Assembly (NCBI RefSeq): GCF_024169315.1 | Contig: NZ_JALJWR010000001.1 | Location: 641,501 to 705,500 of the forward strand | DNA: 64,000 bases | Direction: 5' to 3' | DNA from: Pseudomonas migulae | Lineage (GTDB): Bacteria; Pseudomonadota; Gammaproteobacteria; Pseudomonadales; Pseudomonadaceae | Part shown: one piece after another, positions 1 to 64,000 of the stretch | How the letters are laid out: every line of letters begins with the position of its first letter | Numbering within the stretch: the stretch's first letter is position 1 | The notes under the pieces: generated by a model | What the model was told of the DNA's origin: nothing | Seen by the model: only the letters and a program-made list of their open reading frames with translations | Database searches by the model: none | Program-made: the position numbers and the translations under genes

Positions 1-1244
1 TCAATCTGGTCTAGTTTTTCATCCAAAGACATGGCATCGCGCTCATGACGGTGGAGGTTGCCCTCCTCGTCTTCATCCCACTCAACGTCGCTGTCCGAGA
101 AGCGATTATTCAGTAATTCTTCATTTACGTTACCGTCATTGTCGATCGCGCCAAACATGTAGTGTTGCGAATAATCCGGTGACTGGATAATGGAATGAAT
201 TATGTTATTTCGTTGTTTTTGCACGAACTCGTCCAATGACTCTAGGTCATGGCTGCGTGCGACTTTCCGAATACCTTCAATGAGGCACTCGTCGCTGCCG
301 TCGGGTAGCACTAAGGGCTGCTCATCGTCCAGTTTACGTTGCAAGGCGACTTTGCCAGGAAAATCCTCTCCCAGCCTTGAGATGATGCGTTTTAGTTCCG
401 CGAGCGGATTTGCCTGTTTGAACCAGGAAAAATCTGTTTCAGGCAGCAGCAGTTCCTTCAATTCGTCCAAGCGTAGCTTAGGGGCCCGCTCCTGCACGAT
501 AGCAGCCACTAGTTTGCAAGTCTCAGCGGCAGACGTCTCATTGAACTCGACCGCCATGAGTGAAGGTTTTTGCTGGAGAAATGCTTCCAGTAGGCTGCCC
601 GTCGTGATGTTTTCAATGATCCGTGCAAGTTTTGCGTTGTGCACAAACCGCTTGATAAGCTCTTACGCCAGTGTTCGGTCTTGATGCTCCGAGGTAATTC
701 GGACGCAAAGTTGATGATCAGCGAGCACCTTGCACAACAAGGTATTGACCCACGCCAAATCCGTGTCTTCAACCTTAAGGATGACCTCGTGGAAACGGTT
801 GAAGTATTTTTTCGACGAGTTTGCGCCCTCGAAATACGGCTCGGCACCGTTGGAAAGGTTTTGCGACCCCAGATAGGCGATGCCATCGTGGCTCAATAAT
901 TTGATGTGGCACGCAGCATGGAGATAGAGGTCTGACGTCGGCAGTTGGCGAGCGATTGCCATGACCGTCTCGGTCATTACCCCTGCTTGCGTGTCATCCA
1001 GCTCAGCTACCCCAGCCAGACCGAGCAGGATCTTGGCAGGTGAGCCTGCGGCGCGCTTTAGATATTCTTGGTCTACATACCGGAACAGTGATTGCAAACC
1101 AGTCGCTGCGCCGTAAGTGATGATCTTTAGATCAGTGAGGGACGAGCGCTGCTTTCTATGTTCATAAGCCCCCTCGCCATAATGCCGGTGGTTTAACGTA
1201 GTGTTGAAGCTGGCCAATTCGTCCATAAAAAGCTCGAGATCCAA
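1..1244 (-). pseudogene. phospholipase D-like protein, interrupted by an in-frame TAA and open at the left edge
   Basis: Read from 1244 the frame gives 193 residues with one complete HKD signature (H113, K115, D120 in HIKLLSHD), followed by GSQNLSNG and a downstream Glu, as in PLD-superfamily proteins with a single HKD half-site. A TAA at 663-665 stops the frame. The same frame then stays open without a stop to base 1, giving about 220 more codons beginning ELIKRFVHNAKLARII and ending in an acidic stretch. This looks like one gene of more than 410 codons with a nonsense codon. The start is weak: TTG at 1244 has no clear ribosome site and the frame is closed by TAG just upstream, so the 5' end may also be lost. 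Alternatives are a genuinely short protein followed by a second ORF, or a sequencing error. The cellular role is unknown. Confidence 0.6.
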
Positions 1245-1673
1245 TGATGCGTTACTGTCTCCTGCCTCACCGCTTAGAGCAACCCCCGGCGCAGCCTATG
1301 TGCTGCGAATGACGGTGCCAGCGCAGCCTTCGGCACCGGCTCCGCAGAGTAACGCTGTGATGTGGCAAACGTACCGCACAGGCTGGGCGACAGGCACGCC
1401 TCCCAGAACTCGTAACAGTTTCGACCTGGTACCGGGTGATCCTCAATATCAGCGGTAGCTATCACGCCCTTCAGCGCCGCCGTTCATAGCATTCGAAGTT
1501 TGAGGCGTCGCACCCAACTGGAGAACTACCAGCCCGGGCGGCATTTCACCACGCCCTGAGCGCGTCGACACAAAGTCAGCTGGACAATAGCGGTCTGGAT
1601 CGCACGACGCTCAAGGGACAAGTTCCTCGCCGTCGTATCTCCAAACATTCAACAACTGGGAACAGAACTGTGA
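1245..1673. other. stretch with no recognisable gene
   Basis: Short open frames occur on both strands, but none has a credible ribosome site or a protein I recognise. The stretch lies between two truncated genes and probably consists of rearranged remnants. Confidence 0.4.
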
Positions 1674-2189
1674 GTGTTGGCGCTGATCGCGGGCGACTTA
1701 CCCAAGGTTCATAGTCATCTCGCCACAATGCAAAAAAGCATCGCACTGCATGACTTGCCGATCTGGCGCCAACTCACCCGATGCTTCGAAAGCATTCTTC
1801 TGATTCGCCAGGATGAACCAGAGGTGGGTTTGCGCCGGCTGAGTGAAACAATGAGCGAAATGGACCAGCAAGGCGCCAGTCCGTTTTATAGCCTGCTGCG
1901 TTGCGAAGGTGTGCAAGGGATGGCGATGCTGGGCTTGAACCAGCAGGCCCTGGAGACGATCGATGAAACCATACGTATTGCCTCGTCACGTGATGAACGA
2001 TGGTTTCTACCGGAACTGCTGAGAGTCAAGGGACAACTGCTGCTCAAAGACGCTACACCGTCATCACGCAACTATGTGAATGAACTGCTGAATCAAGCGT
2101 TGATACAGGCCGACAACCAGGGCGCCGGGTTTTGGCGTGCCCGTATTGCTTTCGATCTGGCACAGTCATTAGCGGTGACACGCGCGTAG
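1674..2189 (+). pseudogene. C-terminal fragment of a TPR-containing ATPase-type transcriptional regulator
   Basis: The 171 residues are helical and repeat-like. The segment ERWFLPELLRVKGQLLL followed by ALIQADNQGAGFWRARIAFDLAQSL matches the end of large winged-helix or cyclase-linked regulators, where an AAA-like ATPase is followed by TPR repeats (typically GERWWEPELHRLKGELLL). The family is usually several hundred to over a thousand residues long. Here no ATPase or DNA-binding part precedes it and the start is TTG or GTG with no clear Shine-Dalgarno, so this is read as a stranded C-terminus. The family call rests on recall of the motif. A free-standing small TPR protein is possible but less likely given the debris on both sides. 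Confidence 0.45.
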
Positions 2190-2205
2190 GTCTGCCTGTC
2201 TGCCT

Positions 2206-2349
2206 CTAGAGGCTATACCCCGTCAAAAATTGCCCATCCTTGCTGGCGAGAAACAGCACATAGCCCGGCATGCCGACGACCCCGGCTAGCGAAGCAAAGT
2301 TGATCACCCCGCTGGCCTTGATGTTCTCTCGGTGGAAAATTGTTGGCAT
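2206..2349 (-). pseudogene. internal fragment of a short-chain dehydrogenase
   Basis: About 45 codons on the minus strand contain ASLAGVVGMPGYVLFLASKDG, which corresponds to the catalytic Ser region and the YxxxSK region of classical SDR enzymes. The TGxxxGxG cofactor motif, the NNAG motif and the C-terminal third are missing. The fragment ends at a stop next to the end of the psiE-like gene and is clearly non-functional. Confidence 0.5.
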
Positions 2350-2365
2350 TGCGAAGCCCTCGTAG

Positions 2366-2800
2366 CTATTCATCCTTATCACACTCTCGTAAGTCATCCT
2401 TATCACGCTCCCGTAAGAGCCAGCAGACGATGCCGAGCACCAAGGTGGCAAATCCTAGTGCGGCAATGGTGAGCGCAGGCGTAGCGGCAGAATCGAGAAT
2501 AACGAACTTCCGGCTGAGCGCCAGCAAGGCGATCAACAGCACTGTGCGAACCTGAACGATGCTGTTGCGTCGTAGGGCCGGGCGCACAATCGAATGCTTA
2601 AACTCCAGGGCTATCAGCACGGTGAAGATTGAGCCAAAGAGGGCCTGGAAAACATCGTGATCTAGAGGGTCAATCGCACCACCGATCACCAACGGCACAA
2701 CCCTGCGACAGAGCTGCAGTAGCGCCATCAAAATCACAGACGCGATAATGAGACTGAGCGCTATAACAACCAATTGTTCGAAACGTTCGTAAGCATTCAT
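2366..2800 (-). CDS. psiE: PsiE-family membrane protein
   Basis: The protein of 144 residues starts at MNAYERFEQLVVIALSL and has four hydrophobic segments (about residues 8-28, 45-65, 75-95 and 105-125), the layout of the PsiE (phosphate-starvation-inducible E) family of small inner-membrane proteins of unknown mechanism. An upstream extension to 2887 is open, but the family start fits 2800. It follows clpG on the same strand after about 190 bases. PsiE and ClpK/ClpG homologues occur together in the mobile locus of heat resistance of proteobacteria, which supports the call. Its last residues contain a tandem duplication (RERDKDDL / RECDKDE) from a 24-base repeat at 2371-2418. Function in stress tolerance is inferred from context only. 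Confidence 0.75.
   Translation of the reverse strand: MNAYERFEQLVVIALSLIIASVILMALLQLCRRVVPLVIGGAIDPLDHDVFQALFGSIFTVLIALEFKHSIVRPALRRNSIVQVRTVLLIALLALSRKFVILDSAATPALTIAALGFATLVLGIVCWLLRERDKDDLRECDKDE
2371..2418. repeat. two imperfect 24-base tandem copies at the 3' end of psiE
   Basis: Units 2371-2394 and 2395-2418 share 21 of 24 bases (CATCCTTATCAC core). Because 24 is a multiple of three, the duplication keeps the psiE frame and only lengthens the charged C-terminal tail by eight residues. Confidence 0.7.
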
Positions 2801-2992
2801 CAGCGTCCACTGAAGTCTGAAATTTTTCAGCGTCGAGTTGCGCTCACGCCTTTCAGAATCAGGCTTTGACACGATAACCCTCCACACTTGCGTCTTCAGT
2901 CCGCCGGGCTCGTCCAGGCATTTGAGGATTCAGTACACCACTGCACGTCGTGATCAACAGGCCTGCTCCCAGGTTACGTGAGTGTGCTGGGG

Positions 2993-5755
2993 CTAAGTCC
3001 CGGTCTCCGCAGTAGGTGCCAGATCATCTGGCTGGTCTGGCGGACTACTCTTTCCGGAGGTCTTTGGCGCATCCACCTCCACTTTATTGAAGACCACTTC
3101 CCTACGTTCCGTGTCGTAACCCAACTCAACACTGTCGCAGGCTTGCAGCTTGCCAGCGAGCATTTCCTTCGCAAGCCGCGTTTCGACGGCCTGGCGAATC
3201 TGACGTTTCAACTCGCGCGCGCCAAACTCAGGCTGATAACCAACATCCGCCAGATGATCGATGAGTGAACCATCAATTTTCACGGTGATGTTCTGTGCCG
3301 CTGCAGTTCGAATGACCCGATCAAGCTGAATGCTCACAATCGATCGGATGTTGTCACGGGTAAGGGCATGGAACACGATGATGTCATCAATACGGTTCAG
3401 GAATTCGGGACGAAAATGCCCTTTCAGGACGCCCATTAATTCATCACGTAACGCTTTATCCGTAAGGCGTTCATCTTCGGGGCGCTCAAGATTCTCCATG
3501 ATCACGGGAGAGCCCAAGTTGCTGGTGGCAATGATGATCGTGTTGCTGAAGTCCACGACACGTCCCTTGCCGTCCGTGAGACGCCCATCGTCGAATACCT
3601 GCAGCAATACGTTGCTCACATCGGGATGCGCCTTTTCGATCTCGTCGAGCAGAATCACACTGTAGGGCTTGCGGCGGACACGCTCTGTCAACTGACCGCC
3701 TTCGTCATATCCCACATAACCGGGTGGCGCGCCGATCAAACGAGCAACCGCATGCCGCTCCATGTACTCCGACATATCAATACGAATGATCGATTGCTCG
3801 TCACCAAACACCGTTTCCGCCAACGCTTTGGCAAGTTCAGTTTTGCCAACGCCCGTAGGGCCAAGAAAGAGAAACGTGGCAATAGGTCTGTTCGCCTGAC
3901 CAAGGCCGGCTCGAGACAAACGAACGGCATCGCTGACCGCGAGAACAGCGTCTTCCTGTCCAACCAGCCGCTCACGCAACGTGTCTTCCATATTCAACAG
4001 TTTTTGACGCTCTTCCTGCGTAAGCTCGGTCACAGGAATACCGGTGAGACGGGACAGCACCTCGGCAATTGATTCCAGGGTCACCTCAAGGGTTTCGGAA
4101 CCTGTCTTGCGCTGCCAGGCTTCTGTTTCCTCTCCCAGTTGCGCTTGTTTTTGACCAATGCGTTCTTCGAAGCCTTTGGATTCATCAAAACGTTTACGGG
4201 AAGATGCATAGTCCTGTTCACGTTTAAGTTGCGTGATTTCGGCTTCCAGCTCCTGGATGCCAGCCGGCCTTGAGGAGGAACTGATTCGAACACGGGCCGC
4301 GGCCTGATCGATCAGGTCAATGGCTTTATCCGGTAGATAGCGCGAGGTGATGTAACGATCCGACAGCTCAGCTGCCGCCACAAATGCTTCATCGGCGAAT
4401 GTGACCTGGTGATGAGCCTCAAGCTTATCGCGCAGCCCACGCAAGATAATGATGGTCTGTTCGACGGTGGGCTCGGATATCAGCACAGGCTGAAAACGTC
4501 GTTCAAGCGCTGCGTCTTTTTCGATGTGCTTTTGATACTCATTGAGTGTCGTCGCACCGATCAAACTAAGCTCCCCGCGTGCCAATGCGGGTTTCAGTAC
4601 GTTGGCAATATCCAGGCCGCCCTCCTCACCACCCTGCCCCGCGCCAACGATCGTGTGCAACTCGTCAATGAACAGAATAAGCTCCGAGCTTTTTGCGGCG
4701 ACTTCATCAAGTAGTTGCTTGGCTCGCTCCTCGAATTCACCACGATATTTAGAGCCCGCAACCATTGAGTTCAGATTGATTTCAACAAGCCGCCTGCCAC
4801 GCAGAATCTCAGGGACATCGCCTTTTACTATTCGTTGTGCAAGCCCTTCAACGATGGCTGTTTTACCGACGCCAGGTTCGCCGATAAGAACCGGATTGTT
4901 CTTTCTGCGCCGCGCCAGCACCTCGATGGTATTTTCGATTTCCTGCGCGCGCCCCAGTACGGGATCCAGTTTGCCCTCACGAGCCAGTGACGTCAGGTCG
5001 CGACCGAACTTGTCGAGTGTCGGTGTTCCCGTCGGGGTGTCGACTCGCCCATCCTCAGCCCCCTTACCCACCACCTTTACCACCTTCTGCCGCAAGGCTT
5101 CAGGCGTTACGCCGTATTTTTTGAGCAATGTCCCGGCGATACTTTCTGGTACGGAGGCAAGCCCTATCAACAAATGCTCTGGGCCAACGTACGAATGTCC
5201 TAAATCACGAGATGCCTGGAACGCAAAATTGAAAACTTTCTTTAACCGTGGCGAAATGCTCATCTGGTCCACCGGGGCCTGGGCCTCCGCTGTGCCCCTC
5301 TGAGCATGTTGATCGATGTAGCCTTTGATCTCGTCCGGAGAAAGCTTCAGCTCCTTAAGCAACGCCGTACCCACATCGGTATCCGCAAGCACATACAACA
5401 AATGCTCAGTATCGAGCTCGCTACGGTTGAGTTCATGGGCTTTCTCACCCGCGCGTTGCAGGATTTCCAGCGTCTGGGAACTGAATGCATCGGTTGCATC
5501 GACAGATTCTCGAGGCACTTGCGCAGAGAGCCTGAAGTCATCACCCGCTTGATCCTTTGCTCCGCCCATGCTGTCGAAAAAGCGGGACACACCCCCGCCC
5601 AGCAGAGAGTCGAATGGATTCAACATGCTTTGATGGCGTAAGAGTTGACGGTAATCGTGGTCGCAAATGGACATTGTCCTGGCTTGGCCATTTTGCGATA
5701 CGGTCACTCGCGCTACAGCGGGTCTCGCATTACATATTTCACAGAGAGTAGCCAT
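2993..5755 (-). CDS. clpG: ClpG/ClpK-type AAA+ disaggregase
   Basis: This is a 920-residue class I HSP100 ATPase. The N-terminus carries a zinc-finger-like cluster (C5, C8, C31, H33) that distinguishes ClpK/ClpG from ClpB and ClpC, followed by two ClpN repeats (about 92-225). Walker A boxes are GEPGVGKT (292-299) and GPTGVGKT (632-639), with Walker B at LFIDELHTI and ILLDEIEKA, and a short coiled middle domain at about 500-550. No ClpP-binding tripeptide stands out, consistent with an autonomous disaggregase rather than a protease partner. Family members give heat tolerance by dissolving aggregates, often from the transmissible LHR/TLPQC island. The start is ATG at 5755 with GGAG upstream. 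The Pro/Asp-rich C-terminal tail is typical. psiE follows downstream. It appears intact. Confidence 0.93.
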
Positions 5756-6040
5756 GATGAGTTGTCTCCAAAGATGGATAACACGGACTCATTCAGATGG
5801 GTCTACGGCCCCGTAAACGATGCTCAAGCAACAGGGGCATGAGATCCGCAATACGCTGAGATTGCTCAGGAAGACGATTACGTTGGAGGGAATGGCAGTC
5901 TCGGCTGACGACGCCATCCAATAACGATAGTCGGATCTCATCAAAACACGCTATGGGCGACCCAGGATACCGACGAACGACGTCTGATAAATTTGTGCAA
6001 AAAAATACCGCCAGTCGTAAACCACCTACTCATCAGCAAA
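5756..6040. other. upstream region of clpG; no gene recognised
   Basis: No supportable ORF lies here. It should contain the clpG promoter. A sigma-32-like pair (CTTGAG and CCCATCT on the minus strand, near 5800-5826) is present, but its spacing of about 20 is longer than the usual 13-17, so no promoter is called. Confidence 0.35.
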
Positions 6041-6043
6041 TGA

Positions 6044-6151
6044 GGCTATGGAATCACCAGCGTGATCGAGCAACGCTTCGATGTCGGAATTCGCAGGGGC
6101 GAATCGATCAGCAAGGACATGATTGCGGTTCGCACCAAAACCATCGGATAA
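6044..6151 (+). pseudogene. fragment of a LysR-type regulator effector domain
   Basis: About 35 codons read VIEQRFDVGIRRGESISKDM then IAVRTKTIG and a stop. This is the segment of the LysR substrate-binding domain that usually reads FDAGIRLGE..AKDMIAVRIG. The frame is closed by TGA at 6041 and TAA at 6149-6151, so nothing of the DNA-binding domain remains. It is a relic. Confidence 0.55.
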
Positions 6152-6188
6152 AAAGCCGCCGAAAATGACAGCAAAAGAACGAGCGCGC

Positions 6189-6491
6189 GAGGTCTTGCCG
6201 GCATTGGAGGAAACGTAGAACGCGTTCAGCGATTACGGCAAGCGCCAACAACGACTATAGTCAATGGTGCGTCAGAGCGAATCCAGCCTTTCCGCTGCCA
6301 ACCTGGCCTCAATCCAATACCGCGAAGGCACGGCGGATCTCCTCGTGCTTCTTGATGCGGATAGTGAACGTCTCGCAACCGAAGACACTCAGGCTCAGGC
6401 CTCAAACGAGGTGTATCGAGGCATCGTCGCCATTTGTAAATCACTTGGCGGTGGATGGAGTTATCCCCCCGGGCAAGTCGTATCCCGCTGA
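6189..6491 (+). pseudogene. C-terminal remnant of an RND-efflux outer-membrane channel (OprM/NodT family)
   Basis: In one frame the sequence reads EVLPALEET, stop (6216), NAFSDYGKRQQRL, stop (6258), then YREGTADLLVLLDADSERL and ending KSLGGGW. This is the conserved C-terminal coiled region and terminal ALGGGW motif of TolC-like RND outer-membrane lipoproteins. Two internal stops and the absence of the N-terminal barrel show a dead gene. It abuts the LysR fragment, so two unrelated genes were probably joined by a deletion. Confidence 0.65.
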
Positions 6492-6527
6492 GCAGACCCC
6501 AACCGCCCATCTATAAGGGCTCAAGCC

Positions 6528-7064
6528 ATGCACACTTCAGAATTGGATGATGCGAAAGAAACGAATGGCGACCTGGTTCAGGGGCCGCTGCCGGCCGGCA
6601 CTGTCGCGCCCGACTTCACTCTGTACGCAACCCCTGATCAGCAGTTGTCGCTACGCGAGCTAAAGGGAAATCCCGTGATACTGGCGTTTTATCCCGCAGA
6701 CTGGACTTCGGTTTGTGGCGACCAACTGACTTTGTACAACCAGTTGCTACCCACATTCAGAGAATACGGTGCGACGCTACTGGGTATCTCAGTTGACAGC
6801 GCCTGGTGTCATCAGGCCTTTGCCAAAGATCGAAATTTTCACTTCAGCCTGCTGGCCGATTTCGAGCCCAAAGGGGCTGTGGCGCGGCAGTATGGAGCCT
6901 ACGAGTCCCACCTGGGGGTTTGTAAGCGGGCGCTGTTCGTGATTGACAAGGAGGGGGTGGTCGCCTGGAGCTACGTCTCCCCGATGGCAATCAATCCGGG
7001 GGCGGACGGCATTCTGGATGCGCTGGATGCTCTGGCGAATTCATCACAAAGCACGCCAACCTAA
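6528..7064 (+). CDS. AhpC/TSA-type peroxiredoxin
   Basis: The 178-residue protein has a thioredoxin fold without signal peptide, so it is probably cytoplasmic. It should reduce peroxides through a peroxidatic cysteine in YPADWTSVCGDQ, the place of the usual PxxFTFVCPTE motif. The Thr and Cys are kept but Phe-Val is replaced by Ser-Val and the proline after Cys by Gly. Other cysteines (WCHQ and VCKRA) could resolve the sulfenate. The start is ATG at 6528 with AGGGC upstream. A DsbA-like gene follows after 17 bases and is probably co-transcribed, which suggests a thiol-redox pair. AhpE-like one-Cys and BCP-like alternatives cannot be separated by reading. Confidence 0.85.
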   Translation: MHTSELDDAKETNGDLVQGPLPAGTVAPDFTLYATPDQQLSLRELKGNPVILAFYPADWTSVCGDQLTLYNQLLPTFREYGATLLGISVDSAWCHQAFAKDRNFHFSLLADFEPKGAVARQYGAYESHLGVCKRALFVIDKEGVVAWSYVSPMAINPGADGILDALDALANSSQSTPT

Positions 7065-7081
7065 AATTAACAGGTGATCCC

Positions 7082-7609
7082 ATGGCCACTCTCAAAGTCC
7101 CGGTAAGTGCCAGCGACCATCGCCAGGGAAGTGCGCATGCCAAGGTCACACTGGTGGAATTTGGCGACTATCAATGTCCCTATTGCGCTGAAGCGTATTG
7201 GATAGTCAAGAATCTGCAACAGCATTTTCGCGATGATTTGCTGTTCGTGTTCCGTAATTTTCCACTGACCACTGCTCACCCGCATGCGATGGCTGCAGCT
7301 GTCACCGCTGAGTTTGCCGGGAGTCGAGGATTCTTCTGGGAGGCTCACGACGAATTGTATGAAAATCAGGATCGATTAGGCCTGCCGCTGTTTCGGGCCA
7401 TCGCTCTAAAACATGGCCTCCCCGACGAAGAACTCTATCTTGCCATGCAAGACGGTACCTACGTACCCAAAATAAAATCCGATTTTAATGGCGGCGTACG
7501 GAGCGGCGTGAATGGCACCCCAGCGTTTTACATTGACGGGATTCGCTATGACGGGGCTCCAGAGTTCACCGAGATGAGTCAGATGATTGAGCTTTCGTTA
7601 ATGAGTTGA
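7082..7609 (+). CDS. DsbA-family thioredoxin-fold protein, cytoplasmic
   Basis: The protein of 175 residues carries a CPYC active site in FGDYQCPYCAEAY near residue 33 and a cis-proline loop in NGTPAFYIDG, the hallmarks of the DsbA/thioredoxin_4 group, including the domain found fused to some NhaA antiporters. No signal peptide is visible, so it is not a periplasmic DsbA. A role in thiol-disulfide exchange in the cytosol, possibly as reductant of the peroxiredoxin encoded 17 bases upstream, is an inference from linkage. The CPYC dipeptide resembles glutaredoxin. Confidence 0.85.
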   Translation: MATLKVPVSASDHRQGSAHAKVTLVEFGDYQCPYCAEAYWIVKNLQQHFRDDLLFVFRNFPLTTAHPHAMAAAVTAEFAGSRGFFWEAHDELYENQDRLGLPLFRAIALKHGLPDEELYLAMQDGTYVPKIKSDFNGGVRSGVNGTPAFYIDGIRYDGAPEFTEMSQMIELSLMS

Positions 7610-7812
7610 CGAAATCGCTAGATAGTGAAATCGCTTGGCATCACCCACACCGTAGCCGAGGGCGAACGTGCCCCATTGCGCAGCGCACCAGGTTTGCATT
7701 CGATGATATTTCAATACGGGAGATTGAAGAATCCACGGTGCTGCCAGCGACAAGCATCGCTCATAAAGCAGCGGCACGAAAATATCAGCCCAGCGAACCG
7801 AGGACATAAAAA

Positions 7813-8007
7813 ATGGCGATGTTAATTTTTGACAGTTCGGAAGATTCCATAGTCGAGGCCCATGTCCTGGTCGAGGCGCTGAATGAATGGTTGGCGGAAC
7901 AGCAGCCCAGTTGCCCGCTAAGGTCCGCCCGTGCGCAATGTTGCTATCGGCCCGATGGCACGCTGGATTCTGTATTGACCGTACTAACAGACGTGGTGGT
8001 GGATTAA
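7813..8007 (+). CDS. small hypothetical protein, 64 residues
   Basis: The start ATG at 7813 is preceded by GAGGA at a good distance, which is why I accept this short ORF. The product is acidic, begins MAMLIFDSSEDSIVEAHVLV and has a Cys-Cys pair in the middle. I recognise no family. It sits between the DsbA-like gene and ltrA on the same strand and might be the last gene of the redox operon. Confidence 0.45.
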   Translation: MAMLIFDSSEDSIVEAHVLVEALNEWLAEQQPSCPLRSARAQCCYRPDGTLDSVLTVLTDVVVD

Positions 8008-8033
8008 AGAGGTGCACACGGAGCCAGCAGCGA

Positions 8034-9134
8034 ATGAAATCTTTGAAGTATTATGAAAAGAATCGACACGCCACATGGTTAGAGTTGTTTTTTGACCTGA
8101 TTTTTGTTGTTGCAATTGGCAAGGTTACGCATACTCTCGGACATCTTCATCACGGCCATTTTGAACAGGAGCAATTATGGACATTTTTACTGCTTTTTGT
8201 TCCATTATGGTGGATCTGGTCCAGCCACACGATTTACTCAAATAGGTTTGATACAGACAGTAACCTTCACCGCTTGGCAACTTTATTTTTAATGTTGCTG
8301 CTCATTGTGCTGTCTGCACGGATTGGGGAAGAATTGGAAGTAAACTATGCGCTTGTTATTACCTGCTATTTTGGTATACGTGCCATCATCAGTATTATGT
8401 ACATTTCGTCCATAAATAAATTCGATCATCGTAGTGAATTCTCCTCCAGGCTTGGCTTCGCCCTGTTAGTTAGCGCAGCTGTTAGTCTTTCATCCATTCT
8501 TTTTGACCCACCTATGCGTTACCTTGTCGCTTACATTGGGATTTTTCTTGATATTCTGCTCCCTTTATTTTCTTGGGGTAAGCTAAAGCCATTGCCCGCA
8601 CATACAGAACACTTGGTTGAACGACTAGGTTTACTCACCCTCATCTTATTGGGCGAGTCGGTAATTAGCCTTTCTGGAGGGTTATCTGACATTCAATGGG
8701 ATCGTTATAATGTGATGGCGGCAATCACCGGATTTATCATGATTTGCAGTATCTGGTGGATATATTTTGATAGCTTTTACTTGTTGAGCAAAAATGAAAG
8801 TAGTATGAGTGGACACTCCTTAATCTACTCGCACCTTTTTCTATTTATGGGGCTAGCACTTCTCGCAAATTTGATCAGGCATGCGATCCTGAATGACATT
8901 GCGATGCGCGATTTCCAGATTACGTCAATCATCGGCATGGCCTTATTTTTCTTAGGCAAGCAATATGGCTACTTCATAGCGGTACCTAAAATAAGGAAAT
9001 ACATACTACAAAACACCTTGATCGTGTTTTCTCTAGGTGGTTTGGTTATATTCCTACCCCGCGTCGAGTACATATTGGTCGGCCTGACAGCAACCATGAT
9101 CTGTTATGTTTTACTAAACTTCAGGTATCGTTGA
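8034..9134 (+). CDS. ltrA: low temperature requirement protein A (LtrA) family membrane protein
   Basis: The 366-residue protein has about ten hydrophobic segments. Its N-terminus, RHATWLELFFDLIFVVAIG, is the diagnostic opening of the LtrA family (W-x-E-L-F-x-D-L-x-x-V), and HLVERLGLLTLILLGESV is the conserved mid-protein motif. LtrA proteins are inner-membrane proteins of unknown biochemical role, named for growth of Listeria in the cold. The open frame extends upstream to 7887, but ATG at 8034 with GGAG about ten bases before it fits the family start. Base composition is clearly more A+T-rich than its neighbours, with many TTA, ATA and TTT codons, which suggests acquisition from another source. 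Confidence 0.88.
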   Translation: MKSLKYYEKNRHATWLELFFDLIFVVAIGKVTHTLGHLHHGHFEQEQLWTFLLLFVPLWWIWSSHTIYSNRFDTDSNLHRLATLFLMLLLIVLSARIGEELEVNYALVITCYFGIRAIISIMYISSINKFDHRSEFSSRLGFALLVSAAVSLSSILFDPPMRYLVAYIGIFLDILLPLFSWGKLKPLPAHTEHLVERLGLLTLILLGESVISLSGGLSDIQWDRYNVMAAITGFIMICSIWWIYFDSFYLLSKNESSMSGHSLIYSHLFLFMGLALLANLIRHAILNDIAMRDFQITSIIGMALFFLGKQYGYFIAVPKIRKYILQNTLIVFSLGGLVIFLPRVEYILVGLTATMICYVLLNFRYR

Positions 9135-9275
9135 ATCTTTAAAGTTGGGCCATATCACGGGTGGATCAGCTATCCGCGCACATCCATACATCCCTACCAA
9201 CCAAAGCGGGTGTTCGCCTGGAAAGCACGGGGGCAAACACAGCGCTGCGGGAGGCCCGCGCCAAGCGGCAAAAAC

Positions 9276-10091
9276 CTAATCAAAGAAGGCCAGGGTGCGA
9301 ACTTCGATACTCTCGCGCGGCGGGGCTCCCGGCGGCGTATTGGGGTCCTTGAAGGCGGTATGGGGCGTGAAGCGGGCACGGTCGTCGTGACGTGAGTCAT
9401 ACCCCTTGATCAGCAAGACTTCGTCACGGCGCATGTCCGGAAAATAGTACCAGCGCTGTTGCGGATTGTAGGCCAGGTGGTAGATCTCACCGATACGATC
9501 CGGATAGACCAAATCGGTGGCCAGCAGGTCATTGGGGTTGAGCGTCGAGGCGTCCAGCACCGCCAGCGGTGAGCGCTTGACGGGGCCGCTCATCGGGCGC
9601 CAGAGGTTAATCTGGGCCACCGAGACCCGTGCGGCGGCCTGATCCTGGCCCAGCACGTCGCGAATACGTTCAGGCCCCGAGCGGTCGGTGTAGTCATTAT
9701 GCACACGGCTGGCTGGCCCGCGAATATCCCGCCGCTCGGCGTCGCTGCGCCTGGTGTGGTCGAAGATGACGACCCGGCTCGCGCCCGTCAACTCCTTGAT
9801 CAAGGCCTTGACCTCGTCATAGTAGACGCTTTCCACTGAGGTATCGTCGTAGAGATCGTCGACCACCGTATCCCGCCGATGGAGTTCAAACCCCTGCTTG
9901 TCCAGAGAAAGGCTGTCTGCCAACGGACGACCGTTGTGTATCGTGACCTCGCGCTCCTCCTGCTCAGCAAAGTAGTGTGGTTCACTGTTACCGGTCAGAG
10001 CCTCGGTATGCACATAGGGCTTCGCATCGTGCTTGACCAGGTAGGTGAGTTTTGTGATGACGTTAGCGGGCATATCAGTTGTGCACTTCAA
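9276..10091 (-). CDS. CmcJ/NvfI-family oxidoreductase-like protein
   Basis: The 271-residue protein has the pattern of the CmcJ/NvfI family (cephamycin C-7 hydroxylase chain, fungal NvfI isomerase): an N-terminal YFAEQEEREVTIHNGR segment, VIFDHTRRS, the His/Asp motif RVHNDYTDRSGPER, and INLWRPMSGPV in the middle. These resemble Fe(II)/2-oxoglutarate enzymes, although many members have no known reaction. The start is taken as TTG at 10091 because GGGAGG lies six bases upstream. The first ATG (10073) is about 24 bases from that site. It stands alone between ltrA and the OprD porin, so the substrate is unknown. Confidence 0.8.
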   Translation of the reverse strand: MKCTTDMPANVITKLTYLVKHDAKPYVHTEALTGNSEPHYFAEQEEREVTIHNGRPLADSLSLDKQGFELHRRDTVVDDLYDDTSVESVYYDEVKALIKELTGASRVVIFDHTRRSDAERRDIRGPASRVHNDYTDRSGPERIRDVLGQDQAAARVSVAQINLWRPMSGPVKRSPLAVLDASTLNPNDLLATDLVYPDRIGEIYHLAYNPQQRWYYFPDMRRDEVLLIKGYDSRHDDRARFTPHTAFKDPNTPPGAPPRESIEVRTLAFFD

Positions 10092-10355
10092 GTAACACCT
10101 CCCGGTCTGCTGAGCGCATCCGGCGTAGTGTCACCGTGGCGGCGCTGTAACTTGCATGTAGACACCTTCAATCTCGATCGTATGCCTTCGAACGGACACT
10201 ATCAAATGCAGCCCGAGGTGCACGGCACACGACCGATAGAAAAGGACCTCTCTAACCTCGGCATCGACGACCAGCTTGACCATGACTGGCGTGTCGCACT
10301 GCGGGTCTGCGCCGATCATGAGCATCCGATATCCCTAAACTTCCCGCACCGCTAT

Positions 10356-11663
10356 CTAGAGAAGCGGAATGCTATAGGTGACAAAAATACGATTCTGATC
10401 GACGTTACGAGATGCTTCGCTGTTGGACTTGCCGTTACGCCAGCCGAACCCGACGCCTTTTAGCGCTCCCGACTGAAGGACGTAGTCCAGGCTAATGTCT
10501 CTTTCCCATTCCTTTTGGTTGGCGCCTGACGTCGTTTTAATGTTATCGCCAGAGAGGTACATGACCGAGCCTTTTAGGCCAGGGACGCCCAGAGCGGCGA
10601 AGTCGTAAGCATACTGGCCGAAAGCTGTTCGCTCGCCTGCGCGGGTGAAAGTTTGGATAAAGCGGTCTGTATACAGATACAGGCTTGCTCCACCGGCGCC
10701 CTTGTCTGGCAGGCTACCCTGACTGAGTTGAGTGAAGTTGCTGCCATCCGACACACTTTGGTACCCCGCAGTAATCGCGTGGCCACCCAGTGTGTAAATC
10801 AACGCGGCACTCCAGGTACGGTTATCGATTTCTCCATCACCGTTTTTGGTGTAGCCACTCATTCTGTAGCCTGACGTACCGGAGCTATTTGCACCTGACG
10901 AGTCAGTTTTGAAGTAGCGCAGGTCGGTTTTGAGGGACTGATTGTCCGAGATGGCAAGGGTGTGAATCAATCCCAAAAAATGCTGCGTATAGTAGTTATC
11001 GAGGCCGGCGTAGTAGTACTGAGCTGTCAGATCCTTGGTGACTTTCCAATCGCCCCCGGCGAAGTCAAACTGATTGCTTTCACGCGTACCACCAGTAACG
11101 GCCAGCCCCGTCTGATCGCTCGAACCACGTCCTGTTGCATGTTCAATCCGACCTCCAGTCAAGGTCAGGCGATTGAGCTCGCTTGAGGTGATTTGAACGC
11201 CCTCGAAGGTTTGCGGAAGCACGCGCCCATCGTTGGCGACCAGAATTGGGAGTTTCGGAATCAAGGTGCCGTAGCGAAGTTCAGTTTTCGACATTTTGAC
11301 TTTTCCGGTCAGCCCCAGCCTGCTCCACTCGTCGACCGCACGGTTGTCACTGTCAGAAGGCATCATGCTGCTGCCGACATGCCGTCCTTTGCCGCTGTCC
11401 AGGTTAACCCCCAGCAACCCCAGGCCATCGACACCAAAGCCAACCATGCCGTCGGTATAGCCCGATTTGAAGTCCAGCATGAAACCCTGCGCCCATTCTT
11501 CGGTTTTGGTAGGGGCGGCAACGCCATCGCGGTTGTCGTTATTGAAGTAGAAGTTTCTCATTCCCAAGGTGGCTTTGCTATCACTCAGGAAGTCAGCATG
11601 CGCCTGGACACTCAGGGTGATACTAAGAAACACCGAACTTGCAGTTATTGTTTTTCCACTCAT
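10356..11663 (-). CDS. OprD-family outer-membrane porin
   Basis: The protein of 435 residues has a signal peptide ending AHA before DFLSDSKATL, then the family signature of an N-terminal LRNFYFN-like strand (MRNFYFNNDNRDG) and alternating beta strands. It is typical of the OprD/Opd specific porins of pseudomonads that pass basic amino acids or small carboxylates across the outer membrane. GGAG lies about ten bases before the ATG. The C-terminus ends SIPLL rather than with Phe, a small departure from most outer-membrane barrels. No transport operon adjoins it, so the substrate is not deducible. Confidence 0.9.
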   Translation of the reverse strand: MSGKTITASSVFLSITLSVQAHADFLSDSKATLGMRNFYFNNDNRDGVAAPTKTEEWAQGFMLDFKSGYTDGMVGFGVDGLGLLGVNLDSGKGRHVGSSMMPSDSDNRAVDEWSRLGLTGKVKMSKTELRYGTLIPKLPILVANDGRVLPQTFEGVQITSSELNRLTLTGGRIEHATGRGSSDQTGLAVTGGTRESNQFDFAGGDWKVTKDLTAQYYYAGLDNYYTQHFLGLIHTLAISDNQSLKTDLRYFKTDSSGANSSGTSGYRMSGYTKNGDGEIDNRTWSAALIYTLGGHAITAGYQSVSDGSNFTQLSQGSLPDKGAGGASLYLYTDRFIQTFTRAGERTAFGQYAYDFAALGVPGLKGSVMYLSGDNIKTTSGANQKEWERDISLDYVLQSGALKGVGFGWRNGKSNSEASRNVDQNRIFVTYSIPLL

Positions 11664-11845
11664 TTATATGGCGCTCCATTTGTTATTTTGAAGTAATAGA
11701 AGCAACGCAAAATCTTCCAGGCCAACGCAATGCACACGAAGGAACGGTAGATAGTGTTCAGGTATATTTAGATAAATAAGCTAGCGGCCTGAGCGGTTTG
11801 TTATTGCATTGAAGTCATGCCTCGAAGCGGAGTCTCAGCGCTACT
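11664..11845. other. non-coding stretch upstream of the porin
   Basis: This A+T-rich segment probably carries the porin promoter. No gene or clear repeat was seen in it. Confidence 0.4.
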
Positions 11846-12206
11846 CATTTTTTCGCGGCTCTTGTTGTTATGCAGCGCGATAGCATTAGTGCCGAGTGTG
11901 TGAGAAAGGCGCAGAGAGTGCCTTGCCTGGGGAGATGGAGTTCTGCGTTGGGGTCTGAAAATTTATCTTATCGTCTGAATTTCAGGACTGGGGCCGGACA
12001 CAATTGCCGGTCGAGTACCCAAAGGCTCAGCGGGCTGACCTGACGACTGTCCTCTGCCGCGGGTACAAATACCGGGTGAGATAATCCTTTATCCGGATGC
12101 TCCCAGCGCACACTGAAAAGATGTTGCGCCCTTGCTGCTTGGCTTTGTACATAGCCACTCAGCCTGCTGGATCAGTTGCACCGGCTGCTCGATGTGACCA
12201 TCGCTC
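11846..12206 (-). repeat. decayed partial copy of the GGDEF-EAL gene and its downstream spacer
   Basis: Three blocks match the region at 30.7-31.8 kb in the same order and orientation. 11846-12012 matches 30731-30898 (spacer after the GGDEF-EAL gene, roughly 90 percent identical by eye). 12012-12110 matches 31456-31558 (within EAL). 12111-12206 matches 31708-31804 (GGDEF/EAL junction). The sequence between blocks has been deleted in this copy and small indels break the frame. This is a dead paralogous fragment and forms a direct repeat with the intact locus. Confidence 0.85.
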
Positions 12207-12390
12207 CAGCATGCAGCAAAAATAGCAACCCGAGGCGCGCCGATCACGACGCCCAAGGCCCAGACTGCGGTGTAGCCATTTGCGACTGGTACCGAGACGG
12301 ACGACGGACATGGCGGTTCCGCGCAAAGCCGCCTACGCTTGTTGGATGATCCCCTGCTTTTGCTCAGGCGATGTATCGGGCTGAAGAGAC

Positions 12391-12534
12391 CTGATTTATT
12401 TTGACCGTCCGCTCATCGCCAATCCGGAACTGCCCGCGAGTACTGCCTGCAACTGGCCCCTCACTCCGGTCGACCCGACCAGCATGTACGGCGCTACGGG
12501 CAAAGATTGCACCCACTACCCCACCTGTCGTTCC
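12391..12534 (+). pseudogene. C-terminal fragment of an old yellow enzyme (NemA-type flavin oxidoreductase)
   Basis: About 48 codons read FDRPLIANPELP, then WPLTPVDPTSMYGATGKDC and THYP. OYE proteins end with FGRPFIANPDLxxR..APLN..D..TFYGG...GYTDYP. The order and spacing agree, but several conserved residues are changed and no barrel precedes it, so it is a relic. It lies just upstream of the luciferase-like monooxygenase gene. Confidence 0.55.
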
Positions 12535-12605
12535 CAAGCGACCGATGCCGCAGCGCCTCTGGAAACAGGGGCGCTGTTCACGTTCTCCCATTGAGGAAGA
12601 TGAGT

Positions 12606-13589
12606 ATGTATCGGCCGAGCGCGATTCCTTATCAGGAGCATCGAGGGTTCAGCCGAACCTTCACTCCGGGTCATTTGAGCCTGGGATTGTTCTTTCCTTT
12701 GGAGGCCTTCGATGGGGACACGCCGAACATGCTCAACCAGGTCGCATTGGCCAAACGAGCAGAGGCGCTGGGCTTCTGCGCGCTCTGGTTTCGCGATGTG
12801 CCTCTTCGGGACCCTAATTTCGGTGATGTCGGCCAAGTCTTCGACCCCTGGGTTTACCTGGGCTATATGGCCGCTCATACGTCGGAGATAGCGCTTGGTA
12901 CCGCATCCATTGCCATCCCGTTACACCATCCTCTGCACACGGCCAAGGCATCAGCCAGCGTCGATCAGTTGAGCGCAGGTCGCTTGATTCTGGGTGTAGC
13001 TTCCGGCGATCGCCCAGTGGAGTTTTCGGCTTTTGGCGTCGATCCCGAAAGGCGCGGAGACATCTTTCGAGAGCACTACGAGGTGATTCGCCAAGCCCAC
13101 AGCACCAGCTTTGAGCCCATTCGCTGGAGCGGTGGTGAGATGCAGGGTGCAGACCTCATTCCGAAACCCACAACCCAAGTCATTCCAATGTTCGTGACCG
13201 GCAATAGCCGCCAGTCACTGGATTGGATCGCGCGCGAAAGCGTCGGATGGATCAACTATCCACGCCCACCGAACATGCAGCGACTGATCGTGGAAGATTG
13301 GCGGCTGGAGGTCATGAAGCAATGTGGTTCCGTCTATAAGCCCTTCACTCAGTCGCTTTACATCGACCTCGATGAGAACCCGTCCACGCCGCCCACTCGC
13401 ATTCATTTGGGGTTCAAACTTGGACACTACCATCTCCGTTTTTTGCTGGAGTCGCTTGAGGAAATCGGAGTGGACCACGTTATCCTGAATCTCAAATACG
13501 GAAAGCGCCCTGCTGCGCAAGTCATTGAGGAGCTGGGGACTCACATCGTTCCGCAATTCGGAGTACAGCCGCGTCCTGAAGCGAATTGA
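12606..13589 (+). CDS. LLM-class flavin-dependent oxidoreductase (luciferase-like monooxygenase)
   Basis: The 327-residue protein shows the bacterial luciferase-like TIM-barrel pattern: LGLFFPLEAF at strand 1, AEALGFCALWFRDVPLRD, then AAHTSEIALGTASIAIPLHHP and the flavin-binding LSAGRLILGVASGDRP. Such enzymes use reduced FMN supplied by a reductase to oxygenate small molecules. ATG at 12606 (MYRPSAIP) is chosen because GAGGA at 12592-12596 lies nine bases upstream. ATG at 12600 would be too close and the frame remains open further upstream. No flavin reductase is adjacent. It ends before the convergent ABM gene, and a GCCGGC hairpin (13593-13613) lies between them. Confidence 0.88.
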   Translation: MYRPSAIPYQEHRGFSRTFTPGHLSLGLFFPLEAFDGDTPNMLNQVALAKRAEALGFCALWFRDVPLRDPNFGDVGQVFDPWVYLGYMAAHTSEIALGTASIAIPLHHPLHTAKASASVDQLSAGRLILGVASGDRPVEFSAFGVDPERRGDIFREHYEVIRQAHSTSFEPIRWSGGEMQGADLIPKPTTQVIPMFVTGNSRQSLDWIARESVGWINYPRPPNMQRLIVEDWRLEVMKQCGSVYKPFTQSLYIDLDENPSTPPTRIHLGFKLGHYHLRFLLESLEEIGVDHVILNLKYGKRPAAQVIEELGTHIVPQFGVQPRPEAN

Positions 13590-13643
13590 TCCGCCGGCCG
13601 CCTCCACGCCGGCCGAGGTGGTGCGGTTCAACTGGTTGAATCA

Positions 13644-13952
13644 TCAGGCAGATACCTGCTCAAGGAATATCAGTTGCAACGGCTCTTCGAGCAGGTCATC
13701 TGCCGTGGCGACAAAGCGCTGAAAGTAAGGCATCGAAAAATGCGCATCCAGCGCCGTCTGATCCCTGAAAGCCTCGCGCATGTAGAACGTGTCCTGCTCG
13801 TCGCGCAGCTTGAACAACACATAATCGAGATTGCCCGGCTCTGCTCGGGTCGGCTCTACCAGCGCCAGCAGTTCTTGTTTCAATGCCAGTTCTTTGCCTG
13901 CCTTGGCCTTGAGCACGGCAATCGATACCAACACGTTACTGGACGAATTCAT
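13644..13952 (-). CDS. antibiotic biosynthesis monooxygenase (ABM) domain protein
   Basis: The 102-residue protein is a single ABM ferredoxin-like domain: VSIAVLKAKAGKE, LVEPTRAEPGNLDYVLFKL and FYMREAFRDQTALDAHFSMPYFQRF are the characteristic strands and the H-x-x-x-x-F/H segment. Such small dimeric proteins oxidise quinols or assist polyketide-like reactions without cofactor. GGAG sits eight bases before the ATG at 13952. It lies downstream of the quinone oxidoreductase-like gene on the same strand, probably in its operon and under the divergent LysR regulator. Confidence 0.85.
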   Translation of the reverse strand: MNSSSNVLVSIAVLKAKAGKELALKQELLALVEPTRAEPGNLDYVLFKLRDEQDTFYMREAFRDQTALDAHFSMPYFQRFVATADDLLEEPLQLIFLEQVSA

Positions 13953-14035
13953 CGTCAACGCTCCAACATTAAAAAAATGGCAAGTGATGCCGCAGGCGGT
14001 TCAGCGGGCCCGCAAGCGACCCGCCTGAAGTGAAA

Positions 14036-15043
14036 TCAGAAACCTTCGAGAACGATCTTGCCCCGGGCCTTGCCGCTCTCGACCAGCGCATGGGCACGAC
14101 GCATGTTTGCCGCATTGATCGCACCGAAGTGCTCGCCCACAGTGGTTTGCAGAACACCTTGGTCAATCAGAGCGCTGACCCGATTGAGCAGGTGATGCTG
14201 GTTGATCATGTCCGGGGTTTCATACAGCGAGCGGGTGAACATCAGCTCCCAATGCAACGACAGCGACTTGCGCTTGAGCGGCATCACATCGAGGCTGTCC
14301 GGATCGTCAATCACACCCAGACGCCCTTGCGGCTTGAGCACGTCGATCAGTTGTGCAAAGTGCTGTTCGGTGTGAGTGAGGCTGGCGACATAGTCGATCT
14401 CCGGCACGCCGAGCGCTTGTAATTGTGCGAGCAGTGGCTGGGCGTGATCGATCACCTGATGCGCGCCCAACTGCCGCACCCAATCAGCGGTTTCCTGGCG
14501 TGAGGCAGTTCCGATGACGGTAAGGCGGGTCAACTGTCGGGCCAGTTGCACCAGCATCGAACCGACGCCGCCAGCCGCTCCGGTGATCAACAGGTACTTG
14601 CCCTCCCCCGAACCCTCGACGACACCGAGCCGGTCAAACAACAATTCCCAGGCAGTGATCGAGGTCAACGGCAACGCTGCCGTATCGGCGGCACTCAATG
14701 ACCGAGGCTTGTGCCCGACGATCCGCTCATCGACCAGATGGAATTCGCTGTAGCTGCCGGTGCGGGCAATCGAGCCGGCATAGAACACTTCATCGCCCGG
14801 CTGAAACAGCGTCACTTCAGAGCCGATCTCGCGGACAATACCTGTGGCATCCCAGCCGAGGATTTTCGGTTCTTTTGTGAAAGTTCCGGCGCGCACCTTG
14901 GTATCGACCGGATTCACTGACACCGCGCGAACTTCGACCAGCAGATCCCGTGGACCAGGCGTGGGCACCGGGAGGCTGATGTCGATCAATGCGTGTGGAT
15001 TGTCGATGGGCAAAGCGTGTTCGGTAAAGGTGATGGCTTTCAT
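14036..15043 (-). CDS. zinc-type alcohol dehydrogenase-like / quinone oxidoreductase family protein
   Basis: The protein of 335 residues is a medium-chain reductase of the TIGR02817-like group. It begins MKAITFTEHALPIDNPHAL, has the GroES-like part with NPVDTKVRAG and LGWDATG, and a Rossmann motif ITGAAGGVGSMLVQLA for NADPH. The structural-zinc cysteine lobe is absent, so it is probably a zinc-free quinone or enone reductase despite the family name. The frame is open further upstream, but ATG at 15043 fits homologues. It is divergent from the LysR gene (109 bases) and followed by the ABM gene, an arrangement common for quinone-detoxifying modules. Confidence 0.88.
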   Translation of the reverse strand: MKAITFTEHALPIDNPHALIDISLPVPTPGPRDLLVEVRAVSVNPVDTKVRAGTFTKEPKILGWDATGIVREIGSEVTLFQPGDEVFYAGSIARTGSYSEFHLVDERIVGHKPRSLSAADTAALPLTSITAWELLFDRLGVVEGSGEGKYLLITGAAGGVGSMLVQLARQLTRLTVIGTASRQETADWVRQLGAHQVIDHAQPLLAQLQALGVPEIDYVASLTHTEQHFAQLIDVLKPQGRLGVIDDPDSLDVMPLKRKSLSLHWELMFTRSLYETPDMINQHHLLNRVSALIDQGVLQTTVGEHFGAINAANMRRAHALVESGKARGKIVLEGF

Positions 15044-15133
15044 GGACACTCGCTGTCTGAAGGGTGATGCACTCGTTTGCAGCCATCTTCGACTTCCCAA
15101 GTACAAAGAAAAACAAGCAGAATGCGCCAACAC

Positions 15134-15152
15134 TTTCACTGTAGGAGTGAAA
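15134..15152. promoter_or_regulatory. perfect inverted repeat overlapping the LysR ribosome site
   Basis: TTTCACT-GTAGG-AGTGAAA has seven-base arms and a five-base spacer and ends directly before the ATG of the LysR gene, covering its GGAG. It is a plausible operator for autoregulation and for control of the divergent oxidoreductase gene. Binding is not shown. Confidence 0.5.
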
Positions 15153-16061
15153 ATGATCCGCATCGATGATCTTGGTTTATTCATCCGCAGCGCCGCACTG
15201 GGCAGTTTCACCGCAGCGGCGCTGGAGGCTGATCTATTGCCTGGTCAGGTCGCCGCCGCCATCAAACGTCTGGAGCGCGAGCTGGACGTACGCCTGTTCG
15301 CCCGCACCACTCGCAGCCTGCGATTGACTGCCGAGGGCGAGCAATATCTGCCCACCGCCCACTCAGTGCTTGAGACCCTGAAGCAAGGCAAGGAAAACCT
15401 GCGTGGTGAGAACGCCACGCTGCGGGGCGTACTGCAAGTGACAGCGCCGTCCGATCTGGGGCGCAACATACTGCTGCCGTGGCTGACACTGTTCCGCCGT
15501 CAGCATCCAGAATTGACGTTGCGTTTTTTCCTGTCGGACCAGATGGCCAATCTGTTTCGCGACCCGGTGGACGTGGCGATTCGATACGGCCCGAATGAAG
15601 ACGCCAACTACGTGGCACTGCCGCTTGCACCGTGGAACCAGCGGGTGCTTGTTGCCTCACCGGAGTATGTGCAACGCTGCGGTTCTCCCCAAACGCCGGA
15701 TGACTTGAGCAAGCATCACTGCCTGCTCTATCTGCAAAATGGCCGGGTCTACGACAAGTGGAACCTGGGCGGGCAAACCGTGCAGGTTTCGGGGCCACTG
15801 TTCAGCGATGACGCCGATGTCGTGCGACGCTGGTCGTTGGACGGTGAAGGTATCGCCTACAAATCCTGGCTGGATGTCAGTGCCGATATCGCCGCTGAGC
15901 GTCTGCTTGTGCTGCTGCCGGATTTTCCTGGCGAAGCTTCGCCGTTGAGTCTGGTGTGCCCGCATCGCAAGCAGATCAGCCCTGCGGTTTCCCAGCTTTA
16001 TACGTGGTTGAGTGGTCAGTTTTCTGCGCTGGAGCACCGTGAACCGAATGACGGCGATTGA
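15153..16061 (+). CDS. LysR-family transcriptional regulator
   Basis: The 302-residue regulator has an N-terminal winged helix (MIRIDDLGLFIRSAALGSFT, then QVAAAIKRLERELDVRLFARTTRSLRLT) and a periplasmic-binding-protein-like effector domain of the subgroup that reads GVLQVTAPSDLGRN. ATG at 15153 follows GGAG. The open frame continues far upstream, but only this start matches the family. It is divergent from the quinone oxidoreductase/ABM pair, which is its likely target. It ends three bases before the convergent kefB-like gene. Confidence 0.92.
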   Translation: MIRIDDLGLFIRSAALGSFTAAALEADLLPGQVAAAIKRLERELDVRLFARTTRSLRLTAEGEQYLPTAHSVLETLKQGKENLRGENATLRGVLQVTAPSDLGRNILLPWLTLFRRQHPELTLRFFLSDQMANLFRDPVDVAIRYGPNEDANYVALPLAPWNQRVLVASPEYVQRCGSPQTPDDLSKHHCLLYLQNGRVYDKWNLGGQTVQVSGPLFSDDADVVRRWSLDGEGIAYKSWLDVSADIAAERLLVLLPDFPGEASPLSLVCPHRKQISPAVSQLYTWLSGQFSALEHREPNDGD

Positions 16062-16064
16062 TGC

Positions 16065-17846
16065 TCACTGAGCATCCCGCGCTTCATTGTTCGGCGGATC
16101 AATGCGCTCAATATTCCCCAATACCAACGCTCGTCCGGCAAACAGGCCGCCCGCTGTTTCCAAGGCAAAACGTTCGGCATCGCGTTTGCGCACTTCGTCG
16201 ATCACCGCGTCGGCTTCGTGCTCAGACGCACCCAGCGTCACCACGGCCTGACGGCCGAGCAGCAGGGCGGCCTCAAAGGTCTCCCGCACTATGTAGTCGG
16301 CATCGTGTTCGACCAGTTCCAGCGCGTGTTCGCGGTCAAAAGCGCGCACCAGCACTTTCACCTGCGGGCAGTAGTGCCGCGTACTTTCGACAATGCGTGT
16401 CGCGGCTTTTTTATCATCCACACAAATAATGATGGCGCGGGCGTGATGGGCACCGGCAGCGTGCAATATTTCATGGCGGGCGCCGTCGCCGTAATAGACC
16501 TTGAAACCGTAGGGTGTCACGGCGCGGATGACCTCCGGATTTATATCGATGATAGAAATTTTTGCTCCCTGAGCGAGCGGCACCTGGCAGGCAATCTGCC
16601 CCACACGGCCAAAACCGATGATGAGTACATTGCATTGCAGATTGTGTGCGGCTTCCACACCGTCCATGGACACGGGCTGTGGGCGAGTAAACCGTTTGCA
16701 CAGCAATAAGGTCACCGGTGTAAGCGCCATGGAGAGCACCACGATAGCCGTCATGTTGGCGTTGACTTCAGGACCGATGACCCTGAGTTTGAGCGCTTCG
16801 GCAAAAAGCACAAAAGCAAATTCGCCACCCTGCGCCATCAGCACGGCGCGATCCAGCGCGTCGCGATGACCGCTTTTCGCCAGACGCGCAACTGCATAAA
16901 TACACAGGGCCTTGACCAGCATCAGTGCCAGCACACCAGAGATGATGAGCCTCTACGCGCTGACCATCGTTTGCAGATCCAGCGACATGCCGACACCGAG
17001 GAAAAACAGCCCCAGCAGCAGGCCACGAAACGGTTCTATGTCGGCCTCCAACTGGTGGCGAAATGTGGATTCCGACAGCAGCACACCGGCAACGAAAGCA
17101 CCCATCGCCATTGAAAGACCGCCGATTTCCATCAGCAGCGCTGCTCCCAACACAACCAGCAGCGCAGCCGCAGTCATTACCTCGCGCGCTTTGGCATTGG
17201 CCAATACTCGAAACAGGGGATCGAGCAGCCACAATCCGATGGCCACCAATGCCCCCAGGGACAGCGCTGCGGTACCTATGCGTTGCCAAAGGGGTGACGT
17301 GGGTCCATTCGCCAACTCAGTGGGCGCCAGAAAAGCCACCACCGCCAGCAAAGGGGCTATCAACAGGTCTTCAAACAGCAAAATGGACACGACGTGCTGC
17401 CCTCTCGGCTCGGTAATGTCACCGCGTTCCGAGAGAACTTGCATAACCAGGGCCGTGGAGGTGAGTACAAAACCCGCTGCGCAGACAAATGACACCTGCC
17501 AAGGGAATCCAAAAGCCATGCCGACAAAAGTGAGCAGAACAGCACAGACCACCACCTGCAGGCTGCCCAGCCCAAAGATCTGCCGACGCAGATCCCATAG
17601 GTGCGAGGGTTTCATCTCCAGTCCAATCACAAAAAGAAACATCGTCACACCCAGCTCGGCCACCTCAATGATGGTGAGGGGGTTATGGATCAGTTGCAGC
17701 CCGAAGGGGCCAATGATCAGCCCCGGCGCCAGGTAACCGACCACTGAGCCGAGCCCGATGCGTTTGAGCAGCGGCACTGCCACCACGGCGGCGGCAAGCA
17801 AAGTGACGACAGCAAATAATTGACCTGCATTGCCTTCAACAGCCAT
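16065..17846 (-). pseudogene. KefB/KefC-type potassium:proton antiporter split by an amber codon
   Basis: Reading from ATG 17846 (GAGGG upstream), the CPA2 transporter domain (VVGYLAPGLIIGPFGL, GVTMFLFVIGLEMKPSHL) runs to codon 298, where TAG (16953-16955) replaces what is normally a Trp codon (sense would be SA-W-RLIISGVLALMLVK). The same frame then continues without a stop through the rest of the transporter domain and an RCK/TrkA-N domain (NVLIIGFGRVGQIACQ) to 16065, about 593 codons in all. Kef proteins export K+ in response to glutathione adducts. KefB homologues are members of the heat-resistance locus together with clpG and psiE. Either a single TGG-to-TAG mutation inactivated it, or two half proteins or a suppressed product are made. 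Confidence 0.82.
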
Positions 17847-18433
17847 GGCATTGACCCTCATCCCACATCAGGACCGGTAATGCGTCCACGGCCAGGCGTG
17901 TCGAGTAGAGCTTTAAAGCTCAGCGCTCAGTCCCGCAATTTTTTCAGGACCAAGCACAATATCTGGAGGGTTCACCAGGAACTCTCCAGGGGTAGGAATG
18001 ACACCTGAAGTGTAGTGCAGACACCGGCATCGTTTGAAAGGGTGACAAAAAATTCAGTAGCTTCTCCCTGTCCGTACCGGAAAGGGCCGGCTGACAATCC
18101 TTTCATTTATACCAAGCGAGTAGGCATGGCTTGAATCTTGAACAAGGCAACTTTGGCCACGATATTCACCTTAAATACAAGTAATTAATGGATCGCTCTG
18201 CAATCCATCTGATACGGTTTTTTTTCGACAACCTGAGACTTTTTCGTCAGCCAACAGTCTATAAAGTGCAAGGCCGATGTTCTTTCAACAACAATAAAGC
18301 AGCCAACTAGTTTTGGCGCTTGAGCACACTGACGCGCTCAAGAATTTAGACAATCCCAGGATCAACAAAAGAACCCTGTTTATCAGAAATAAACGGGGCA
18401 GACAACTATTCACTTGCTTTGGAGACGGCCGCT
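17847..18433. other. 587-base gap between divergent genes
   Basis: No ORF with a credible ribosome site and no clear repeat or hairpin was found. It should hold promoters for the kefB-like gene and for the membrane protein to the right. Confidence 0.4.
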
Positions 18434-19177
18434 GTGCGAAAGCTTGGCTTGGGCTTCCTGTTAACTGGCGTTTTTGGGCAACTATCAGCACTACTATGGA
18501 CCTACACGTCCACAGGACCCATTTGTCAAAATAACGTCGACAACTCATACATCCAGCAAAAAGTGACAAAGTTCGAACAACTACTCGATGACACCGCTAA
18601 TAAAGTTGCGACAGAGCTCGGTACGATACATTCTGACGGGCTCGCACACCTTACGAAAAACGAATCCCGCAAACCCGACTCAACGGAGGCTGACGCCGTA
18701 CAGTTTTGGCTCGAAAAGCCAGACGAAACACCCGGACTCACGCTGACTTCATTGCCCACACAGGCACACAAATGGACAATTATTCTCAGCGGTCTGATTA
18801 CTTTTATCGGCCTGCTCCTGGCACTCTTCGCTCGCAAAAAAACCATTGATCCGCAATGGCATGTCTTTCGCACAGTACCAGGCTCGCTGATCACGCTGGA
18901 ACGCCCGTGTTTGACATGCGGCGGCTACATTTTCCACACTAAAAAAGAAGCTTCAATCACGCCTTCATCCGGCCTATGGGTGGTCGAAATTGCATTGAAT
19001 ACACCTAGCCGCCATCGTGCAGTAAAAGCCATTCAGCAGTTCGAGTTGCCGGTAGCGCGTAAAGAAAACAACTTTGTCGTCATTGGCCCGTATAAACAAA
19101 AGCAGGACGCGGCTCGAGTCGTGAAAGAGTTGAGTGAAAGTCATGGTGTTAGAGGATGGATGATGGCGGGAAATTGA
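18434..19177 (+). CDS. two-TM membrane protein with a SPOR-like C-terminal domain
   Basis: The 247-residue protein is read from GTG 18434, because GGAG (18422-18425) lies before this codon and after the TTG at 18419. A first hydrophobic segment (about 4-22) and a second (about 112-132) flank an extracytoplasmic region. A basic stretch follows. The C-terminal 70 residues (LWVVEIALNTPSRHRAVKAI ... FVVIGPYKQKQDAARVVKEL) have the beta-alpha-beta pattern of SPOR-like repeats that bind denuded peptidoglycan. If this is a SPOR domain its predicted cytoplasmic side would be odd, so topology needs checking. A CLTC motif occurs near residue 157. No confident family. Confidence 0.6.
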   Translation: MRKLGLGFLLTGVFGQLSALLWTYTSTGPICQNNVDNSYIQQKVTKFEQLLDDTANKVATELGTIHSDGLAHLTKNESRKPDSTEADAVQFWLEKPDETPGLTLTSLPTQAHKWTIILSGLITFIGLLLALFARKKTIDPQWHVFRTVPGSLITLERPCLTCGGYIFHTKKEASITPSSGLWVVEIALNTPSRHRAVKAIQQFELPVARKENNFVVIGPYKQKQDAARVVKELSESHGVRGWMMAGN

Positions 19178-19246
19178 CATAATCCTGTGTAGCGCTACTG
19201 ATCTCGAAAAAAATGTCTACCTGTTTTATGACACGAGAGTGTATTC

Positions 19247-19537
19247 ATGATCGCAAAAGAACTTAGAGCCGAACTCGCCCTGAAGAAATTCCTGGACGCT
19301 AACTTATGGATCCAACTTGAACTCAGCGAGCTGAACTACAGCCTCGCTGAAAACTGCGGGCTCTCGCCAGAAGAATATCGCCTTAAATTTCTGAAAGAAG
19401 CATTTGAAGCAGAAGCGGATGCTCACGACTGCGATTGCTGGGACTTCATGCTGCAGTGGGTAGCCGAAACCAAGGAAGAACTTGAGTTGATGCGCGAAGA
19501 ACGCATGAAAGAGATTTATGACTTTCTGGACAATTAA
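19247..19537 (+). CDS. small acidic hypothetical protein, 96 residues
   Basis: A helical, strongly acidic protein (many Glu and Leu, C-terminus EERMKEIYDFLDN) with a CDCWDF motif in the middle. GAGAG lies before the ATG. It follows the SPOR-like membrane protein by 70 bases on the same strand and precedes a hairpin. I do not recognise a family. Confidence 0.55.
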   Translation: MIAKELRAELALKKFLDANLWIQLELSELNYSLAENCGLSPEEYRLKFLKEAFEAEADAHDCDCWDFMLQWVAETKEELELMREERMKEIYDFLDN

Positions 19538-19601
19538 TAAACTCTACAAATTTCGCAGCCTATAAAAGCCGCTCGTTTCAAGATAAAGGACTAACTTCAT
19601 C

Positions 19602-19629
19602 GGCGGGAGTATTGCCCAATACCCCCGCC
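19602..19629. terminator. hairpin between convergent genes
   Basis: GGCGGG-A-GTATTG and CAATAC-C-CCCGCC form a 12-pair stem with one mismatch and a tiny loop between the stops of the genes ending at 19537 (+) and 19641 (-). No clear U-run follows, so it is a bidirectional terminator candidate only. Confidence 0.5.
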
Positions 19630-19640
19630 CTCCTCTCGGT

Positions 19641-20495
19641 TCAAACTGTCGCATAACAATCCACTACACGCCGATACTGGCTGGGTGAAGCTCCAATGTG
19701 CTGACGGAAAAACCGTGTGAAATGGCCTTGCTCGGAGAACCCGAGGTTCTCCGACAACAGGCCCAACGTTCCACTGCGCTCACGCTCAAGCCAGGCAAAA
19801 GCCCGGCGCATGCGCGCGTCGTTCAGCAACAGGGTCGGCGTCATGCCGGTATCTTTCTTGAACAGCGCAAAGAAGTGCGCCCGCGACAGACCACAAGCCC
19901 GCGCGGCATTGTCGATCGGGTTCGGATCATCGAGGTGCTCAAGCAACCATGCGGTGCCACGGCGCACGCGTGCGTCCCGGAACTCAGCTGAGTTCGGCGC
20001 GCCCAGTCGCGATAAATGCCGCCAGCTGGAAAAGTCCTCGATCAGTTCGATCAGGAAGTCGAACAGCATGAATTCCATGCGCTCTTTCGGCACGATCCCG
20101 CAGCCATGCGCTTCGGCGACCAGGATGTCGGCCAAGGTGCGATTACGACTCGACAGCTCGATGCACGGCTGGGCAAAAAAGTCCGGCCGACCGCTGAGCG
20201 CAAGCGACTGCTGGGCAGTGGCCAGCCAGGCGGGCTCGATGTAGAGCGCCAAGATGACGGTTGCACCGGCACCCGGCTGCGGATCGTAGAAATGCGGCTC
20301 CCAGGCATTGACCAGCACCGCCGTGCGATCGCTGAGCGGAACCCGCCGACCGTTGACGTTGAAGTAAGTGTCCTCGCCGGACACTTTGACCAGCACATGG
20401 CATTCGGAATGGGTGTGGGTGACCAGCGAACGATCCATATTCAGCAAGGCGACCCGGCCAAACCTGCCATGGAAAACCCGTTGGGCAATCGACAT
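19641..20495 (-). CDS. AraC-family transcriptional regulator
   Basis: The 284-residue regulator has an N-terminal cupin-like sensor (HTHSECHVLVKVSGED, NGRRVPLSDRTAVLVNAWEP) and a C-terminal double helix-turn-helix (ARACGLSRAHFFALFKKDTG and LGFSEQGHFTRFFRQHIGAS). The start ATG 20495 has GGAGGAA five bases upstream, a strong site that excludes the longer frame. It sits at the end of the molybdenum-hydroxylase cluster and is its best candidate regulator. It is convergent with the upstream pair of hypothetical genes. Confidence 0.9.
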   Translation of the reverse strand: MSIAQRVFHGRFGRVALLNMDRSLVTHTHSECHVLVKVSGEDTYFNVNGRRVPLSDRTAVLVNAWEPHFYDPQPGAGATVILALYIEPAWLATAQQSLALSGRPDFFAQPCIELSSRNRTLADILVAEAHGCGIVPKERMEFMLFDFLIELIEDFSSWRHLSRLGAPNSAEFRDARVRRGTAWLLEHLDDPNPIDNAARACGLSRAHFFALFKKDTGMTPTLLLNDARMRRAFAWLERERSGTLGLLSENLGFSEQGHFTRFFRQHIGASPSQYRRVVDCYATV

Positions 20496-20683
20496 CAGAT
20501 TCCTCCGCTCGCTAGAAGCGATATTGTTACCGACCACAATGCATATCATCGGGGCGTCTATCTATTTCTCAACCCCGGCGGTCACTCGATGGTTCAGCAA
20601 CACATGGCTGGCTACTATCGCGCGCAAAGGCTTGAGGGTCTACCTCGACTTTCGCAGCCCTCACGTTCGTCGGAAAAACCGGC

Positions 20684-21655
20684 TTACAAGGCATGGCGCT
20701 CTTTCCCGTGATAAACGCGCAGGATATCGGCCACCACCGCCAGAGCGATCTCCGCCGGGGCCTTGCTGCCCAGATCGAGGCCGATGGGCATGTGCAAACG
20801 GGCAATCTGTTCATCCGTCAGACCACCGATGCGCTTGAGCCGCTCGGCGCGCTTGGCCGAGGTTGCCTGAGAACCCATGGCACCGATGTAAAACGCCGGA
20901 GTGTGCACCGCTTCCATCAGCGCCAGATCATCGATTCGAGGATCGTGAGTCAGCGCCACCACCGCAGTCGCCGCATGGCAACCACCAGCGGCGATGAACA
21001 TCGAGGGCAGCACGCGTTGCATCTCCACGCCTTCGAGCTGCACATGCTGCATCTCATCCCGGGGGTCGCAGGCGATGACTTCGCAGCCGATGGCGCGGGC
21101 AAAACTGGCGCAGACTTCCGCGACCGGCGACAGCCCGGCCAGAATCAGTCGCAACGCAGGGCCAACACTGATGCGCACCGTCTCGTCGACGACTTGCACC
21201 CGCTCGCTGCCGTGTCCGATGTCTGCGTCCAGGCGCAAGGCTCCGCTGCTCAACTCGACATGACGCAGCAGACGCCGCTGACCCATTAACGCCGCTTGCA
21301 GACTCTCCAGGTGCGCGATCCATTCGGGACTCGCAGCGCGGTGCTCGACCAGCACGATCAGCACACCACCACAGGGCAGTCTTAGACGGTGGCGTTGCTC
21401 GACGCTGTCGCCATAACTGACGATCTGCGCCGGTTCGCGTAATTCACCGCGCGCCAGGCTTTCGAGAAACTCCTCCTCGACGCAGCCACCCGATAGCGAG
21501 CCGACGTGTTCGCCCGAGCCATTGGTCACCAGCATCGCCCCCGGCGCACGCGGCGCCGAGCCATAGGTGGAGAGCACCGTACACAGCCACTGGGCCTGCC
21601 CGGCGCGAGCCCATTGCAGTGCCTGGTCGATCACCTGAACATCGAGATGGCGCAT
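20684..21655 (-). CDS. XdhC/CoxI-family molybdenum-enzyme maturation protein
   Basis: The 323-residue protein has the XdhC/CoxI N-terminal part (LCTVLSTYGSAPRAPGAMLV, GSLSGGCVEEEFLESL, LPCGGVLIVLVE) and a C-terminal Rossmann domain ending with LDLGSKAPAEIALAVVADIL. XdhC proteins bind molybdenum cofactor, promote its sulfuration and insert it into xanthine-dehydrogenase-type enzymes. The CoxSML-like enzyme encoded at 26.4-30.7 kb on the same strand is the obvious client. An alpha/beta hydrolase gene on the other strand separates it from the MFS gene. Confidence 0.92.
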   Translation of the reverse strand: MRHLDVQVIDQALQWARAGQAQWLCTVLSTYGSAPRAPGAMLVTNGSGEHVGSLSGGCVEEEFLESLARGELREPAQIVSYGDSVEQRHRLRLPCGGVLIVLVEHRAASPEWIAHLESLQAALMGQRRLLRHVELSSGALRLDADIGHGSERVQVVDETVRISVGPALRLILAGLSPVAEVCASFARAIGCEVIACDPRDEMQHVQLEGVEMQRVLPSMFIAAGGCHAATAVVALTHDPRIDDLALMEAVHTPAFYIGAMGSQATSAKRAERLKRIGGLTDEQIARLHMPIGLDLGSKAPAEIALAVVADILRVYHGKERHAL

Positions 21656-21745
21656 GTTTTCTATACCTCAAGCAAACCGTGGTACTGCATGCCGGGTTAC
21701 GTTTACGGTAACCTGCGAGCAACCTTGTTCAATCGTTGATTCAAC

Positions 21746-22531
21746 ATGTCGCCACAACAATTTTTGCAACTGGGGCCGCTGCGCCTGGAATATCGCCAAA
21801 TCCCTGCGGCTGACCCATCGCGACCGACGCTTGTGCTGTTGCACGAAGGCCTCGGCAGCGCCGACCAATGGAAAGACTTCCCCCAGCGCCTGGCCCAAGC
21901 CAGCGGTTGCGGTGTGGTCACCTACAGTCGTCAGGGTTATGGGCAATCGAGCCCGGTAACCCTGCCGCGTCCGCTGAACTACCTGAGCAGCGACGGCCCT
22001 CGTGAACTGCGGCAATTGCTCGATGCCTTGCAACTGCCGCAAGTGGTTTTGCTCGGTCACAGTGACGGCGCCTCCATTGTCCTCGCCTATGCCGCCGCCA
22101 ATGATCCCCGCGTATTGGGCAGCATTGCACTGGCGCCTCACGTGATTGTCGAGACCGAGAGCCTCGATGGCATTCGCCATACCACTGAGGTTTGGCATAA
22201 GGGCCAATTGCGCGAACGCCTGGCACGCCACCATGGGGCCAATGTCGACGGCGCTTTTCACGGTTGGAGCGACAGTTGGTTGCACCCGGACTTTGCCCTG
22301 GACGATCTCGAAGCGCAGTTGGCTTATATCGAAAAGCCGTTGCTGGTCATTCAGGGTCGCGAAGACCACTACGCCACGCCCGAGCAACTGGTGGTCATCC
22401 AGCGACAGGTGCCTGGGCCGTGCCGCTGTGTGTTGCTGGACAACTGCGGACACTTTCCCCAGACCGAAGCGACCGAGCGCACCTTGCAGCTGATCTGCGA
22501 ATTCCTGGAGCGCCTCCCCGCCTTTATTTGA
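21746..22531 (+). CDS. alpha/beta hydrolase
   Basis: The 261-residue protein has a classical fold: LLHEGLGSADQWKDFP oxyanion loop, nucleophile elbow LLGHSDGASIVLAYAAA, Asp in VIQGREDHYATPEQL and His in LDNCGHFPQTEAT. It is the only plus-strand gene inside the minus-strand molybdenum-hydroxylase cluster, divergent from XdhC (90 bases) and overlapping the 3' end of the MFS gene by eight bases. It resembles C-C bond or ester hydrolases of aromatic catabolism. The actual substrate is not evident. Confidence 0.88.
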   Translation: MSPQQFLQLGPLRLEYRQIPAADPSRPTLVLLHEGLGSADQWKDFPQRLAQASGCGVVTYSRQGYGQSSPVTLPRPLNYLSSDGPRELRQLLDALQLPQVVLLGHSDGASIVLAYAAANDPRVLGSIALAPHVIVETESLDGIRHTTEVWHKGQLRERLARHHGANVDGAFHGWSDSWLHPDFALDDLEAQLAYIEKPLLVIQGREDHYATPEQLVVIQRQVPGPCRCVLLDNCGHFPQTEATERTLQLICEFLERLPAFI

Positions 22532-23876
22532 AATTGCCTTGGGTTTCCGGAATCACCACGCTGCCGATCAGGTAGATCACCGACAGACCGGCGGCGAAAA
22601 TCGCCAGCACCATGGGGATCTGCGCCGGGCTGCTGCTGACCAGGGACACAAAGGTCGGCATGGTGCCGCCGAGGGCGAAACCGATGTTCCAGGACAACCC
22701 GGTGCCGCTGGCTCGCAGCTCGGTGGCAAAGCGTTCGTTGAGGAAGATCAGGATCGGCGCGATGATCGCCCCGCCCATGAAGCCTATGCCCACGCAATAC
22801 AGCGCAGTGCGGGTCAGCGAACCCGGTTCGGCGACGCCAAGGAACATCATGGGCAGGCTCACCAGGTTGATCACACCCAGCAGCAGGAAAGTCTTCTTGC
22901 GACCGATCAGGTCGCTCAGGTAACCGAAGGCCAGTGCGCCGACAATGGTTGCCACCGACCCGTACATCAGCAGCTGCGAAGTCTGCGTGTGGGGCACTTT
23001 GGCGACCACGTTGAGCAATGTCGGCAGATAACCGCAGGCCAGGTAATAGGTGGCTCCGCCGCCGAACGTAATCAGCAGATTGACCAGCATCACGCCGCGG
23101 TACTCGCGACCAAACAGACGCTTGAGTGGCGACACCACCACTATTGCCGGCCCCTTGGTTTTGCGGGCTTGTTGCAGTTGCTGCCAGACCGGGGTTTCTT
23201 CCAGGTAACGGAACATCACCAAACCGAAAACGGTGCTGAGCAAGCCGCAGAAGAACATGAAGCGCCAGCCCCAGACGTCAAATTCATCCCCGGGAAAGAT
23301 CTCCGATAGCACCAGATAAGTGACTGACGCCAACAGCGCGCCCATGCCGGCCCCGGCGCCACCGATCAATCCGGACATCAAGCCGCGATAGCGTGGCGAG
23401 ATGGATTCGGTCCCGATGGTGTGAGTGGAGGCAACGATGCCGCCAACGAAAATGCCCTGAATCACCCGTAATACCAGGAACAGTATCGGAGCCAACACCC
23501 CGACCTGGTGAATAGTCGGCAACGCGCCAAACAGCGCTGTGGAAATACCGACGCCGACCATCGACACCATCAACGCACGCTTGCGGCCGTGTTTATCGGC
23601 ATACGCGCCGAAGATCGCCGAGCCCAGCGGACGCACCAGCAAGGCCACGGCGAACGAAGCATATACCGCGGCCAGCGACAGGGTCGGGGTCTCCGAGGGG
23701 AAGAACAGGCGGCCGATGATGGGCGCCACGTAGAGCAGAATGAACAGGTCGAACAAATCCAGCGCCCAGCCGAATGTCGAGGCAAATGCCGCGAGCAAGG
23801 CCTTGCCCGGTGGAATCTGCGGTGTATCGGTAGCGGCGCTGGCGGGTGATGCAGTTATTGTTGTTGTCGTAGTCAT
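22524..23876 (-). CDS. MFS transporter, aromatic/organic acid:proton symporter type
   Basis: The 450-residue protein has twelve hydrophobic segments. The N-terminal GWALDLFDLFILLYVAP places it near the aromatic-acid and metabolite:H+ symporter branches, and ADKHGRKRAL is the loop 2-3 motif. ATG 23876 with GTGAGG upstream is chosen over the longer frame. The N-terminus is Thr/Ala-rich. As the only uptake gene in the cluster it probably imports the acid that the CoA ligase activates. Confidence 0.9.
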   Translation of the reverse strand: MTTTTTITASPASAATDTPQIPPGKALLAAFASTFGWALDLFDLFILLYVAPIIGRLFFPSETPTLSLAAVYASFAVALLVRPLGSAIFGAYADKHGRKRALMVSMVGVGISTALFGALPTIHQVGVLAPILFLVLRVIQGIFVGGIVASTHTIGTESISPRYRGLMSGLIGGAGAGMGALLASVTYLVLSEIFPGDEFDVWGWRFMFFCGLLSTVFGLVMFRYLEETPVWQQLQQARKTKGPAIVVVSPLKRLFGREYRGVMLVNLLITFGGGATYYLACGYLPTLLNVVAKVPHTQTSQLLMYGSVATIVGALAFGYLSDLIGRKKTFLLLGVINLVSLPMMFLGVAEPGSLTRTALYCVGIGFMGGAIIAPILIFLNERFATELRASGTGLSWNIGFALGGTMPTFVSLVSSSPAQIPMVLAIFAAGLSVIYLIGSVVIPETQGNFK

Positions 23877-24060
23877 GGTTGCCTCACACAAACGGTCAAT
23901 CGAAACGTTCTGCATCCCGGTGCGCGGGTTGCGGGTAATCAGCAGGTCAGCGGTGATGCCTTGATGTGCCCTTTAAGTTGCATTGATGGGGCGGCAGGCC
24001 CTGCTCCGTAGGGACGTACGCCGTTACCGACATACTCCCGGGCCTGCTCGCCGGTACGAT

Positions 24061-24864
24061 TTACTCGCCGATAAACACGGCCGCACGCTTGCTGTGAAAC
24101 GCTTCAACGCCTTCCTTGAAGTCCTTGGAGCTACGCAGACGGCTGTAGCAGTGACCTTCCATTTCGATCGCGACGGTCAGCGGCGCATCTTCGTTGTCAT
24201 TGATCAGTTTTTTCGCCGTGCGCTGAGCCAGCGGCGAGAAGCGACGCAGTTCATCGACCAACGCATCGACGGTGCTTTCCAGTTCGGTATCCGGCACGAC
24301 CTCGGTCGCGATACCCCAGGCGTAGGCCTGGTCGCCGGTAATGCGTTTGGCGCGCATCACCATGTGCTTGGTGCGGGTGATGCCGATGATTTTCTGCAGG
24401 CGTGCGGAGCCACCCGAGCCCGGGATCTGACCCAGGTTCTGCTCAGGCAAGGCGTAGCGAGTGGTTTGTGAAGCAATGCGGAAATCGCAGGCCAGGGAGA
24501 GTTCGAAACCGACGCCGAAGGTGTAGCCACGGTTGGCAACGATCACCGGTTTTTCGCAACGTGCCGGTGCCGCGACATTCCAGGCCAGCTTCGAAACGTG
24601 CTCTGGCGATGCTTCGAGGAAACCCTTGATGTCGCCGCCGCTGGAGAAATGTTCACCCACCGAACGCAGCACGATGACACGCACATCTTTGTGTGCATCG
24701 AGGGCTTCGAAGACCAGGCGCAGTTGATCGCGCTGCCCCATGGAAATGACATTCAACGGTGCCCGGTTGAGGATGATATCAGCGCGCTCGCGGGACACAT
24801 CGACTTCAACCTGGAAGCCATCGAACTGAGTGTCGAGAAATTGCTGGATCGCTTGTTGTTGCAT
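24061..24864 (-). CDS. enoyl-CoA hydratase/isomerase (crotonase) family protein
   Basis: The 267-residue protein has the crotonase oxyanion-hole motifs FSSGGDIKGF and ANRGYTFGVGFELSLACDFR. The first catalytic Glu position is kept in LPEQNLGQIPGSGG, while the second Glu of true hydratases is not evident (TKHMVMRAKRI), so a hydratase reaction should not be assumed; isomerase, hydrolase or lyase chemistry is possible. It lies 19 bases downstream of the acyl-CoA ligase gene in the same operon. Confidence 0.88.
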   Translation of the reverse strand: MQQQAIQQFLDTQFDGFQVEVDVSRERADIILNRAPLNVISMGQRDQLRLVFEALDAHKDVRVIVLRSVGEHFSSGGDIKGFLEASPEHVSKLAWNVAAPARCEKPVIVANRGYTFGVGFELSLACDFRIASQTTRYALPEQNLGQIPGSGGSARLQKIIGITRTKHMVMRAKRITGDQAYAWGIATEVVPDTELESTVDALVDELRRFSPLAQRTAKKLINDNEDAPLTVAIEMEGHCYSRLRSSKDFKEGVEAFHSKRAAVFIGE

Positions 24865-24883
24865 GAGAGTGTCCTCTGGATGA

Positions 24884-26422
24884 TTAGCTGATGGCCTTCA
24901 AGGCCTGTTCCTGAAATTCGGCGAGCAGCACGCGCCGCAGCACCTTGCCCACTGGAGATTTGGGAATCTGATCGATGAACTGGTAACGCCGTGGCCGCTT
25001 GAATTTGGCCAGGCCCGAAGCGATGCAATGGGCATCGAGCTCGCTTTCCGAGACCTCGGCGCGCAGCTTGATAAAAGCTGCAATGATTTTGCCCCACTGC
25101 TCGTCGGGCAGACCGACCACCACCACTTCTTCCACTGCCGGGTGCAGAGAAAGCATGTTTTCGATTTCTGCCGGGCTGACGTTTTCGCCGCCGGTGATGA
25201 TCAAGTCATCGACACGCCCCGTGACGAACAGATCGCCCTCCCGATCGAAGTAGCCGATGTCACCGGTGAAATACCATCCGTCACGTAATGCCTTGGCGGT
25301 CGCTTCGGGGCGGTTCAGGTAGCCTTCGAACGCCTCGTCACTCGCCAGGTCGGCGATGATCTGGCCCTCCTCCAATGGGTTGACCTGCACGTCTGCCGTT
25401 TCAGCATCGATCGGCACCACGCGCACGCGCTGGTTCATTGCACTGCGCCCTGACGAACCGGGTTTGCGGCTGGCTTGCTGGTCGATGGTGAAGGTGTAGA
25501 TCTCCGAGCTGCCGTAATGATTGACGAACAATTGCGGCTGGAACGCCTGCTCGACGCGACGCATCAAACCGTCGCTCATCGGCGCACCGGCAAAGCCGAT
25601 TTTTTCGACACTGGCGACTCGCTCGCGGGTAAAGGCCGGGTGTTCGATGAGCATGTGGTAGAGCGTCGGCACCAGGTACAGGTTGCTGACCTTTTCCCGC
25701 TCGATGGCCTGCAACGTCGCTTCCACGTCGAACTTCGGCACACAGACGAAATGTCCGTCGATCAGCGCCATGGACAGCAACGAACGCACGCCCATGGTGT
25801 GGTAAAGCGGCATGACACCCAGCGTGCACTCGCCCTGGCGGTAAAGGTTTTGCGCGACGTGGGCCACCGCCGCGGCACGTTCGCAACGGTGCCGACGGGG
25901 CACGCCCTTGGGCTTGCTGGTGGTTCCGGAGGTGTACAGCAGCAGTGAAAAGTCTTCGGCGTCGGCCTGCAAAATGATGCCGGAGGGGGTCTGCGAACAC
26001 AGTTCCTGGAAACTCAGGTCGGTGTTGGCAGCACGCAGACCTGTGGCGATCCGTGGCAGCCTTGTGGCGGCACTGCAACCGGCCACGGCGGTCACGGTAG
26101 CATCGTCGTAAGCCACTGCACGGATTTGCGCATCTTCGATGCAGTAGCCCAGTTCATCGGCGGTCGAACGCCAGTTCAACGGGGTCATGACGATGCCCGC
26201 AAACTGACAGGCCCAATGCAGGGTCGCCATCTGCCAGCGGTTCTGCATCACTACCAGCAGTCGATCACCGCGTTGCAGCCCAAGGCATTGCAAGCCCCAA
26301 GCGGCACTCTGGATATCGACGAACCAGTCTTCATAGGTTTTCTTCAACGCACCGTCACTGACCGCCACGGCGTGCGGCCGGCGTTCAACGGCAGCGAGGA
26401 AACTGCGTCCGAGATCGAACAT
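24884..26422 (-). CDS. AMP-dependent acyl-CoA/aryl-CoA ligase
   Basis: The 512-residue ANL enzyme adenylates a carboxylate and transfers it to CoA. The P-loop reads LLLYTSGTTSKPKGVPRRH, with Ser where Gly usually follows SGTT. A5 is NHYGSSEI, A7 is YFTGDIGYFDREG, A8 is GRVDDLIITGGENVSPAEIE, and the A10 lysine is in PKSPVGKVLRR. The frame is open upstream by 123 codons over the CoxS gene, but ATG 26422 with GAAGGGG upstream matches the family. Five bases separate it from the CoxS stop, so it belongs to the same transcript. Confidence 0.9.
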   Translation of the reverse strand: MFDLGRSFLAAVERRPHAVAVSDGALKKTYEDWFVDIQSAAWGLQCLGLQRGDRLLVVMQNRWQMATLHWACQFAGIVMTPLNWRSTADELGYCIEDAQIRAVAYDDATVTAVAGCSAATRLPRIATGLRAANTDLSFQELCSQTPSGIILQADAEDFSLLLYTSGTTSKPKGVPRRHRCERAAAVAHVAQNLYRQGECTLGVMPLYHTMGVRSLLSMALIDGHFVCVPKFDVEATLQAIEREKVSNLYLVPTLYHMLIEHPAFTRERVASVEKIGFAGAPMSDGLMRRVEQAFQPQLFVNHYGSSEIYTFTIDQQASRKPGSSGRSAMNQRVRVVPIDAETADVQVNPLEEGQIIADLASDEAFEGYLNRPEATAKALRDGWYFTGDIGYFDREGDLFVTGRVDDLIITGGENVSPAEIENMLSLHPAVEEVVVVGLPDEQWGKIIAAFIKLRAEVSESELDAHCIASGLAKFKRPRRYQFIDQIPKSPVGKVLRRVLLAEFQEQALKAIS

Positions 26423-26427
26423 TGTTG

Positions 26428-26928
26428 TTATACCCCTTCGTTCGTTTGGCGCTGGGCAGCGACTTCGAGCACGGCCTGGACGATGCCGGTGTAGCCCGTG
26501 CAGCGACATAGATGCCCCGAAAGCATGTCGCGTACCTGTGTCTCGTCCGGGTTGGGTACCCGTTCCAGGAAATCCACGCAGGACATGAGAATGCCCGCAG
26601 TGCAAAAGCCGCACTGCAAGGCGTGATGACGGCGAAAGGCTTGTTGCAGGTCGCTCAGTGTGTCGTCGTCGGCCAAGGACTCGACGGTCTCGATACGCCG
26701 CTCGTGCCCCTGTACCGCGAGCATCAGGCAGGAGCGCATGGCGACTCCGTCCACCAGCACCGTGCAGGCACCGCAGACACCGTGTTCGCATCCGACATGG
26801 ACACCGGTGGCACCGAGGTCGTGGCGAAGGAAGTCGCAGAGTTGGGTTCGCGGTTCAGCCAGGGCTTCGCGGGAGCGGCCATTGAGTTCCAGGCGAATCG
26901 GAAAGGTTTGGTCGGCAGTTACACGCAT
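26428..26928 (-). CDS. CoxS-type [2Fe-2S] small subunit of a molybdenum hydroxylase
   Basis: The 166-residue protein has a plant-ferredoxin-like first cluster (GCEHGVCGACTVLVDG) and a second all-helical cluster domain (LQCGFCTAGILMSC and LSGHLCRCTGYTGI), so all eight cysteine ligands are present. It carries electrons between the molybdopterin and FAD subunits. It starts two bases after the CoxM-type gene ends and is followed by the CoA ligase gene. Confidence 0.95.
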   Translation of the reverse strand: MRVTADQTFPIRLELNGRSREALAEPRTQLCDFLRHDLGATGVHVGCEHGVCGACTVLVDGVAMRSCLMLAVQGHERRIETVESLADDDTLSDLQQAFRRHHALQCGFCTAGILMSCVDFLERVPNPDETQVRDMLSGHLCRCTGYTGIVQAVLEVAAQRQTNEGV

Positions 26929-26930
26929 GT

Positions 26931-27737
26931 TCAGACTCCTTCGATCAGCTGATGACCCAGCTCGCGAATCAGTTGGCGGCGATAGGCAGCGCTGGCCTGC
27001 ACATCGTCTTGTGCGTCGAGCGACCAGGCAGTTTGATTGAGCGCGTCCGGCAGCCCCGCACCACGAGGCAGACTGCGACGTTGCGGACGGTCAGCGACCC
27101 CGCCGATGCCAAGCTCGACCTGATCCGCGCCGATGGCTGCGGCCAGGGAGACAATCGCAAAGTCGCCGTGGCGCATGGCGATTTCGCGGAAGCGATAGGT
27201 GATGCCTTCGCGCTTAAGCGGAAAACGCACCTCGACGACCAGTTCATCCGCACGCTTGTCGGTGGTGAGAATGCCCTGGAAGAAGTCGACAGCCTTGACG
27301 ATGCGCTTGCCCTTTTTCGACTCCAGAACGATCTCGCCGCCCAGCGTCACCAGGCACAGTGGCAACTCGGCGCTGGGGTCGGCGTGAGCCACCGAACCGC
27401 AGACGGTGCCGCGATTACGCGTCTGGAAGTGACCGATCCAGGGCATCGCCAGTGCCAATAAAGGCACCTCGTCCATCAGGGTCGAACGCGCCAGCAACTG
27501 CGCCTGTCGTACCCCGGCACCTACCGCCAGGCAATCCTTGCGCAGTTCGATATAGGCCAGTTCAGCCACATGATTGATATCGATGAGTAACTTGGGTTGA
27601 GCCAGGCGCATGTTCAGCACCGCCATCAGCGATTGGCCACCGGCGATGATGCGAGCTTCCTGGCCGTACTCGGCGAGCAACTCAACCACCTGACGACGGG
27701 TGTCAGCCCGAACGTAATCGAAAGCAGCCGGTTTCAT
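26931..27737 (-). CDS. CoxM-type FAD-binding medium subunit of a molybdenum hydroxylase
   Basis: The protein of 268 residues begins MKPAAFDYVRADTRRQVVEL and has the two FAD signatures of this family, AGGQSLMAVLNMRLAQP and then VCGSVAHADPSAELPLCL. It takes electrons from the CoxS-type clusters. The ATG at 27737 overlaps the stop of the large-subunit gene by four bases (ATGA), so translation is probably coupled. The longer frame to 27791 is excluded by the family start. Confidence 0.93.
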   Translation of the reverse strand: MKPAAFDYVRADTRRQVVELLAEYGQEARIIAGGQSLMAVLNMRLAQPKLLIDINHVAELAYIELRKDCLAVGAGVRQAQLLARSTLMDEVPLLALAMPWIGHFQTRNRGTVCGSVAHADPSAELPLCLVTLGGEIVLESKKGKRIVKAVDFFQGILTTDKRADELVVEVRFPLKREGITYRFREIAMRHGDFAIVSLAAAIGADQVELGIGGVADRPQRRSLPRGAGLPDALNQTAWSLDAQDDVQASAAYRRQLIRELGHQLIEGV

Positions 27738-30733
27738 TGCGCACCTCCCTTGCCAAACAGCGCGCCAAGCGAGGCCCGCAGTCGCGCCCACCAGCCGGTG
27801 GAGATGGCTTGGCCGCTGACCCGTTGCGACAGGCGAGTAAAGATTTGTCCGATGATCACTTTCGAGGCCCCTTGCAACATTCGGCCGCCGACCGCGGCGA
27901 CTTTGCCGCTGACCGCCACCTGGTATTGGTATTCCAGACGTGTGTGGCCATTTTCCAGTTGGACGAAACGCACCTTGGCCTGACCCTGGGCCGAACCCAT
28001 CGAGCTGCTGCCGGAACCGGACAGACGCAATGAATGCGGCGGGTCCAGATCACTCAGGGCAACCTTGGCCTCGAAGCGCGCACGGATCATGCCGACGCCG
28101 ACGGTGACGTCTGCGCGGTAACGGTTTTCGCCTTCAAGCACGAGGTCGTGGCAACCGGGAATGATTGCCGCCAGCGTCTGCGGGTCGAGCAAGGTATCGA
28201 AGACCTGTTGCGGCGCAGCAGGAATCACCACCGAGTCGTTGGCCCGCAGTGCCGGTCCACCGGCAGCGGCCGCGTCCAGGTTTTCATCGGGCTCCATACC
28301 GGCGGGCCGTGGCGGCTCGTCGATCCCGATGAGCGTGCGTACTTTCGATGGCGTCAGTGGCAGACGGATGTCCGAGCGGCCAAGGGCGTCAGCCACCGCG
28401 TTGGCGATGCACACCGGCGTGCTCATATTGTTTCCCTCGCCCACACCCTTGGCGCCCAGTGGGGTGAATGGCGATGGCGTTTCCATGTGCAGGATCACCG
28501 GTTCGATCACTTCCGGTGCGGTCGGCACCAGATAATCGGCGAAGGTCCCTGAGAGGAAACTGCCGTCCTCGCCATAGGCGAACTCTTCCATCAGCGCCGC
28601 GCCGAGGCCTTGGGTGAAGCCACCACGAATCTGGCCATCGACCAGCGCCGGGTTGAGCAGGCGGCCGGCGTCATGGCAGGTGACGTAGCGATCGATGTGG
28701 ATCTCGCCGGTCATGCGGTCGATTTCCAGACCACAGATGTCGAAGACAAAGCCGTAGCACAGCGAGCTGTTGACCTGATCCTGGTCGTCCGGGGCCACCA
28801 ATTGCGGCGGGCTCCAGAACGCGGTTTCGCGCAGTCCGCCACTTTCACCTTCCGGCAGCAGGCCCGGCGACCAGTGGGTCGCACCGGCAATCCGATGGAA
28901 TGGCGCGACCGCTCCGCCATTGACCACAAAAATCTTGCCGCCGGCGAAACGAATATCTTCGGGGCTGGCCTGCAATTGCTCGGCGGCAATCGCGGCGAGG
29001 CGATCGCGGATCTTCAGCGCCGCCTTGTAGACGGCACCGGCCACAGCGCCGGCGAAGCGGCTGGAATAGTTGCCCGAGGCAATCGACCAAGCGTCCTTCT
29101 GGGTATCCAGCTCGACGTTGACCACGATGGATTCCAGCGCAACCCCAAGCACTTCGGCGACGACCTGAGCGACGGTGGTTTGATGGCCCTGCCCTTGGGG
29201 TGCCGAGGACACGTGCACACTGACGTCACCCAATGGGCCGACGTTGATGGTGGCGGTGGCGACAGCGCCGTTTTTCGGACCGGCCTTGCGCCGCTCTTCG
29301 GGTGTCATCGCGGTGGTGATGTATCCCATGTTGGAAATCGAAGGCTCGATGACGGCGGCATAACCGATGCCGTAGATCCGGCCTTCGGCACGCGCCTGAT
29401 CACGACGTTCGAGCAACTCGTCGAGTCCACCGTCAGCCGCCGCCAAGGCAATGCCTGCCTGGTAATTGCCGGAATCGAGCAACGCACCGGCGGCCGCGCG
29501 ATAAGGGAAGGCATCGGCCGGCACCAGGTTGCGGCGGATCACGTCCAACGGATCAAGCTTCAATTGCACGGCGATGTGTTGCAGCAACCGTTCAAGGGCG
29601 AAATACACCTGTGGGCCACCGAAACCACGGTTCAGGCCGGAAGGGGTTTTGTTGGTCAGCACCACTCGGTTGCGCACTTGCAAATTGCGGATCGCGTAGG
29701 CACCCGTCAGGTTGCCGTGCATGCGGTAGAAAGTCGCCGGTTCAGGCGCTCTCAGGTAGGCACCACAATCGTCGATCTGGTCATAACGCAAAGCGGTGAT
29801 ACGGCCATCCGCTTCTACCGCTGCTTCAATTTCGGTCACCCGATTGGTCGCCGAAGAAGCCCCCTGAAGATGTTCCAGACGGTCCTCGACCCACTTCACC
29901 GGTGCACCGACCTTGCGTGACGCCAGCCCCATCATTACCACGTAAGGGAAAACCCCTTGCTTGATGCCAAAGCTGCCGCCGGAATCTTTCGGTGTACGCA
30001 AACGGAGGCGGTTGCCGGGTACATTCAGTGCCCGGGCCATGACCGTGTGCAACGCATAGGGACCCTGAAAATTGGCCAGCACGTCATAAATGCCGGTGGC
30101 GCGCTCGAACTGAGCCAGCACCACATAGCATTCGATGGGCGTGCAGGAACTGCGCGGAAAATTCACTTTGAGCGAGACCTTGTGCGGCGCCTGCTCGAAG
30201 GCCTGCTCCGGCTCGCCATAACGAAAGCGCCGTTCGTTGACCACGTTGCTGCCGACCGCTTCGTGCAGGATCGGCGCCTGTTCGGCGGTGGCCCGTTCGG
30301 GATCGATGATCGGTGGCAGCGGCTCGTATTCAACGCGCACACCTTCGATGGCGTCCTCGGCCAGATAGCGGCTCTCAGCGATCACTACGGCCACCGGCTC
30401 TCCGACGTAACGTACCTTGTCGACGGCGACGCACCAGTGCTCCATCGGCTGCCGCACACCCACCGGGAACGGCAGCGCCCAGCGTTTGACGTCTTCGCCG
30501 ACCAGCACGCCGTGCACGCCTTTCATCAGCAGCGCACTGGAAAAGTCCACCGAGGTGATCCGCGCATGAGCGTGGGGTGAACGGATGATCGCCGCGTGTA
30601 GCGTTCCCGGAGGGATCGCAGCGTCATCGGCATAACAGCCGAGGCCGCGCAACAATGCGGCGTCCTCGACACGGGTCTGACGGGCGCCGATGTGGCCGGT
30701 CTGGCTTTCGGTAGCAGGCTGGAAACTAGTCAT
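27734..30733 (-). CDS. molybdopterin large subunit (CoxL type) fused to a CoxG-like SRPBCC domain
   Basis: The protein has 999 residues, whereas CoxL/XdhB-type subunits usually have about 770-800. Residues 1 to about 780 are the xanthine-dehydrogenase-like large subunit: GARQTRVEDAALLRGLGCYA at the start, the NRGFGGPQ loop, and catalytic Glu in KGVGEGNNMSTP. The CO-dehydrogenase loop with Cys is absent, so the substrate is not CO. From about residue 840, VIPAAPQQVFDTLLDPQTLA, then IIPGC and LSGSGSSSMGSAQGQAKVRF form a CoxG-like domain, normally a separate protein that may help attach the enzyme to the membrane. Reaction: hydroxylation of an aromatic or N-heterocyclic carbon is the family expectation. 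Confidence 0.92.
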   Translation of the reverse strand: MTSFQPATESQTGHIGARQTRVEDAALLRGLGCYADDAAIPPGTLHAAIIRSPHAHARITSVDFSSALLMKGVHGVLVGEDVKRWALPFPVGVRQPMEHWCVAVDKVRYVGEPVAVVIAESRYLAEDAIEGVRVEYEPLPPIIDPERATAEQAPILHEAVGSNVVNERRFRYGEPEQAFEQAPHKVSLKVNFPRSSCTPIECYVVLAQFERATGIYDVLANFQGPYALHTVMARALNVPGNRLRLRTPKDSGGSFGIKQGVFPYVVMMGLASRKVGAPVKWVEDRLEHLQGASSATNRVTEIEAAVEADGRITALRYDQIDDCGAYLRAPEPATFYRMHGNLTGAYAIRNLQVRNRVVLTNKTPSGLNRGFGGPQVYFALERLLQHIAVQLKLDPLDVIRRNLVPADAFPYRAAAGALLDSGNYQAGIALAAADGGLDELLERRDQARAEGRIYGIGYAAVIEPSISNMGYITTAMTPEERRKAGPKNGAVATATINVGPLGDVSVHVSSAPQGQGHQTTVAQVVAEVLGVALESIVVNVELDTQKDAWSIASGNYSSRFAGAVAGAVYKAALKIRDRLAAIAAEQLQASPEDIRFAGGKIFVVNGGAVAPFHRIAGATHWSPGLLPEGESGGLRETAFWSPPQLVAPDDQDQVNSSLCYGFVFDICGLEIDRMTGEIHIDRYVTCHDAGRLLNPALVDGQIRGGFTQGLGAALMEEFAYGEDGSFLSGTFADYLVPTAPEVIEPVILHMETPSPFTPLGAKGVGEGNNMSTPVCIANAVADALGRSDIRLPLTPSKVRTLIGIDEPPRPAGMEPDENLDAAAAGGPALRANDSVVIPAAPQQVFDTLLDPQTLAAIIPGCHDLVLEGENRYRADVTVGVGMIRARFEAKVALSDLDPPHSLRLSGSGSSSMGSAQGQAKVRFVQLENGHTRLEYQYQVAVSGKVAAVGGRMLQGASKVIIGQIFTRLSQRVSGQAISTGWWARLRASLGALFGKGGAQ

Positions 30734-30898
30734 TTTTTTCGCGGCTCTTGTTGTTGTGCAGCGCGATAGCGTTAGAGCCGAGTGTGTGAGAAAGGCGCAG
30801 GGAGCGCCTTGCCTGGGGAGAGGGAGTTCTGCGCTGGGGTCTGAAAATTTGCCTTAGCGTCTGATTTTCAGGTCTGGGTCCAGACAGAATTGGCGGTC
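30731..30898. repeat. spacer between the GGDEF-EAL gene and coxL-like gene, repeated at 11846-12012
   Basis: The block is nearly identical to 11846-12012, including the shared CGCGGCTCTTGTTGTT and GAGTGTGTGAGAAAGGCGCA stretches. It starts at the ATG of the large-subunit gene and ends at the stop of the GGDEF-EAL gene, so the unit that was copied extended across this junction. Confidence 0.8.
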
Positions 30899-33107
30899 AG
30901 GGATGGGACGCGGGATGGCTCAGGAAAGCTTCGATGTCTGCATAGGGCATTGGTTTGGCAAAGTAATACCCCTGAAAAACATCGCAGCGGCTGCCCTTCA
31001 GGAAATCCACCTGAGACGCCGTTTCCACACCTTCGGCGACCACCGTCAGGCTGAGGTGATGGGCCATGGAAATTATGCCTTGGGTGATCGCAGCATCGTG
31101 ATGGTCGGTGGCGATTTCCTGGATGAACGAGCGGTCAATCTTGATCTTGTCGATGGGCAAACGCTTGAGGTAGCTGAGGCTGGAAAAACCGGTGCCGAAA
31201 TCATCGAGCGCAATGCAAACCCCCAACGCCTTGAGCCGGTGCAACGTGTCGATCGCCTGTTCAGCGTTATGCAACAGAAGCGACTCGGTGATCTCCAACT
31301 CCAGTTGCTCACCACAGAGTCCGTGTTTCTCCAGGGTGGCTTGTACATACTGGACGAAATGGCCACGCTGAAAATGCATCGGCGAAATATTCACCGCCAT
31401 CGAGATGCCAGTGATGCCCTGCTCGCCTAACTGGCGCAAGTGCGCGCAGGCCGTATCGAGTACCCAAAGGCTCAGCGGGATGATCTGACCACTGTCCTCT
31501 GCCACCGGCACAAACACAGCGGGTGAGATAAATCCTTTTTCAGGATGCTCCCAGCGCAGCAACGCTTCGATCCCGACCACCCGCCCCGTGCGCGCCTCTA
31601 TCTGCGGTTGATAATGCAGCTTGAACGATTGAGTTTCGATAGCCTTTTGCAGGTCATTGCGCAGGCTCGCGTGCTCGCAAACGCGCTGATTGAGATCGCT
31701 GGTGTACCACTGAAAGTTGTTGCGCCCTTGCTGCTTGGCTTTGTACATGGCCATGTCAGCCTGCTGGATCAGCTGCATCGGCTGCTCGATGTGACCATCG
31801 CTCAGGGTGATGCCAATACTTGCACTCACGTGCAGGTCAATGCCTTGGATGCAGTAGGGTCTGGCAATGCTGGCCATCAAGCGCTCGACCACCGGTACAA
31901 CGTCCTCATCACGAAGCAGGTTCGGCAGCAGCACGATAAATTCGTCACCGCCCATGCGCACGATGGTGTCACCGGGACGAACCTGCCGGGTCATACGCTG
32001 CGCCACCTCAATCAGCACCTGATCGCCGAAGTAATGCCCGATCGAATCGTTGATGGATTTGAATCCATCCAGGTCAATGCACATCACCGCCAGACGACGC
32101 TTGCGCCGACGACTGATGTGACAATCCAGCATAAGCCGGTCTTCAAGCGAAACACGGTTAAGCAAACCGGTCAGCCGGTCATGGCTGGCATTGAAGCTCA
32201 ATTGGCGCTCGAAATGCTTCTGCTCGCTGATGTCTCGGGCTATGCCAAATACCCCGACGATCTCTCCGTTGACCATGATCGGCAGGTTGGAAATGTCCAT
32301 GGTCAGCAATTTATCACTCTCGTCGAGAAGCCGTGCCTCGAAGCGTTGAGGCTCTCCAGCGCGGGCTGCGGAAAAATGCTGACTGACCCGTTCCAGGTCT
32401 TCTTCGAGCAACAGGCGGGAAAAGTGATGACCGAGGAAATCGGTTGCGGTGTGCGGTTTCAGCTTCAGGCCTGCCGGATTCACACTCTGGATGTTGCCGG
32501 CCAGATCGAGGGCGAACACCGGGTTGGGATTGTAGGTGAACAATGATCGAAAACGTTGTTCGCTTTCCTCCAGACGTTGGCCGTCACGTTCGCGGCGGAT
32601 CGCAATGACTGCCAGTTGGGCTGCAAAGGCCAATCGTTGAATCTGCGCCTCGTCCGGCGCATGGGCGCGGTTCTGGTACAGGGCAAATGTACCCAACACG
32701 TTTCCTTGATGGGAGAGCAACGGCACCGACCAGCAGGAACGCAGGTTATGCCCCAGCGCCAGGCTGCGGAAACGCTCCCAGTTTGGGTCCTGGGCGATGT
32801 CTTCGGTGACCACAAGCTCGCGCCGGAATGCTGCGGTACCGCAGGTTCCTTCCTGTGGACCAATGGCCATTCCATGAATCGCCTCGCTGTACTCGGCCGG
32901 CAGCCCGGGCGCCGCGCCGCTTAGCAAGTGTTTGCCCTCGGCATCAGTGAGCAGGATAGAGCAGAAGGTTTCGGGGGTCTGTGCGTCGTGCATCTGACAG
33001 ATGGCGCAGAGTATGTCGCCCAGATGATGGTCGGTCGCGATCATGCCGAGAATGTCACGTTGCGACTCGGGGAAGGTCTTGCTGTGAAAGCTCGGACGAG
33101 TATTCAT
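30897..33107 (-). CDS. GAF-PAS-GGDEF-EAL cyclic-di-GMP signalling protein
   Basis: The 736-residue protein, without membrane segments, has a GAF domain (about 30-170, GPQEGTCGTAAFRRELVVTE), a PAS domain (about 180-300), a GGDEF domain with intact RMGGDEFIVLL, and an EAL domain with GIEALLRWEHPE and ALDDFGTGFSSLSYLKRLP. Both catalytic signatures are complete, so it could synthesise or degrade c-di-GMP. The GAF or PAS part probably senses a small ligand or redox state. ATG 33107 with AGGAAC upstream is the family start. A decayed copy lies at 11.8-12.2 kb. It is upstream of the molybdenum-hydroxylase operon on the same strand, 163 bases away. Confidence 0.95.
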   Translation of the reverse strand: MNTRPSFHSKTFPESQRDILGMIATDHHLGDILCAICQMHDAQTPETFCSILLTDAEGKHLLSGAAPGLPAEYSEAIHGMAIGPQEGTCGTAAFRRELVVTEDIAQDPNWERFRSLALGHNLRSCWSVPLLSHQGNVLGTFALYQNRAHAPDEAQIQRLAFAAQLAVIAIRRERDGQRLEESEQRFRSLFTYNPNPVFALDLAGNIQSVNPAGLKLKPHTATDFLGHHFSRLLLEEDLERVSQHFSAARAGEPQRFEARLLDESDKLLTMDISNLPIMVNGEIVGVFGIARDISEQKHFERQLSFNASHDRLTGLLNRVSLEDRLMLDCHISRRRKRRLAVMCIDLDGFKSINDSIGHYFGDQVLIEVAQRMTRQVRPGDTIVRMGGDEFIVLLPNLLRDEDVVPVVERLMASIARPYCIQGIDLHVSASIGITLSDGHIEQPMQLIQQADMAMYKAKQQGRNNFQWYTSDLNQRVCEHASLRNDLQKAIETQSFKLHYQPQIEARTGRVVGIEALLRWEHPEKGFISPAVFVPVAEDSGQIIPLSLWVLDTACAHLRQLGEQGITGISMAVNISPMHFQRGHFVQYVQATLEKHGLCGEQLELEITESLLLHNAEQAIDTLHRLKALGVCIALDDFGTGFSSLSYLKRLPIDKIKIDRSFIQEIATDHHDAAITQGIISMAHHLSLTVVAEGVETASQVDFLKGSRCDVFQGYYFAKPMPYADIEAFLSHPASHP

Positions 33108-33484
33108 GGTGGTTCCTGAAGACTCTCGAGGTCGTCCGGTCTTCAGAGAGCCTGAAACAGTGGGCGGCCGATCACTGTCCACTAGTGCGTCGGACGCGCA
33201 CTCTATAGAGCACCGACCCGCAAAAAAAAGGCTCAGATCCAACATAAAAAACGGTATCAGATTGCCGCCGTTTGGCTGGAATGGTCGGGGTGCTCCGTTC
33301 TGCTGGGCCGGACAGTTCGGAAGCTGCAGCCCGGTTTCCATGAACTTGGACCCATGAACATTTCCATGCCATTAGCCTTCGGACGTGCCGCAGAACATAG
33401 TAACGGCCTGCCTATGAACATATGACATGGCCCACTTGTTAAATGATGTGTTATGTCAGATAGGTTCATCATTCCTGAAGCTAT
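33108..33484. other. 377-base gap upstream of the GGDEF-EAL gene
   Basis: Only shadow frames are seen. It presumably includes the promoter of the GGDEF-EAL gene. No hairpin or repeat was recognised. Confidence 0.4.
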
Positions 33485-33760
33485 TCAGCAATCTGCTTTC
33501 GCTGCTCGGTTACGTTTTCTCCAATCAGCTTGAGTCTTACGCTTCCTAGCCAGAGCCGGTGGTTCAGGAATATCCCAACCATTTGGGACAATTGACCTTA
33601 GGTCATACCCCATCATGAAAAGCCCAGCCTCGAACCGATGGCAGCGCTCTTCAATTGCCCGCGCCGGAAAAATCTCAATATGGGTTTCCAGCAAGTGCCG
33701 GATAATCCAACCTGGCTGAAGCTGGCGGGCTGCCCATTCGCGTGGTTTACCGCGATTCAA
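33485..33760 (-). CDS. hypothetical protein, 91 residues
   Basis: The product is basic at its C-terminus (ARKRKTQADWRKRNRAAKADC) and contains IEERCHRFEAGLFMMGYDLR. The start would be TTG at 33760, inside the end of the upstream ORF and directly after an in-frame TGA. It may be the second half of a frameshifted gene with its neighbour or a coupled small gene. No family recognised. Confidence 0.35.
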   Translation of the reverse strand: MNRGKPREWAARQLQPGWIIRHLLETHIEIFPARAIEERCHRFEAGLFMMGYDLRSIVPNGWDIPEPPALARKRKTQADWRKRNRAAKADC

Positions 33761-34049
33761 TCAATAGGTCCCCATATATTGTGGGCTGAGAATGGGATAT
33801 CCGATTGCTGCTATCCAGGCGCAGCAAAGCCTCAACGTCGATCAGATAACCAGGCAGCTCGCCGCTTGCCGCCAGGCTTTGAAGGAATGTGACGGAAGCG
33901 GGATTCAACACCCCTCCCCATTCGAGGATCTCTTCGCATACGGCGTACGCCGCCGCCACGTCGTCACCCAGCGCGGCATCGCTATCTGGTTTGCGGAACG
34001 GAATTGCCTGCGGAGGTGTCGTTTGTATTAGACACCTTCGTGTCGACAA
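33747..34049 (-). CDS. hypothetical protein, 100 residues
   Basis: The product is acidic in the middle (DDVAAAYAVCEEILEWGGVL) and ends GDLLIESR. The start would be TTG at 34049 without a clear ribosome site. It overlaps the following ORF by 14 bases in another frame, so the two could be parts of one broken gene. No family recognised. Confidence 0.35.
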   Translation of the reverse strand: MSTRRCLIQTTPPQAIPFRKPDSDAALGDDVAAAYAVCEEILEWGGVLNPASVTFLQSLAASGELPGYLIDVEALLRLDSSNRISHSQPTIYGDLLIESR

Positions 34050-34076
34050 TCCAGTTCAGATAAAGAGGTAGTTCTC

Positions 34077-34151
34077 ATGAACAATATTATCTACATCGTT
34101 GGGGCAGTGGTGATCGTCCTAGTCATCCTGTCGTTTGTCGGTCTCGTATAG
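34077..34151 (+). CDS. 24-residue single-TM membrane peptide
   Basis: A tiny ORF encodes MNNIIYIVGAVVIVLVILSF then VGLV, almost entirely one hydrophobic helix with a polar N-terminus. AGAGG lies eight bases before the ATG, a better ribosome site than many annotated genes here. I recall similar short peptides (MNTIIYIVG...VILSFLGLR-like) in many proteobacteria, where they lack a known function. No partner gene is adjacent. Confidence 0.6.
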   Translation: MNNIIYIVGAVVIVLVILSFVGLV

Positions 34152-34189
34152 CCTGTCGCCATTAAGGGACGGCGTGCCATTGAACAAAC

Positions 34190-34203
34190 CTACTAGTTGA
34201 TAG
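34190..34203. promoter_or_regulatory. CTAC-N6-ATAG site, degenerate member of a CTAC-N6-GTAG family
   Basis: CTACTAGTTGATAG differs by one base from the CTAC-N6-GTAG pattern at 42645 and 46766. It lies between the small peptide gene and the ORF at 34408. A regulator site is possible but unsupported by more than the pattern. Confidence 0.25.
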
Positions 34204-34407
34204 ACTATGGTCGCTTGAACGATGGACTTCGTACCCTTCAGACGTGCCCCCCCCCGCACGGGAGAGACTGATGGACCTGCTCAAATTGCCCACTCTCGAC
34301 CGAACCAGCGCGGCGCTCATAATTACCTCGCAACCCTTGGCGTTTACCGCTATCAGGAAGACGGGAGTTACGTATCGTAAGTCAGCCTCTAAACATGAGG
34401 CTCTCTT

Positions 34408-35016
34408 ATGACCAGCATCTCTGCCCTGCCACCAGTTACTTCTGTCTTGCCGAATGCTGCAGAGGCCGAAAACAACCTACGAGCGCTGACCACTAGCCCG
34501 GATTTTCAGTCCCAATTGAAGGATCAGTCTAAGCCCCCTCTGTTACCACCCAGTCCGTCAAGCGCGCAGGTGCTTTCGGAGTCGACCGCGAATCTGTCGC
34601 GCCGGCCGGACGTGGAAGCGATGCTTCAATTGCTGGCATGGCGGAAGAACACGTTCAATGTCCCGAGCAAGATTGCTCGATCGGTGCCTGGGGCTGGCGC
34701 TGAGATGATCAACCTAACTCCCGCTGACGAGCACAGTACCGTTCTGTGTCCAGAGCCTATTGAAGATCCGGCCGCGTGGCGCGCCGATTCCTGTGGGAGC
34801 GATTTCATCGCGGAATTTCCTTGCGGGGGCGGACTTAATGCTGCAGTAATTGCTGTGGCGCTGTCCGGAAGCACCCTCATTTGGACACCGTTCGAAACCG
34901 TTCGAGCGCCACTGCAATCGCCCCGTATTCGAATTTGGCGCCGGCGCAAGCCTCATTCAGTCGAGGGCCAGCCCCCTGATCAGTCCGGTTCGGATGTCGA
35001 CAACAATCATGGGTGA
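34408..35016 (+). CDS. hypothetical protein, 202 residues, C-terminal part possibly not genuine
   Basis: The first 100 residues (MTSISALPPVTSVLPNAAEA, Pro/Ser-rich, then RRPDVEAMLQLLAWRKNTFN) look like a real, unrecognised protein. From about residue 125 the frame runs through a REP-like sequence (CTGTGGGAGCGATTTCATCG near 34789), giving a translation typical of read-through of intergenic repeats. The original gene may therefore have ended earlier and been extended by mutation. The initiator ATG is not preceded by a strong ribosome site. Confidence 0.4.
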   Translation: MTSISALPPVTSVLPNAAEAENNLRALTTSPDFQSQLKDQSKPPLLPPSPSSAQVLSESTANLSRRPDVEAMLQLLAWRKNTFNVPSKIARSVPGAGAEMINLTPADEHSTVLCPEPIEDPAAWRADSCGSDFIAEFPCGGGLNAAVIAVALSGSTLIWTPFETVRAPLQSPRIRIWRRRKPHSVEGQPPDQSGSDVDNNHG

Positions 35017-35032
35017 CTTGACAGGCATGCCC

Positions 35033-35791
35033 TTAGATTTGCGAGAGGCCACCGTCCACCATCAGTTCCACGCCGTTGACATAACTGGCGTCAGCGGATG
35101 CAAGGAAAAGTGCGGACGACGCTATTTGTTCCGGTTGGGCCATGTAGCCTAGCGGCACGATTTGTCCTACGTGATTTTTGAGTGCTTCGATCTGGCTTTC
35201 ATCCATCTTCAGTCCGTTGTCCATCAACGGTGTTCTGGTAAAGCCAGGGCTGAGCACGTTCGCGCGAATTTTTCGGCCTTTGAGCTCATTGGCCCAAGTG
35301 CGTGCAAATGAACGCACCGCAGCCTTTGACGCATTGTAAAGACTCAGACCTTCCATCCCGTTACTGGAACAAATGGAAGCGGTCAGAACGATTGACGAGC
35401 CATCCTTCATCAACGGCAACAGCGTCTGAACAGTGAAAAATACGCCCTTAACGTTAATATCGAACATGTTGTAGTAAGCGGCTTCAGTCGTTTCGCCCAC
35501 GGGGTTTTTTTCGCATATACCGGCATTGGCAAACACTGCGTCGAGTTGACCGTCCCGTCCTTCGATCAATGCCTTGAGCGAATCGAGATCGGCCTGCCGA
35601 GCGACATCAGACACTACCGCCACGGCTTTATCGCCCAGTGCGGTAACCGCAGCGTCCAACGTTGCCGCCGAGCGTCCGGTGATATAGACGCGTTTAGCGC
35701 CCTCGACCAACAGAGCTTTGGCAATCGCAAAGCCGATTCCAGTCGAACCGCCCGTGACGACCGCTACTTGATTGATAAATTTACCAGACAT
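35033..35791 (-). CDS. short-chain dehydrogenase/reductase
   Basis: The 252-residue classical SDR has AVVTGGSTGIGFAIAKAL for NAD(P), NAGICEKN, catalytic Ser in LTASICSSNG and YNASK, and ends with VNGVELMVDGGLSQI. The start MSGKFINQ at 35791 fits the family; the frame is open further up. The MFS gene lies 68 bases upstream on the same strand, so the two are probably co-transcribed. The substrate is unknown. Confidence 0.92.
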   Translation of the reverse strand: MSGKFINQVAVVTGGSTGIGFAIAKALLVEGAKRVYITGRSAATLDAAVTALGDKAVAVVSDVARQADLDSLKALIEGRDGQLDAVFANAGICEKNPVGETTEAAYYNMFDINVKGVFFTVQTLLPLMKDGSSIVLTASICSSNGMEGLSLYNASKAAVRSFARTWANELKGRKIRANVLSPGFTRTPLMDNGLKMDESQIEALKNHVGQIVPLGYMAQPEQIASSALFLASADASYVNGVELMVDGGLSQI

Positions 35792-35859
35792 GTCTTGACT
35801 CCTAAGTAACGCATTTATAGGTATTGGAAAAATTGGCAGCTGCACGGCGCTGGCACCAG

Positions 35860-37332
35860 TCAAGGTTTGGGCTGACCGAAGACACCGGAAAGAGCAGTCG
35901 CTATTGGTGAGCGGGGCATCGATGCATGGACGGACAACAGCGCTGAAAAGACCAGGCAAACAGCGATGCCCAGCAGGGTGGCGATGAAACCGTCAGCAAG
36001 CGACGAAGGGCTCTGTGCGGGAGCGGCCAGTGCGTAGAAAACGCCCCCGAGGACCGCCACACCCAGCGCGGCGCTGATCTGCAGTGCCGAATTGACGACG
36101 CCGGAGATCATTCCCGATCCGCCTGGGGGCGCACGATCTATAACAGTGCGAATGAGTGTTGGCAGTGCCCAACCCTGACCGAAACCGAGCAACCCCACGG
36201 CCAGAATCACAAACGCCAGGCCGGGGCTTTTGCCTGTCGGCGCGGTCGCAACGGCAGCGCTCAGAATCAGACAACCGAGCACCTCAAGCAGCATTCCTAT
36301 GGCAGGTACAAAACGGCCGAACAAGCGGATTGCAAAGGGCGTTGTCAGAGGGCCGATCAGAAAGCCCACGCCAAAGGGAACGAACATCAAGCCGCAGAAT
36401 AGGGGCGTTGCACCTAGCGCATCTTGCAGGTAAATCGAAAACGTTAAGAAAAACGCTGATATCACGTAGAAGAACAGGACGCCCGTCAGCCCGGCGACCA
36501 AGCCAGGTGCGCGGCTGAGTTGTGGACTCACCAGTGGTGTGCCGCCTCGACGCTCCAGCAAAGTTTCGTAGCGCCAAAAGCCAGCGGCGACGATGGGCGA
36601 GCTCATTAGCATCAGGCAAAGCCACCAAGGCCACCCTGCTTCCCTGCCCTCAACTAACGGCAGCACTAGCAGCCCGACCGCCAGCGCACACAGGACTACG
36701 CCAATGCGATCTAACGGTGCCGGAGTTTTACTTCTGGAATCGGGAAGCAGTGGTACTCCGCCAATAAATACAGCTACGACAATAGGCAGGTTAATCAAAA
36801 AAATCGCTCGCCATTGCAGGTCGAAAACATTTGCAGAAATCAGCAGTCCCCCAAGCGCCTGGGCTACCACCGCCGCGAAGCCAATCGTCGCGCCATATAC
36901 GGCTAACGCACGCGAACGTTCGTGTTCCGGAAATAGAGTGTGAATAGACGCCAGTCCTTGCGGTGCCATTGCCGCAGCGCTTAATCCTTGCAACACGCGC
37001 CCGCTGATCAACATCGTCGACGAGCTGGCAAGTCCGCAAATCAGGGACGAAACGCCGAACCCGGCGATGCCTGCCAAGAACACTCGGCGGCGGCCCAGCA
37101 GGTCGCCCAATCGACCTCCAGTGATGAGGAAAACGGCATAGCTCGCGGCATAGCCCGAAATGACCCATTGGACTTGCGCTGGTGTAATAGCCAGGCCGCT
37201 GCGAATTGATGGCAATGCAACATTGACAATGAAAAAGTCCAGCGGCGGGAGAAAAGCGCCGATCAAAAGAACAGCGAAAGCAAACCATCGCCGAGAATCG
37301 GCTGCTGGTGGAGAATCCTGTTTGGATGTCAT
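35860..37332 (-). CDS. DHA2-type MFS drug/proton antiporter
   Basis: The 490-residue protein has fourteen hydrophobic segments. FFIVNVALPSIRSGLAI in the first helix and GGRLGDLLGRRRVFLAG in loop 2-3 are typical of the EmrB/QacA branch that exports hydrophobic compounds. No EmrA-like membrane-fusion partner adjoins it, as is common for stand-alone members. It starts at ATG 37332. The SDR gene lies downstream and the SnoaL-like gene 170 bases upstream. Confidence 0.9.
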   Translation of the reverse strand: MTSKQDSPPAADSRRWFAFAVLLIGAFLPPLDFFIVNVALPSIRSGLAITPAQVQWVISGYAASYAVFLITGGRLGDLLGRRRVFLAGIAGFGVSSLICGLASSSTMLISGRVLQGLSAAAMAPQGLASIHTLFPEHERSRALAVYGATIGFAAVVAQALGGLLISANVFDLQWRAIFLINLPIVVAVFIGGVPLLPDSRSKTPAPLDRIGVVLCALAVGLLVLPLVEGREAGWPWWLCLMLMSSPIVAAGFWRYETLLERRGGTPLVSPQLSRAPGLVAGLTGVLFFYVISAFFLTFSIYLQDALGATPLFCGLMFVPFGVGFLIGPLTTPFAIRLFGRFVPAIGMLLEVLGCLILSAAVATAPTGKSPGLAFVILAVGLLGFGQGWALPTLIRTVIDRAPPGGSGMISGVVNSALQISAALGVAVLGGVFYALAAPAQSPSSLADGFIATLLGIAVCLVFSALLSVHASMPRSPIATALSGVFGQPKP

Positions 37333-37504
37333 TAGGCAACTCCAGAAAGACACTGCGTACGCATCGAGGTCGTTGGGACGATTCTGGACGTCAGCCAGCC
37401 GCCGCGGCACTGCCAGAGATGCACATTTCGCGTGCATATTTGTAAGGGGACCGGAATTGGCCAAAAAGAGTTATGTGTTCTTTCAACCAACTCGCCTGCC
37501 TGCC

Positions 37505-37987
37505 TCATAGGTTAAAAGCTGGCTTGAAATGCTCGCTCCCTGCAATGGGAACCCATTCATCGAGTGGCGTGAGGTAGTGCAACTCGAAGCGCCGGGATAC
37601 AAACTTCCACTGGCCGTCACGACGTTCGAACCTATCGTGATAAAGGCCACTGACCTGCACCGGACCTTTCTCGATATCGTGAAACAGGCAATTGGCTGCC
37701 ACTGTCCCAACGGCGATGTCGCCCTCAATCTCAATCAGAGGGTTGGCCATCCAATGATGCATATGCGGCATCTGTCGCCAGCTCTGTTCAGCCATTGAAA
37801 TGATGTCGCTCCGACTCCCCGCAGCTCCGAATCCGGGCAGGTCCAGGGTCGAATCCTCATGCCAGATCTGCTGCAATAGATCGGCATTCAAACGGTCGAA
37901 CGCATTCGCATAAGCAGAAATGAGCGTTTCGATCGCCAGACGACTTTCAAGACGATCCAGTCGTGCGGCCAGTGCTTTGATGTTCAT
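37505..37987 (-). CDS. SnoaL-like/NTF2-fold protein
   Basis: The 160-residue protein has the SnoaL_4 pattern: ETLISAYANAFDRLNADLLQ, IWHEDSTLDLPGFG, MHHWMANPLIEIEGDIAVGT and GQWKFVSRRFELHY. Members include small-subunit-like proteins of ring-hydroxylating enzymes and scytalone-dehydratase-like enzymes. The neighbouring fusion gene starts the same minus-strand series 9 bases upstream of this one, so they are likely co-expressed. Reaction unknown. Confidence 0.85.
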   Translation of the reverse strand: MNIKALAARLDRLESRLAIETLISAYANAFDRLNADLLQQIWHEDSTLDLPGFGAAGSRSDIISMAEQSWRQMPHMHHWMANPLIEIEGDIAVGTVAANCLFHDIEKGPVQVSGLYHDRFERRDGQWKFVSRRFELHYLTPLDEWVPIAGSEHFKPAFNL

Positions 37988-37996
37988 GATTTTTTC

Positions 37997-39880
37997 CTAT
38001 TCGACTGAATCTGGCTGCGCTTGATTGACCCGCTGGAGTGAATGGCTCAACCAGCGCAAAACCACCCCGAGCGCCTCATCCGAATTGCGTTCGTAGATCA
38101 AACCGTGGCCATTACCGTGAATCCCGAAAGCAGGCAGATCCAAGTGGTCGACACAGGCTCCGGCGGTTCGCAGGAACGGCACAATGGTGGTGGCGAATGT
38201 GGCGAATTTCGACGTCTCGCCCGTCAGCAGCGCGACAGGTATTCCTTTGAGTGCGGGTATCTGCAGCGTCGAGGGGTCGGCTGCTTGCACTTCCTGCGCC
38301 GAGGCGCGTGGAGGATCGAACGTGATCGAAGCAGCTGTCAGCCCCCAGTCAAGAGCGCCGATGCCGGGCGTATCGCCGAAGACTGGCCCCATCGGCTCAA
38401 CAGCGACAATGGCTGCAATCAGCCCAGGCCTGCGATCTGCCAATAACCAGCCATCTGGGCCGGAAGCCGAATGGGTGACGATGATTGCCTTGCCGATTCG
38501 ATCCAGCAGTTGAGCCAAGCGATCGGCATCCATGGTCTGGGAGGCCGCAAGGTCGGCGGGCATAGGGCCATATCCTGCGATGAAGGCATCAAAGGTGCTG
38601 TCGTCGTCCGCAGCAAAGGGCCATTGGGTCTCACTGCCGCCCTCCGGAAAATAGACCTCTCGGGCACGCTCATAAGAAAACGCCGGCCCCATCGGTCCTA
38701 GTATTTCCGAGTGATACGGGGAACGCCCGTGGCCAGGCCTGTCGACACAAAACACGACGTAACCGGACTCAACGAAACGCTGCGCCCAGCCGGGGCGGCC
38801 GTCCGGTGTATCGAACCATTCAGTGGACTGCAGGGTGCCGCCATGTATCAGCACCACGGGATACGGTTGGGTAACCAGCTCTGGGGACTCCCACTCCACG
38901 TACATCGGGCCGCACTGGAATCGCTTGCCCTCTTTGACGACCCGCTCGCCGGTGATCCAGAAATTTCCCCGACGAGAACGCTTGAGCGGATTCGTGTGCC
39001 ACGGCTCTGACGTTGGCGCAGCCGCTTGAGGACGTTTAGCCATGGTCGCAAACACCGACCAGTCCTTGCTACCCAGTCCGCTCGCTTCGGCGGCGTCCAT
39101 TCTCGAACGCACCACACCCGCGGCGGGCAGGCTGAGCCCCCTCCCCTCGGCTGCCTGCAATGCAAGATTCACGTCCTTCAAACCAAGGGACAGCTTGAAA
39201 CCTGGTTCGTAGCGATCGCTGACTATGTTTTGCCCATAGCGCTGGTAGCTGGGGCAAGCGAACAGTGTCTGGGTGACGAATTCGATGAATACTGACGCGC
39301 CAAGGCCATATTGCTCAGCGAGCAAGCTCGCTTCAGCCAACGATTCGATGGCCTGGGCGATCATCATGTTGCCCGCGATTTTTGCGATGCAGGCCTGCAC
39401 GGGCTGATCACCCAGCCTCCAGGTCTTTTTGCCGAGCACATCAAACAGTGGCTGAACGCGCTCAATGGCTGCATCAGGTCCGGCCGCCAGAATGTTCAGT
39501 TGACCCTTGGCCGCGACAGCAGGTATGCCGAAAACCGGCGCGGCAATGAACACCAGACCCGCCTCGTCATGTTCTTTCTGCAGCTGCTCCATCAACGCTG
39601 GCGACAGCGTCGACATGACGATATGGATGCAGCCGTCGCAGGCAGTTTTCAATGCCGCTGACGCCAGCAAGACCTCGCGCACTGCCGTGTCATCGGCAAG
39701 CATGCTGATGACCACCGGCTCTTGAAATGCGGTCACCGCAGACGCAAGCACATCGATTTCACTTAACCCGGAAAGCGCGTCGGCACTGCGATTCCATGCG
39801 CTTACCCGATGTCCCGCCTGCACGAGCAACGGAATCATGGCTTGCCCCATGCTTCCGACACCTACAAACCCGATATTCAT
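37997..39880 (-). CDS. beta-hydroxyacid dehydrogenase (HIBADH type) fused to an alpha/beta hydrolase
   Basis: The protein has 627 residues in one frame. Residues 1-285 form a complete 6-phosphogluconate/3-hydroxyisobutyrate dehydrogenase-type enzyme: NAD(P) motif GFVGVGSMGQAM, FIAAPVFGIP and catalytic Lys167 in KIAGNMMIAQ. A linker rich in Ala/Pro/Arg (281-304) follows. Residues 305-627 form an alpha/beta hydrolase with VLIHGGTLQSTEWF, CVDRPGHGRSPY, the likely Ser elbow IVTHSASGPDGW and a His near the end in HGNGHGLI. The two activities are normally separate. They may act in sequence on one compound, for example ester cleavage and hydroxyacid oxidation. The divergent LysR gene and the SnoaL-like gene downstream suggest an inducible catabolic unit. 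Confidence 0.85.
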   Translation of the reverse strand: MNIGFVGVGSMGQAMIPLLVQAGHRVSAWNRSADALSGLSEIDVLASAVTAFQEPVVISMLADDTAVREVLLASAALKTACDGCIHIVMSTLSPALMEQLQKEHDEAGLVFIAAPVFGIPAVAAKGQLNILAAGPDAAIERVQPLFDVLGKKTWRLGDQPVQACIAKIAGNMMIAQAIESLAEASLLAEQYGLGASVFIEFVTQTLFACPSYQRYGQNIVSDRYEPGFKLSLGLKDVNLALQAAEGRGLSLPAAGVVRSRMDAAEASGLGSKDWSVFATMAKRPQAAAPTSEPWHTNPLKRSRRGNFWITGERVVKEGKRFQCGPMYVEWESPELVTQPYPVVLIHGGTLQSTEWFDTPDGRPGWAQRFVESGYVVFCVDRPGHGRSPYHSEILGPMGPAFSYERAREVYFPEGGSETQWPFAADDDSTFDAFIAGYGPMPADLAASQTMDADRLAQLLDRIGKAIIVTHSASGPDGWLLADRRPGLIAAIVAVEPMGPVFGDTPGIGALDWGLTAASITFDPPRASAQEVQAADPSTLQIPALKGIPVALLTGETSKFATFATTIVPFLRTAGACVDHLDLPAFGIHGNGHGLIYERNSDEALGVVLRWLSHSLQRVNQAQPDSVE

Positions 39881-39899
39881 GTGGAGCCCCTCTTGCTTG

Positions 39900-39912
39900 C
39901 CGCGTAACGCGG
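39900..39912. promoter_or_regulatory. inverted repeat between divergent fusion and LysR genes
   Basis: CCGCG-TAA-CGCGG is a perfect five-base-arm palindrome 20 bases upstream of the fusion gene start and within the 115-base divergent spacer. It is a candidate operator only. Confidence 0.3.
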
Positions 39913-39995
39913 ATGGGTCAATTGTCCGGGGAGACGGGTTGCAACGGGACTGTCATTGCTGCATCTTCGCCGTTCATTTTCGTTAGAGGTGAGCG

Positions 39996-40847
39996 ATGGA
40001 CTGGGACGACTTACGCGTCTTTCTGGCGATAGTCCGTACCGGCTCGCTGGGCGCTGCTGCGAAGCAACTTGGTGTTAGTCATCCCACCGTAGGGCGGCGG
40101 CTTCACGTTCTTGAGCAGCACAGTGGACAGGTTTTTTTCCGCCGCACCGGGCAAGGCCTGGTATTGACGGACAGCGGTGAAAAAATTCTGGGGCTGGCCG
40201 AGGAAATGGAGCGAAACGCTCTTTCCATTGAGCGACACCTGGCGGGCGACAGCGATCAACCTGAGGGGCTGTTGCGGATTTCATCGGCTGACTGGTTCGC
40301 CTGCCATGTGCTGGCTCCAGTACTCAGCGAGCTGTCTCGACGGTACCCATTGATTGTTCCAGAGGTCATCGCCGGACATCGCCTGTTCGATCTGACTCGC
40401 CGTGATGCGGATATCGCCTTTCGCATCGTGCCGTTCACCGAACCGGACATCGTTCAACGTCGACTCACGACACTCAGCTATGGGCTCTACGCCGCGGCAG
40501 ACCTGCCTTTCTCACCTTCCCGGAGCGGAGAAGGCCTCGGGTTGATCCTCATGAGCACAGCACAGGCTCACTATCCCGACGTGCTCTGGCTAAAGGAGAT
40601 GTTTCCTCGCGCCAATACTGTGCTTACCAGCAGCAGCCGTACCGTGCAGGCGCAGATGTGCGCTCGCGGATTGGGTGTAGCGGTTCTGCCACGCGCGTTA
40701 GGCGATCAATTGACCGCCCTGAGACGGGTAGACGTCGGCAGTGAGCCGCCAGGACGTGATATCTGGATGGGGTATCACCACGACATGAGGCAGATGGACA
40801 GGCTGCGCGCCCTTGCGAATCTCGCTGGCGAAATGATCGGCACGTAG
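39996..40847 (+). CDS. LysR-family transcriptional regulator
   Basis: The 283-residue regulator has an N-terminal winged helix (MDWDDLRVFLAIVRTGSLGA, QLGVSHPTVGRRLHVLEQ) and a short LysR effector domain. The group with SHPTVGRR is common in pseudomonads. GAGGTG precedes the ATG. It is divergent from the dehydrogenase-hydrolase fusion and 39 bases before the dipeptidase gene, which it might also control. Confidence 0.9.
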   Translation: MDWDDLRVFLAIVRTGSLGAAAKQLGVSHPTVGRRLHVLEQHSGQVFFRRTGQGLVLTDSGEKILGLAEEMERNALSIERHLAGDSDQPEGLLRISSADWFACHVLAPVLSELSRRYPLIVPEVIAGHRLFDLTRRDADIAFRIVPFTEPDIVQRRLTTLSYGLYAAADLPFSPSRSGEGLGLILMSTAQAHYPDVLWLKEMFPRANTVLTSSSRTVQAQMCARGLGVAVLPRALGDQLTALRRVDVGSEPPGRDIWMGYHHDMRQMDRLRALANLAGEMIGT

Positions 40848-40886
40848 GGCCTTAATCCGCGAAATATTGCTGGAGCCAACTCCCAT

Positions 40887-41891
40887 ATGAAACCCACGCA
40901 CGCACAAACAGATATCTTCGAGCCAATCCAATGGGAAGCTCACGCTTGCCTGCCGTTGCTTCCCGGGCAGGACATGTCTGGCTTGGGGCGTTACCGCGAT
41001 GCCGGCTTTCATCACGTTTCAGTCAACGTGGGGATGGACATGACGCCGTTTCCTGACGTGATCCGAGTGCTCGCCGGCTTCCGGCACTGGCTGGCGCAAC
41101 ACGAAGACGACTATCTTCTGGCGGGTACGGTCGCGGATATCCAGCGCGCCCGTGACCAGCGCAAGCTGGCGGTCTCTTTCGATCTCGAAGGTTCGAACAT
41201 GCTGCAACAGGACGTCGCTATGGTCGGGTTGTTCGCCAGACTGGGTGTTCGCCAAATGTTGCTGGCCTACAATCGCGATAACAGCTGCGCCGGTGGATGT
41301 CATGGCGCGGGCGGCGGTTTGACCCCTCTGGGCCGCGAGGTGGTGAGCGAAATCAACAGGTCCGGCATCGTCATGGATTGCTCCCACGCCAGCAAACGTT
41401 CAAGCCTGGAGGTCATGGAGCTCTCGCAGCGGCCGGTGATCTTCTCCCATACCAATGTGAAGGCCATCCACGACCACCCGCGCACGATCGACGACGAACA
41501 GATCCTCGCGTGTGCTGCCCAGGATGGCGTGATCGGCCTCACAGGCCTGGGGATTTTTCTGGGCGACCCCGACGCTTCGGTCGCCGCCTTCATTCGGCAA
41601 ATCGATTACCTGGCCGAGCGAGTCGGGACCCGGCACATCGGCCTCGGCCTGGACACCGAACTGCAGCCCGATCACCGAGACCTGCCTGCGGGCGTGGACG
41701 AGAACGATTGGTGGCCAGAGCAGCATTACGGGCACATGAACGGCCATCGCCAATTACAGCCAGCAGCCCTCGATCAGGTAGCTCGGGAGTTGAAACGGCT
41801 GGGCTACAGCGAGTCGGATGTTCACAACATCTACGGCGAGAATTTCCTGCGCGTGGCGCAATCCACGTGGCCGTTGCCTGAAACCCGTTGA
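40887..41891 (+). CDS. membrane dipeptidase (M19/renal dipeptidase) family protein
   Basis: The 334-residue protein shows the M19 metallohydrolase pattern: Glu in SFDLEGSNML, then VMDCSHASKRSSLEVM and VIFSHTNVKAIHDHPR for zinc His ligands, and HIGLGLDTE near the catalytic Asp. The N-terminal HxD metal pair is altered (WEAHACLPLLP has no Asp two residues after His), so metal binding or activity may differ from true dipeptidases. In Pseudomonas relatives act on dipeptides, D-amino acyl bonds or N-acyl compounds. It follows the LysR gene on the same strand. Confidence 0.85.
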   Translation: MKPTHAQTDIFEPIQWEAHACLPLLPGQDMSGLGRYRDAGFHHVSVNVGMDMTPFPDVIRVLAGFRHWLAQHEDDYLLAGTVADIQRARDQRKLAVSFDLEGSNMLQQDVAMVGLFARLGVRQMLLAYNRDNSCAGGCHGAGGGLTPLGREVVSEINRSGIVMDCSHASKRSSLEVMELSQRPVIFSHTNVKAIHDHPRTIDDEQILACAAQDGVIGLTGLGIFLGDPDASVAAFIRQIDYLAERVGTRHIGLGLDTELQPDHRDLPAGVDENDWWPEQHYGHMNGHRQLQPAALDQVARELKRLGYSESDVHNIYGENFLRVAQSTWPLPETR

Positions 41892-41954
41892 GCGGTTGAG
41901 CTCACCCAGTCGTACGTATTAATTTCGCAAAGGCAGCGCAGATGACGCCGGTTT

Positions 41955-42458
41955 TTATGTCCGGAGCAGGACCCGATTCTGCAAATACACGAGCCGGCAT
42001 TGCGCAATAAATCCCGCGACGAACAAGCAGAACAGGACCAGCAAGGTGATCTTCACCACGCTCGCAGCAGGGCCCGCGGCCAAAGGCTGGGAAGGTGGCA
42101 GTCGAGTGAGCGTTTCGTTGATTGCGGGCACCAACGACAGGAAAAAACTGAACGACAGTCCAAAAGCAGACAGATAAGGACGAAGCGTCCCGAAAAAGGT
42201 GAATCGCTCCACGAGCACACCACCCAAAGCAGCCAGCAGGACCACGATGCCAAACGCATGCCCTGCGTTTAACCCTCCGGTGCTGGACACTCCAAAAGAC
42301 GTGATAACCGCTAACACCAACCCCACCAGATAGACTTTTCCGGAGCGAGTCTTTTTATCGATCTTGCTGTAGCGGGCAAAACTGTAGATGCCCGCGATGA
42401 CGGGAACCAGGCTGATCACCGTGTGGATGATGCCTACAAACGATAAGGGATGCGTCAT
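41955..42458 (-). CDS. small membrane protein of unknown function, 167 residues
   Basis: The protein has about five hydrophobic helices with His-containing turns (GIIHTVISLVPVIAGIYSFA; GLNAGHAFGIVVLL). This resembles DUF2306/DUF420-like four-to-five-helix proteins, but no assignment is firm. The start is ATG 42458. A CTAC-N6-GTAG site lies about 190 bases upstream in the divergent region. Confidence 0.7.
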   Translation of the reverse strand: MTHPLSFVGIIHTVISLVPVIAGIYSFARYSKIDKKTRSGKVYLVGLVLAVITSFGVSSTGGLNAGHAFGIVVLLAALGGVLVERFTFFGTLRPYLSAFGLSFSFFLSLVPAINETLTRLPPSQPLAAGPAASVVKITLLVLFCLFVAGFIAQCRLVYLQNRVLLRT

Positions 42459-42863
42459 GGGTATCTCTCAGGGAAAAATAAGATCGGCGCCACACTTGCG
42501 GCGATGACGGGTCAGGCATCGATACGCTCCGATGCCGTGTTGAACTGATCGATTACCGACGACCCTATGTATGGATAGGGCTGCCTGCAGAGGGCCTGCA
42601 AAAGCCTCGATTTCACTCGAAATATTTTTCAAGTGTGGCTCAGCCTACTAGTAGGTAGTCTGCACTGTCAAGCCAACTCCCCTCTCATATCAACCATGTT
42701 GACTTAAGGTCTTCGCAGCGTATAGGTTGTCGGCGGGCTGTGCACTCTTGCATCGCGTACAGCGACCAAAGGCGTTCCTCGCTCCCTACAAGTATTCCAA
42801 CAATAACTGGCGCAAAAGTGGCAACGGGCTCAACGCACGAGGGCCGGCCACACAGGAAATCAC
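42459..42863. other. 405-base divergent intergenic region
   Basis: It holds the promoters of the membrane protein (minus) and the thioesterase operon (plus). One clear palindrome, described separately at 42645-42658, is present; otherwise only shadow frames. Confidence 0.45.
42645..42658. promoter_or_regulatory. CTAC-N6-GTAG operator-like site
   Basis: CTACTAGTAGGTAG contains CTAC-N6-GTAG and overlaps the perfect 12-base palindrome CCTACTAGTAGG (42644-42655). The same CTAC-N6-GTAG pattern lies directly upstream of the TetR gene at 46172-46756, so it may be a target of that regulator. Confidence 0.45.
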
Positions 42864-43298
42864 ATGACCGAACACGAGATCTCTGGGTTGCAAGCGCTGC
42901 GTGCGCTGATTCGCGGGGAGGTCCCCTCCTCTTCTATCGGCCAGACGATGGGCCTGACCGCTGTAGCGGTAAGCCCTGGCAGAATTACTCTGGAGGCTCG
43001 GCCAGACGATCGTCACCTGAACCCGGCAGGTGCCGTGCATGGCGGTTTTTCTGCAACGTGCCTCGATGGCGCGGCGGCGTTGGCGTTGTTCTCAACACTG
43101 GAAACGTCCACTCCCCATTCAACGATCGACCTCAACGTCAAATACGTGCGGCCGCTGCGCGCCGGCCAGATCTACCGCGTCGAAGGTTGGGTCGTGGAGC
43201 GTACTCGGAGCCTGGCGATTTGCGATGCGCAAGTGGTCGATGAGGCGGGCAAGCTATTCGCCAAGGCCACCACCACGTTTGCAGTGTCTGGGGGCTGA
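42864..43298 (+). CDS. PaaI-type hotdog thioesterase
   Basis: The protein of 144 residues has the hotdog signature HLNPAGAVHGGFSATCLDGA followed by TIDLNVKYVRPLRAGQ, and hydrolyses acyl- or aryl-CoA thioesters in this family. It starts at ATG 42864. The zinc alcohol dehydrogenase gene begins four bases after its stop, so they form an operon with a convergent MarR gene at the end. Confidence 0.9.
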   Translation: MTEHEISGLQALRALIRGEVPSSSIGQTMGLTAVAVSPGRITLEARPDDRHLNPAGAVHGGFSATCLDGAAALALFSTLETSTPHSTIDLNVKYVRPLRAGQIYRVEGWVVERTRSLAICDAQVVDEAGKLFAKATTTFAVSGG

Positions 43299-43302
43299 TC
43301 CA

Positions 43303-44316
43303 ATGAAAGTATTGAATGTTCAAAGTGCTGGCCGATTGGCCTGGATCGAGGCTCCGTCACCGAAGCTTTCCAGCGCCCACAGTGCGCTGGTCCGCCCTAT
43401 AGCTTCCGCTTCCTGTGACCTGGACCGGCGACTGATTGCCGGTAGTACCCCCTTCAAACCGCCCTTTGCTTTAGGCCACGAATGTGTCGCGGAGGTGTTG
43501 AAAGTCGGTGAGGCCGTGCTGACCGTCCGCCGCGGCGACCTCGTTTCCGTTCCGTGGAAGATCGCGTGTGGAACCTGCCCTCAGTGCCTTGCCGGGCGTG
43601 CCACCGCATGCACGACAGTGCCGCGCCACGCGGCTTACGGTGTCCCGGCAGGCGGCCATTGGGGCGGGCTGTTTTCGGAAGTGGTAGACGTGCCATTTGC
43701 CGACGCGATGCTTGTCCCTTTGCCCGCCGGTCTCAACCCGCTGGCGGTGGCAAGCGCCAGTGACAACCTCACGGATGCCTGGGTAGCCACCAGCCGGCCG
43801 ATCAGCACCAGGCCGGACGCCCGCGTTCTTGTAGTGGGAGGCACCGAAAGCCTCGGCGTGCTTGCTGTACAAATGGCCGTCGCCGCTGGAGCGGGTAGCG
43901 TCGATTATCTGGACGACAATGAATATCGTCGGGATCTCGCTCTGCGTAGCGGTGCCAGCGTCGAACTGCCCACGATACTTGACGAGCGTTACGACGTTGT
44001 CGTGTCCGCCACCCGTGATCATGAGTCGCTGCACCGTGGGCTGTTGGCACTGGCGCCGGGCGGACATTGCTCGTGCATCGGAATCATCTTCGACGATCCG
44101 AAGATTCCCCTTTTCGGCATGTACTTGCGCGACGTCACTCTGTCGGTGGGGCTGTGCAATGTACGCCCACACATTCCCAAGGTGTTCGACCTCGTCAGCA
44201 GCGGGCGCTGCGATCCTCTGATGGTAAGCCCTACCGTGGTCTCGCCCGATGAGGCAACCGAAGCGCTGCTTCAACCTCTCGCCAAGTGCATCATGGTGCG
44301 AGAGTGCATCACCTGA
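43303..44316 (+). CDS. zinc-dependent medium-chain alcohol dehydrogenase
   Basis: The 337-residue protein has catalytic zinc residues (Cys in SASCDLDRRL and HE in ALGHECVAEV) and a complete structural-zinc lobe CGTCPQCLAGRATAC (C-x2-C-x2-C-x7-C). The coenzyme domain has VLVVGGTESLGVLAVQMA, where a Glu-Ser replaces the usual GxG, so cofactor binding may be atypical. The frame is open far upstream over the thioesterase gene, but ATG 43303 fits the family start. It ends two bases from the convergent MarR gene. Confidence 0.9.
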   Translation: MKVLNVQSAGRLAWIEAPSPKLSSAHSALVRPIASASCDLDRRLIAGSTPFKPPFALGHECVAEVLKVGEAVLTVRRGDLVSVPWKIACGTCPQCLAGRATACTTVPRHAAYGVPAGGHWGGLFSEVVDVPFADAMLVPLPAGLNPLAVASASDNLTDAWVATSRPISTRPDARVLVVGGTESLGVLAVQMAVAAGAGSVDYLDDNEYRRDLALRSGASVELPTILDERYDVVVSATRDHESLHRGLLALAPGGHCSCIGIIFDDPKIPLFGMYLRDVTLSVGLCNVRPHIPKVFDLVSSGRCDPLMVSPTVVSPDEATEALLQPLAKCIMVRECIT

Positions 44317-44318
44317 TT

Positions 44319-44786
44319 TCAGTTCAGATTGTCTGCCAGTGACGCCATGACGGACGTCCAGGCCTCCTGCCCTTCAATCCCTACTTTGCGAAAGGCTTGA
44401 TCCAGAGTCTGTCGCTCCAGTTCAGTGGCGGTCTGCTCCACGGCCCTACCCGCTTCCGTGAGCGCCAGCAGCTTGAAACGATGGCGCTCCGGGGAGCGGC
44501 TGAAACACACCAGTTCCTGATCGATCAAGTGTTTGAGAGGTCGATGCAACGCTTGCTTGCTGATGCCTAATGTCATCGCCATATCACCGACATTGATCTC
44601 ATCTGCCCGGGCGATGATGTAGAGAATTCGGTGATGCACGCGAGACAAGTCGCGCGTCGCCAGAAACTGATCGGCCTTGATGGTCAGCCCGCGAAATCCG
44701 AAATGCAGCAACTCAAGCGCATGATCGAGTGGATGCAGCGACTTCATGCTGACCGATGCGGTGTTTATCTTCTTTTCAATGACCAT
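44319..44786 (-). CDS. MarR-family transcriptional regulator
   Basis: The 155-residue winged-helix protein shows LSRVHHRILYIIARADEINV, MAMTLGISKQALHRPLKHLI and the wing LVCFSRSPERHRFKLLALTEAG. It ends two bases after the convergent alcohol dehydrogenase and probably responds to a phenolic or lipophilic ligand. The target may be its neighbours on either side. Confidence 0.9.
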   Translation of the reverse strand: MVIEKKINTASVSMKSLHPLDHALELLHFGFRGLTIKADQFLATRDLSRVHHRILYIIARADEINVGDMAMTLGISKQALHRPLKHLIDQELVCFSRSPERHRFKLLALTEAGRAVEQTATELERQTLDQAFRKVGIEGQEAWTSVMASLADNLN

Positions 44787-44846
44787 GTGCGCGGGTTCCC
44801 TGAGCTCCGGCGCAGCCTAACCGTAGTGGATACTCAGGGCAACATC

Positions 44847-45661
44847 TCAGATAACCGGAGAAAGACCACCATCAATACGTAAATTGACGCCGGTAATGTA
44901 TCCGGCAACCGGACTTGCCAGAAACGCGACGGCGGCCGCGATCTCGTCGAGACGACCGACTCTGCCAAGAGGAACCTGAGCAAACATCGGCAGGACCGTG
45001 CGCTCGATTTCTTCCCATGGCGCGTCTTTGCTCGCCAAGCCATGCACCTCGGCGACCTCACGAAACCGAGCATCAAGTGTGGCACTGTGTATCGTGCCGG
45101 GAGAGATGGCGTTGACCGTTATCCCCTCTGCGGCTACAGCTTTTGCCATGGAAGCGGTCATTGCATTCATGGCGGCTTTGGCCGCGGAATAGTCAGGCGC
45201 AGAGGGTGGCGGCATCGTGGCGGCCAGACTGGAGATGTTGATGACTCGCCCCCATCGCGCTTCCTGCATCCTGGGCAGAAGGCGCGTGGTAACACGCAGG
45301 GCTGCGAGCACATTTCGATCGTAGGCAGCCGCCCAGGTCTCAGGCTGTGTGAGACTCCAGCTGTCTTTCGTCGTCCCTGAGCCGCCGGCATTATTGACCA
45401 CGATGTCGATAGGACCCGCAAGCGCTTCCGCGGTGTCGACAAGTTGCCGGACCTGGTCATCGTCCGTCAGATCACCAAGACCACAAAGGCACTGCCGCCC
45501 AGCATGATAATGTCTTTGGCCACCCGTTCTGCCTGAGCTTTATCGCGCCCGTGAACGACGACGACTGCGTTCTCAAAAGCGAGTTTTCGGGCGATCGCTT
45601 CGCCAATGCCTTTGCTGCTGCCGGTGACCAACGCAGTCTTACCGCTTAATTCCAAGTCCAT
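44847..45661 (-). pseudogene. short-chain dehydrogenase broken by a one-base frameshift
   Basis: The N-terminal part (45661-45467) has KTALVTGSSKGIGEAIARKL and runs out at TGA. The rest (from about 45480 to 44847) continues in another frame as GDLTDDDQVRQLVDTAEALA, then IVVNNAGGSG, Ser in INISSLAATM, YSAAK and VNLRIDGGLSPVI. Joining the frames needs one extra base near 45480-45486 (where the minus strand reads GTCTTGGTGATCTG), restoring a 270-residue classical SDR. It is therefore a recently disrupted gene or a sequencing deletion in a short G run. It is divergent from the HxlR regulator, its likely controller. Confidence 0.85.
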
Positions 45662-45709
45662 GTACCCAACCCCTGTTCAACTGTTGTCAACGTCGAAAGG
45701 TAAATAGAG

Positions 45710-46114
45710 ATGATGGATGAAACCAGTACGCACTTTTATGTGCCTATCAGTCAGGAACAACGTGAGATTTGTCTTGGGCCTGAGGGTTCGGCCTGGCACG
45801 TGGCTCGGGTGATCAAAATGATCCAGAGTCGATGGAAACTACCGATTCTGTTCAGGCTCTACGCCGACCCATCGATCCGCACGCTGCAATTGAAGCGCGA
45901 TCTGCCAGGCGTTTCCCAGAAGATGCTGACGGCCCATCTGCGCGAACTGGCCAGGGATGGCTTGATCGAGCGAGTCGACTTCGGTGAAAAACCTCTGCGT
46001 GTCGAGTATCAGATGTCGGAAATGGGGCGCCAGCTTCTTCCGGTTCTTATTGCGGCGCGCAGATTTTCGGCAAGCTATTTACCCGAGGCTGACGATTCAT
46101 CAAAGGACGCTTGA
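45710..46114 (+). CDS. HxlR-family transcriptional regulator
   Basis: The 134-residue protein has the HxlR winged helix: VIKMIQSRWKLPILFRLY, then LPGVSQKMLTAHLRELARDG and LIERVDFGEKPLRVEYQMSE. GATTCATCAAAGG-like acidic tail at the end. It starts 48 bases from the divergent broken SDR gene, the usual layout of HxlR regulators that sense reactive aldehydes or quinones and control a reductase. Confidence 0.9.
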   Translation: MMDETSTHFYVPISQEQREICLGPEGSAWHVARVIKMIQSRWKLPILFRLYADPSIRTLQLKRDLPGVSQKMLTAHLRELARDGLIERVDFGEKPLRVEYQMSEMGRQLLPVLIAARRFSASYLPEADDSSKDA

Positions 46115-46171
46115 ACCTTTCGGCTTTTTGGCGGGCTTGATTGAACCGGCAACTCAGCATCAAGCGATTAA

Positions 46172-46756
46172 TTATTCCTTGATAAGAAACCTGTCGATGA
46201 GCGGAAGCGTAATCACGCCAAACATCTGGGGATCGCCGTATGCACGAGCCGAGAGCATCGCGCCATGAACGGTCGCCATGAAAGCCTCTGCCTCGGCGCG
46301 AGCATCGCCGGACAACATGAAACTACCTTGCTGTGATCCCCGCTCAAGAACGGAAGTCAGCCAGGCGGAAAGCGCTCGAAAGTGGGTCCGCACTTCTATC
46401 ACCACCTCTTGCGGTAATACCGGGATCTGAGTCGCCAGTAATGCGCAGACGCAGTAGCCCTTTGTTGCATCGCCTATGCAGGATTGCCAATAACCCATAT
46501 AGGCGCGCAGTTGCTCTTCCGGGGCTGGACAGTGGCGTTCTATTTCGCCCATTCCTACTTCTGCTTCCTCTCGATACCGCATAACAAGCGTGCGTACAAG
46601 ATCCACCTTGGTAGGAAAGTGGTGGTGAATACTGGCTTTCCGAATACCCACAAACTCGGCTATATCCGCATAGCTGAAACCGTTGTACCCGCCGGCGATA
46701 ATAAGCGTGCGGGCACAGTTGAGAATTTCGTAAAAGGTGTTTGAGTAGTTAGTCAT
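46172..46756 (-). CDS. TetR-family transcriptional regulator
   Basis: The 194-residue regulator has an N-terminal helix-turn-helix (GFSYADIAEFVGIRKASIHH, then HFPTKVDLV) and a helical ligand domain with Cys residues (GYCVCALLATQIP). It starts at ATG 46756. CTACC-TTTT-GGTAG lies ten bases upstream and is a likely autoregulatory operator. It is convergent with HxlR. Confidence 0.92.
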   Translation of the reverse strand: MTNYSNTFYEILNCARTLIIAGGYNGFSYADIAEFVGIRKASIHHHFPTKVDLVRTLVMRYREEAEVGMGEIERHCPAPEEQLRAYMGYWQSCIGDATKGYCVCALLATQIPVLPQEVVIEVRTHFRALSAWLTSVLERGSQQGSFMLSGDARAEAEAFMATVHGAMLSARAYGDPQMFGVITLPLIDRFLIKE

Positions 46757-46765
46757 GGCCGGACG

Positions 46766-46779
46766 CTACCTTTTGGTAG
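46766..46779. promoter_or_regulatory. inverted repeat CTACC-TTTT-GGTAG upstream of the TetR gene
   Basis: Five-base perfect arms with a four-base spacer, placed just upstream of the ATG of the TetR gene. It shares CTAC-N6-GTAG with the site at 42645-42658, which makes it the best operator candidate for this regulator. Confidence 0.55.
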
Positions 46780-46915
46780 GCCACGAGTCAAGTATGCCAA
46801 TTTCGGTCAAATGGATGCGGACGGGACCGTTCATGGACCATCCGATTCAGCTTGGATCTGTTCCGGAAAACTGGCGTTTGATTCGTTTGATCAAGGCCGA
46901 CGCAGCGAGCTTCGC

Positions 46916-47533
46916 CTACTGGCACCGAAGGACTCTATAGATCTCGGAAACCACCTGCATCGTTGCGTCTTCGATCGTTCCTTCGTTACGGCATAAAACC
47001 CAGCCGTGATCTGCAATTGCTTGCTCGAACGCCTTTGTACAAGCGACATGTTCTTCCAGCTTATGGATCACAGTACTGCCTAGCCCACGCCCTCGTGCCG
47101 CAGCCCTTGCCCACGAAATATCAGGATCGGTGACAACCCCGACATGCAGGTCTGGCACTTGCACGTTTCGATCAATGTTCAACTGTAGAATCTCTGCAAA
47201 CGGGACTAACCGGCGAAACGCGGCATCAGACGGGTACCAGCGATCGATCAGGATGATGCTGTCTGGTGGCTGTTTAGTCAGCACGTGCCGGGAAATCCAG
47301 CTACGGCTATCAGCAAAGCGCTCGCAAACCCTCAGTTCCAGATCCCGGGTGGGATTTCGGACGAGCTTGTTAACGAGGGTCATTGTTTCACCCCGATAGG
47401 GATCGCTTTTCTTCTCGCAAAGCCGGATAACCTTTTTGTTGTCTGCCCGAAGTGCTTTCGTCACGGCTTCCAACAGTGTGGTTTTGCCGGCTCCCTTGGG
47501 CCCATCCAGAGTAACAAACAGCGGACGATTCAT
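46916..47533 (-). CDS. thymidylate-kinase-like P-loop kinase
   Basis: The 205-residue protein has LDGPKGAGKTTLLEAV (Walker A, residues 11-19), the DR motif of nucleoside-monophosphate kinases in IILIDRWYPSDAAFRR, and an Arg-rich lid in ARAAARGRGLGS. It resembles dTMP kinase, but housekeeping tmk lies elsewhere in Pseudomonas genomes and the second substrate motif is divergent, so the acceptor nucleotide or nucleoside is uncertain. No linked nucleotide gene. The ATG at 47533 is preceded by GAAG. Confidence 0.75.
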   Translation of the reverse strand: MNRPLFVTLDGPKGAGKTTLLEAVTKALRADNKKVIRLCEKKSDPYRGETMTLVNKLVRNPTRDLELRVCERFADSRSWISRHVLTKQPPDSIILIDRWYPSDAAFRRLVPFAEILQLNIDRNVQVPDLHVGVVTDPDISWARAAARGRGLGSTVIHKLEEHVACTKAFEQAIADHGWVLCRNEGTIEDATMQVVSEIYRVLRCQ

Positions 47534-47815
47534 TCTTCACATAACGATTGAGATACGGTTGTTTTGCCCGGTTCGTTCGCTGGGACCGCTTGGCGCGACT
47601 ACGCGAATCGAGTGGAGGGATCTTTTGAACAGACACCGATGAACACTCTAACTTGGTTTCTGGCTAAAGGGTCTCAAAATCCAGGGTTAGGCCCGCAAGC
47701 TGACTAGATCGCGGTGGTGGGTGCGAACGGCTTGAATCGAATGCACCCTCCATTTAGCCCAAGGACCTATCGCTCACAACATGAGCACCTGGCAAATCTT
47801 GTCATTGAAAACTCC

Positions 47816-48796
47816 CTATACGACTTTCAGATGCGCATAGCTATCAACGAAACGCTTAAATTTGTGTTTGCCGCAAGTGTACGCTTCATACTTCGCGGGC
47901 AAGGCCTCACTTACGCAAGTTGGCACAGGCTCAACAACCGCATCGAAATCCAAATCAATAAAGAAAGGTATTGAATAGCGCTCTAGACCGCTAGTATTTA
48001 TGACGCGATGCATTGTCGAGGTGTAGCGATCGTTGGTGAGTGTTTGAACCAGATCACCAATATTGACGATAAAAGTACCTTCAACGGGTGGGGCAGTAAC
48101 CCACTCCCCTGCACGGTTCCTGACTTGCAAACCACCAACTGCGTCTTGAGACAGGACGGTCAGGAAACCGTAGTCCGTGTGTGCCCCGATACCAATCTCT
48201 TCCTGGGAAACCCTTCCGATCTGGGGCGGATAGTGCAAAATTCGCTGAATAGTGATGGGCTTGCGTTGAAGATGTTCAAAGTAATCTTGTGGCAACCCCA
48301 AACTCAGCGCTATCCCGCCGATGAGTTTTCTCGCGAGGGCCAATACAGCGGAGTGATACGCTTCGGCAACCTTCTCGAATTGCGGCAGTGCAGACGGCAT
48401 TTGATTAGGGCCAAAAAATGGAGAGACCTCATCGTAATGAGCTCCGCAATCAAAGCACTCTTTGAAATCGCGGGTATTGGCTGGATCGACGTTCTCCGCG
48501 TACATCGGTATATAACCACGTAGCGTAAGTCCGGAATTTACGACATTGAGCTTGTTTTTCTCCTCATACGGAAGTTCGAAAAACCTTTTGGTCAGCGTGT
48601 ACATCTCATCTATCAGCTGCTGGTCAATGCCATGGTTTTTTATATAAAAAAACCCCACCTTTTCGCATGCATCACCTATTTGGCTTGCCACCTTCAGCGG
48701 ATTTTCGCCGTGTATGAGCGACGATATATCTATGACTGGAATTTCAGTAAAAGCTGTTTGTTTGCTAGCCAGGCGAATATCAAAGAACTCTGTCAC
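47816..48796 (-). CDS. 2-oxoglutarate/Fe(II)-dependent dioxygenase, isopenicillin-N-synthase family
   Basis: The 326-residue protein has the DIOX_N start IPVIDISSLI, GFFYIKNHGI, the iron pair in GIGAHTDYGFLTVL, the distal His in STMHRVINTSG and the 2-oxoglutarate Arg in ERYSIPFFID. GTG 48796 is chosen as start because GGGGAG lies five to six bases before it; TTG 48814 is before that site. Members hydroxylate or desaturate small molecules. It lies divergent to the N-methylproline-demethylase-like gene and may modify the same compound (inference). Codon use is somewhat A+T-richer than neighbours. Confidence 0.88.
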   Translation of the reverse strand: MTEFFDIRLASKQTAFTEIPVIDISSLIHGENPLKVASQIGDACEKVGFFYIKNHGIDQQLIDEMYTLTKRFFELPYEEKNKLNVVNSGLTLRGYIPMYAENVDPANTRDFKECFDCGAHYDEVSPFFGPNQMPSALPQFEKVAEAYHSAVLALARKLIGGIALSLGLPQDYFEHLQRKPITIQRILHYPPQIGRVSQEEIGIGAHTDYGFLTVLSQDAVGGLQVRNRAGEWVTAPPVEGTFIVNIGDLVQTLTNDRYTSTMHRVINTSGLERYSIPFFIDLDFDAVVEPVPTCVSEALPAKYEAYTCGKHKFKRFVDSYAHLKVV

Positions 48797-48870
48797 GTGT
48801 GCTCCCCTTTCCAAACAAGTCTGTCTTGGTTTTGACGGATGTTAAGCCTGGATTTTTTGGCACGCAAGCA

Positions 48871-48914
48871 AAATGTACACCTGTGTCATCAATCGTTGAC
48901 ACAGGTGTACATTT
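48871..48914. promoter_or_regulatory. perfect 18-base inverted repeat with 8-base spacer in a divergent promoter region
   Basis: The left arm 48871-48888 begins AAATGTACACCTG and the right arm 48897-48914 is its exact reverse complement. Each arm is itself a near-palindrome (TGTACAC-CT-GTGTCA), so it may be two operator copies. It lies 54 bases before the demethylase-like gene and 75 bases from the divergent dioxygenase gene. GTACA elements recur upstream of the TetR gene at 51824-52531, making that TetR the likely binder. Confidence 0.65.
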
Positions 48915-48967
48915 GTCCTAATTTCAAGTGGCCGAGCCTGATGAAGCCCACTTTGGAGCGCACCACG

Positions 48968-51004
48968 ATGTCCAGCGATCCCTTGCTGCAACCCTATAAA
49001 ATCAAGAATCTGACCCTCAGAAACCGGATCATGACCACCTCCCATGAACCGGCCTACCCTGTGGACGGCATGCCCAAGGATCTCTATCGCGCCTACCACG
49101 TGGAGCGCGCCAAGGCCGGTGTCGCCCTGACCATGACTGCCGGTTCCGCTGCCGTATCCCGAGACAGCCCGCCGGTGTTCAACAATGTGCTCGCCTACAA
49201 GGACGAAGTCGTCGGATGGTTGAAGGATCTGACCGATGAATGCCACGAACATGGCGCGGCTGTGATGATCCAGTTGACTCACCTGGGCCGTCGCACCCGC
49301 TGGGACAAGGCCGACTGGTTACCGGTGGTGTCGCCGTCACACCGTCGCGAGGCTTCACACCGCTCCTTCCCGAAGAAAATGGAGGAATGGGACATCGAGC
49401 GGATCATCAAGGACTATGTGGACGCTGCGGAACGCATGAAGGCCGCAGGTCTCGATGGCCTGGAGCTTCAGGCATACGGGCATTTGATGGACCAGTTCTG
49501 GTCACCGTTGACCAATGACCTCGACGGCCCTTACGGCGGGTCGCTGGAAAACCGCATGCGCTTTACCTTCGACGTCTTGCGTGGCATCCGCCAGCGAGTA
49601 GGCGAAGATTTTCTGCTGGGCGTTCGCTACACCGGTGATGAAGAATTGCCCGGTGGCTTTACTGCCAGCGAGGGCATGCAGGTTTCTCACATGCTCAAGG
49701 ACAGCGGACTGGTCGACTTCCTGAACGTCGTGCGTGGTCACATCGATACGGACGCAGGGCTGACCGATGTCATCCCGATTCAGGGTATGCGCAACTCGCC
49801 CCATCTCGACTTCGCTGGTGAGATCCGCTCGTCGACAGGCTTTCCGACCTTCCACGCGGCGAAGATTCCCGATGTCGCCACCGCGCGCTACGCGATTGCC
49901 TCGGGCAAAGTGGACATGGTGGGCATGACCCGCGCGCACATGACCGATCCGCACATCGTGCGCAAAATCATCGAGAAGCGCGAAGAAGACATTCGCCCGT
50001 GCGTGGGCGCCAACTACTGTCTGGATCGCATCTACCAGGGCGGCGCGGCCTACTGCATCCACAACGCAGCGACGGGGCGGGAAACCACCATGCCTCACGA
50101 CATTCCCAAAGCCGCGGTCAAGCGCAAGGTGCTGGTGGTCGGTACCGGCCCTGCCGGGCTGGAAGCGGCGCGGGTAGCCGGTGAGCGCGGCCATGATGTG
50201 ACAGTGCTTGAGGCGGCTGACCAACCTGGCGGGCAGATTCGTCTGACTGCATTGAGCGAGCGTCGTCGCGAGATGATCAGCATCATTGATTGGCGCATGG
50301 CGCAATGCGAGCGGCTGGGGGTGAAGTTTCACTTCAACACCTGGGCCGAAGCCGACACCGTGCAAGCCTTCGAGCCTGACGTGGTCATCGTTGCGACCGG
50401 CGGCCTGCCTGATACCGAGGTGCTCCGCGAAGGCAACGAACTCGTGGTTTCAACCTGGGACATCATTTCCGGCGACATCAAGCCCGGCCGCAACGTACTG
50501 ATCTTCGACGATGCGGGGGATCATGCTGCTCTGCAAGCTGCCGAGGTCATCGCGCAAAGCGGTGCGAGAGTCGAAATCGTCACCCCTGACCGCTCGTTTG
50601 CACCTGAAGTCATGGCCATGAACCTGGTGCCCTACATGCGCAGCCTTCAGGACCTGGACGTCACCTTCACCGTCACCTATCGGGTCGATACAGTGGAAAA
50701 ACGTGATGGCGGGCTCGTTGCAACCTTTGGCAGCGATTACGGCAAGGTTCACAAGCAGCGAGTGGTCGATCAGGTGGTCGTCAACCACGGCACCCTTCCT
50801 CTGGACGACTTGTACTTCGAGCTGCGTCCTCTCTCCACCAATGGCGGTGCGGTAGAGCAGCACGACCTGATCGCCGGCACGGCACAGAACATCGTCACCC
50901 ATCCCGAAGGACGCTTCCAGCTGTTCCGGATCGGCGACGCCGTGTCTGCTCGCAACACCCACGCGGCCATCTACGACGCTTTGCGCCTGATGAAAGACAT
51001 CTGA
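48968..51004 (+). CDS. N-methylproline demethylase-like FMN/FAD oxidoreductase
   Basis: The 678-residue protein has an old-yellow-enzyme FMN barrel (about 1-350, LLQPYKIKNLTLRNRIMTTS; QLTHLGRRTRW) and an NAD(P)/FAD-binding half from about residue 380 (LVVGTGPAGLEAARVAGERG), the layout of dimethylamine dehydrogenase and 2,4-dienoyl-CoA reductase. The iron-sulfur region reads CVGANYC then, after 11 residues, C in YCIHN, lacking the second Cys of CxxCxxxC; I recall this form from N-methylproline demethylases of stachydrine/hydroxyproline-betaine pathways. GGAG sits nine bases before ATG 48968. It would remove the last N-methyl group after the Rieske enzyme acts. Confidence 0.85.
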   Translation: MSSDPLLQPYKIKNLTLRNRIMTTSHEPAYPVDGMPKDLYRAYHVERAKAGVALTMTAGSAAVSRDSPPVFNNVLAYKDEVVGWLKDLTDECHEHGAAVMIQLTHLGRRTRWDKADWLPVVSPSHRREASHRSFPKKMEEWDIERIIKDYVDAAERMKAAGLDGLELQAYGHLMDQFWSPLTNDLDGPYGGSLENRMRFTFDVLRGIRQRVGEDFLLGVRYTGDEELPGGFTASEGMQVSHMLKDSGLVDFLNVVRGHIDTDAGLTDVIPIQGMRNSPHLDFAGEIRSSTGFPTFHAAKIPDVATARYAIASGKVDMVGMTRAHMTDPHIVRKIIEKREEDIRPCVGANYCLDRIYQGGAAYCIHNAATGRETTMPHDIPKAAVKRKVLVVGTGPAGLEAARVAGERGHDVTVLEAADQPGGQIRLTALSERRREMISIIDWRMAQCERLGVKFHFNTWAEADTVQAFEPDVVIVATGGLPDTEVLREGNELVVSTWDIISGDIKPGRNVLIFDDAGDHAALQAAEVIAQSGARVEIVTPDRSFAPEVMAMNLVPYMRSLQDLDVTFTVTYRVDTVEKRDGGLVATFGSDYGKVHKQRVVDQVVVNHGTLPLDDLYFELRPLSTNGGAVEQHDLIAGTAQNIVTHPEGRFQLFRIGDAVSARNTHAAIYDALRLMKDI

Positions 51005-51014
51005 ACCCAAAAGC

Positions 51015-51036
51015 GAAGGCCCTTCAACGGGCCTTC
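51015..51036. terminator. GAAGGCCC hairpin, bidirectional terminator
   Basis: GAAGGCCC-TTCAAC-GGGCCTTC forms a perfect eight-pair stem between the stops at 51004 (+) and 51058 (-). On the minus strand it is followed by GCTTTTG, a short U-run. Confidence 0.7.
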
Positions 51037-51057
51037 ACTGCATGTCCCCTGCCCTGG

Positions 51058-51834
51058 CTACATTCCCCGCCGCGCAACCTCAGCGCCTGCCTTTATTGCC
51101 CGCCCGACAATGGACTCGATGTTCTGATCGGCCATCGACTGCAGCGCTGCCGCCGTCACGCCACGGTAAGCCATCAACGATTCAATCATTTGCCGCGGAT
51201 CGCGGTTGGCAAGCATCTGGCCGCCCCCCACCACGACGCCTTGTGCAGCGCGTTGTGCGATAGCAAGAGGAATTCCGGCAGCCACCGCCTGATTAGTCAG
51301 TGCCAATTGCAGCATTGCCGGAAAGGCCGGGCCAGTCCCGGATAACGCGCTGAGATAATCAATGCAGTCTTCATCAGGCACTTCATCCGCCGAACCTACG
51401 CACTCGAACAGTCGCTGCACCCACTGGCGGTCACGTTCAACAAGGTTTCCGACACAGTACCAAGGTGTGAACGACTGCCTGATTTCCACGGCCGCATTCG
51501 GCATGGCCCGCACTATTACATCCGCACCGGTGGCCGCGCTGATGGCTGCCGCCGGAACGCCGGCCATCAAAGAAATCACTGGCTTGCCGCGAGCATTGAT
51601 CTGCAGTTCACGAAACTGCTCCGGCCGGATGGACAGCACGACAATATCGCTGAGGTCCACCAACTGCTGGTTGTCGGCGAGCAACTTCACACCTGGCTCG
51701 AAGGTACTGACGCCGGAGCGGTTCGAGATCAACAAATGGCCGGGCTCGATGAAACCGCTTTCAAGGAGCGCCTCGGCAATTGCACGCCCCAACCAGCCGG
51801 TGCCACCAATGACGCCCAGCGTTCTATTCGCCAT
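51058..51834 (-). CDS. pyrroline-5-carboxylate reductase-like protein
   Basis: The protein of 258 residues has the ProC Rossmann motif TLGVIGGTGWLGRAIAEALL, VVLSIRPEQFRELQIN, IVRAMPNAAVEIRQ-like strand (VIVRAMPNAAVEI) and LSGTGPAFPAMLQLA with the conserved SGxGPA loop. ProC proteins reduce pyrroline carboxylates to proline. As a second ProC beside demethylase genes it may act on an imino acid from the betaine pathway. Its start overlaps the end of the TetR gene by 11 bases, so the two are co-transcribed. Confidence 0.88.
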   Translation of the reverse strand: MANRTLGVIGGTGWLGRAIAEALLESGFIEPGHLLISNRSGVSTFEPGVKLLADNQQLVDLSDIVVLSIRPEQFRELQINARGKPVISLMAGVPAAAISAATGADVIVRAMPNAAVEIRQSFTPWYCVGNLVERDRQWVQRLFECVGSADEVPDEDCIDYLSALSGTGPAFPAMLQLALTNQAVAAGIPLAIAQRAAQGVVVGGGQMLANRDPRQMIESLMAYRGVTAAALQSMADQNIESIVGRAIKAGAEVARRGM

Positions 51835-52531
51835 CGGCAGTGGACTCCTCGAATGTTTCGACCAAGGGGACGAAAACGCCGGGCTCTTTTTCTGCGTAGC
51901 CAAACTTTCCATAAAAGCGGTCCAGCTCGCGCCGCTTCGGAACTTTGCCGGTAAACACGCTCACGTACTGAGGAATCCGTCGAAATCGAATGACGATATC
52001 TTCATTGGTTTTCATGGAGATGTAGCCGATCTGCGTGAGGTAGATCGTCCTGGCCCGAACATCGGCCCCCTCGCCGTCGTAGCCAAACCGTCGGAACATC
52101 GCGGCCAGGGCATTCATTCGTGCCTCATCGGCCAGAGCGATTTCAGCTTTGACTTCGTCCGATTGCAGCGCCCAACTGCGCACTGCAAATTCGAACTGTG
52201 AATCGAACAGCTCGGGGTTCACCCAGCACTCGAAGACGTTGAGAATCGCTTCGGAAATACTTTCCGCATAACTCTCACATTGGCTGACCATACCGCCAGT
52301 GTTCTTGTCCCGCCATCGAGCGAGGAGCGCCGCGAGCAGCTGTTCCCGATCTTCATAGAACCAATAGAAGCTGGTGCGAGACAAATTCAAGCGTTTGGCC
52401 AGCGGCATTACCCGCACAGCATCCACACCCGACTCTTTAAGGGCATCGTAGGCTGCGTCCAGCCAACCATCGACGGAGCCTCGCCAGCCTGCATCCTGCG
52501 CTTTGGTTTTCGCCCTTCCTGTCTGTGACAT
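51824..52531 (-). CDS. TetR-family transcriptional regulator
   Basis: The 235-residue regulator has the helix-turn-helix VMPLAKRLNLSRTSFYWFYE and then DREQLLAALLARW, and a long helical ligand domain. It is transcribed with the ProC-like gene (11-base overlap). The GTACA-rich region directly upstream (52567-52616) and the inverted repeat at 48871-48914 share TGTACA half-sites and are likely operators, which would place the demethylase-like gene, the dioxygenase gene and itself under one control. Confidence 0.9.
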   Translation of the reverse strand: MSQTGRAKTKAQDAGWRGSVDGWLDAAYDALKESGVDAVRVMPLAKRLNLSRTSFYWFYEDREQLLAALLARWRDKNTGGMVSQCESYAESISEAILNVFECWVNPELFDSQFEFAVRSWALQSDEVKAEIALADEARMNALAAMFRRFGYDGEGADVRARTIYLTQIGYISMKTNEDIVIRFRRIPQYVSVFTGKVPKRRELDRFYGKFGYAEKEPGVFVPLVETFEESTADGE

Positions 52532-52566
52532 TCAGGTTGCACCTTTAATTAAAAATTCAGCCCCAC

Positions 52567-52616
52567 TGTACACTCCCCAGGCCGGTGGCGTACACGGCAT
52601 GTACAGCGGCGTACAT
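52567..52616. promoter_or_regulatory. cluster of GTACA half-sites upstream of the TetR gene
   Basis: TGTACA-type half-sites occur at 52567, 52590-52604 (GTACA-CGGCA-TGTAC, perfect arms), 52600 and 52611. The GTACAC/TGTAC core is shared with the inverted repeat at 48871-48914. Probably autoregulatory sites. Confidence 0.5.
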
Positions 52617-52772
52617 TTTTTAGACACTGATCCGCATTCGATCTCACAACGAACTGCCACACTGGATACCGCCCGAGCCGGGCGACTGGTAACTTATGAT
52701 CGGCGCTGTCGATTCCATCTTTCAGATAACAAAAGGTTATCTTTGCCCCTATAAAAAAGTTGCTAGACGATG

Positions 52773-52800
52773 AGAACCAATAAAACCAAATAATGGTTCT
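52773..52800. promoter_or_regulatory. AGAACCA/TGGTTCT inverted repeat before an SDR gene
   Basis: Seven-base perfect arms separated by 14 A+T-rich bases, 28 bases before the ATG at 52828. It could be an operator or a weak leader hairpin. Confidence 0.3.
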
Positions 52801-52827
52801 ACCAAAAAACAATAATAGGTAGGTGCC

Positions 52828-53595
52828 ATGAAGTTTAATAATAAAGTGGTGATCATCACCGGCGCTGCCGGGGGCGTCGGACAGGCGTTAGCATTACTGT
52901 TCGCCCGAGAAGGCGCAAAGCTTGTTTTGTCTGATCTTGATGAAGCTGGTTGCAAATCAATTTCCGCCAAAGTTCGTGAACTTGGCGCCGAAGTGCACTA
53001 CGTGGCAGGCGATTTACGCCGAAAAGAATATTGCGAAGCGATTGTCCAGACTGCCGTCGATGTTTTTTCGGGAATCGACATCGTATTGAACAATGCGGGC
53101 ATCATTCCCCGCGGCACGATTGAGGAAACCACTGACGACATGTGGTTTGACGCCATGGGCGTAAACCTGAATGCGGTGTTCTTCATCTGCCGTGCCGCGA
53201 TACCGCACATGAAAAATCGCCCGGGCGCCGCCATCGTCAACACATCATCTGTGTGGGGTATCTATCCCGGCCCCGCCCACGTGGCGTATTGCACAAGCAA
53301 AGGGGCCGTCGCGGCGTTAACCGAGAATCTGGGCCGCGATTGCGCCCCTTTGGGCATCCGTGTCAACGCCGTGTGCCCGCACGAAATCAATACCCCGATG
53401 ATACGCAGCGGCTTTGAGCGTCGAGGCCTGGATCCGGATAAAGCCGTGCAGGAACTGAACAAGAGCGTGCCATTGGGCCGTATCGCCGAGCCTGAAGACA
53501 TTGCGGATGTCATCGCATTTCTGGCGTCCGACGAGGCCAGGTACATCGCCGGTGAAACGGTAGAAGTCACAGGCGCCAAGCCGGTATCCGGCTAA
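52828..53595 (+). CDS. short-chain dehydrogenase/reductase
   Basis: The 255-residue SDR has VVIITGAAGGVGQALALLFA for the cofactor, VLNNAGIIPRG, catalytic Ser in NTSSVWGIYPG and YCTSK, and ends ARYIAGETVEVTGAKPVSG. The first half of the gene is richer in A+T than the second. It starts a two-gene plus-strand operon with another SDR 11 bases downstream. Oxidation or reduction of a hydroxylated pathway intermediate is the family expectation. Confidence 0.92.
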   Translation: MKFNNKVVIITGAAGGVGQALALLFAREGAKLVLSDLDEAGCKSISAKVRELGAEVHYVAGDLRRKEYCEAIVQTAVDVFSGIDIVLNNAGIIPRGTIEETTDDMWFDAMGVNLNAVFFICRAAIPHMKNRPGAAIVNTSSVWGIYPGPAHVAYCTSKGAVAALTENLGRDCAPLGIRVNAVCPHEINTPMIRSGFERRGLDPDKAVQELNKSVPLGRIAEPEDIADVIAFLASDEARYIAGETVEVTGAKPVSG

Positions 53596-53606
53596 GGAGA
53601 GTAGCG

Positions 53607-54362
53607 ATGCTCAAAGGTAAAAATGCAGTGGTGACCGGGGGCGGCAGAGGGATTGGCCGAGGCATCACCGAACAACTGCTGGAGGCGGGAGCTTCTGTGT
53701 TGATCGCTCAGCGTCAGGCACTGGACGCCGACTTGCAGAACCATCCGCAGGTCTATTTCGTCGAAGCTGATCTCGCTTCGATGGAGTCACCGAATTTGAT
53801 CGCCCACTTCGCTCAGGAGCAGCTTGGCGGAATCGATGTATTGGTCAACAACGCCGGGTTCATGTTCGAGAAGTCCATCGATGATATGACCGAGCAGGAC
53901 TGGGATCGCATGATGGCTGTCAATCTGCGGGCTCCAGCGTTCTTGTGTAAGGCGTTGGTCCCACAGATGCGTCAGCGAGGCGGTGGCAGCATCATCAACA
54001 TCGGGTCGATCGAAGGGATAGGCGCCAACCCGGAACATGCCGCGTACTGTGCCTCCAAGGCCGGCATCCATGGGCTGACCCGAGCCTTGGCAATCGATCT
54101 CGGCCGCGATGGCATTCGCTGCAACGCCATTGCTCCGGGGTGGATAAACTCCGAGCTGAGTGATGCATACCTCTCTGCTCAAGCGGATCCGCGTGCGGCG
54201 CGCCAGGCACTCCTGCGCCTTCACCCGGTCGGACGTACCGGATTGCCGGCGGATGTGGGCGGGACAGTCGTTTTCCTGGCTTCCGAATCATCGGCCTTCA
54301 TTACCGGACAGGTACTGGTGGTGGATGGGGGGCGCACGGCGAAACTGCCACTGCCGTTTTGA
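53607..54362 (+). CDS. short-chain dehydrogenase/reductase
   Basis: The 251-residue SDR has AVVTGGGRGIGRGITEQLL, DVLVNNAGFMFEKS, Ser in NIGSIEGIGANP and YCASK, and VLVVDGG before the C-terminus. GGAGAG precedes the ATG. It lies 11 bases after the previous SDR gene and is followed by a hairpin. The two SDRs are too different to be a recent duplication and may act on successive or stereoisomeric substrates. Confidence 0.92.
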   Translation: MLKGKNAVVTGGGRGIGRGITEQLLEAGASVLIAQRQALDADLQNHPQVYFVEADLASMESPNLIAHFAQEQLGGIDVLVNNAGFMFEKSIDDMTEQDWDRMMAVNLRAPAFLCKALVPQMRQRGGGSIINIGSIEGIGANPEHAAYCASKAGIHGLTRALAIDLGRDGIRCNAIAPGWINSELSDAYLSAQADPRAARQALLRLHPVGRTGLPADVGGTVVFLASESSAFITGQVLVVDGGRTAKLPLPF

Positions 54363-54383
54363 TCGAATCCGCCCGAGTTGCGA

Positions 54384-54409
54384 CGGAGGGAGGGACTTGC
54401 CCTCCTCCG
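54384..54409. terminator. GC-rich hairpin between convergent genes
   Basis: CGGAG-G-GAGGG and CCCTC-CTCCG form a ten-pair stem with one bulged G, between the stops at 54362 (+) and 54467 (-). No long U-run. Confidence 0.5.
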
Positions 54410-54466
54410 CTGCAAGATTCTTTGGCGGGGTTTAATCCCTGAGCCCATGGCTGTCCGGTTGAATGC

Positions 54467-55381
54467 TCACGCCTTCGCTTTGATCGCATACAGCCCACCG
54501 ATGATCACCAACGCTGCGCCGACAACCACCCAGGTATCCGGTTGCTCGGCAAAAACGATTACACCAATCAACGTGGCGAACACCAGAAGCGCATAGTTGA
54601 AAGGCTGCAAGGTTGAAGCCGTCGCGTATTTCAGTGCTTGAATGAAGAGAATCTGTGCGACGACTCCCGTCAATGCCAGGATCCCCATCAAGAGGCCCTG
54701 GATCGGAGTCGGAGAAACCCATGCAGGCAGCCCCGCAAATGTGACCGTCAGGGCCCCCACACACGCCATGAAGAGCATGTTCGTAGCAAAGGAGTCGTGC
54801 TGGCTGATTCGACGCGTCAGTACGTTGAATACCGCGAACGCCAAAGCAGCCAGCAGCGGGATCAGCGCCGCGAGTTCAAAAACTCCCGCGCCTGGCCGGA
54901 GGATGACCAGTGTGCCGGTGAACCCTATGGCCGCTGCAATCCAGCGCCGCAGACCTATGAACTCCCCAAGCACGGTCCCCGCCAAGGCCAGTGTCATCAG
55001 CGGAAATACGGCATAAAGTGCGTGCATTTCGGCCAGGCCCAAATATCGTAGCCCCACCGCAAACAGCAGGGTTTCACCCACGGCTAACAGCGCTCGAATG
55101 ATTTGCAGCCAAGGGTGCTTACTGCGAAACGTCGCCTGGCCCCTGCCTAGGTAAGCGGCATATCCGAGAGCAAAAACGACAAACACCCAATAACGCACCA
55201 TGACCAGTTGGGCAACCGGGAAGTCTTTGACCAGCACCTTGGTTACGCCGTCCTGGCTGGCGAAAATCAGCATTGAAAGCAGGCAGAGGAAAATCCCGAG
55301 TTGGGGCCTCGCGATCCCGGGATTAGCAGCAGCGGTGGGCGTCGTTAAATGCGCAATATTTTTTGTTCGGTCGCTATTCAA
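54467..55381 (-). CDS. EamA/DMT-family transporter
   Basis: The 304-residue protein has ten hydrophobic helices in two EamA repeats (MLIFASQDGVTKVLVKDFPV in the first; AVFNVLTRRISQHDSFAT in the second). DMT proteins export or import small metabolites. It is the last gene of the dapA-like/ALDH/FAD-oxidase operon, 69 bases downstream of the oxidase gene, and may export or import an intermediate. Confidence 0.9.
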   Translation of the reverse strand: MNSDRTKNIAHLTTPTAAANPGIARPQLGIFLCLLSMLIFASQDGVTKVLVKDFPVAQLVMVRYWVFVVFALGYAAYLGRGQATFRSKHPWLQIIRALLAVGETLLFAVGLRYLGLAEMHALYAVFPLMTLALAGTVLGEFIGLRRWIAAAIGFTGTLVILRPGAGVFELAALIPLLAALAFAVFNVLTRRISQHDSFATNMLFMACVGALTVTFAGLPAWVSPTPIQGLLMGILALTGVVAQILFIQALKYATASTLQPFNYALLVFATLIGVIVFAEQPDTWVVVGAALVIIGGLYAIKAKA

Positions 55382-55450
55382 TCAACCTTTCCTTCGTAGA
55401 ACGTTCCGATCAGACTTTGAAGTCGGTAGATAGCCGACGACTTGAACTTG

Positions 55451-56797
55451 TCAGCCTTCTCGCCCGGCCCAAAACTCATGCCAGCGAATAACCGAACTGA
55501 CGCCCAGTTTCGTTATTATCCTGGGGGGTAGCTTGCTGGGGCCTGGTGCGTGACTGAAGCTATCGAGAAACTCCGAACGCGTACCCGAGGCCAACTCCGC
55601 AGCCATCACACCGGCCAGGGTGCTTTTCACAGTACCCAGTCCGTTTTCGCAGCAAGCCGAGTACAGGTTTTCTTCAATCTCGCCAAATGCAGCGGCGCTG
55701 TTACGACTCAGACACAGGCGGCCGGCCCAACTGAATTCCAACGCAGTGGATTTCAATTCGGGAAAGCGCGCATCCAGGGAGTGTCGCTGTTCTTTGGCCA
55801 CCGCCGCTACCCGCTCTGGAGTGACCTGGATACTCGGGTCATAGGTGAACTTGGTCCGGATGACGATACGCGAGAGACCGTCTGAAGAGATCTTGCGGAC
55901 GGTCGCGCCCATTGGGTCCGCCGGCAACAAGGCCCATTTAGCTTTGCCGGGTACGTCTTTCCTGAGCTCATTATCACTGTACGCGGCGGTCATGGAGGCA
56001 TAAGTGAAGACGTGCAACAGTCGTCCTTGATAATGGCCAAAGTCTTCAATGTGCCCGTTAACCCCCAGGATGACCTTGGGTGCATGCACCGTCCCGTTAT
56101 GAGATCGAGCGCTCCAACCGCTACCCTGCCTGGTCAACTCAACAATCGGAGAGCGTTCGAACAGCGTGATTTTCCCTTCGAGCCCTGCTGCCAGGTCTCT
56201 AATGTATTGCGCGGGTTGAATCATCACGGCGCCGGGCGTGTAGATCCCACCGTGATAATAGGTAGACCCGGTGATTTCGCGCATTTGCGCGGCATCGAAC
56301 ATCTGGAACTTCTCGCCAATGCGTTCAAGGGATTGAGCGTAATTGACGTTCAGTTTCAATCCCCGCTCAGTGGCGGCCGCGTTGATCTTCCCGGAAGGGT
56401 CGAACGTGTCGGCAGACATGCCGTACTCCCGCGCAGCGGCAGCGGCAAAAGCAATCGCAAAGCGGTTCTGCGCAATTTCCAGCGCCGTTGCAGACTCACT
56501 CGCCACCGAGTATTCCCCGGACGACAGACTGTGCGGCACATCGATCATGAAACCAGAGTTTCTGCCCGCCGGCCCCTTGGCGACTTCATGAGCATCGACC
56601 ACGACAATGCTGTCACCGGGGTGCAGCTGTGAAAGTCTGCGAGCGGCGGACAGGCCGGCAAAACCGGCCCCGATAATCAGCCAGTCCGCCGTCACGTTTC
56701 CATCAAGCATGCGGACAGGCGCAGTGCGTTCGGAAATCGCCTCCCAACCTGAAACCCCGGTATCTACCGGCAGGCGCTTGATGGTATGGGTGCTCAT
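55451..56797 (-). CDS. FAD-dependent oxidoreductase (DAO/PuuB-like)
   Basis: The 448-residue protein has the FAD motif LIIGAGFAGLSAARRL (residues 41-56), GRNSGFMIDVPH after it, and a C-terminal LYSACCENGLGTVKSTLAG, as in gamma-glutamylputrescine oxidases and other amine oxidases of the DAO family. Such enzymes oxidise secondary or primary amines to imines with oxygen or a quinone. Its ATG overlaps the ALDH stop by four bases. In a hydroxyproline-betaine scheme it would oxidise cis-4-hydroxy-D-proline; in a polyamine-like scheme it would feed the aldehyde dehydrogenase. The sequence alone does not decide. Confidence 0.88.
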   Translation of the reverse strand: MSTHTIKRLPVDTGVSGWEAISERTAPVRMLDGNVTADWLIIGAGFAGLSAARRLSQLHPGDSIVVVDAHEVAKGPAGRNSGFMIDVPHSLSSGEYSVASESATALEIAQNRFAIAFAAAAAREYGMSADTFDPSGKINAAATERGLKLNVNYAQSLERIGEKFQMFDAAQMREITGSTYYHGGIYTPGAVMIQPAQYIRDLAAGLEGKITLFERSPIVELTRQGSGWSARSHNGTVHAPKVILGVNGHIEDFGHYQGRLLHVFTYASMTAAYSDNELRKDVPGKAKWALLPADPMGATVRKISSDGLSRIVIRTKFTYDPSIQVTPERVAAVAKEQRHSLDARFPELKSTALEFSWAGRLCLSRNSAAAFGEIEENLYSACCENGLGTVKSTLAGVMAAELASGTRSEFLDSFSHAPGPSKLPPRIITKLGVSSVIRWHEFWAGREG

Positions 56798-58311
56798 TTT
56801 TCGGTCTCTTCATCCGACCGATCAGACACATCGATCCAGATGGTTTTGATTTCGGTGTACTGGTCATGGGCGAAAATGGATTTGTCCCGACCGCCGAAGC
56901 CCGACTCCTTGTAGCCACCGAAGGGTGTCGATGCGTCGCCCTCACCAAAGCAGTTCACGGTGACGATGCCCGCGCGAATTTCCCGCGACAACTTGATTGC
57001 CCGCCGCAGGCTGCCGGTATATACCGAGGCCGCGAGTCCGTAGACCGTGTCATTGGCCAGGGCAATGGCTTCGGAGATCGTGTTGAAGGTGGTGACCGAG
57101 AGAATCGGGCCGAAGATCTCTTCCTGGAACAGCCGGTTGTCTCGACCGACACCGTCAATCACCGTCGGCTCTACAAAGGCGCCGTCTTTGGTCGCGCCAC
57201 CGTAAACCACTTCAAGCTTTCCGGCGGCGGCGTGCTCAAGGTACGACTTCACTTTGGCAAAATGCTCAGGGCTGACCAGCGACCCTACGCGGTTTTCCGG
57301 ATCGAGTGGATCGCCCATTTTCCATTCGCGGATGTAGGCGCCCATGCGCTTCAGCAGCTCGTCCTTAACCGATGCATGGACGATCAGACGAGAAGTTGCG
57401 GAGCAGTTTTCGCCCATGTTCCAGAACGCGCCATTGACCACGTGCTGAGCGACGAGATCCAGGTCTTGGGCATCGTCCATCACCACGGCCGGATTTTTTC
57501 CGCCGCACTCGAGGACGATGCGTTTCAGGTTCGAATCGGCGGCGTAATGCAGGAAACGACGGCCGGTCGCGGTGGAGCCGGTGAAGCTGACCATGTCGAC
57601 ATCGTTATGCAAACCAATCGGTTCACCGACGTCCTTGCCCGTGCCGGTGACAATGTTGAGTACGCCGGCAGGTACGCCGGCTTCGAACGCCAGCTGCGCG
57701 ACACGCAACGTGGTCAGCGAGGTTTGCTCAGCAGGTTTGACGATGACCGAACAGCCTGCAGCGAGCGCCGGGCCGATTTTCCAGGCCAGCATCAGCAGCG
57801 GGAAGTTCCAGGGCAATACGCAGCCCACCACGCCGATTGGCTCCCGAACTACCATGGTCAGCGCGTCGCTGCCCACCGGAGCGGTGTTGTCGTAAATCTT
57901 GTCAATCAGTTCTGCGTGCCAGCGGATCGTGTGGATGGTGTCCGGGATGTCGACCAACTGGCATTCACTGACCGGTTTGCCGCTATCGAGGCTTTCGAGG
58001 ACGGCCAGTTCATGTTGATGGCTTTCAAGCAGGTTTGCGAATTTCAACAGGACCGCTTTGCGCTCCCGCGGAGAAACGGATCTCCAGCGCCCATCCTCAA
58101 AGGCCTCCTTGGCATTGCTCACCGCGAAGTCGACATCCTCGGACGAACACGCTGCGACGTCGGTCAAAAAGTCACCGGTCGCCGGGTTGTTCGTGGCGAA
58201 GGTTTTGCCAGAGATCGCAGGCTTGAATGCGCCATTGATGAACGCCTTGGACGGCAACGCAATGTCTTTGGCCAGCGCGGCATATTCGGCCTTGCTCAGA
58301 AGATCACCCAT
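56794..58311 (-). CDS. aldehyde dehydrogenase (PuuC-like)
   Basis: The 505-residue NAD(P)-dependent enzyme has all catalytic residues: Asn169 in LPWNF, Lys192 in VKPAEQ, Glu268 in LECGGKNP and Cys303 in NMGENCSA. It resembles gamma-glutamyl-aminobutyraldehyde and betaine-aldehyde dehydrogenases. It overlaps the dapA-like gene by eight bases and the FAD oxidase gene by four, so three enzymes are translationally coupled. A 494-codon open frame opposite it is a shadow. Confidence 0.93.
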   Translation of the reverse strand: MGDLLSKAEYAALAKDIALPSKAFINGAFKPAISGKTFATNNPATGDFLTDVAACSSEDVDFAVSNAKEAFEDGRWRSVSPRERKAVLLKFANLLESHQHELAVLESLDSGKPVSECQLVDIPDTIHTIRWHAELIDKIYDNTAPVGSDALTMVVREPIGVVGCVLPWNFPLLMLAWKIGPALAAGCSVIVKPAEQTSLTTLRVAQLAFEAGVPAGVLNIVTGTGKDVGEPIGLHNDVDMVSFTGSTATGRRFLHYAADSNLKRIVLECGGKNPAVVMDDAQDLDLVAQHVVNGAFWNMGENCSATSRLIVHASVKDELLKRMGAYIREWKMGDPLDPENRVGSLVSPEHFAKVKSYLEHAAAGKLEVVYGGATKDGAFVEPTVIDGVGRDNRLFQEEIFGPILSVTTFNTISEAIALANDTVYGLAASVYTGSLRRAIKLSREIRAGIVTVNCFGEGDASTPFGGYKESGFGGRDKSIFAHDQYTEIKTIWIDVSDRSDEETEK

Positions 58312-59215
58312 GGCTGGCTCCCGAAGAAATATTGGCTACGTTACGTTTGAGTTCAGTAATGACCGACGCGAAGCTCTGCTTTTCGTCCGCTTCCAGTGGC
58401 TGCAATGGCAGGCGCACGTTACCGACGTTCAATCCGGCAACTTCGCAGCCGTACTTGATCGACTGCACGAACTTGCCACCGTCCAGGGCATTCATCAGCG
58501 GCATCATTGCCGACATGATTTGACGGCTTTTATCGAAGTTCTTTTCGATCACGCAGGCTTCATACAGCGCAACGTGTTCCCTGGGCAGGAAGTTGGAACC
58601 TGCGCACACCCAACTGCGGGCGCCCCAGGCAAAAAACTCGAGGGCCTGGTCGTCCCATCCGCAGGACAAGGCGATGTTGGGGAACTGCCGGGCCAGCATA
58701 TGCACCTGACCCATGTCGCCGGAACTTTCCTTGATGGCGACGACGTTTTTCGATTGGCTGACACGCGTGAAATATTCTTCGTCCATCGAAACGCACATGC
58801 GCCCCGGATAGTTGTAAAGCATGATCGGCAGGTCGGCGGCGCGATCAATCGTCAATGCGTGGATCGCGTTTTCCTGGGAGGTCGGCAGCGCATACGGCGG
58901 GCTGGTGACGAGAATGGCGTCCGCTTTGATCGATTTGGCATCCTTGGCGTACTGAACCGCATCTTCGGTGCGAATCGCCCCGGTACTGACGATCAGTTGC
59001 ACCCGTGTGCCGATCACATCTTTGGCGTAGGCTGCCAACTCGGTGCGTTCTTCCGCAGTCTGCGCATAATACTCGCCGGTCGACCCACCGATAATAATGC
59101 CATGCACCTTCGCCTCGATCAGCGACTCCAAAACTTCCGAGTACACGTTCCAGTCAATCTCCCCATCAGAGTTATAAGGAGTTACTGCTGGCGTATAGAT
59201 ACCTTCAAATTTCAA
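58304..59215 (-). CDS. dihydrodipicolinate synthase-family lyase/deaminase
   Basis: The 303-residue Schiff-base (beta/alpha)8 enzyme has the substrate loop GGSTGE (43-48), Tyr134 in LYNYPGRM and the catalytic Lys162 in AIKESSGD. The family includes DapA, N-acetylneuraminate lyase, KDG aldolase/dehydratase and the pyrroline-4-hydroxy-2-carboxylate deaminase of hydroxyproline catabolism. It is first in an operon with the ALDH and FAD oxidase genes, the same enzyme trio that converts cis-4-hydroxy-D-proline to 2-oxoglutarate, which favours the deaminase reading. Confidence 0.9.
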   Translation of the reverse strand: MKFEGIYTPAVTPYNSDGEIDWNVYSEVLESLIEAKVHGIIIGGSTGEYYAQTAEERTELAAYAKDVIGTRVQLIVSTGAIRTEDAVQYAKDAKSIKADAILVTSPPYALPTSQENAIHALTIDRAADLPIMLYNYPGRMCVSMDEEYFTRVSQSKNVVAIKESSGDMGQVHMLARQFPNIALSCGWDDQALEFFAWGARSWVCAGSNFLPREHVALYEACVIEKNFDKSRQIMSAMMPLMNALDGGKFVQSIKYGCEVAGLNVGNVRLPLQPLEADEKQSFASVITELKRNVANISSGASHG

Positions 59216-59928
59216 GATAAATGCTCCGAATGCGAGTTAGGTAGGAGATCAACGAACGCGTCAGCTTTGATGCCTTGAGGCGCGACAAGAATCTTCATGT
59301 TTTCACGGGACGGTTCCCCCTGCTCAAACACGAGATCAATTGCGGCACTTTGCTTAACTGTTGAATCCAGACTGGCATGGGCCAAGAAGTCGGTCAATAG
59401 AGTGTATTTCCCGCATATACATTTTCAGATGGATGCTTCACACACCCTTGAAAATATCTTTTCCTTTGTTTTCAATAGTTTGAAATTTCCTTGCCGATGC
59501 CAAGACGTCAATCGATAACATTTGATTATGCATTGATAAGAGTAAATGTTTCTTGTTGATGCATGATTGCCGTCGTAGCCTTACAACAGCGATATTCTAC
59601 TGACGAATTGGAAAATAGAATTTCTCGTACATTCGTTCCATTAGTTGGAAACTGTTTGTTCGGGGTCGAATAAGGTGCTGTAGCAACATTGTCTGCCTTA
59701 ATAAGGACTCGAACGAAATGAGTGCACGGATGGCACCACCATCCAAGAAGGCACATTTTGCGTAAGACGCTTCCTGGACGTGGCAAAACGTTCCGGTTCG
59801 CGGATAGAAGCAGCACGGTTTGATGGGCTTGCATCCACAGGCGGTACTGCGAACTCAAGACCGTTTGGCCTCATCTCGCTGAGCAGGCTGAATGTGTCGC
59901 CCCCTTGGTATTTTGGAGTGTGTTGACC
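59216..59928. other. 713-base divergent region between the dapA-like and Rieske genes
   Basis: It is A+T-richer than its surroundings. Short frames at 59212-59397 and 59526-59858 (minus) have TTG or unconvincing starts and no recognised family, so I do not call them. The region must hold the promoters of two catabolic operons and possibly sites for the LysR or TetR regulators. Confidence 0.5.
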
Positions 59929-61164
59929 GTGAGCACTAAATCGGCAGTTTCAAATCTAATCGCGCAGCGCAAGCCTGACCACGCGCTGCCAGGTGCCCTT
60001 TATAGCGATCCCGACGTTTACAGGCAGGATCTGGAACAGATCTGGCACAAAAGCTGGATCTTCGCAGGGCACACATTTGAGCTGGAGAAGTCGGGTCAAT
60101 ACCTGTCGCTGCAAATCGGCGATTACCCTGTCGCTATCGTGCGCGGCGCAGACAAGCAGATTCGTGCCTTCCACAATGCCTGTCGCCATCGCGGTTCCAA
60201 GGTGTGCCCGGAAGCCAGCGGCAAGGTCGCCAAGCTGGTGTGCCCTTACCACAAATGGACATTCGAACTGGATGGTCGCCTGCTGTTCGCCGGGAACATG
60301 GCGGACGATTTCGACAAGTCTCAGCATGGGTTGAAGCCCGTGCACTGTGAGGTGGTCGAAACGTATATCTACGTGTGCGTGGCAGATATCGCCCCAGACT
60401 TTTCGTCGTTCAGAAAATCCGTCACCCCTTTCGTTGCGCCGCATAACCTGGACGACTGCAAAGTCGCGTTTGAGTCGAACATCATCGAGAAAGGCAACTG
60501 GAAACTGGTTTTCGAGAACAACCGCGAGTGCTACCACTGCGATTTTACTCACCCGGAACTGATGCACTCATTCGTGGACAACCCATCAGTGGGCGGCGCC
60601 GGAGGCGATGAAGATCTCGAACTCAAAGAGCATTGGGATCGCTGCGAGGCGGCAGGTTTGCCTAGCCGATTGGTCATGGATGATGACGGTCGTTTCCGTA
60701 TGACGCGCATCCCCCTGTTTTCCGGGGCCGTCAGCTACACCATGGATGGCAAGCCTGCGGTTGCCGGTCGCTTGGATACAACCGGTGAAGCCAACATCGG
60801 TGCGCTGCTTTACTTCAACTATCCATCCACCTGGAACCACTTTCTGGGCGATCACGCGCTGAGCTTCCGCGTTCTGCCCATCGGTCCAGGCGAGACGATG
60901 GTAACTACAAAATGGCTCGTCAAGAAAGACGCGCAGGAAGGTGTCGACTACGACATCGATCGCCTGACCAAGGTTTGGCTAGCAACCAATGACCAGGACC
61001 GCACTTTGGTTGAGGGCGCACAGGTGGGTGTCAGCTCTCCAGCTTTCGAGCCAGGCCCTTTGTCGGTGGCCAGCGAAATCGGTGTGTGCCAGTTTGATGA
61101 CTGGTACTGCAAAACGATGCTTGAGCAGCTCAATGACACGATCCCGTTAAGATCTGTCGGCTAA
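59929..61164 (+). CDS. Rieske-type betaine demethylase-like oxygenase
   Basis: The 411-residue protein has the Rieske cluster ligands C85, H87, C105 and H108 (NACRHRGSKV; LVCPYHKW) and a mononuclear iron site in FENNRECYHCDFTHPE (H203, H208). This is the GbcA/Stc2 type that N-demethylates glycine betaine or stachydrine. The start is GTG 59929 with GGAG ten bases upstream; the frame is open earlier. No reductase partner follows; it may be encoded outside the window. The gene faces the dapA-like operon across a 713-base gap. Confidence 0.93.
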   Translation: MSTKSAVSNLIAQRKPDHALPGALYSDPDVYRQDLEQIWHKSWIFAGHTFELEKSGQYLSLQIGDYPVAIVRGADKQIRAFHNACRHRGSKVCPEASGKVAKLVCPYHKWTFELDGRLLFAGNMADDFDKSQHGLKPVHCEVVETYIYVCVADIAPDFSSFRKSVTPFVAPHNLDDCKVAFESNIIEKGNWKLVFENNRECYHCDFTHPELMHSFVDNPSVGGAGGDEDLELKEHWDRCEAAGLPSRLVMDDDGRFRMTRIPLFSGAVSYTMDGKPAVAGRLDTTGEANIGALLYFNYPSTWNHFLGDHALSFRVLPIGPGETMVTTKWLVKKDAQEGVDYDIDRLTKVWLATNDQDRTLVEGAQVGVSSPAFEPGPLSVASEIGVCQFDDWYCKTMLEQLNDTIPLRSVG

Positions 61165-61175
61165 GTGCAGCACTG

Positions 61176-61208
61176 CCGGTGGTGAGAACCACGAATGATC
61201 ACCACCGG
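61176..61208. terminator. perfect ten-pair hairpin between convergent genes
   Basis: CCGGTGGTGA (61176-61185) pairs exactly with TCACCACCGG (61199-61208), loop of 13, between the stops at 61164 (+) and 61263 (-). It is a strong terminator candidate although the U-run is short. Confidence 0.7.
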
Positions 61209-61262
61209 TATCTTGATTCACACCTTCAATCCCCTTGTTCGTGTTCCATTCTTCCAGGCGGC

Positions 61263-62216
61263 TCAGGAGAACTGGGCCAGAATCCAGTCGCGTAGCCGGC
61301 AACAGGCGTCGTCATTGATCCGGTCTTCACGAAATGTCAGATAGTGCTGACTTTCATGGAGAACCACTTCCTCTTCGATCGGCCGAATCAGCGTGCCGTT
61401 TTCAACCAGGGTTGCAACCAGGTGATTCCATCCGAGGGCTACGCCCTGATGGGTCAGTACCATGCTGATGACCAGGTTGTAGTCGTTGGCGTTGAAAACG
61501 TGAGGGCTGTCGTGGGGGCGTTTTTCGATATCAACATCGTGATAAGCCAGCCAAACGCCCCAATCAACGTGCTCCGCCACCTGGGATCTGCCATAGGGGC
61601 TTAGGTTAAGCAAAACCCCGTCGCGTAATCCTTCCAGGCTGGACAGCTCAGGGTGCTCCTCTTTGTAACGAGGTGTGCACACCGGATAGATGACGTCGTG
61701 AAACAACGGATAACTGCGGTAGCCATCCTGAATCCTGGCCATTTTGGTGATGAAGATGTCTGGAGTGACACCCGGTTCCATCGACAGGAAGTTTTGAGTG
61801 GTGACCAGATTGAGGTCGATGTCTGTGTTCCTGGTAAAAAAACCCGGCAACTTCGCTGCGAGCCAGAGGGCTGAGAACGCGGGAGAACAGCAAAGTGTCA
61901 ACGTGCGCTTGCCTGCATTGTTGGTGCGAATGCGCTCCGCCGCCTGGGAAATGTTGACGAAAGATAATTGTGCCGCATCAAAAAAGATCGATCCGGCTTC
62001 CGTCAACTCGACTGCTCGCCCCACCCTCTTGAAGAGATCCACCCCAAGGTACGTTTCAAGCTCCCGAATCTGACGACTGATTGCCGCTTGCGTAACGCAC
62101 AGCGCTTCAGCCGCACGCGTAAAGCTTTGGTATTTGGCAGCGGCTACGAATGACTTCACTGCTTTCAGGGACGGCATTTTCAGCAGCGTCATGTCTGGAT
62201 CGATGTGCTTAACCAT
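61263..62216 (-). CDS. LysR-family transcriptional regulator (GcvA-like)
   Basis: The 317-residue protein begins with the GcvA-type winged helix MPSLKAVKSFVAAAKYQSFT, ALCVTQAAISRQIRELETYL, LFKRVGRAVELTEAG. The effector domain follows. It is convergent with the Rieske gene and divergent from the ABC transporter, so it is the likely inducer-responsive activator of betaine uptake and demethylation. Confidence 0.92.
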   Translation of the reverse strand: MVKHIDPDMTLLKMPSLKAVKSFVAAAKYQSFTRAAEALCVTQAAISRQIRELETYLGVDLFKRVGRAVELTEAGSIFFDAAQLSFVNISQAAERIRTNNAGKRTLTLCCSPAFSALWLAAKLPGFFTRNTDIDLNLVTTQNFLSMEPGVTPDIFITKMARIQDGYRSYPLFHDVIYPVCTPRYKEEHPELSSLEGLRDGVLLNLSPYGRSQVAEHVDWGVWLAYHDVDIEKRPHDSPHVFNANDYNLVISMVLTHQGVALGWNHLVATLVENGTLIRPIEEEVVLHESQHYLTFREDRINDDACCRLRDWILAQFS

Positions 62217-62547
62217 AACCTAGAGTATTGAATATCCGGTTCGGGGCCGTTTGGAGGGCCGTTAGCGATGAGATCGGCGAGAAGGTTCCACCTAGAGCCT
62301 ACGCCGGAGCGTAGCTGAAACAGAGGGTCTAAGACAGGGCCAGCAGTAGTCGCCTTCGCAAACAGCACTTTCGTAGTCGCAAATTGACACGATTCATTTA
62401 TTGATAACATGACGTTATTGATTGGCGGGAAGAAATGTTGTTAGACGCTGACTCTATAAGGTAATAACTTGGGTCTCAAGGCAGCGATTAATACAGCGCC
62501 GATAAAACAAGAATAATAAACATCACATAATAAAGAGGATGGTCACA
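62217..62547. other. 331-base divergent region upstream of the ABC transporter
   Basis: It holds promoters for the LysR gene and for the transporter, and ends at a short ORF. A+T content rises toward 62460-62540. No clear palindrome was recognised. Confidence 0.4.
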
Positions 62548-62607
62548 ATGACTAACTCGCAACCTTTCTCCCAGCTTGACTGCCCCCATAAGCACCGTCT
62601 TCACTGA
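62548..62607 (+). CDS. 19-residue leader-like peptide ORF
   Basis: The ORF encodes MTNSQPFSQLDCPHKHRLH. GAGGA lies about ten bases before its ATG. It ends 57 bases before the ABC ATPase gene. A leader peptide is possible; chance is not excluded. Confidence 0.3.
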   Translation: MTNSQPFSQLDCPHKHRLH

Positions 62608-62664
62608 TCAAGATACGTATATCCAAATTCTTGATCTTACGTCGTATTTGCAGCAGGAGGGGTT

Positions 62665-63702
62665 ATGAGTCTTGGTGATGAGATACTCTCGGTAAAAAAC
62701 ATTTACAAAGTCTTTGGTACTCAGCCAAAGCTCGCGATGGAGATGCTGGCTCGCGGTGCTGATAAAAGTGAAATTTTCAGCAAAACCGGTCAAGTCGTTG
62801 GCGTTTTTGATGCCAGTTTCTCCGTAAAACGTGGAGAGATTTTCGTCATCATGGGGCTTTCCGGGTCCGGGAAGTCGACGATGGTGCGGTTGTTCAATCG
62901 ATTGATCGAGCCGACCTCCGGAACCATCCACCTCAACGGCCAGGAAATCACCGGCCTGTCGGATGCTGATCTCCTCAGCGTTCGCCGCAAAGACATGAGC
63001 ATGGTGTTTCAGTCGTTTGCCCTGATGCCCCACATGAGTGTGATCGACAACGTTGCTTTCGGCCTGGAAATCTCGGGCGTCGAGGAAAGTGAACGGCATA
63101 AGCGTGCACTCGAGGCACTCAAACAGGTGGGGCTCGATGGCCACGCCTACAGCTATCCGCACCAACTGTCCGGCGGTATGCAACAGCGGGTAGGCCTGGC
63201 CCGAGCGCTGGCCAACGACCCCGCCATCCTGCTGATGGACGAAGCCTTCTCGGCACTCGATCCGTTGATTCGCCACGAAATGCAGGGCGAACTGATCCGC
63301 CTGCAGGCAGAACAGCATCGCACCATCATCTTCATCTCCCATGACATTGAGGAGGCGATTCGCATCGGCCATCGCATTGCAATCATGGAGGGTGGCCGGG
63401 TGGTACAGATCGGTACCCCGCAAGAGCTGCTTTGCAACCCTGCGAACGATTACGTCAGAGCTTTCTTCAAAGGCTTTGATGCCTCGAAGATCCTCAAGGC
63501 TGGCGACGTTGCCAAGATCTGTGCAGAGCATCCGTACGCCATGGATCAATCCACGCCTACGCTGCGCGACGATGTACTCCTGCAGGACGTCTTTCACATT
63601 GTTGCTGATGCCGTTAATCCAGTTGCTGTGCTGGATCGCCAGGGTGTGTTCAAAGGCACGATCTCCAAGAGCCTACTGCTTCAGACAATGAGCCGGCACT
63701 AA
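62665..63702 (+). CDS. glycine-betaine/proline-type ABC transporter ATPase
   Basis: The 345-residue ATPase is of the ProV/OpuAA type: an N-terminal extension with [17 protein letters not shown], Walker [10 protein letters not shown] (64-72), signature [14 protein letters not shown], Walker [13 protein letters not shown]-loop ISHDIEEA, and a shortened C-terminal CBS-like region. AGGAGGGG precedes the ATG. The permease gene follows after 47 bases. It supplies energy for uptake of a quaternary amine, matching the demethylase genes upstream. Confidence 0.93.
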
Positions 63703-63749
63703 TAGTCTCTATTTGCTGGCTTGCCAGGCTCGGATATTCAGGTGATGAC

Positions 63750-64000
63750 ATGAACGAATTCAGTTTTCTAGACCCGTTTCAATCCCTCAACGTCCCTTTG
63801 GGCCAATGGGTAGAAGTTGCCCTGAATTATCTGGTTCATAATTTCCGCGAGGTATTCCGTTCGATTAGATGGCCAATCGATCAGGTACTTAATGGAATTC
63901 AGTTCGGGTTGTTGGCTATTCCTCCGTCGATATTCATTATTTTTGCGACGCTCCTGGGCTGGCAGGTAGGAGGGAGAAAGATTGGAATCCTTTGTTTCGT
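63750..64000 (+). CDS. glycine-betaine/proline-type ABC permease, N-terminal part
   Basis: The frame opens MNEFSFLDPFQSLNVPLGQW, with the amphipathic segment and first transmembrane helix (LLAIPPSIFIIFATLLGWQV) of ProW/OpuAB permeases, and runs off the right edge. AGGTGA precedes the ATG. It is the second gene of the transporter operon; a substrate-binding protein should follow outside the window. Confidence 0.88.
   Translation, partial: MNEFSFLDPFQSLNVPLGQWVEVALNYLVHNFREVFRSIRWPIDQVLNGIQFGLLAIPPSIFIIFATLLGWQVGGRKIGILCF

Follow-up and report, generated by a model that had tools for sequence, protein, structure and literature searches.

A Pseudomonas migulae gene cluster that most likely confers the use of hydroxyproline betaine, with an MmgE/PrpD-family protein seemingly replacing HpbD

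Hydroxyproline betaine is a plant and marine osmolyte, and the hpb cluster is said to direct the catabolism of hydroxyproline betaine and proline betaine. In Paracoccus pantotrophus, the hpb cluster of plasmid pPAN2 includes the flavoenzyme HpbA, a Rieske demethylase, a ProC-like protein, TetR- and LysR-type regulators and a betaine ABC transporter; the 2-epimerase of clusters of this type, HpbD, belongs to the enolase superfamily. A betaine-hydroxyproline cluster on plasmid pRL12 of Rhizobium johnstonii combines a FAD oxidase, an aldehyde dehydrogenase (ALDH) and a DapA-family protein, here called the trio, with a 4-hydroxyproline epimerase (HypE; 578.4 bits, curated cut-off 376), betaine-type ABC genes, ETF and formaldehyde genes, and a Rieske oxygenase beside which lies an FAD-binding oxidoreductase, presumed to be its reductase. 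Passages of PMC4113996 give the hydroxyproline route as DAAO-DHDPS-ALDH, and name hydroxyproline betaine as a source of hydroxyproline in some organisms. The MmgE/PrpD family, with a homolog in 19.2% of GTDB species, includes iminodisuccinate (IDS) epimerase and methylsuccinate isomerase, and according to passages of PMC12290011 the deprotonation of C2 is common to both enzymes.

In this work we analyzed a stretch of 64,000 nucleotides (the window; G000:C1:641501-705500) from the 6.54 Mb single-contig genome of Pseudomonas migulae. An earlier note had listed in it two demethylases, a ProC-like reductase, an oxidase, an ALDH, a DapA-like enzyme, two SDRs, a dioxygenase and an ABC transporter; each of these genes is an intact open reading frame of the family given (Table 1). 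The cluster goes on to the right of the window, where the rest of the betaine permease is followed by genes for a ProX-type binding protein, for an enzyme of the MmgE/PrpD family and for a GbdR-like regulator.

Table 1. Features of the locus; positions are those of the window, or of the contig (G000:C1) for genes to its right.
Feature	Position	Strand	Basis
IPNS/EFE-type 2-oxoglutarate Fe(II) dioxygenase	47816..48814	-	Pfam DIOX_N, 2OG-FeII_Oxy
HpbA-type FMN N-demethylase (N-methyl(hydroxy)proline demethylase), OYE/TMADH-type flavoenzyme, predicted	48968..51004	+	similarity to annotated HpbA
ProC-like imino-acid reductase, HpbA-module accessory	51058..51831	-	TIGR00112, 153.6 bits, below cut-off 196.75
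TetR-type regulator of HpbA module	51824..52531	-	Pfam TetR_N
SDR1, predicted NAD-dependent; proposed ring-hydroxyl oxidation	52828..53595	+	Asp at beta-2 end
SDR2, predicted NADP-dependent; proposed opposite-face reduction	53607..54362	+	Gln-Arg at beta-2 end
EamA/DMT-family transporter	54467..55381	-	Pfam EamA
FAD-dependent cis-4-hydroxy-D-proline oxidase, predicted (DAO-type)	55451..56797	-	Pfam DAO
alpha-ketoglutarate semialdehyde dehydrogenase, predicted (aldehyde dehydrogenase family)	56794..58311	-	Pfam Aldedh
DapA-family Delta1-pyrroline-4-hydroxy-2-carboxylate deaminase, predicted	58304..59215	-	Pfam DHDPS
Rieske betaine demethylase, GbcA/Stc2/HpbB type, predicted	59905..61164	+	Rieske motifs, PDB 3n0q/3vca family
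LysR-type regulator adjoining Rieske gene	61263..62216	-	NCBIfam best: choline-sulfate regulator, 201.6 bits, below cut-off 324.8
Betaine ABC transporter ATPase, ProV type	62665..63702	+	TIGR01186, 398 bits, cut-off 326.6
Betaine ABC permease, ProW type, start only (runs past window)	63750..64000	+	454.8 bits, cut-off 439
ProX-type binding protein	G000:C1:706282-707325, right of window		469.7 bits, cut-off 215
MmgE/PrpD protein, candidate betaine 2-epimerase	G000:C1:707410-708762, right of window		MmgE fold
GbdR-like regulator	G000:C1:708811-709896, right of window		241.7 bits, below cut-off 480

As in the pPAN2 cluster, the locus encodes an HpbA-type FMN N-demethylase, a Rieske demethylase of the GbcA/Stc2/HpbB type, ProC-like, TetR and LysR proteins, and a betaine ABC transporter whose ProV-, ProW- and ProX-type proteins all exceed their cut-offs, the last being the binding protein that had been expected beyond the right end of the window. 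The flavoenzyme, a relative of TMADH and histamine dehydrogenase, is 78.6% identical across 678 aa to the P. pantotrophus protein annotated as HpbA, and 77% to its pRL12 ortholog. The Rieske protein, whose start is uncertain (the 407 aa from 59941 were used as the query), carries intact CxH-x17-CxxH and ENNRECYHCxxxH motifs and is 53% identical to its counterpart in the hpb cluster of Paracoccus; an ortholog of the adjoining LysR gene recurs next to the Rieske gene in relatives. In contrast to the hpb cluster, the Pseudomonas locus lacks a linked Rieske reductase; one had been expected to the right of the window, yet none is present in the locus region, and the best match in the genome (44%) is at 3.399 Mb, beside a GbcA-like gene. 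There is also no ETF or cupin match in positions 43000-64000 of the window or in L002, the stretch to its right.

The ProVWX-type transporter and the GbdR-like regulator would also agree with the degradation of carnitine or glycine betaine, and D-carnitine dehydrogenases are SDRs, as are two enzymes of this locus. Nonetheless, this reading is very improbable, and both substrates were rejected, given the similarities of the Rieske protein, which is far from carnitine monooxygenase of the CntA type (109.5 bits, against 517.7 for 3n0q and 491.4 for 3vca) and scores below the cut-off of the GbcA model (496 against 670 bits), and given the separate GbcA/GbcB-like pair at 3.40 Mb in the same genome.

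The oxidase, ALDH and DapA-like proteins are 69%, 77% and 73% identical, respectively, to their orthologs on pRL12, where the oxidase gene lies in an operon containing the 4-hydroxyproline epimerase; in the window, the oxidase and ALDH genes overlap by 4 bp. Among the matches listed, no equivalog cut-off was reached (the best of the 25 NCBIfam matches listed for the ALDH was PuuC, with 538.8 bits and a cut-off of 850, and TIGR00674 gave the DapA-like protein 188.6 bits, below its cut-off of 206.15). Judged by its families and by its synteny with a 4-hydroxyproline epimerase, the trio is a predicted hydroxyproline module. The earlier claim of a locus for the degradation of a betaine or N-methyl imino acid that includes hydroxyproline breakdown is well supported by the HpbA- and HpbB/Stc2-type demethylases, the ABC transporter and the trio.

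The trio could serve only an overlapping pathway if the substrate were another cyclic or hydroxylated betaine, such as proline betaine, 3-hydroxyproline betaine or pipecolate betaine. HpbA is carried by 26 of the 159 genus genomes and the window-type oxidase by only 6 of those, which is consistent with the use of proline betaine elsewhere; an SDR pair also points to an alcohol, and several Rieske loci hold divergent oxidase and DapA types. We consider this reading improbable, however, since a passage of PMC4113996 describes the deamination assigned to the trio for 4-hydroxy imino acids, and at least one trio gene was found at 22 of the 25 window-type Rieske sites in the stretches read from the 159 genomes. 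The sites with no trio gene are in G024, G134:C63 and G157:C45, the latter two near a contig end. It counts against the reading favoured below that the oxidase is distant (33-40%) in most of the loci with MmgE beyond the closest relatives of the window. Relatives of the EamA transporter (57-69%) lie close to the Rieske gene in three loci, L117, L128 and L135. No hydroxyproline trio was seen near the window-type Rieske genes on the S. meliloti, Cereibacter and P. versutus plasmids, nor in the region of the HpbA-type gene of S. meliloti.

The association of the genes in this locus is not due to chance, given their co-occurrence across the 159 genus genomes (Fisher tests that ignore phylogeny). 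HpbA and the ProC-like protein occur together in 22 genomes (HpbA in 26, ProC in 24; p=7.5e-21), in 21 of which the two genes are within 5 kb. ProC thus accompanies HpbA and not the trio, and it was rejected as a member of the latter. The ProC-like protein is 39% identical to the one inside the hpbA/hpbD cluster of P. pantotrophus, and the TetR protein is 68% identical to that adjoining the pRL12 flavoenzyme and 52% to that adjoining the Paracoccus hpbA. SDR1 is accompanied by the Rieske gene in all nine genomes that carry it (p=5.7e-09), and by an adjoining SDR2 in the stretches read from the same nine. Both SDRs retain the active-site Tyr and Lys; the second beta strand ends in Asp in 17/17 aligned sequences of SDR1 and in Gln-Arg in 16/17 of SDR2. 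The pair lies directly behind MmgE in L105-L108 (MmgE-SDR1-SDR2), and immediately behind an HpbD ortholog in two Rhodobacterales, Leisingera and Alisedimentitalea (HpbD-SDR1-SDR2, L145 and L147). The plasmid locus of Leisingera sp. M658 resembles the Pseudomonas locus in its SDR1 (55%) and SDR2 (51%) orthologs and in having an oxidase, ALDH, DapA and GntR, and differs in having a Rieske protein of another type than that of the window (25%) and an HpbD ortholog at the place of MmgE.

The dioxygenase has the HxD, H and RxS motifs (its start is uncertain, and the 326 aa from 48796 were the query), and its top PDB match is 9ovh, named ethylene/succinate-forming enzyme. In 8 of the 11 genus genomes with this gene (E <= 1e-80), HpbA, SDR1 or the Rieske gene is no more than 6 kb away; in G134 and G157 it adjoins a TetR gene (53-54%) outside the Rieske loci. 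Nothing was found for or against a role as betaine hydroxylase or N-demethylase. The earlier note had placed ProC, the SDR pair and the dioxygenase outside the described pathway; ProC and the SDRs are not foreign to it, because the hpb cluster of Paracoccus contains a ProC-like gene and the SDRs follow HpbD in two Rhodobacterales, and only the dioxygenase stays unplaced. Likewise, the locus is new in part: the orthologs of its core enzymes are largely assigned already to the hpb route, whereas HpbD is missing and an MmgE/PrpD protein is at its place. The SDR pair and the dioxygenase are further additions with respect to the hpb cluster.

The absence of a 2-epimerase from the window, as the note had it, holds for the HypE and HpbD families. 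That either had been overlooked is ruled out by genome-wide searches: no HpbD ortholog is present (best match 25%, 60.4 bits), and the two proline-racemase-family genes (344.9 and 462.5 bits, cut-off 27) lie elsewhere, at 1.787 and 1.797 Mb, so that the locus lacks the HypE expected of a free hydroxyproline (hyp/lhp) cluster. To the right, where an epimerase had been sought, no established 2-epimerase is encoded, but a candidate of another family, the MmgE/PrpD protein, starts about 1.9 kb past the end of the window. MmgE and the window-type Rieske gene occur together in 14 of the 159 Pseudomonas genomes (MmgE in 15, Rieske in 23; Fisher p=2.7e-13, phylogeny ignored), always within 18 kb of each other. 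Among the Pseudomonas trio loci, MmgE is present in 13 of the 15 with a Rieske gene, the other two ending before its place, and in none of the seven without one. In Pseudomonas relatives it occupies the slots of HpbD, either beside the Rieske gene (L129-L131, L137, L138 and L142; HpbD is so placed in L140) or before SDR1-SDR2, and none of the loci tabulated has both. Speaking against the replacement, HpbD was seen next to the Rieske gene in only 2 of the 23 Rieske-positive genomes; in 7, neither MmgE (genome-wide, E <= 1e-100) nor HpbD (in the fetched stretches) was found.

It could be argued that the route is an ordinary hpb-type one, in which demethylation yields trans-4-hydroxy-L-proline, a HypE-type epimerase of the lhp-like locus inverts it, and MmgE acts elsewhere, for example in the detoxification of a side product. 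Supporting this idea, the lhp-like locus holds both proline-racemase-family genes and a DapA homolog of its own, the 25 kb read of the pRL12 cluster include HypE but not MmgE, and HypE is found inside some Pseudomonas trio loci, together with MmgE in L004, L010 and L013, and in L008 and L009, which end before the place of MmgE; therefore, inversion could also happen on free hydroxyproline. This route appears unlikely, as it leaves unaccounted for both the position of MmgE at the place of HpbD and its tracking of the Rieske gene rather than the trio.

That the MmgE/PrpD protein is a betaine 2-epimerase we regard as an even call. It has the fold of the family and retains the catalytic His (H99), and is about 20% identical to IDS epimerase. 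A Tyr serves the known MmgE/PrpD epimerases as second base, and none is evident at the position expected for it; K198 of IDS epimerase is replaced by Arg in 130/132 aligned homologues. The residues that coordinate two substrate carboxylates are not conserved: the position held by a carboxylate-binding His in cis-aconitate decarboxylase, and by H85 in the published list for IDS epimerase, is Asp in 132/132 aligned homologues; the alignment read for this comparison covered cis-aconitate decarboxylase and E. coli PrpD. This invariance is partly kinship, because most of the 132 sequences are close relatives (120 are the best of 1,076, all at least 65% identical); two distant homologues (42-44%) share the Asp. 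One distant homologue clusters with an acyl-CoA dehydrogenase and a CoA ligase, where hydroxyproline betaine is not an obvious substrate. The protein was rejected as a cis-aconitate decarboxylase, given that in an alignment read by eye the equivalents of H277 and Y318, named as important in that enzyme in a passage of PMC7347537, are absent or changed. Unlike IDS epimerase and methylsuccinate isomerase, the predicted substrate is a betaine and not a dicarboxylate. A little short of even, we would put it that an MmgE/PrpD enzyme replaced HpbD in Pseudomonas, as the first of its family with a zwitterionic betaine for substrate in place of a 1,4-dicarboxylate, the switch from a basic to an acidic residue serving to recognise the quaternary ammonium. 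No report of an MmgE/PrpD betaine epimerase was found in the literature searched, most subscription papers lying outside its scope; among the matches listed for the name HpbD, the letters had only other meanings.

The sequence establishes gene identities, order, conservation and cofactor motifs; from these we infer the substrate, the order of the steps and the roles of MmgE and the SDRs. The reading that we favour, by somewhat more than an even chance, is a Pseudomonas variant of the hpb route. The ProVWX-type transporter would import hydroxyproline betaine, the MmgE/PrpD protein would invert C2 in substitution for HpbD, the Rieske enzyme would strip one N-methyl group using a GbcB-like reductase encoded elsewhere, and HpbA would remove the second to give cis-4-hydroxy-D-proline. 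The FAD oxidase would convert this compound to Delta1-pyrroline-4-hydroxy-2-carboxylate, which the DapA-family enzyme would deaminate to alpha-ketoglutarate semialdehyde, and the ALDH would yield alpha-ketoglutarate. The pRL12 cluster has orthologs of the trio, the flavoenzyme and the TetR protein (68-77%); its Rieske oxygenase is only 40% identical and, unlike here, HypE and a presumed reductase are linked. The SDR pair, NAD-type and then NADP-type, may also invert the C4 hydroxyl by way of a 4-oxo intermediate, which would open the route to the other 4-epimer and let the locus handle several stereoisomers; this role is doubtful, and less likely than the replacement of HpbD by MmgE.

Most likely, this stretch confers on Pseudomonas the use of hydroxyproline betaine by a known route, a key enzyme of which was seemingly replaced by an unrelated protein of the methylcitrate dehydratase family. 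If so, it would reveal what one branch of the large and mostly uncharacterised MmgE/PrpD family does, several genes labelled "2-methylcitrate dehydratase" by their sources would be misnamed, and HpbD, a landmark enzyme, would offer a clean case of non-orthologous replacement, perhaps with extra stereochemical steps in the breakdown of a betaine found in plants and marine plankton.

The window spans G000:C1:641501-705500. Every gene named in the earlier note was recovered at its position, and each fell in the family assigned to it. Along its entire sequence the flavoenzyme shares 78.6% identity with HpbA, N-methyl-L-proline N-demethylase, as annotated in Paracoccus pantotrophus. The plasmid cluster of that species carries, in order, fdhA, hpbD (an enolase-superfamily 2-epimerase), an NAD(P) oxidoreductase, Rieske, LysR, FAD enzyme, ProC-like, betaine ABC, TetR, hpbA, cupin and ETF genes, and its Rieske, ProC and TetR proteins are 53%, 39% and 52% identical to their window counterparts. 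Among PDB sequences the nearest to the Rieske protein are 3n0q (517.7 bits) and 3vca (491.4 bits), the latter being the stachydrine demethylase Stc2; carnitine monooxygenase scores far lower (109.5 bits). The oxidase, ALDH and DapA-like genes (the trio) overlap by a few bases in an operon-like arrangement, and their products are 69%, 77% and 73% identical to those of a GntR-DapA-ALDH-oxidase operon on the Rhizobium johnstonii plasmid pRL12. After this operon come betaine-type ABC genes and a gene whose product exceeds the curated cut-off for 4-hydroxyproline epimerase; the same 25 kb also encode an HpbA ortholog (77%) and a Rieske oxygenase with an adjoining FAD-binding oxidoreductase. We read the substrate as hydroxyproline betaine, and the assignment as a hydroxyproline-betaine locus of largely known type is well supported.

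Features of the window and of related loci, with their positions
Feature	Location	Positions	Strand
SDR frame, 184 aa	window	44847-45401	-
P-loop protein	window	46916-47533	-
Dioxygenase	window	47816-48814	-
ProC-like	window	51058-51831	-
SDR1	window	52828-53595	+
SDR2	window	53607-54362	+
Trio	window	55451-59215	-
MmgE/PrpD protein	G000:C1	707410-708762	
lhp-like locus (L092)	G000:C1	1783000-1802000	
MttB-family gene	L145	7173-8729	
MttB-family gene	L147	7151-8707	
MttB-family gene	L146	143-1663	
Enolase-superfamily gene	L005	14955-16073	
Cupin	L101	15771-16406	
Cupin	L103		
Cupin	L003	2670-3275, 5025-5720	
Cupin	L143	16097-16678	

The earlier note suggested looking to the right of the window for the binding protein, the Rieske reductase and the epimerase. 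The 20 kb on that side encode a betaine permease, a ProX-type binding protein, an MmgE/PrpD-family protein (MmgE) that is a candidate for the epimerase, and a GbdR-like regulator, followed by an MFS transporter, a second LysR and an aldehyde dehydrogenase. A Rieske reductase linked to the Rieske gene was not found in the window locus; one lies beside the trio in four relatives (L123-L126, 40-42%). In the window, SDR models match the short SDR frame only from about position 80, and with its N-terminal part missing in frame it is possibly a broken gene. The P-loop protein, between the regulators and the dioxygenase, resembles dTMP kinase (42.7 bits, family cut-off 83.25).

The best 80 of 556 relatives in the oxidase search were tabulated as named loci; in the closest (L004-L013, from P. 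farris, P. mandelii, P. lini and others) the oxidases are 93-97% identical. Seven genes were searched in 159 genomes of the genus, and were present, at the E-value limits given, as follows: oxidase (1e-150) in 8, SDR1 (1e-90) in 9, ProC (1e-50) in 24, HpbA (1e-200) in 26, dioxygenase (1e-80) in 11, Rieske (1e-150) in 23 and MmgE (1e-100) in 15. Forty stretches of 13-20 kb from these genomes were then read. Four modules, A to D, emerge, and all are in one place in the window genome. HpbA and ProC (A) occur together in 22 genomes, at most 5 kb apart in 21, and of the stretches read, four (L101, L102, L103, L115) also carry ETF and formaldehyde-type genes alongside the pair; the window-type oxidase is present in just 6 of the 26 HpbA genomes. 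ProC belongs with HpbA, and may reduce the imine formed by the flavoenzyme or P5C. Module B joins the window-type Rieske gene to LysR, often with betaine ABC genes, DapA, ALDH and an oxidase that is mostly divergent; in the stretches read, 22 of the 25 Rieske places have at least one trio gene. MmgE (C) is tied to this module. In D, SDR2 adjoins SDR1 in all nine SDR1 genomes; all nine have Rieske and MmgE, and SDR1 is within 20 kb of the Rieske gene in eight. In the dioxygenase the metal and 2OG motifs are intact, and its best PDB match is 9ovh (252.5 bits); of the 11 genomes that carry its gene, 8 have it no more than 6 kb from HpbA, SDR1 or the Rieske gene.

In SDRs, Asp at the end of beta-2 denotes the NAD type and Gln-Arg the NADP type. 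SDR1 has the Asp in 17/17 aligned sequences and SDR2 the Gln-Arg in 16/17 (L146 has Asp); both keep the active-site Tyr and Lys in the alignment. Since NAD-dependent oxidation followed by NADPH-dependent reduction is a common route to inversion of secondary alcohols, we tentatively propose that SDR1 would oxidize, and SDR2 reduce, the substrate to invert it at C4.

Several other genes recur in relatives. An MttB (trimethylamine methyltransferase) family gene, possibly a corrinoid demethylase for cyclic betaines, stands just before HpbD-SDR1-SDR2 in Leisingera and Alisedimentitalea (L145, L147), and another is found in a Mesorhizobium locus (L146). A cupin annotated in the dimethylsulfoniopropionate lyase family recurs near HpbA-type genes. 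The hydroxyproline-betaine cluster of P. mandelii strain 29 (L005) has an extra enolase-superfamily gene, its product 66% identical to a second Paracoccus mandelate-racemase-family protein and 34% to HpbD. M24-like (creatinase/Xaa-Pro type) genes of family F3 (L102, L117, L135, L136), distantly related (35-37%) to the Mesorhizobium M24 protein of L146, recur in genomes where both MmgE and HpbD are absent from the Rieske stretches.

No HpbD ortholog was found in the whole window genome (best 25%, 60.4 bits), which has two proline-racemase-family genes in a separate lhp-like hydroxyproline locus at 1.79 Mb; the DapA homolog there is just ~26% identical to that of the window. Among 22 Pseudomonas trio loci (L004-L025), 15 have the window-type Rieske gene. 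Thirteen of the 15 include MmgE (the other two, L008 and L009, stop short of its place), as do none of the seven that lack the Rieske gene, two of which are incomplete. Across the genus, 14 of 15 MmgE genomes have the Rieske gene, always at most 18 kb away and in six within ~250 bp; the fifteenth (G050) gives a partial match only. Two further Pseudomonas genomes (L128, L140) have an HpbD ortholog (65-68%) next to the window-type Rieske gene, and Leisingera and Alisedimentitalea have one (65 and 70%) immediately ahead of SDR1-SDR2; a single Lichenifustis locus (L059) joins HpbD (68%), Rieske (52%), SDR1 (58%), ProC (48%) and the trio. In other Pseudomonas genomes it is MmgE that is found in the two HpbD positions, ahead of SDR1-SDR2 in L105-L108 and next to Rieske in L129-L131, L137, L138 and L142; no tabulated locus holds both MmgE and HpbD. 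MmgE/PrpD relatives (42-44%) with the Asp that MmgE carries in place of the His of cis-aconitate decarboxylase adjoin betaine ABC genes and a Rieske pair on Paracoccus denitrificans plasmid 1 (L122, with acyl-CoA dehydrogenase and CoA ligase genes alongside) and Ancylobacter plasmid pB (L121), which may represent a further betaine pathway using this type of enzyme. Seven Rieske-positive genomes (G024, G072, G124, G125, G149, G156, G157) have neither MmgE nor HpbD in the stretches read, so that these genomes must either have a third solution or carry the gene elsewhere, unlinked. The one real surprise of the locus is an epimerase slot that another enzyme family appears to fill.
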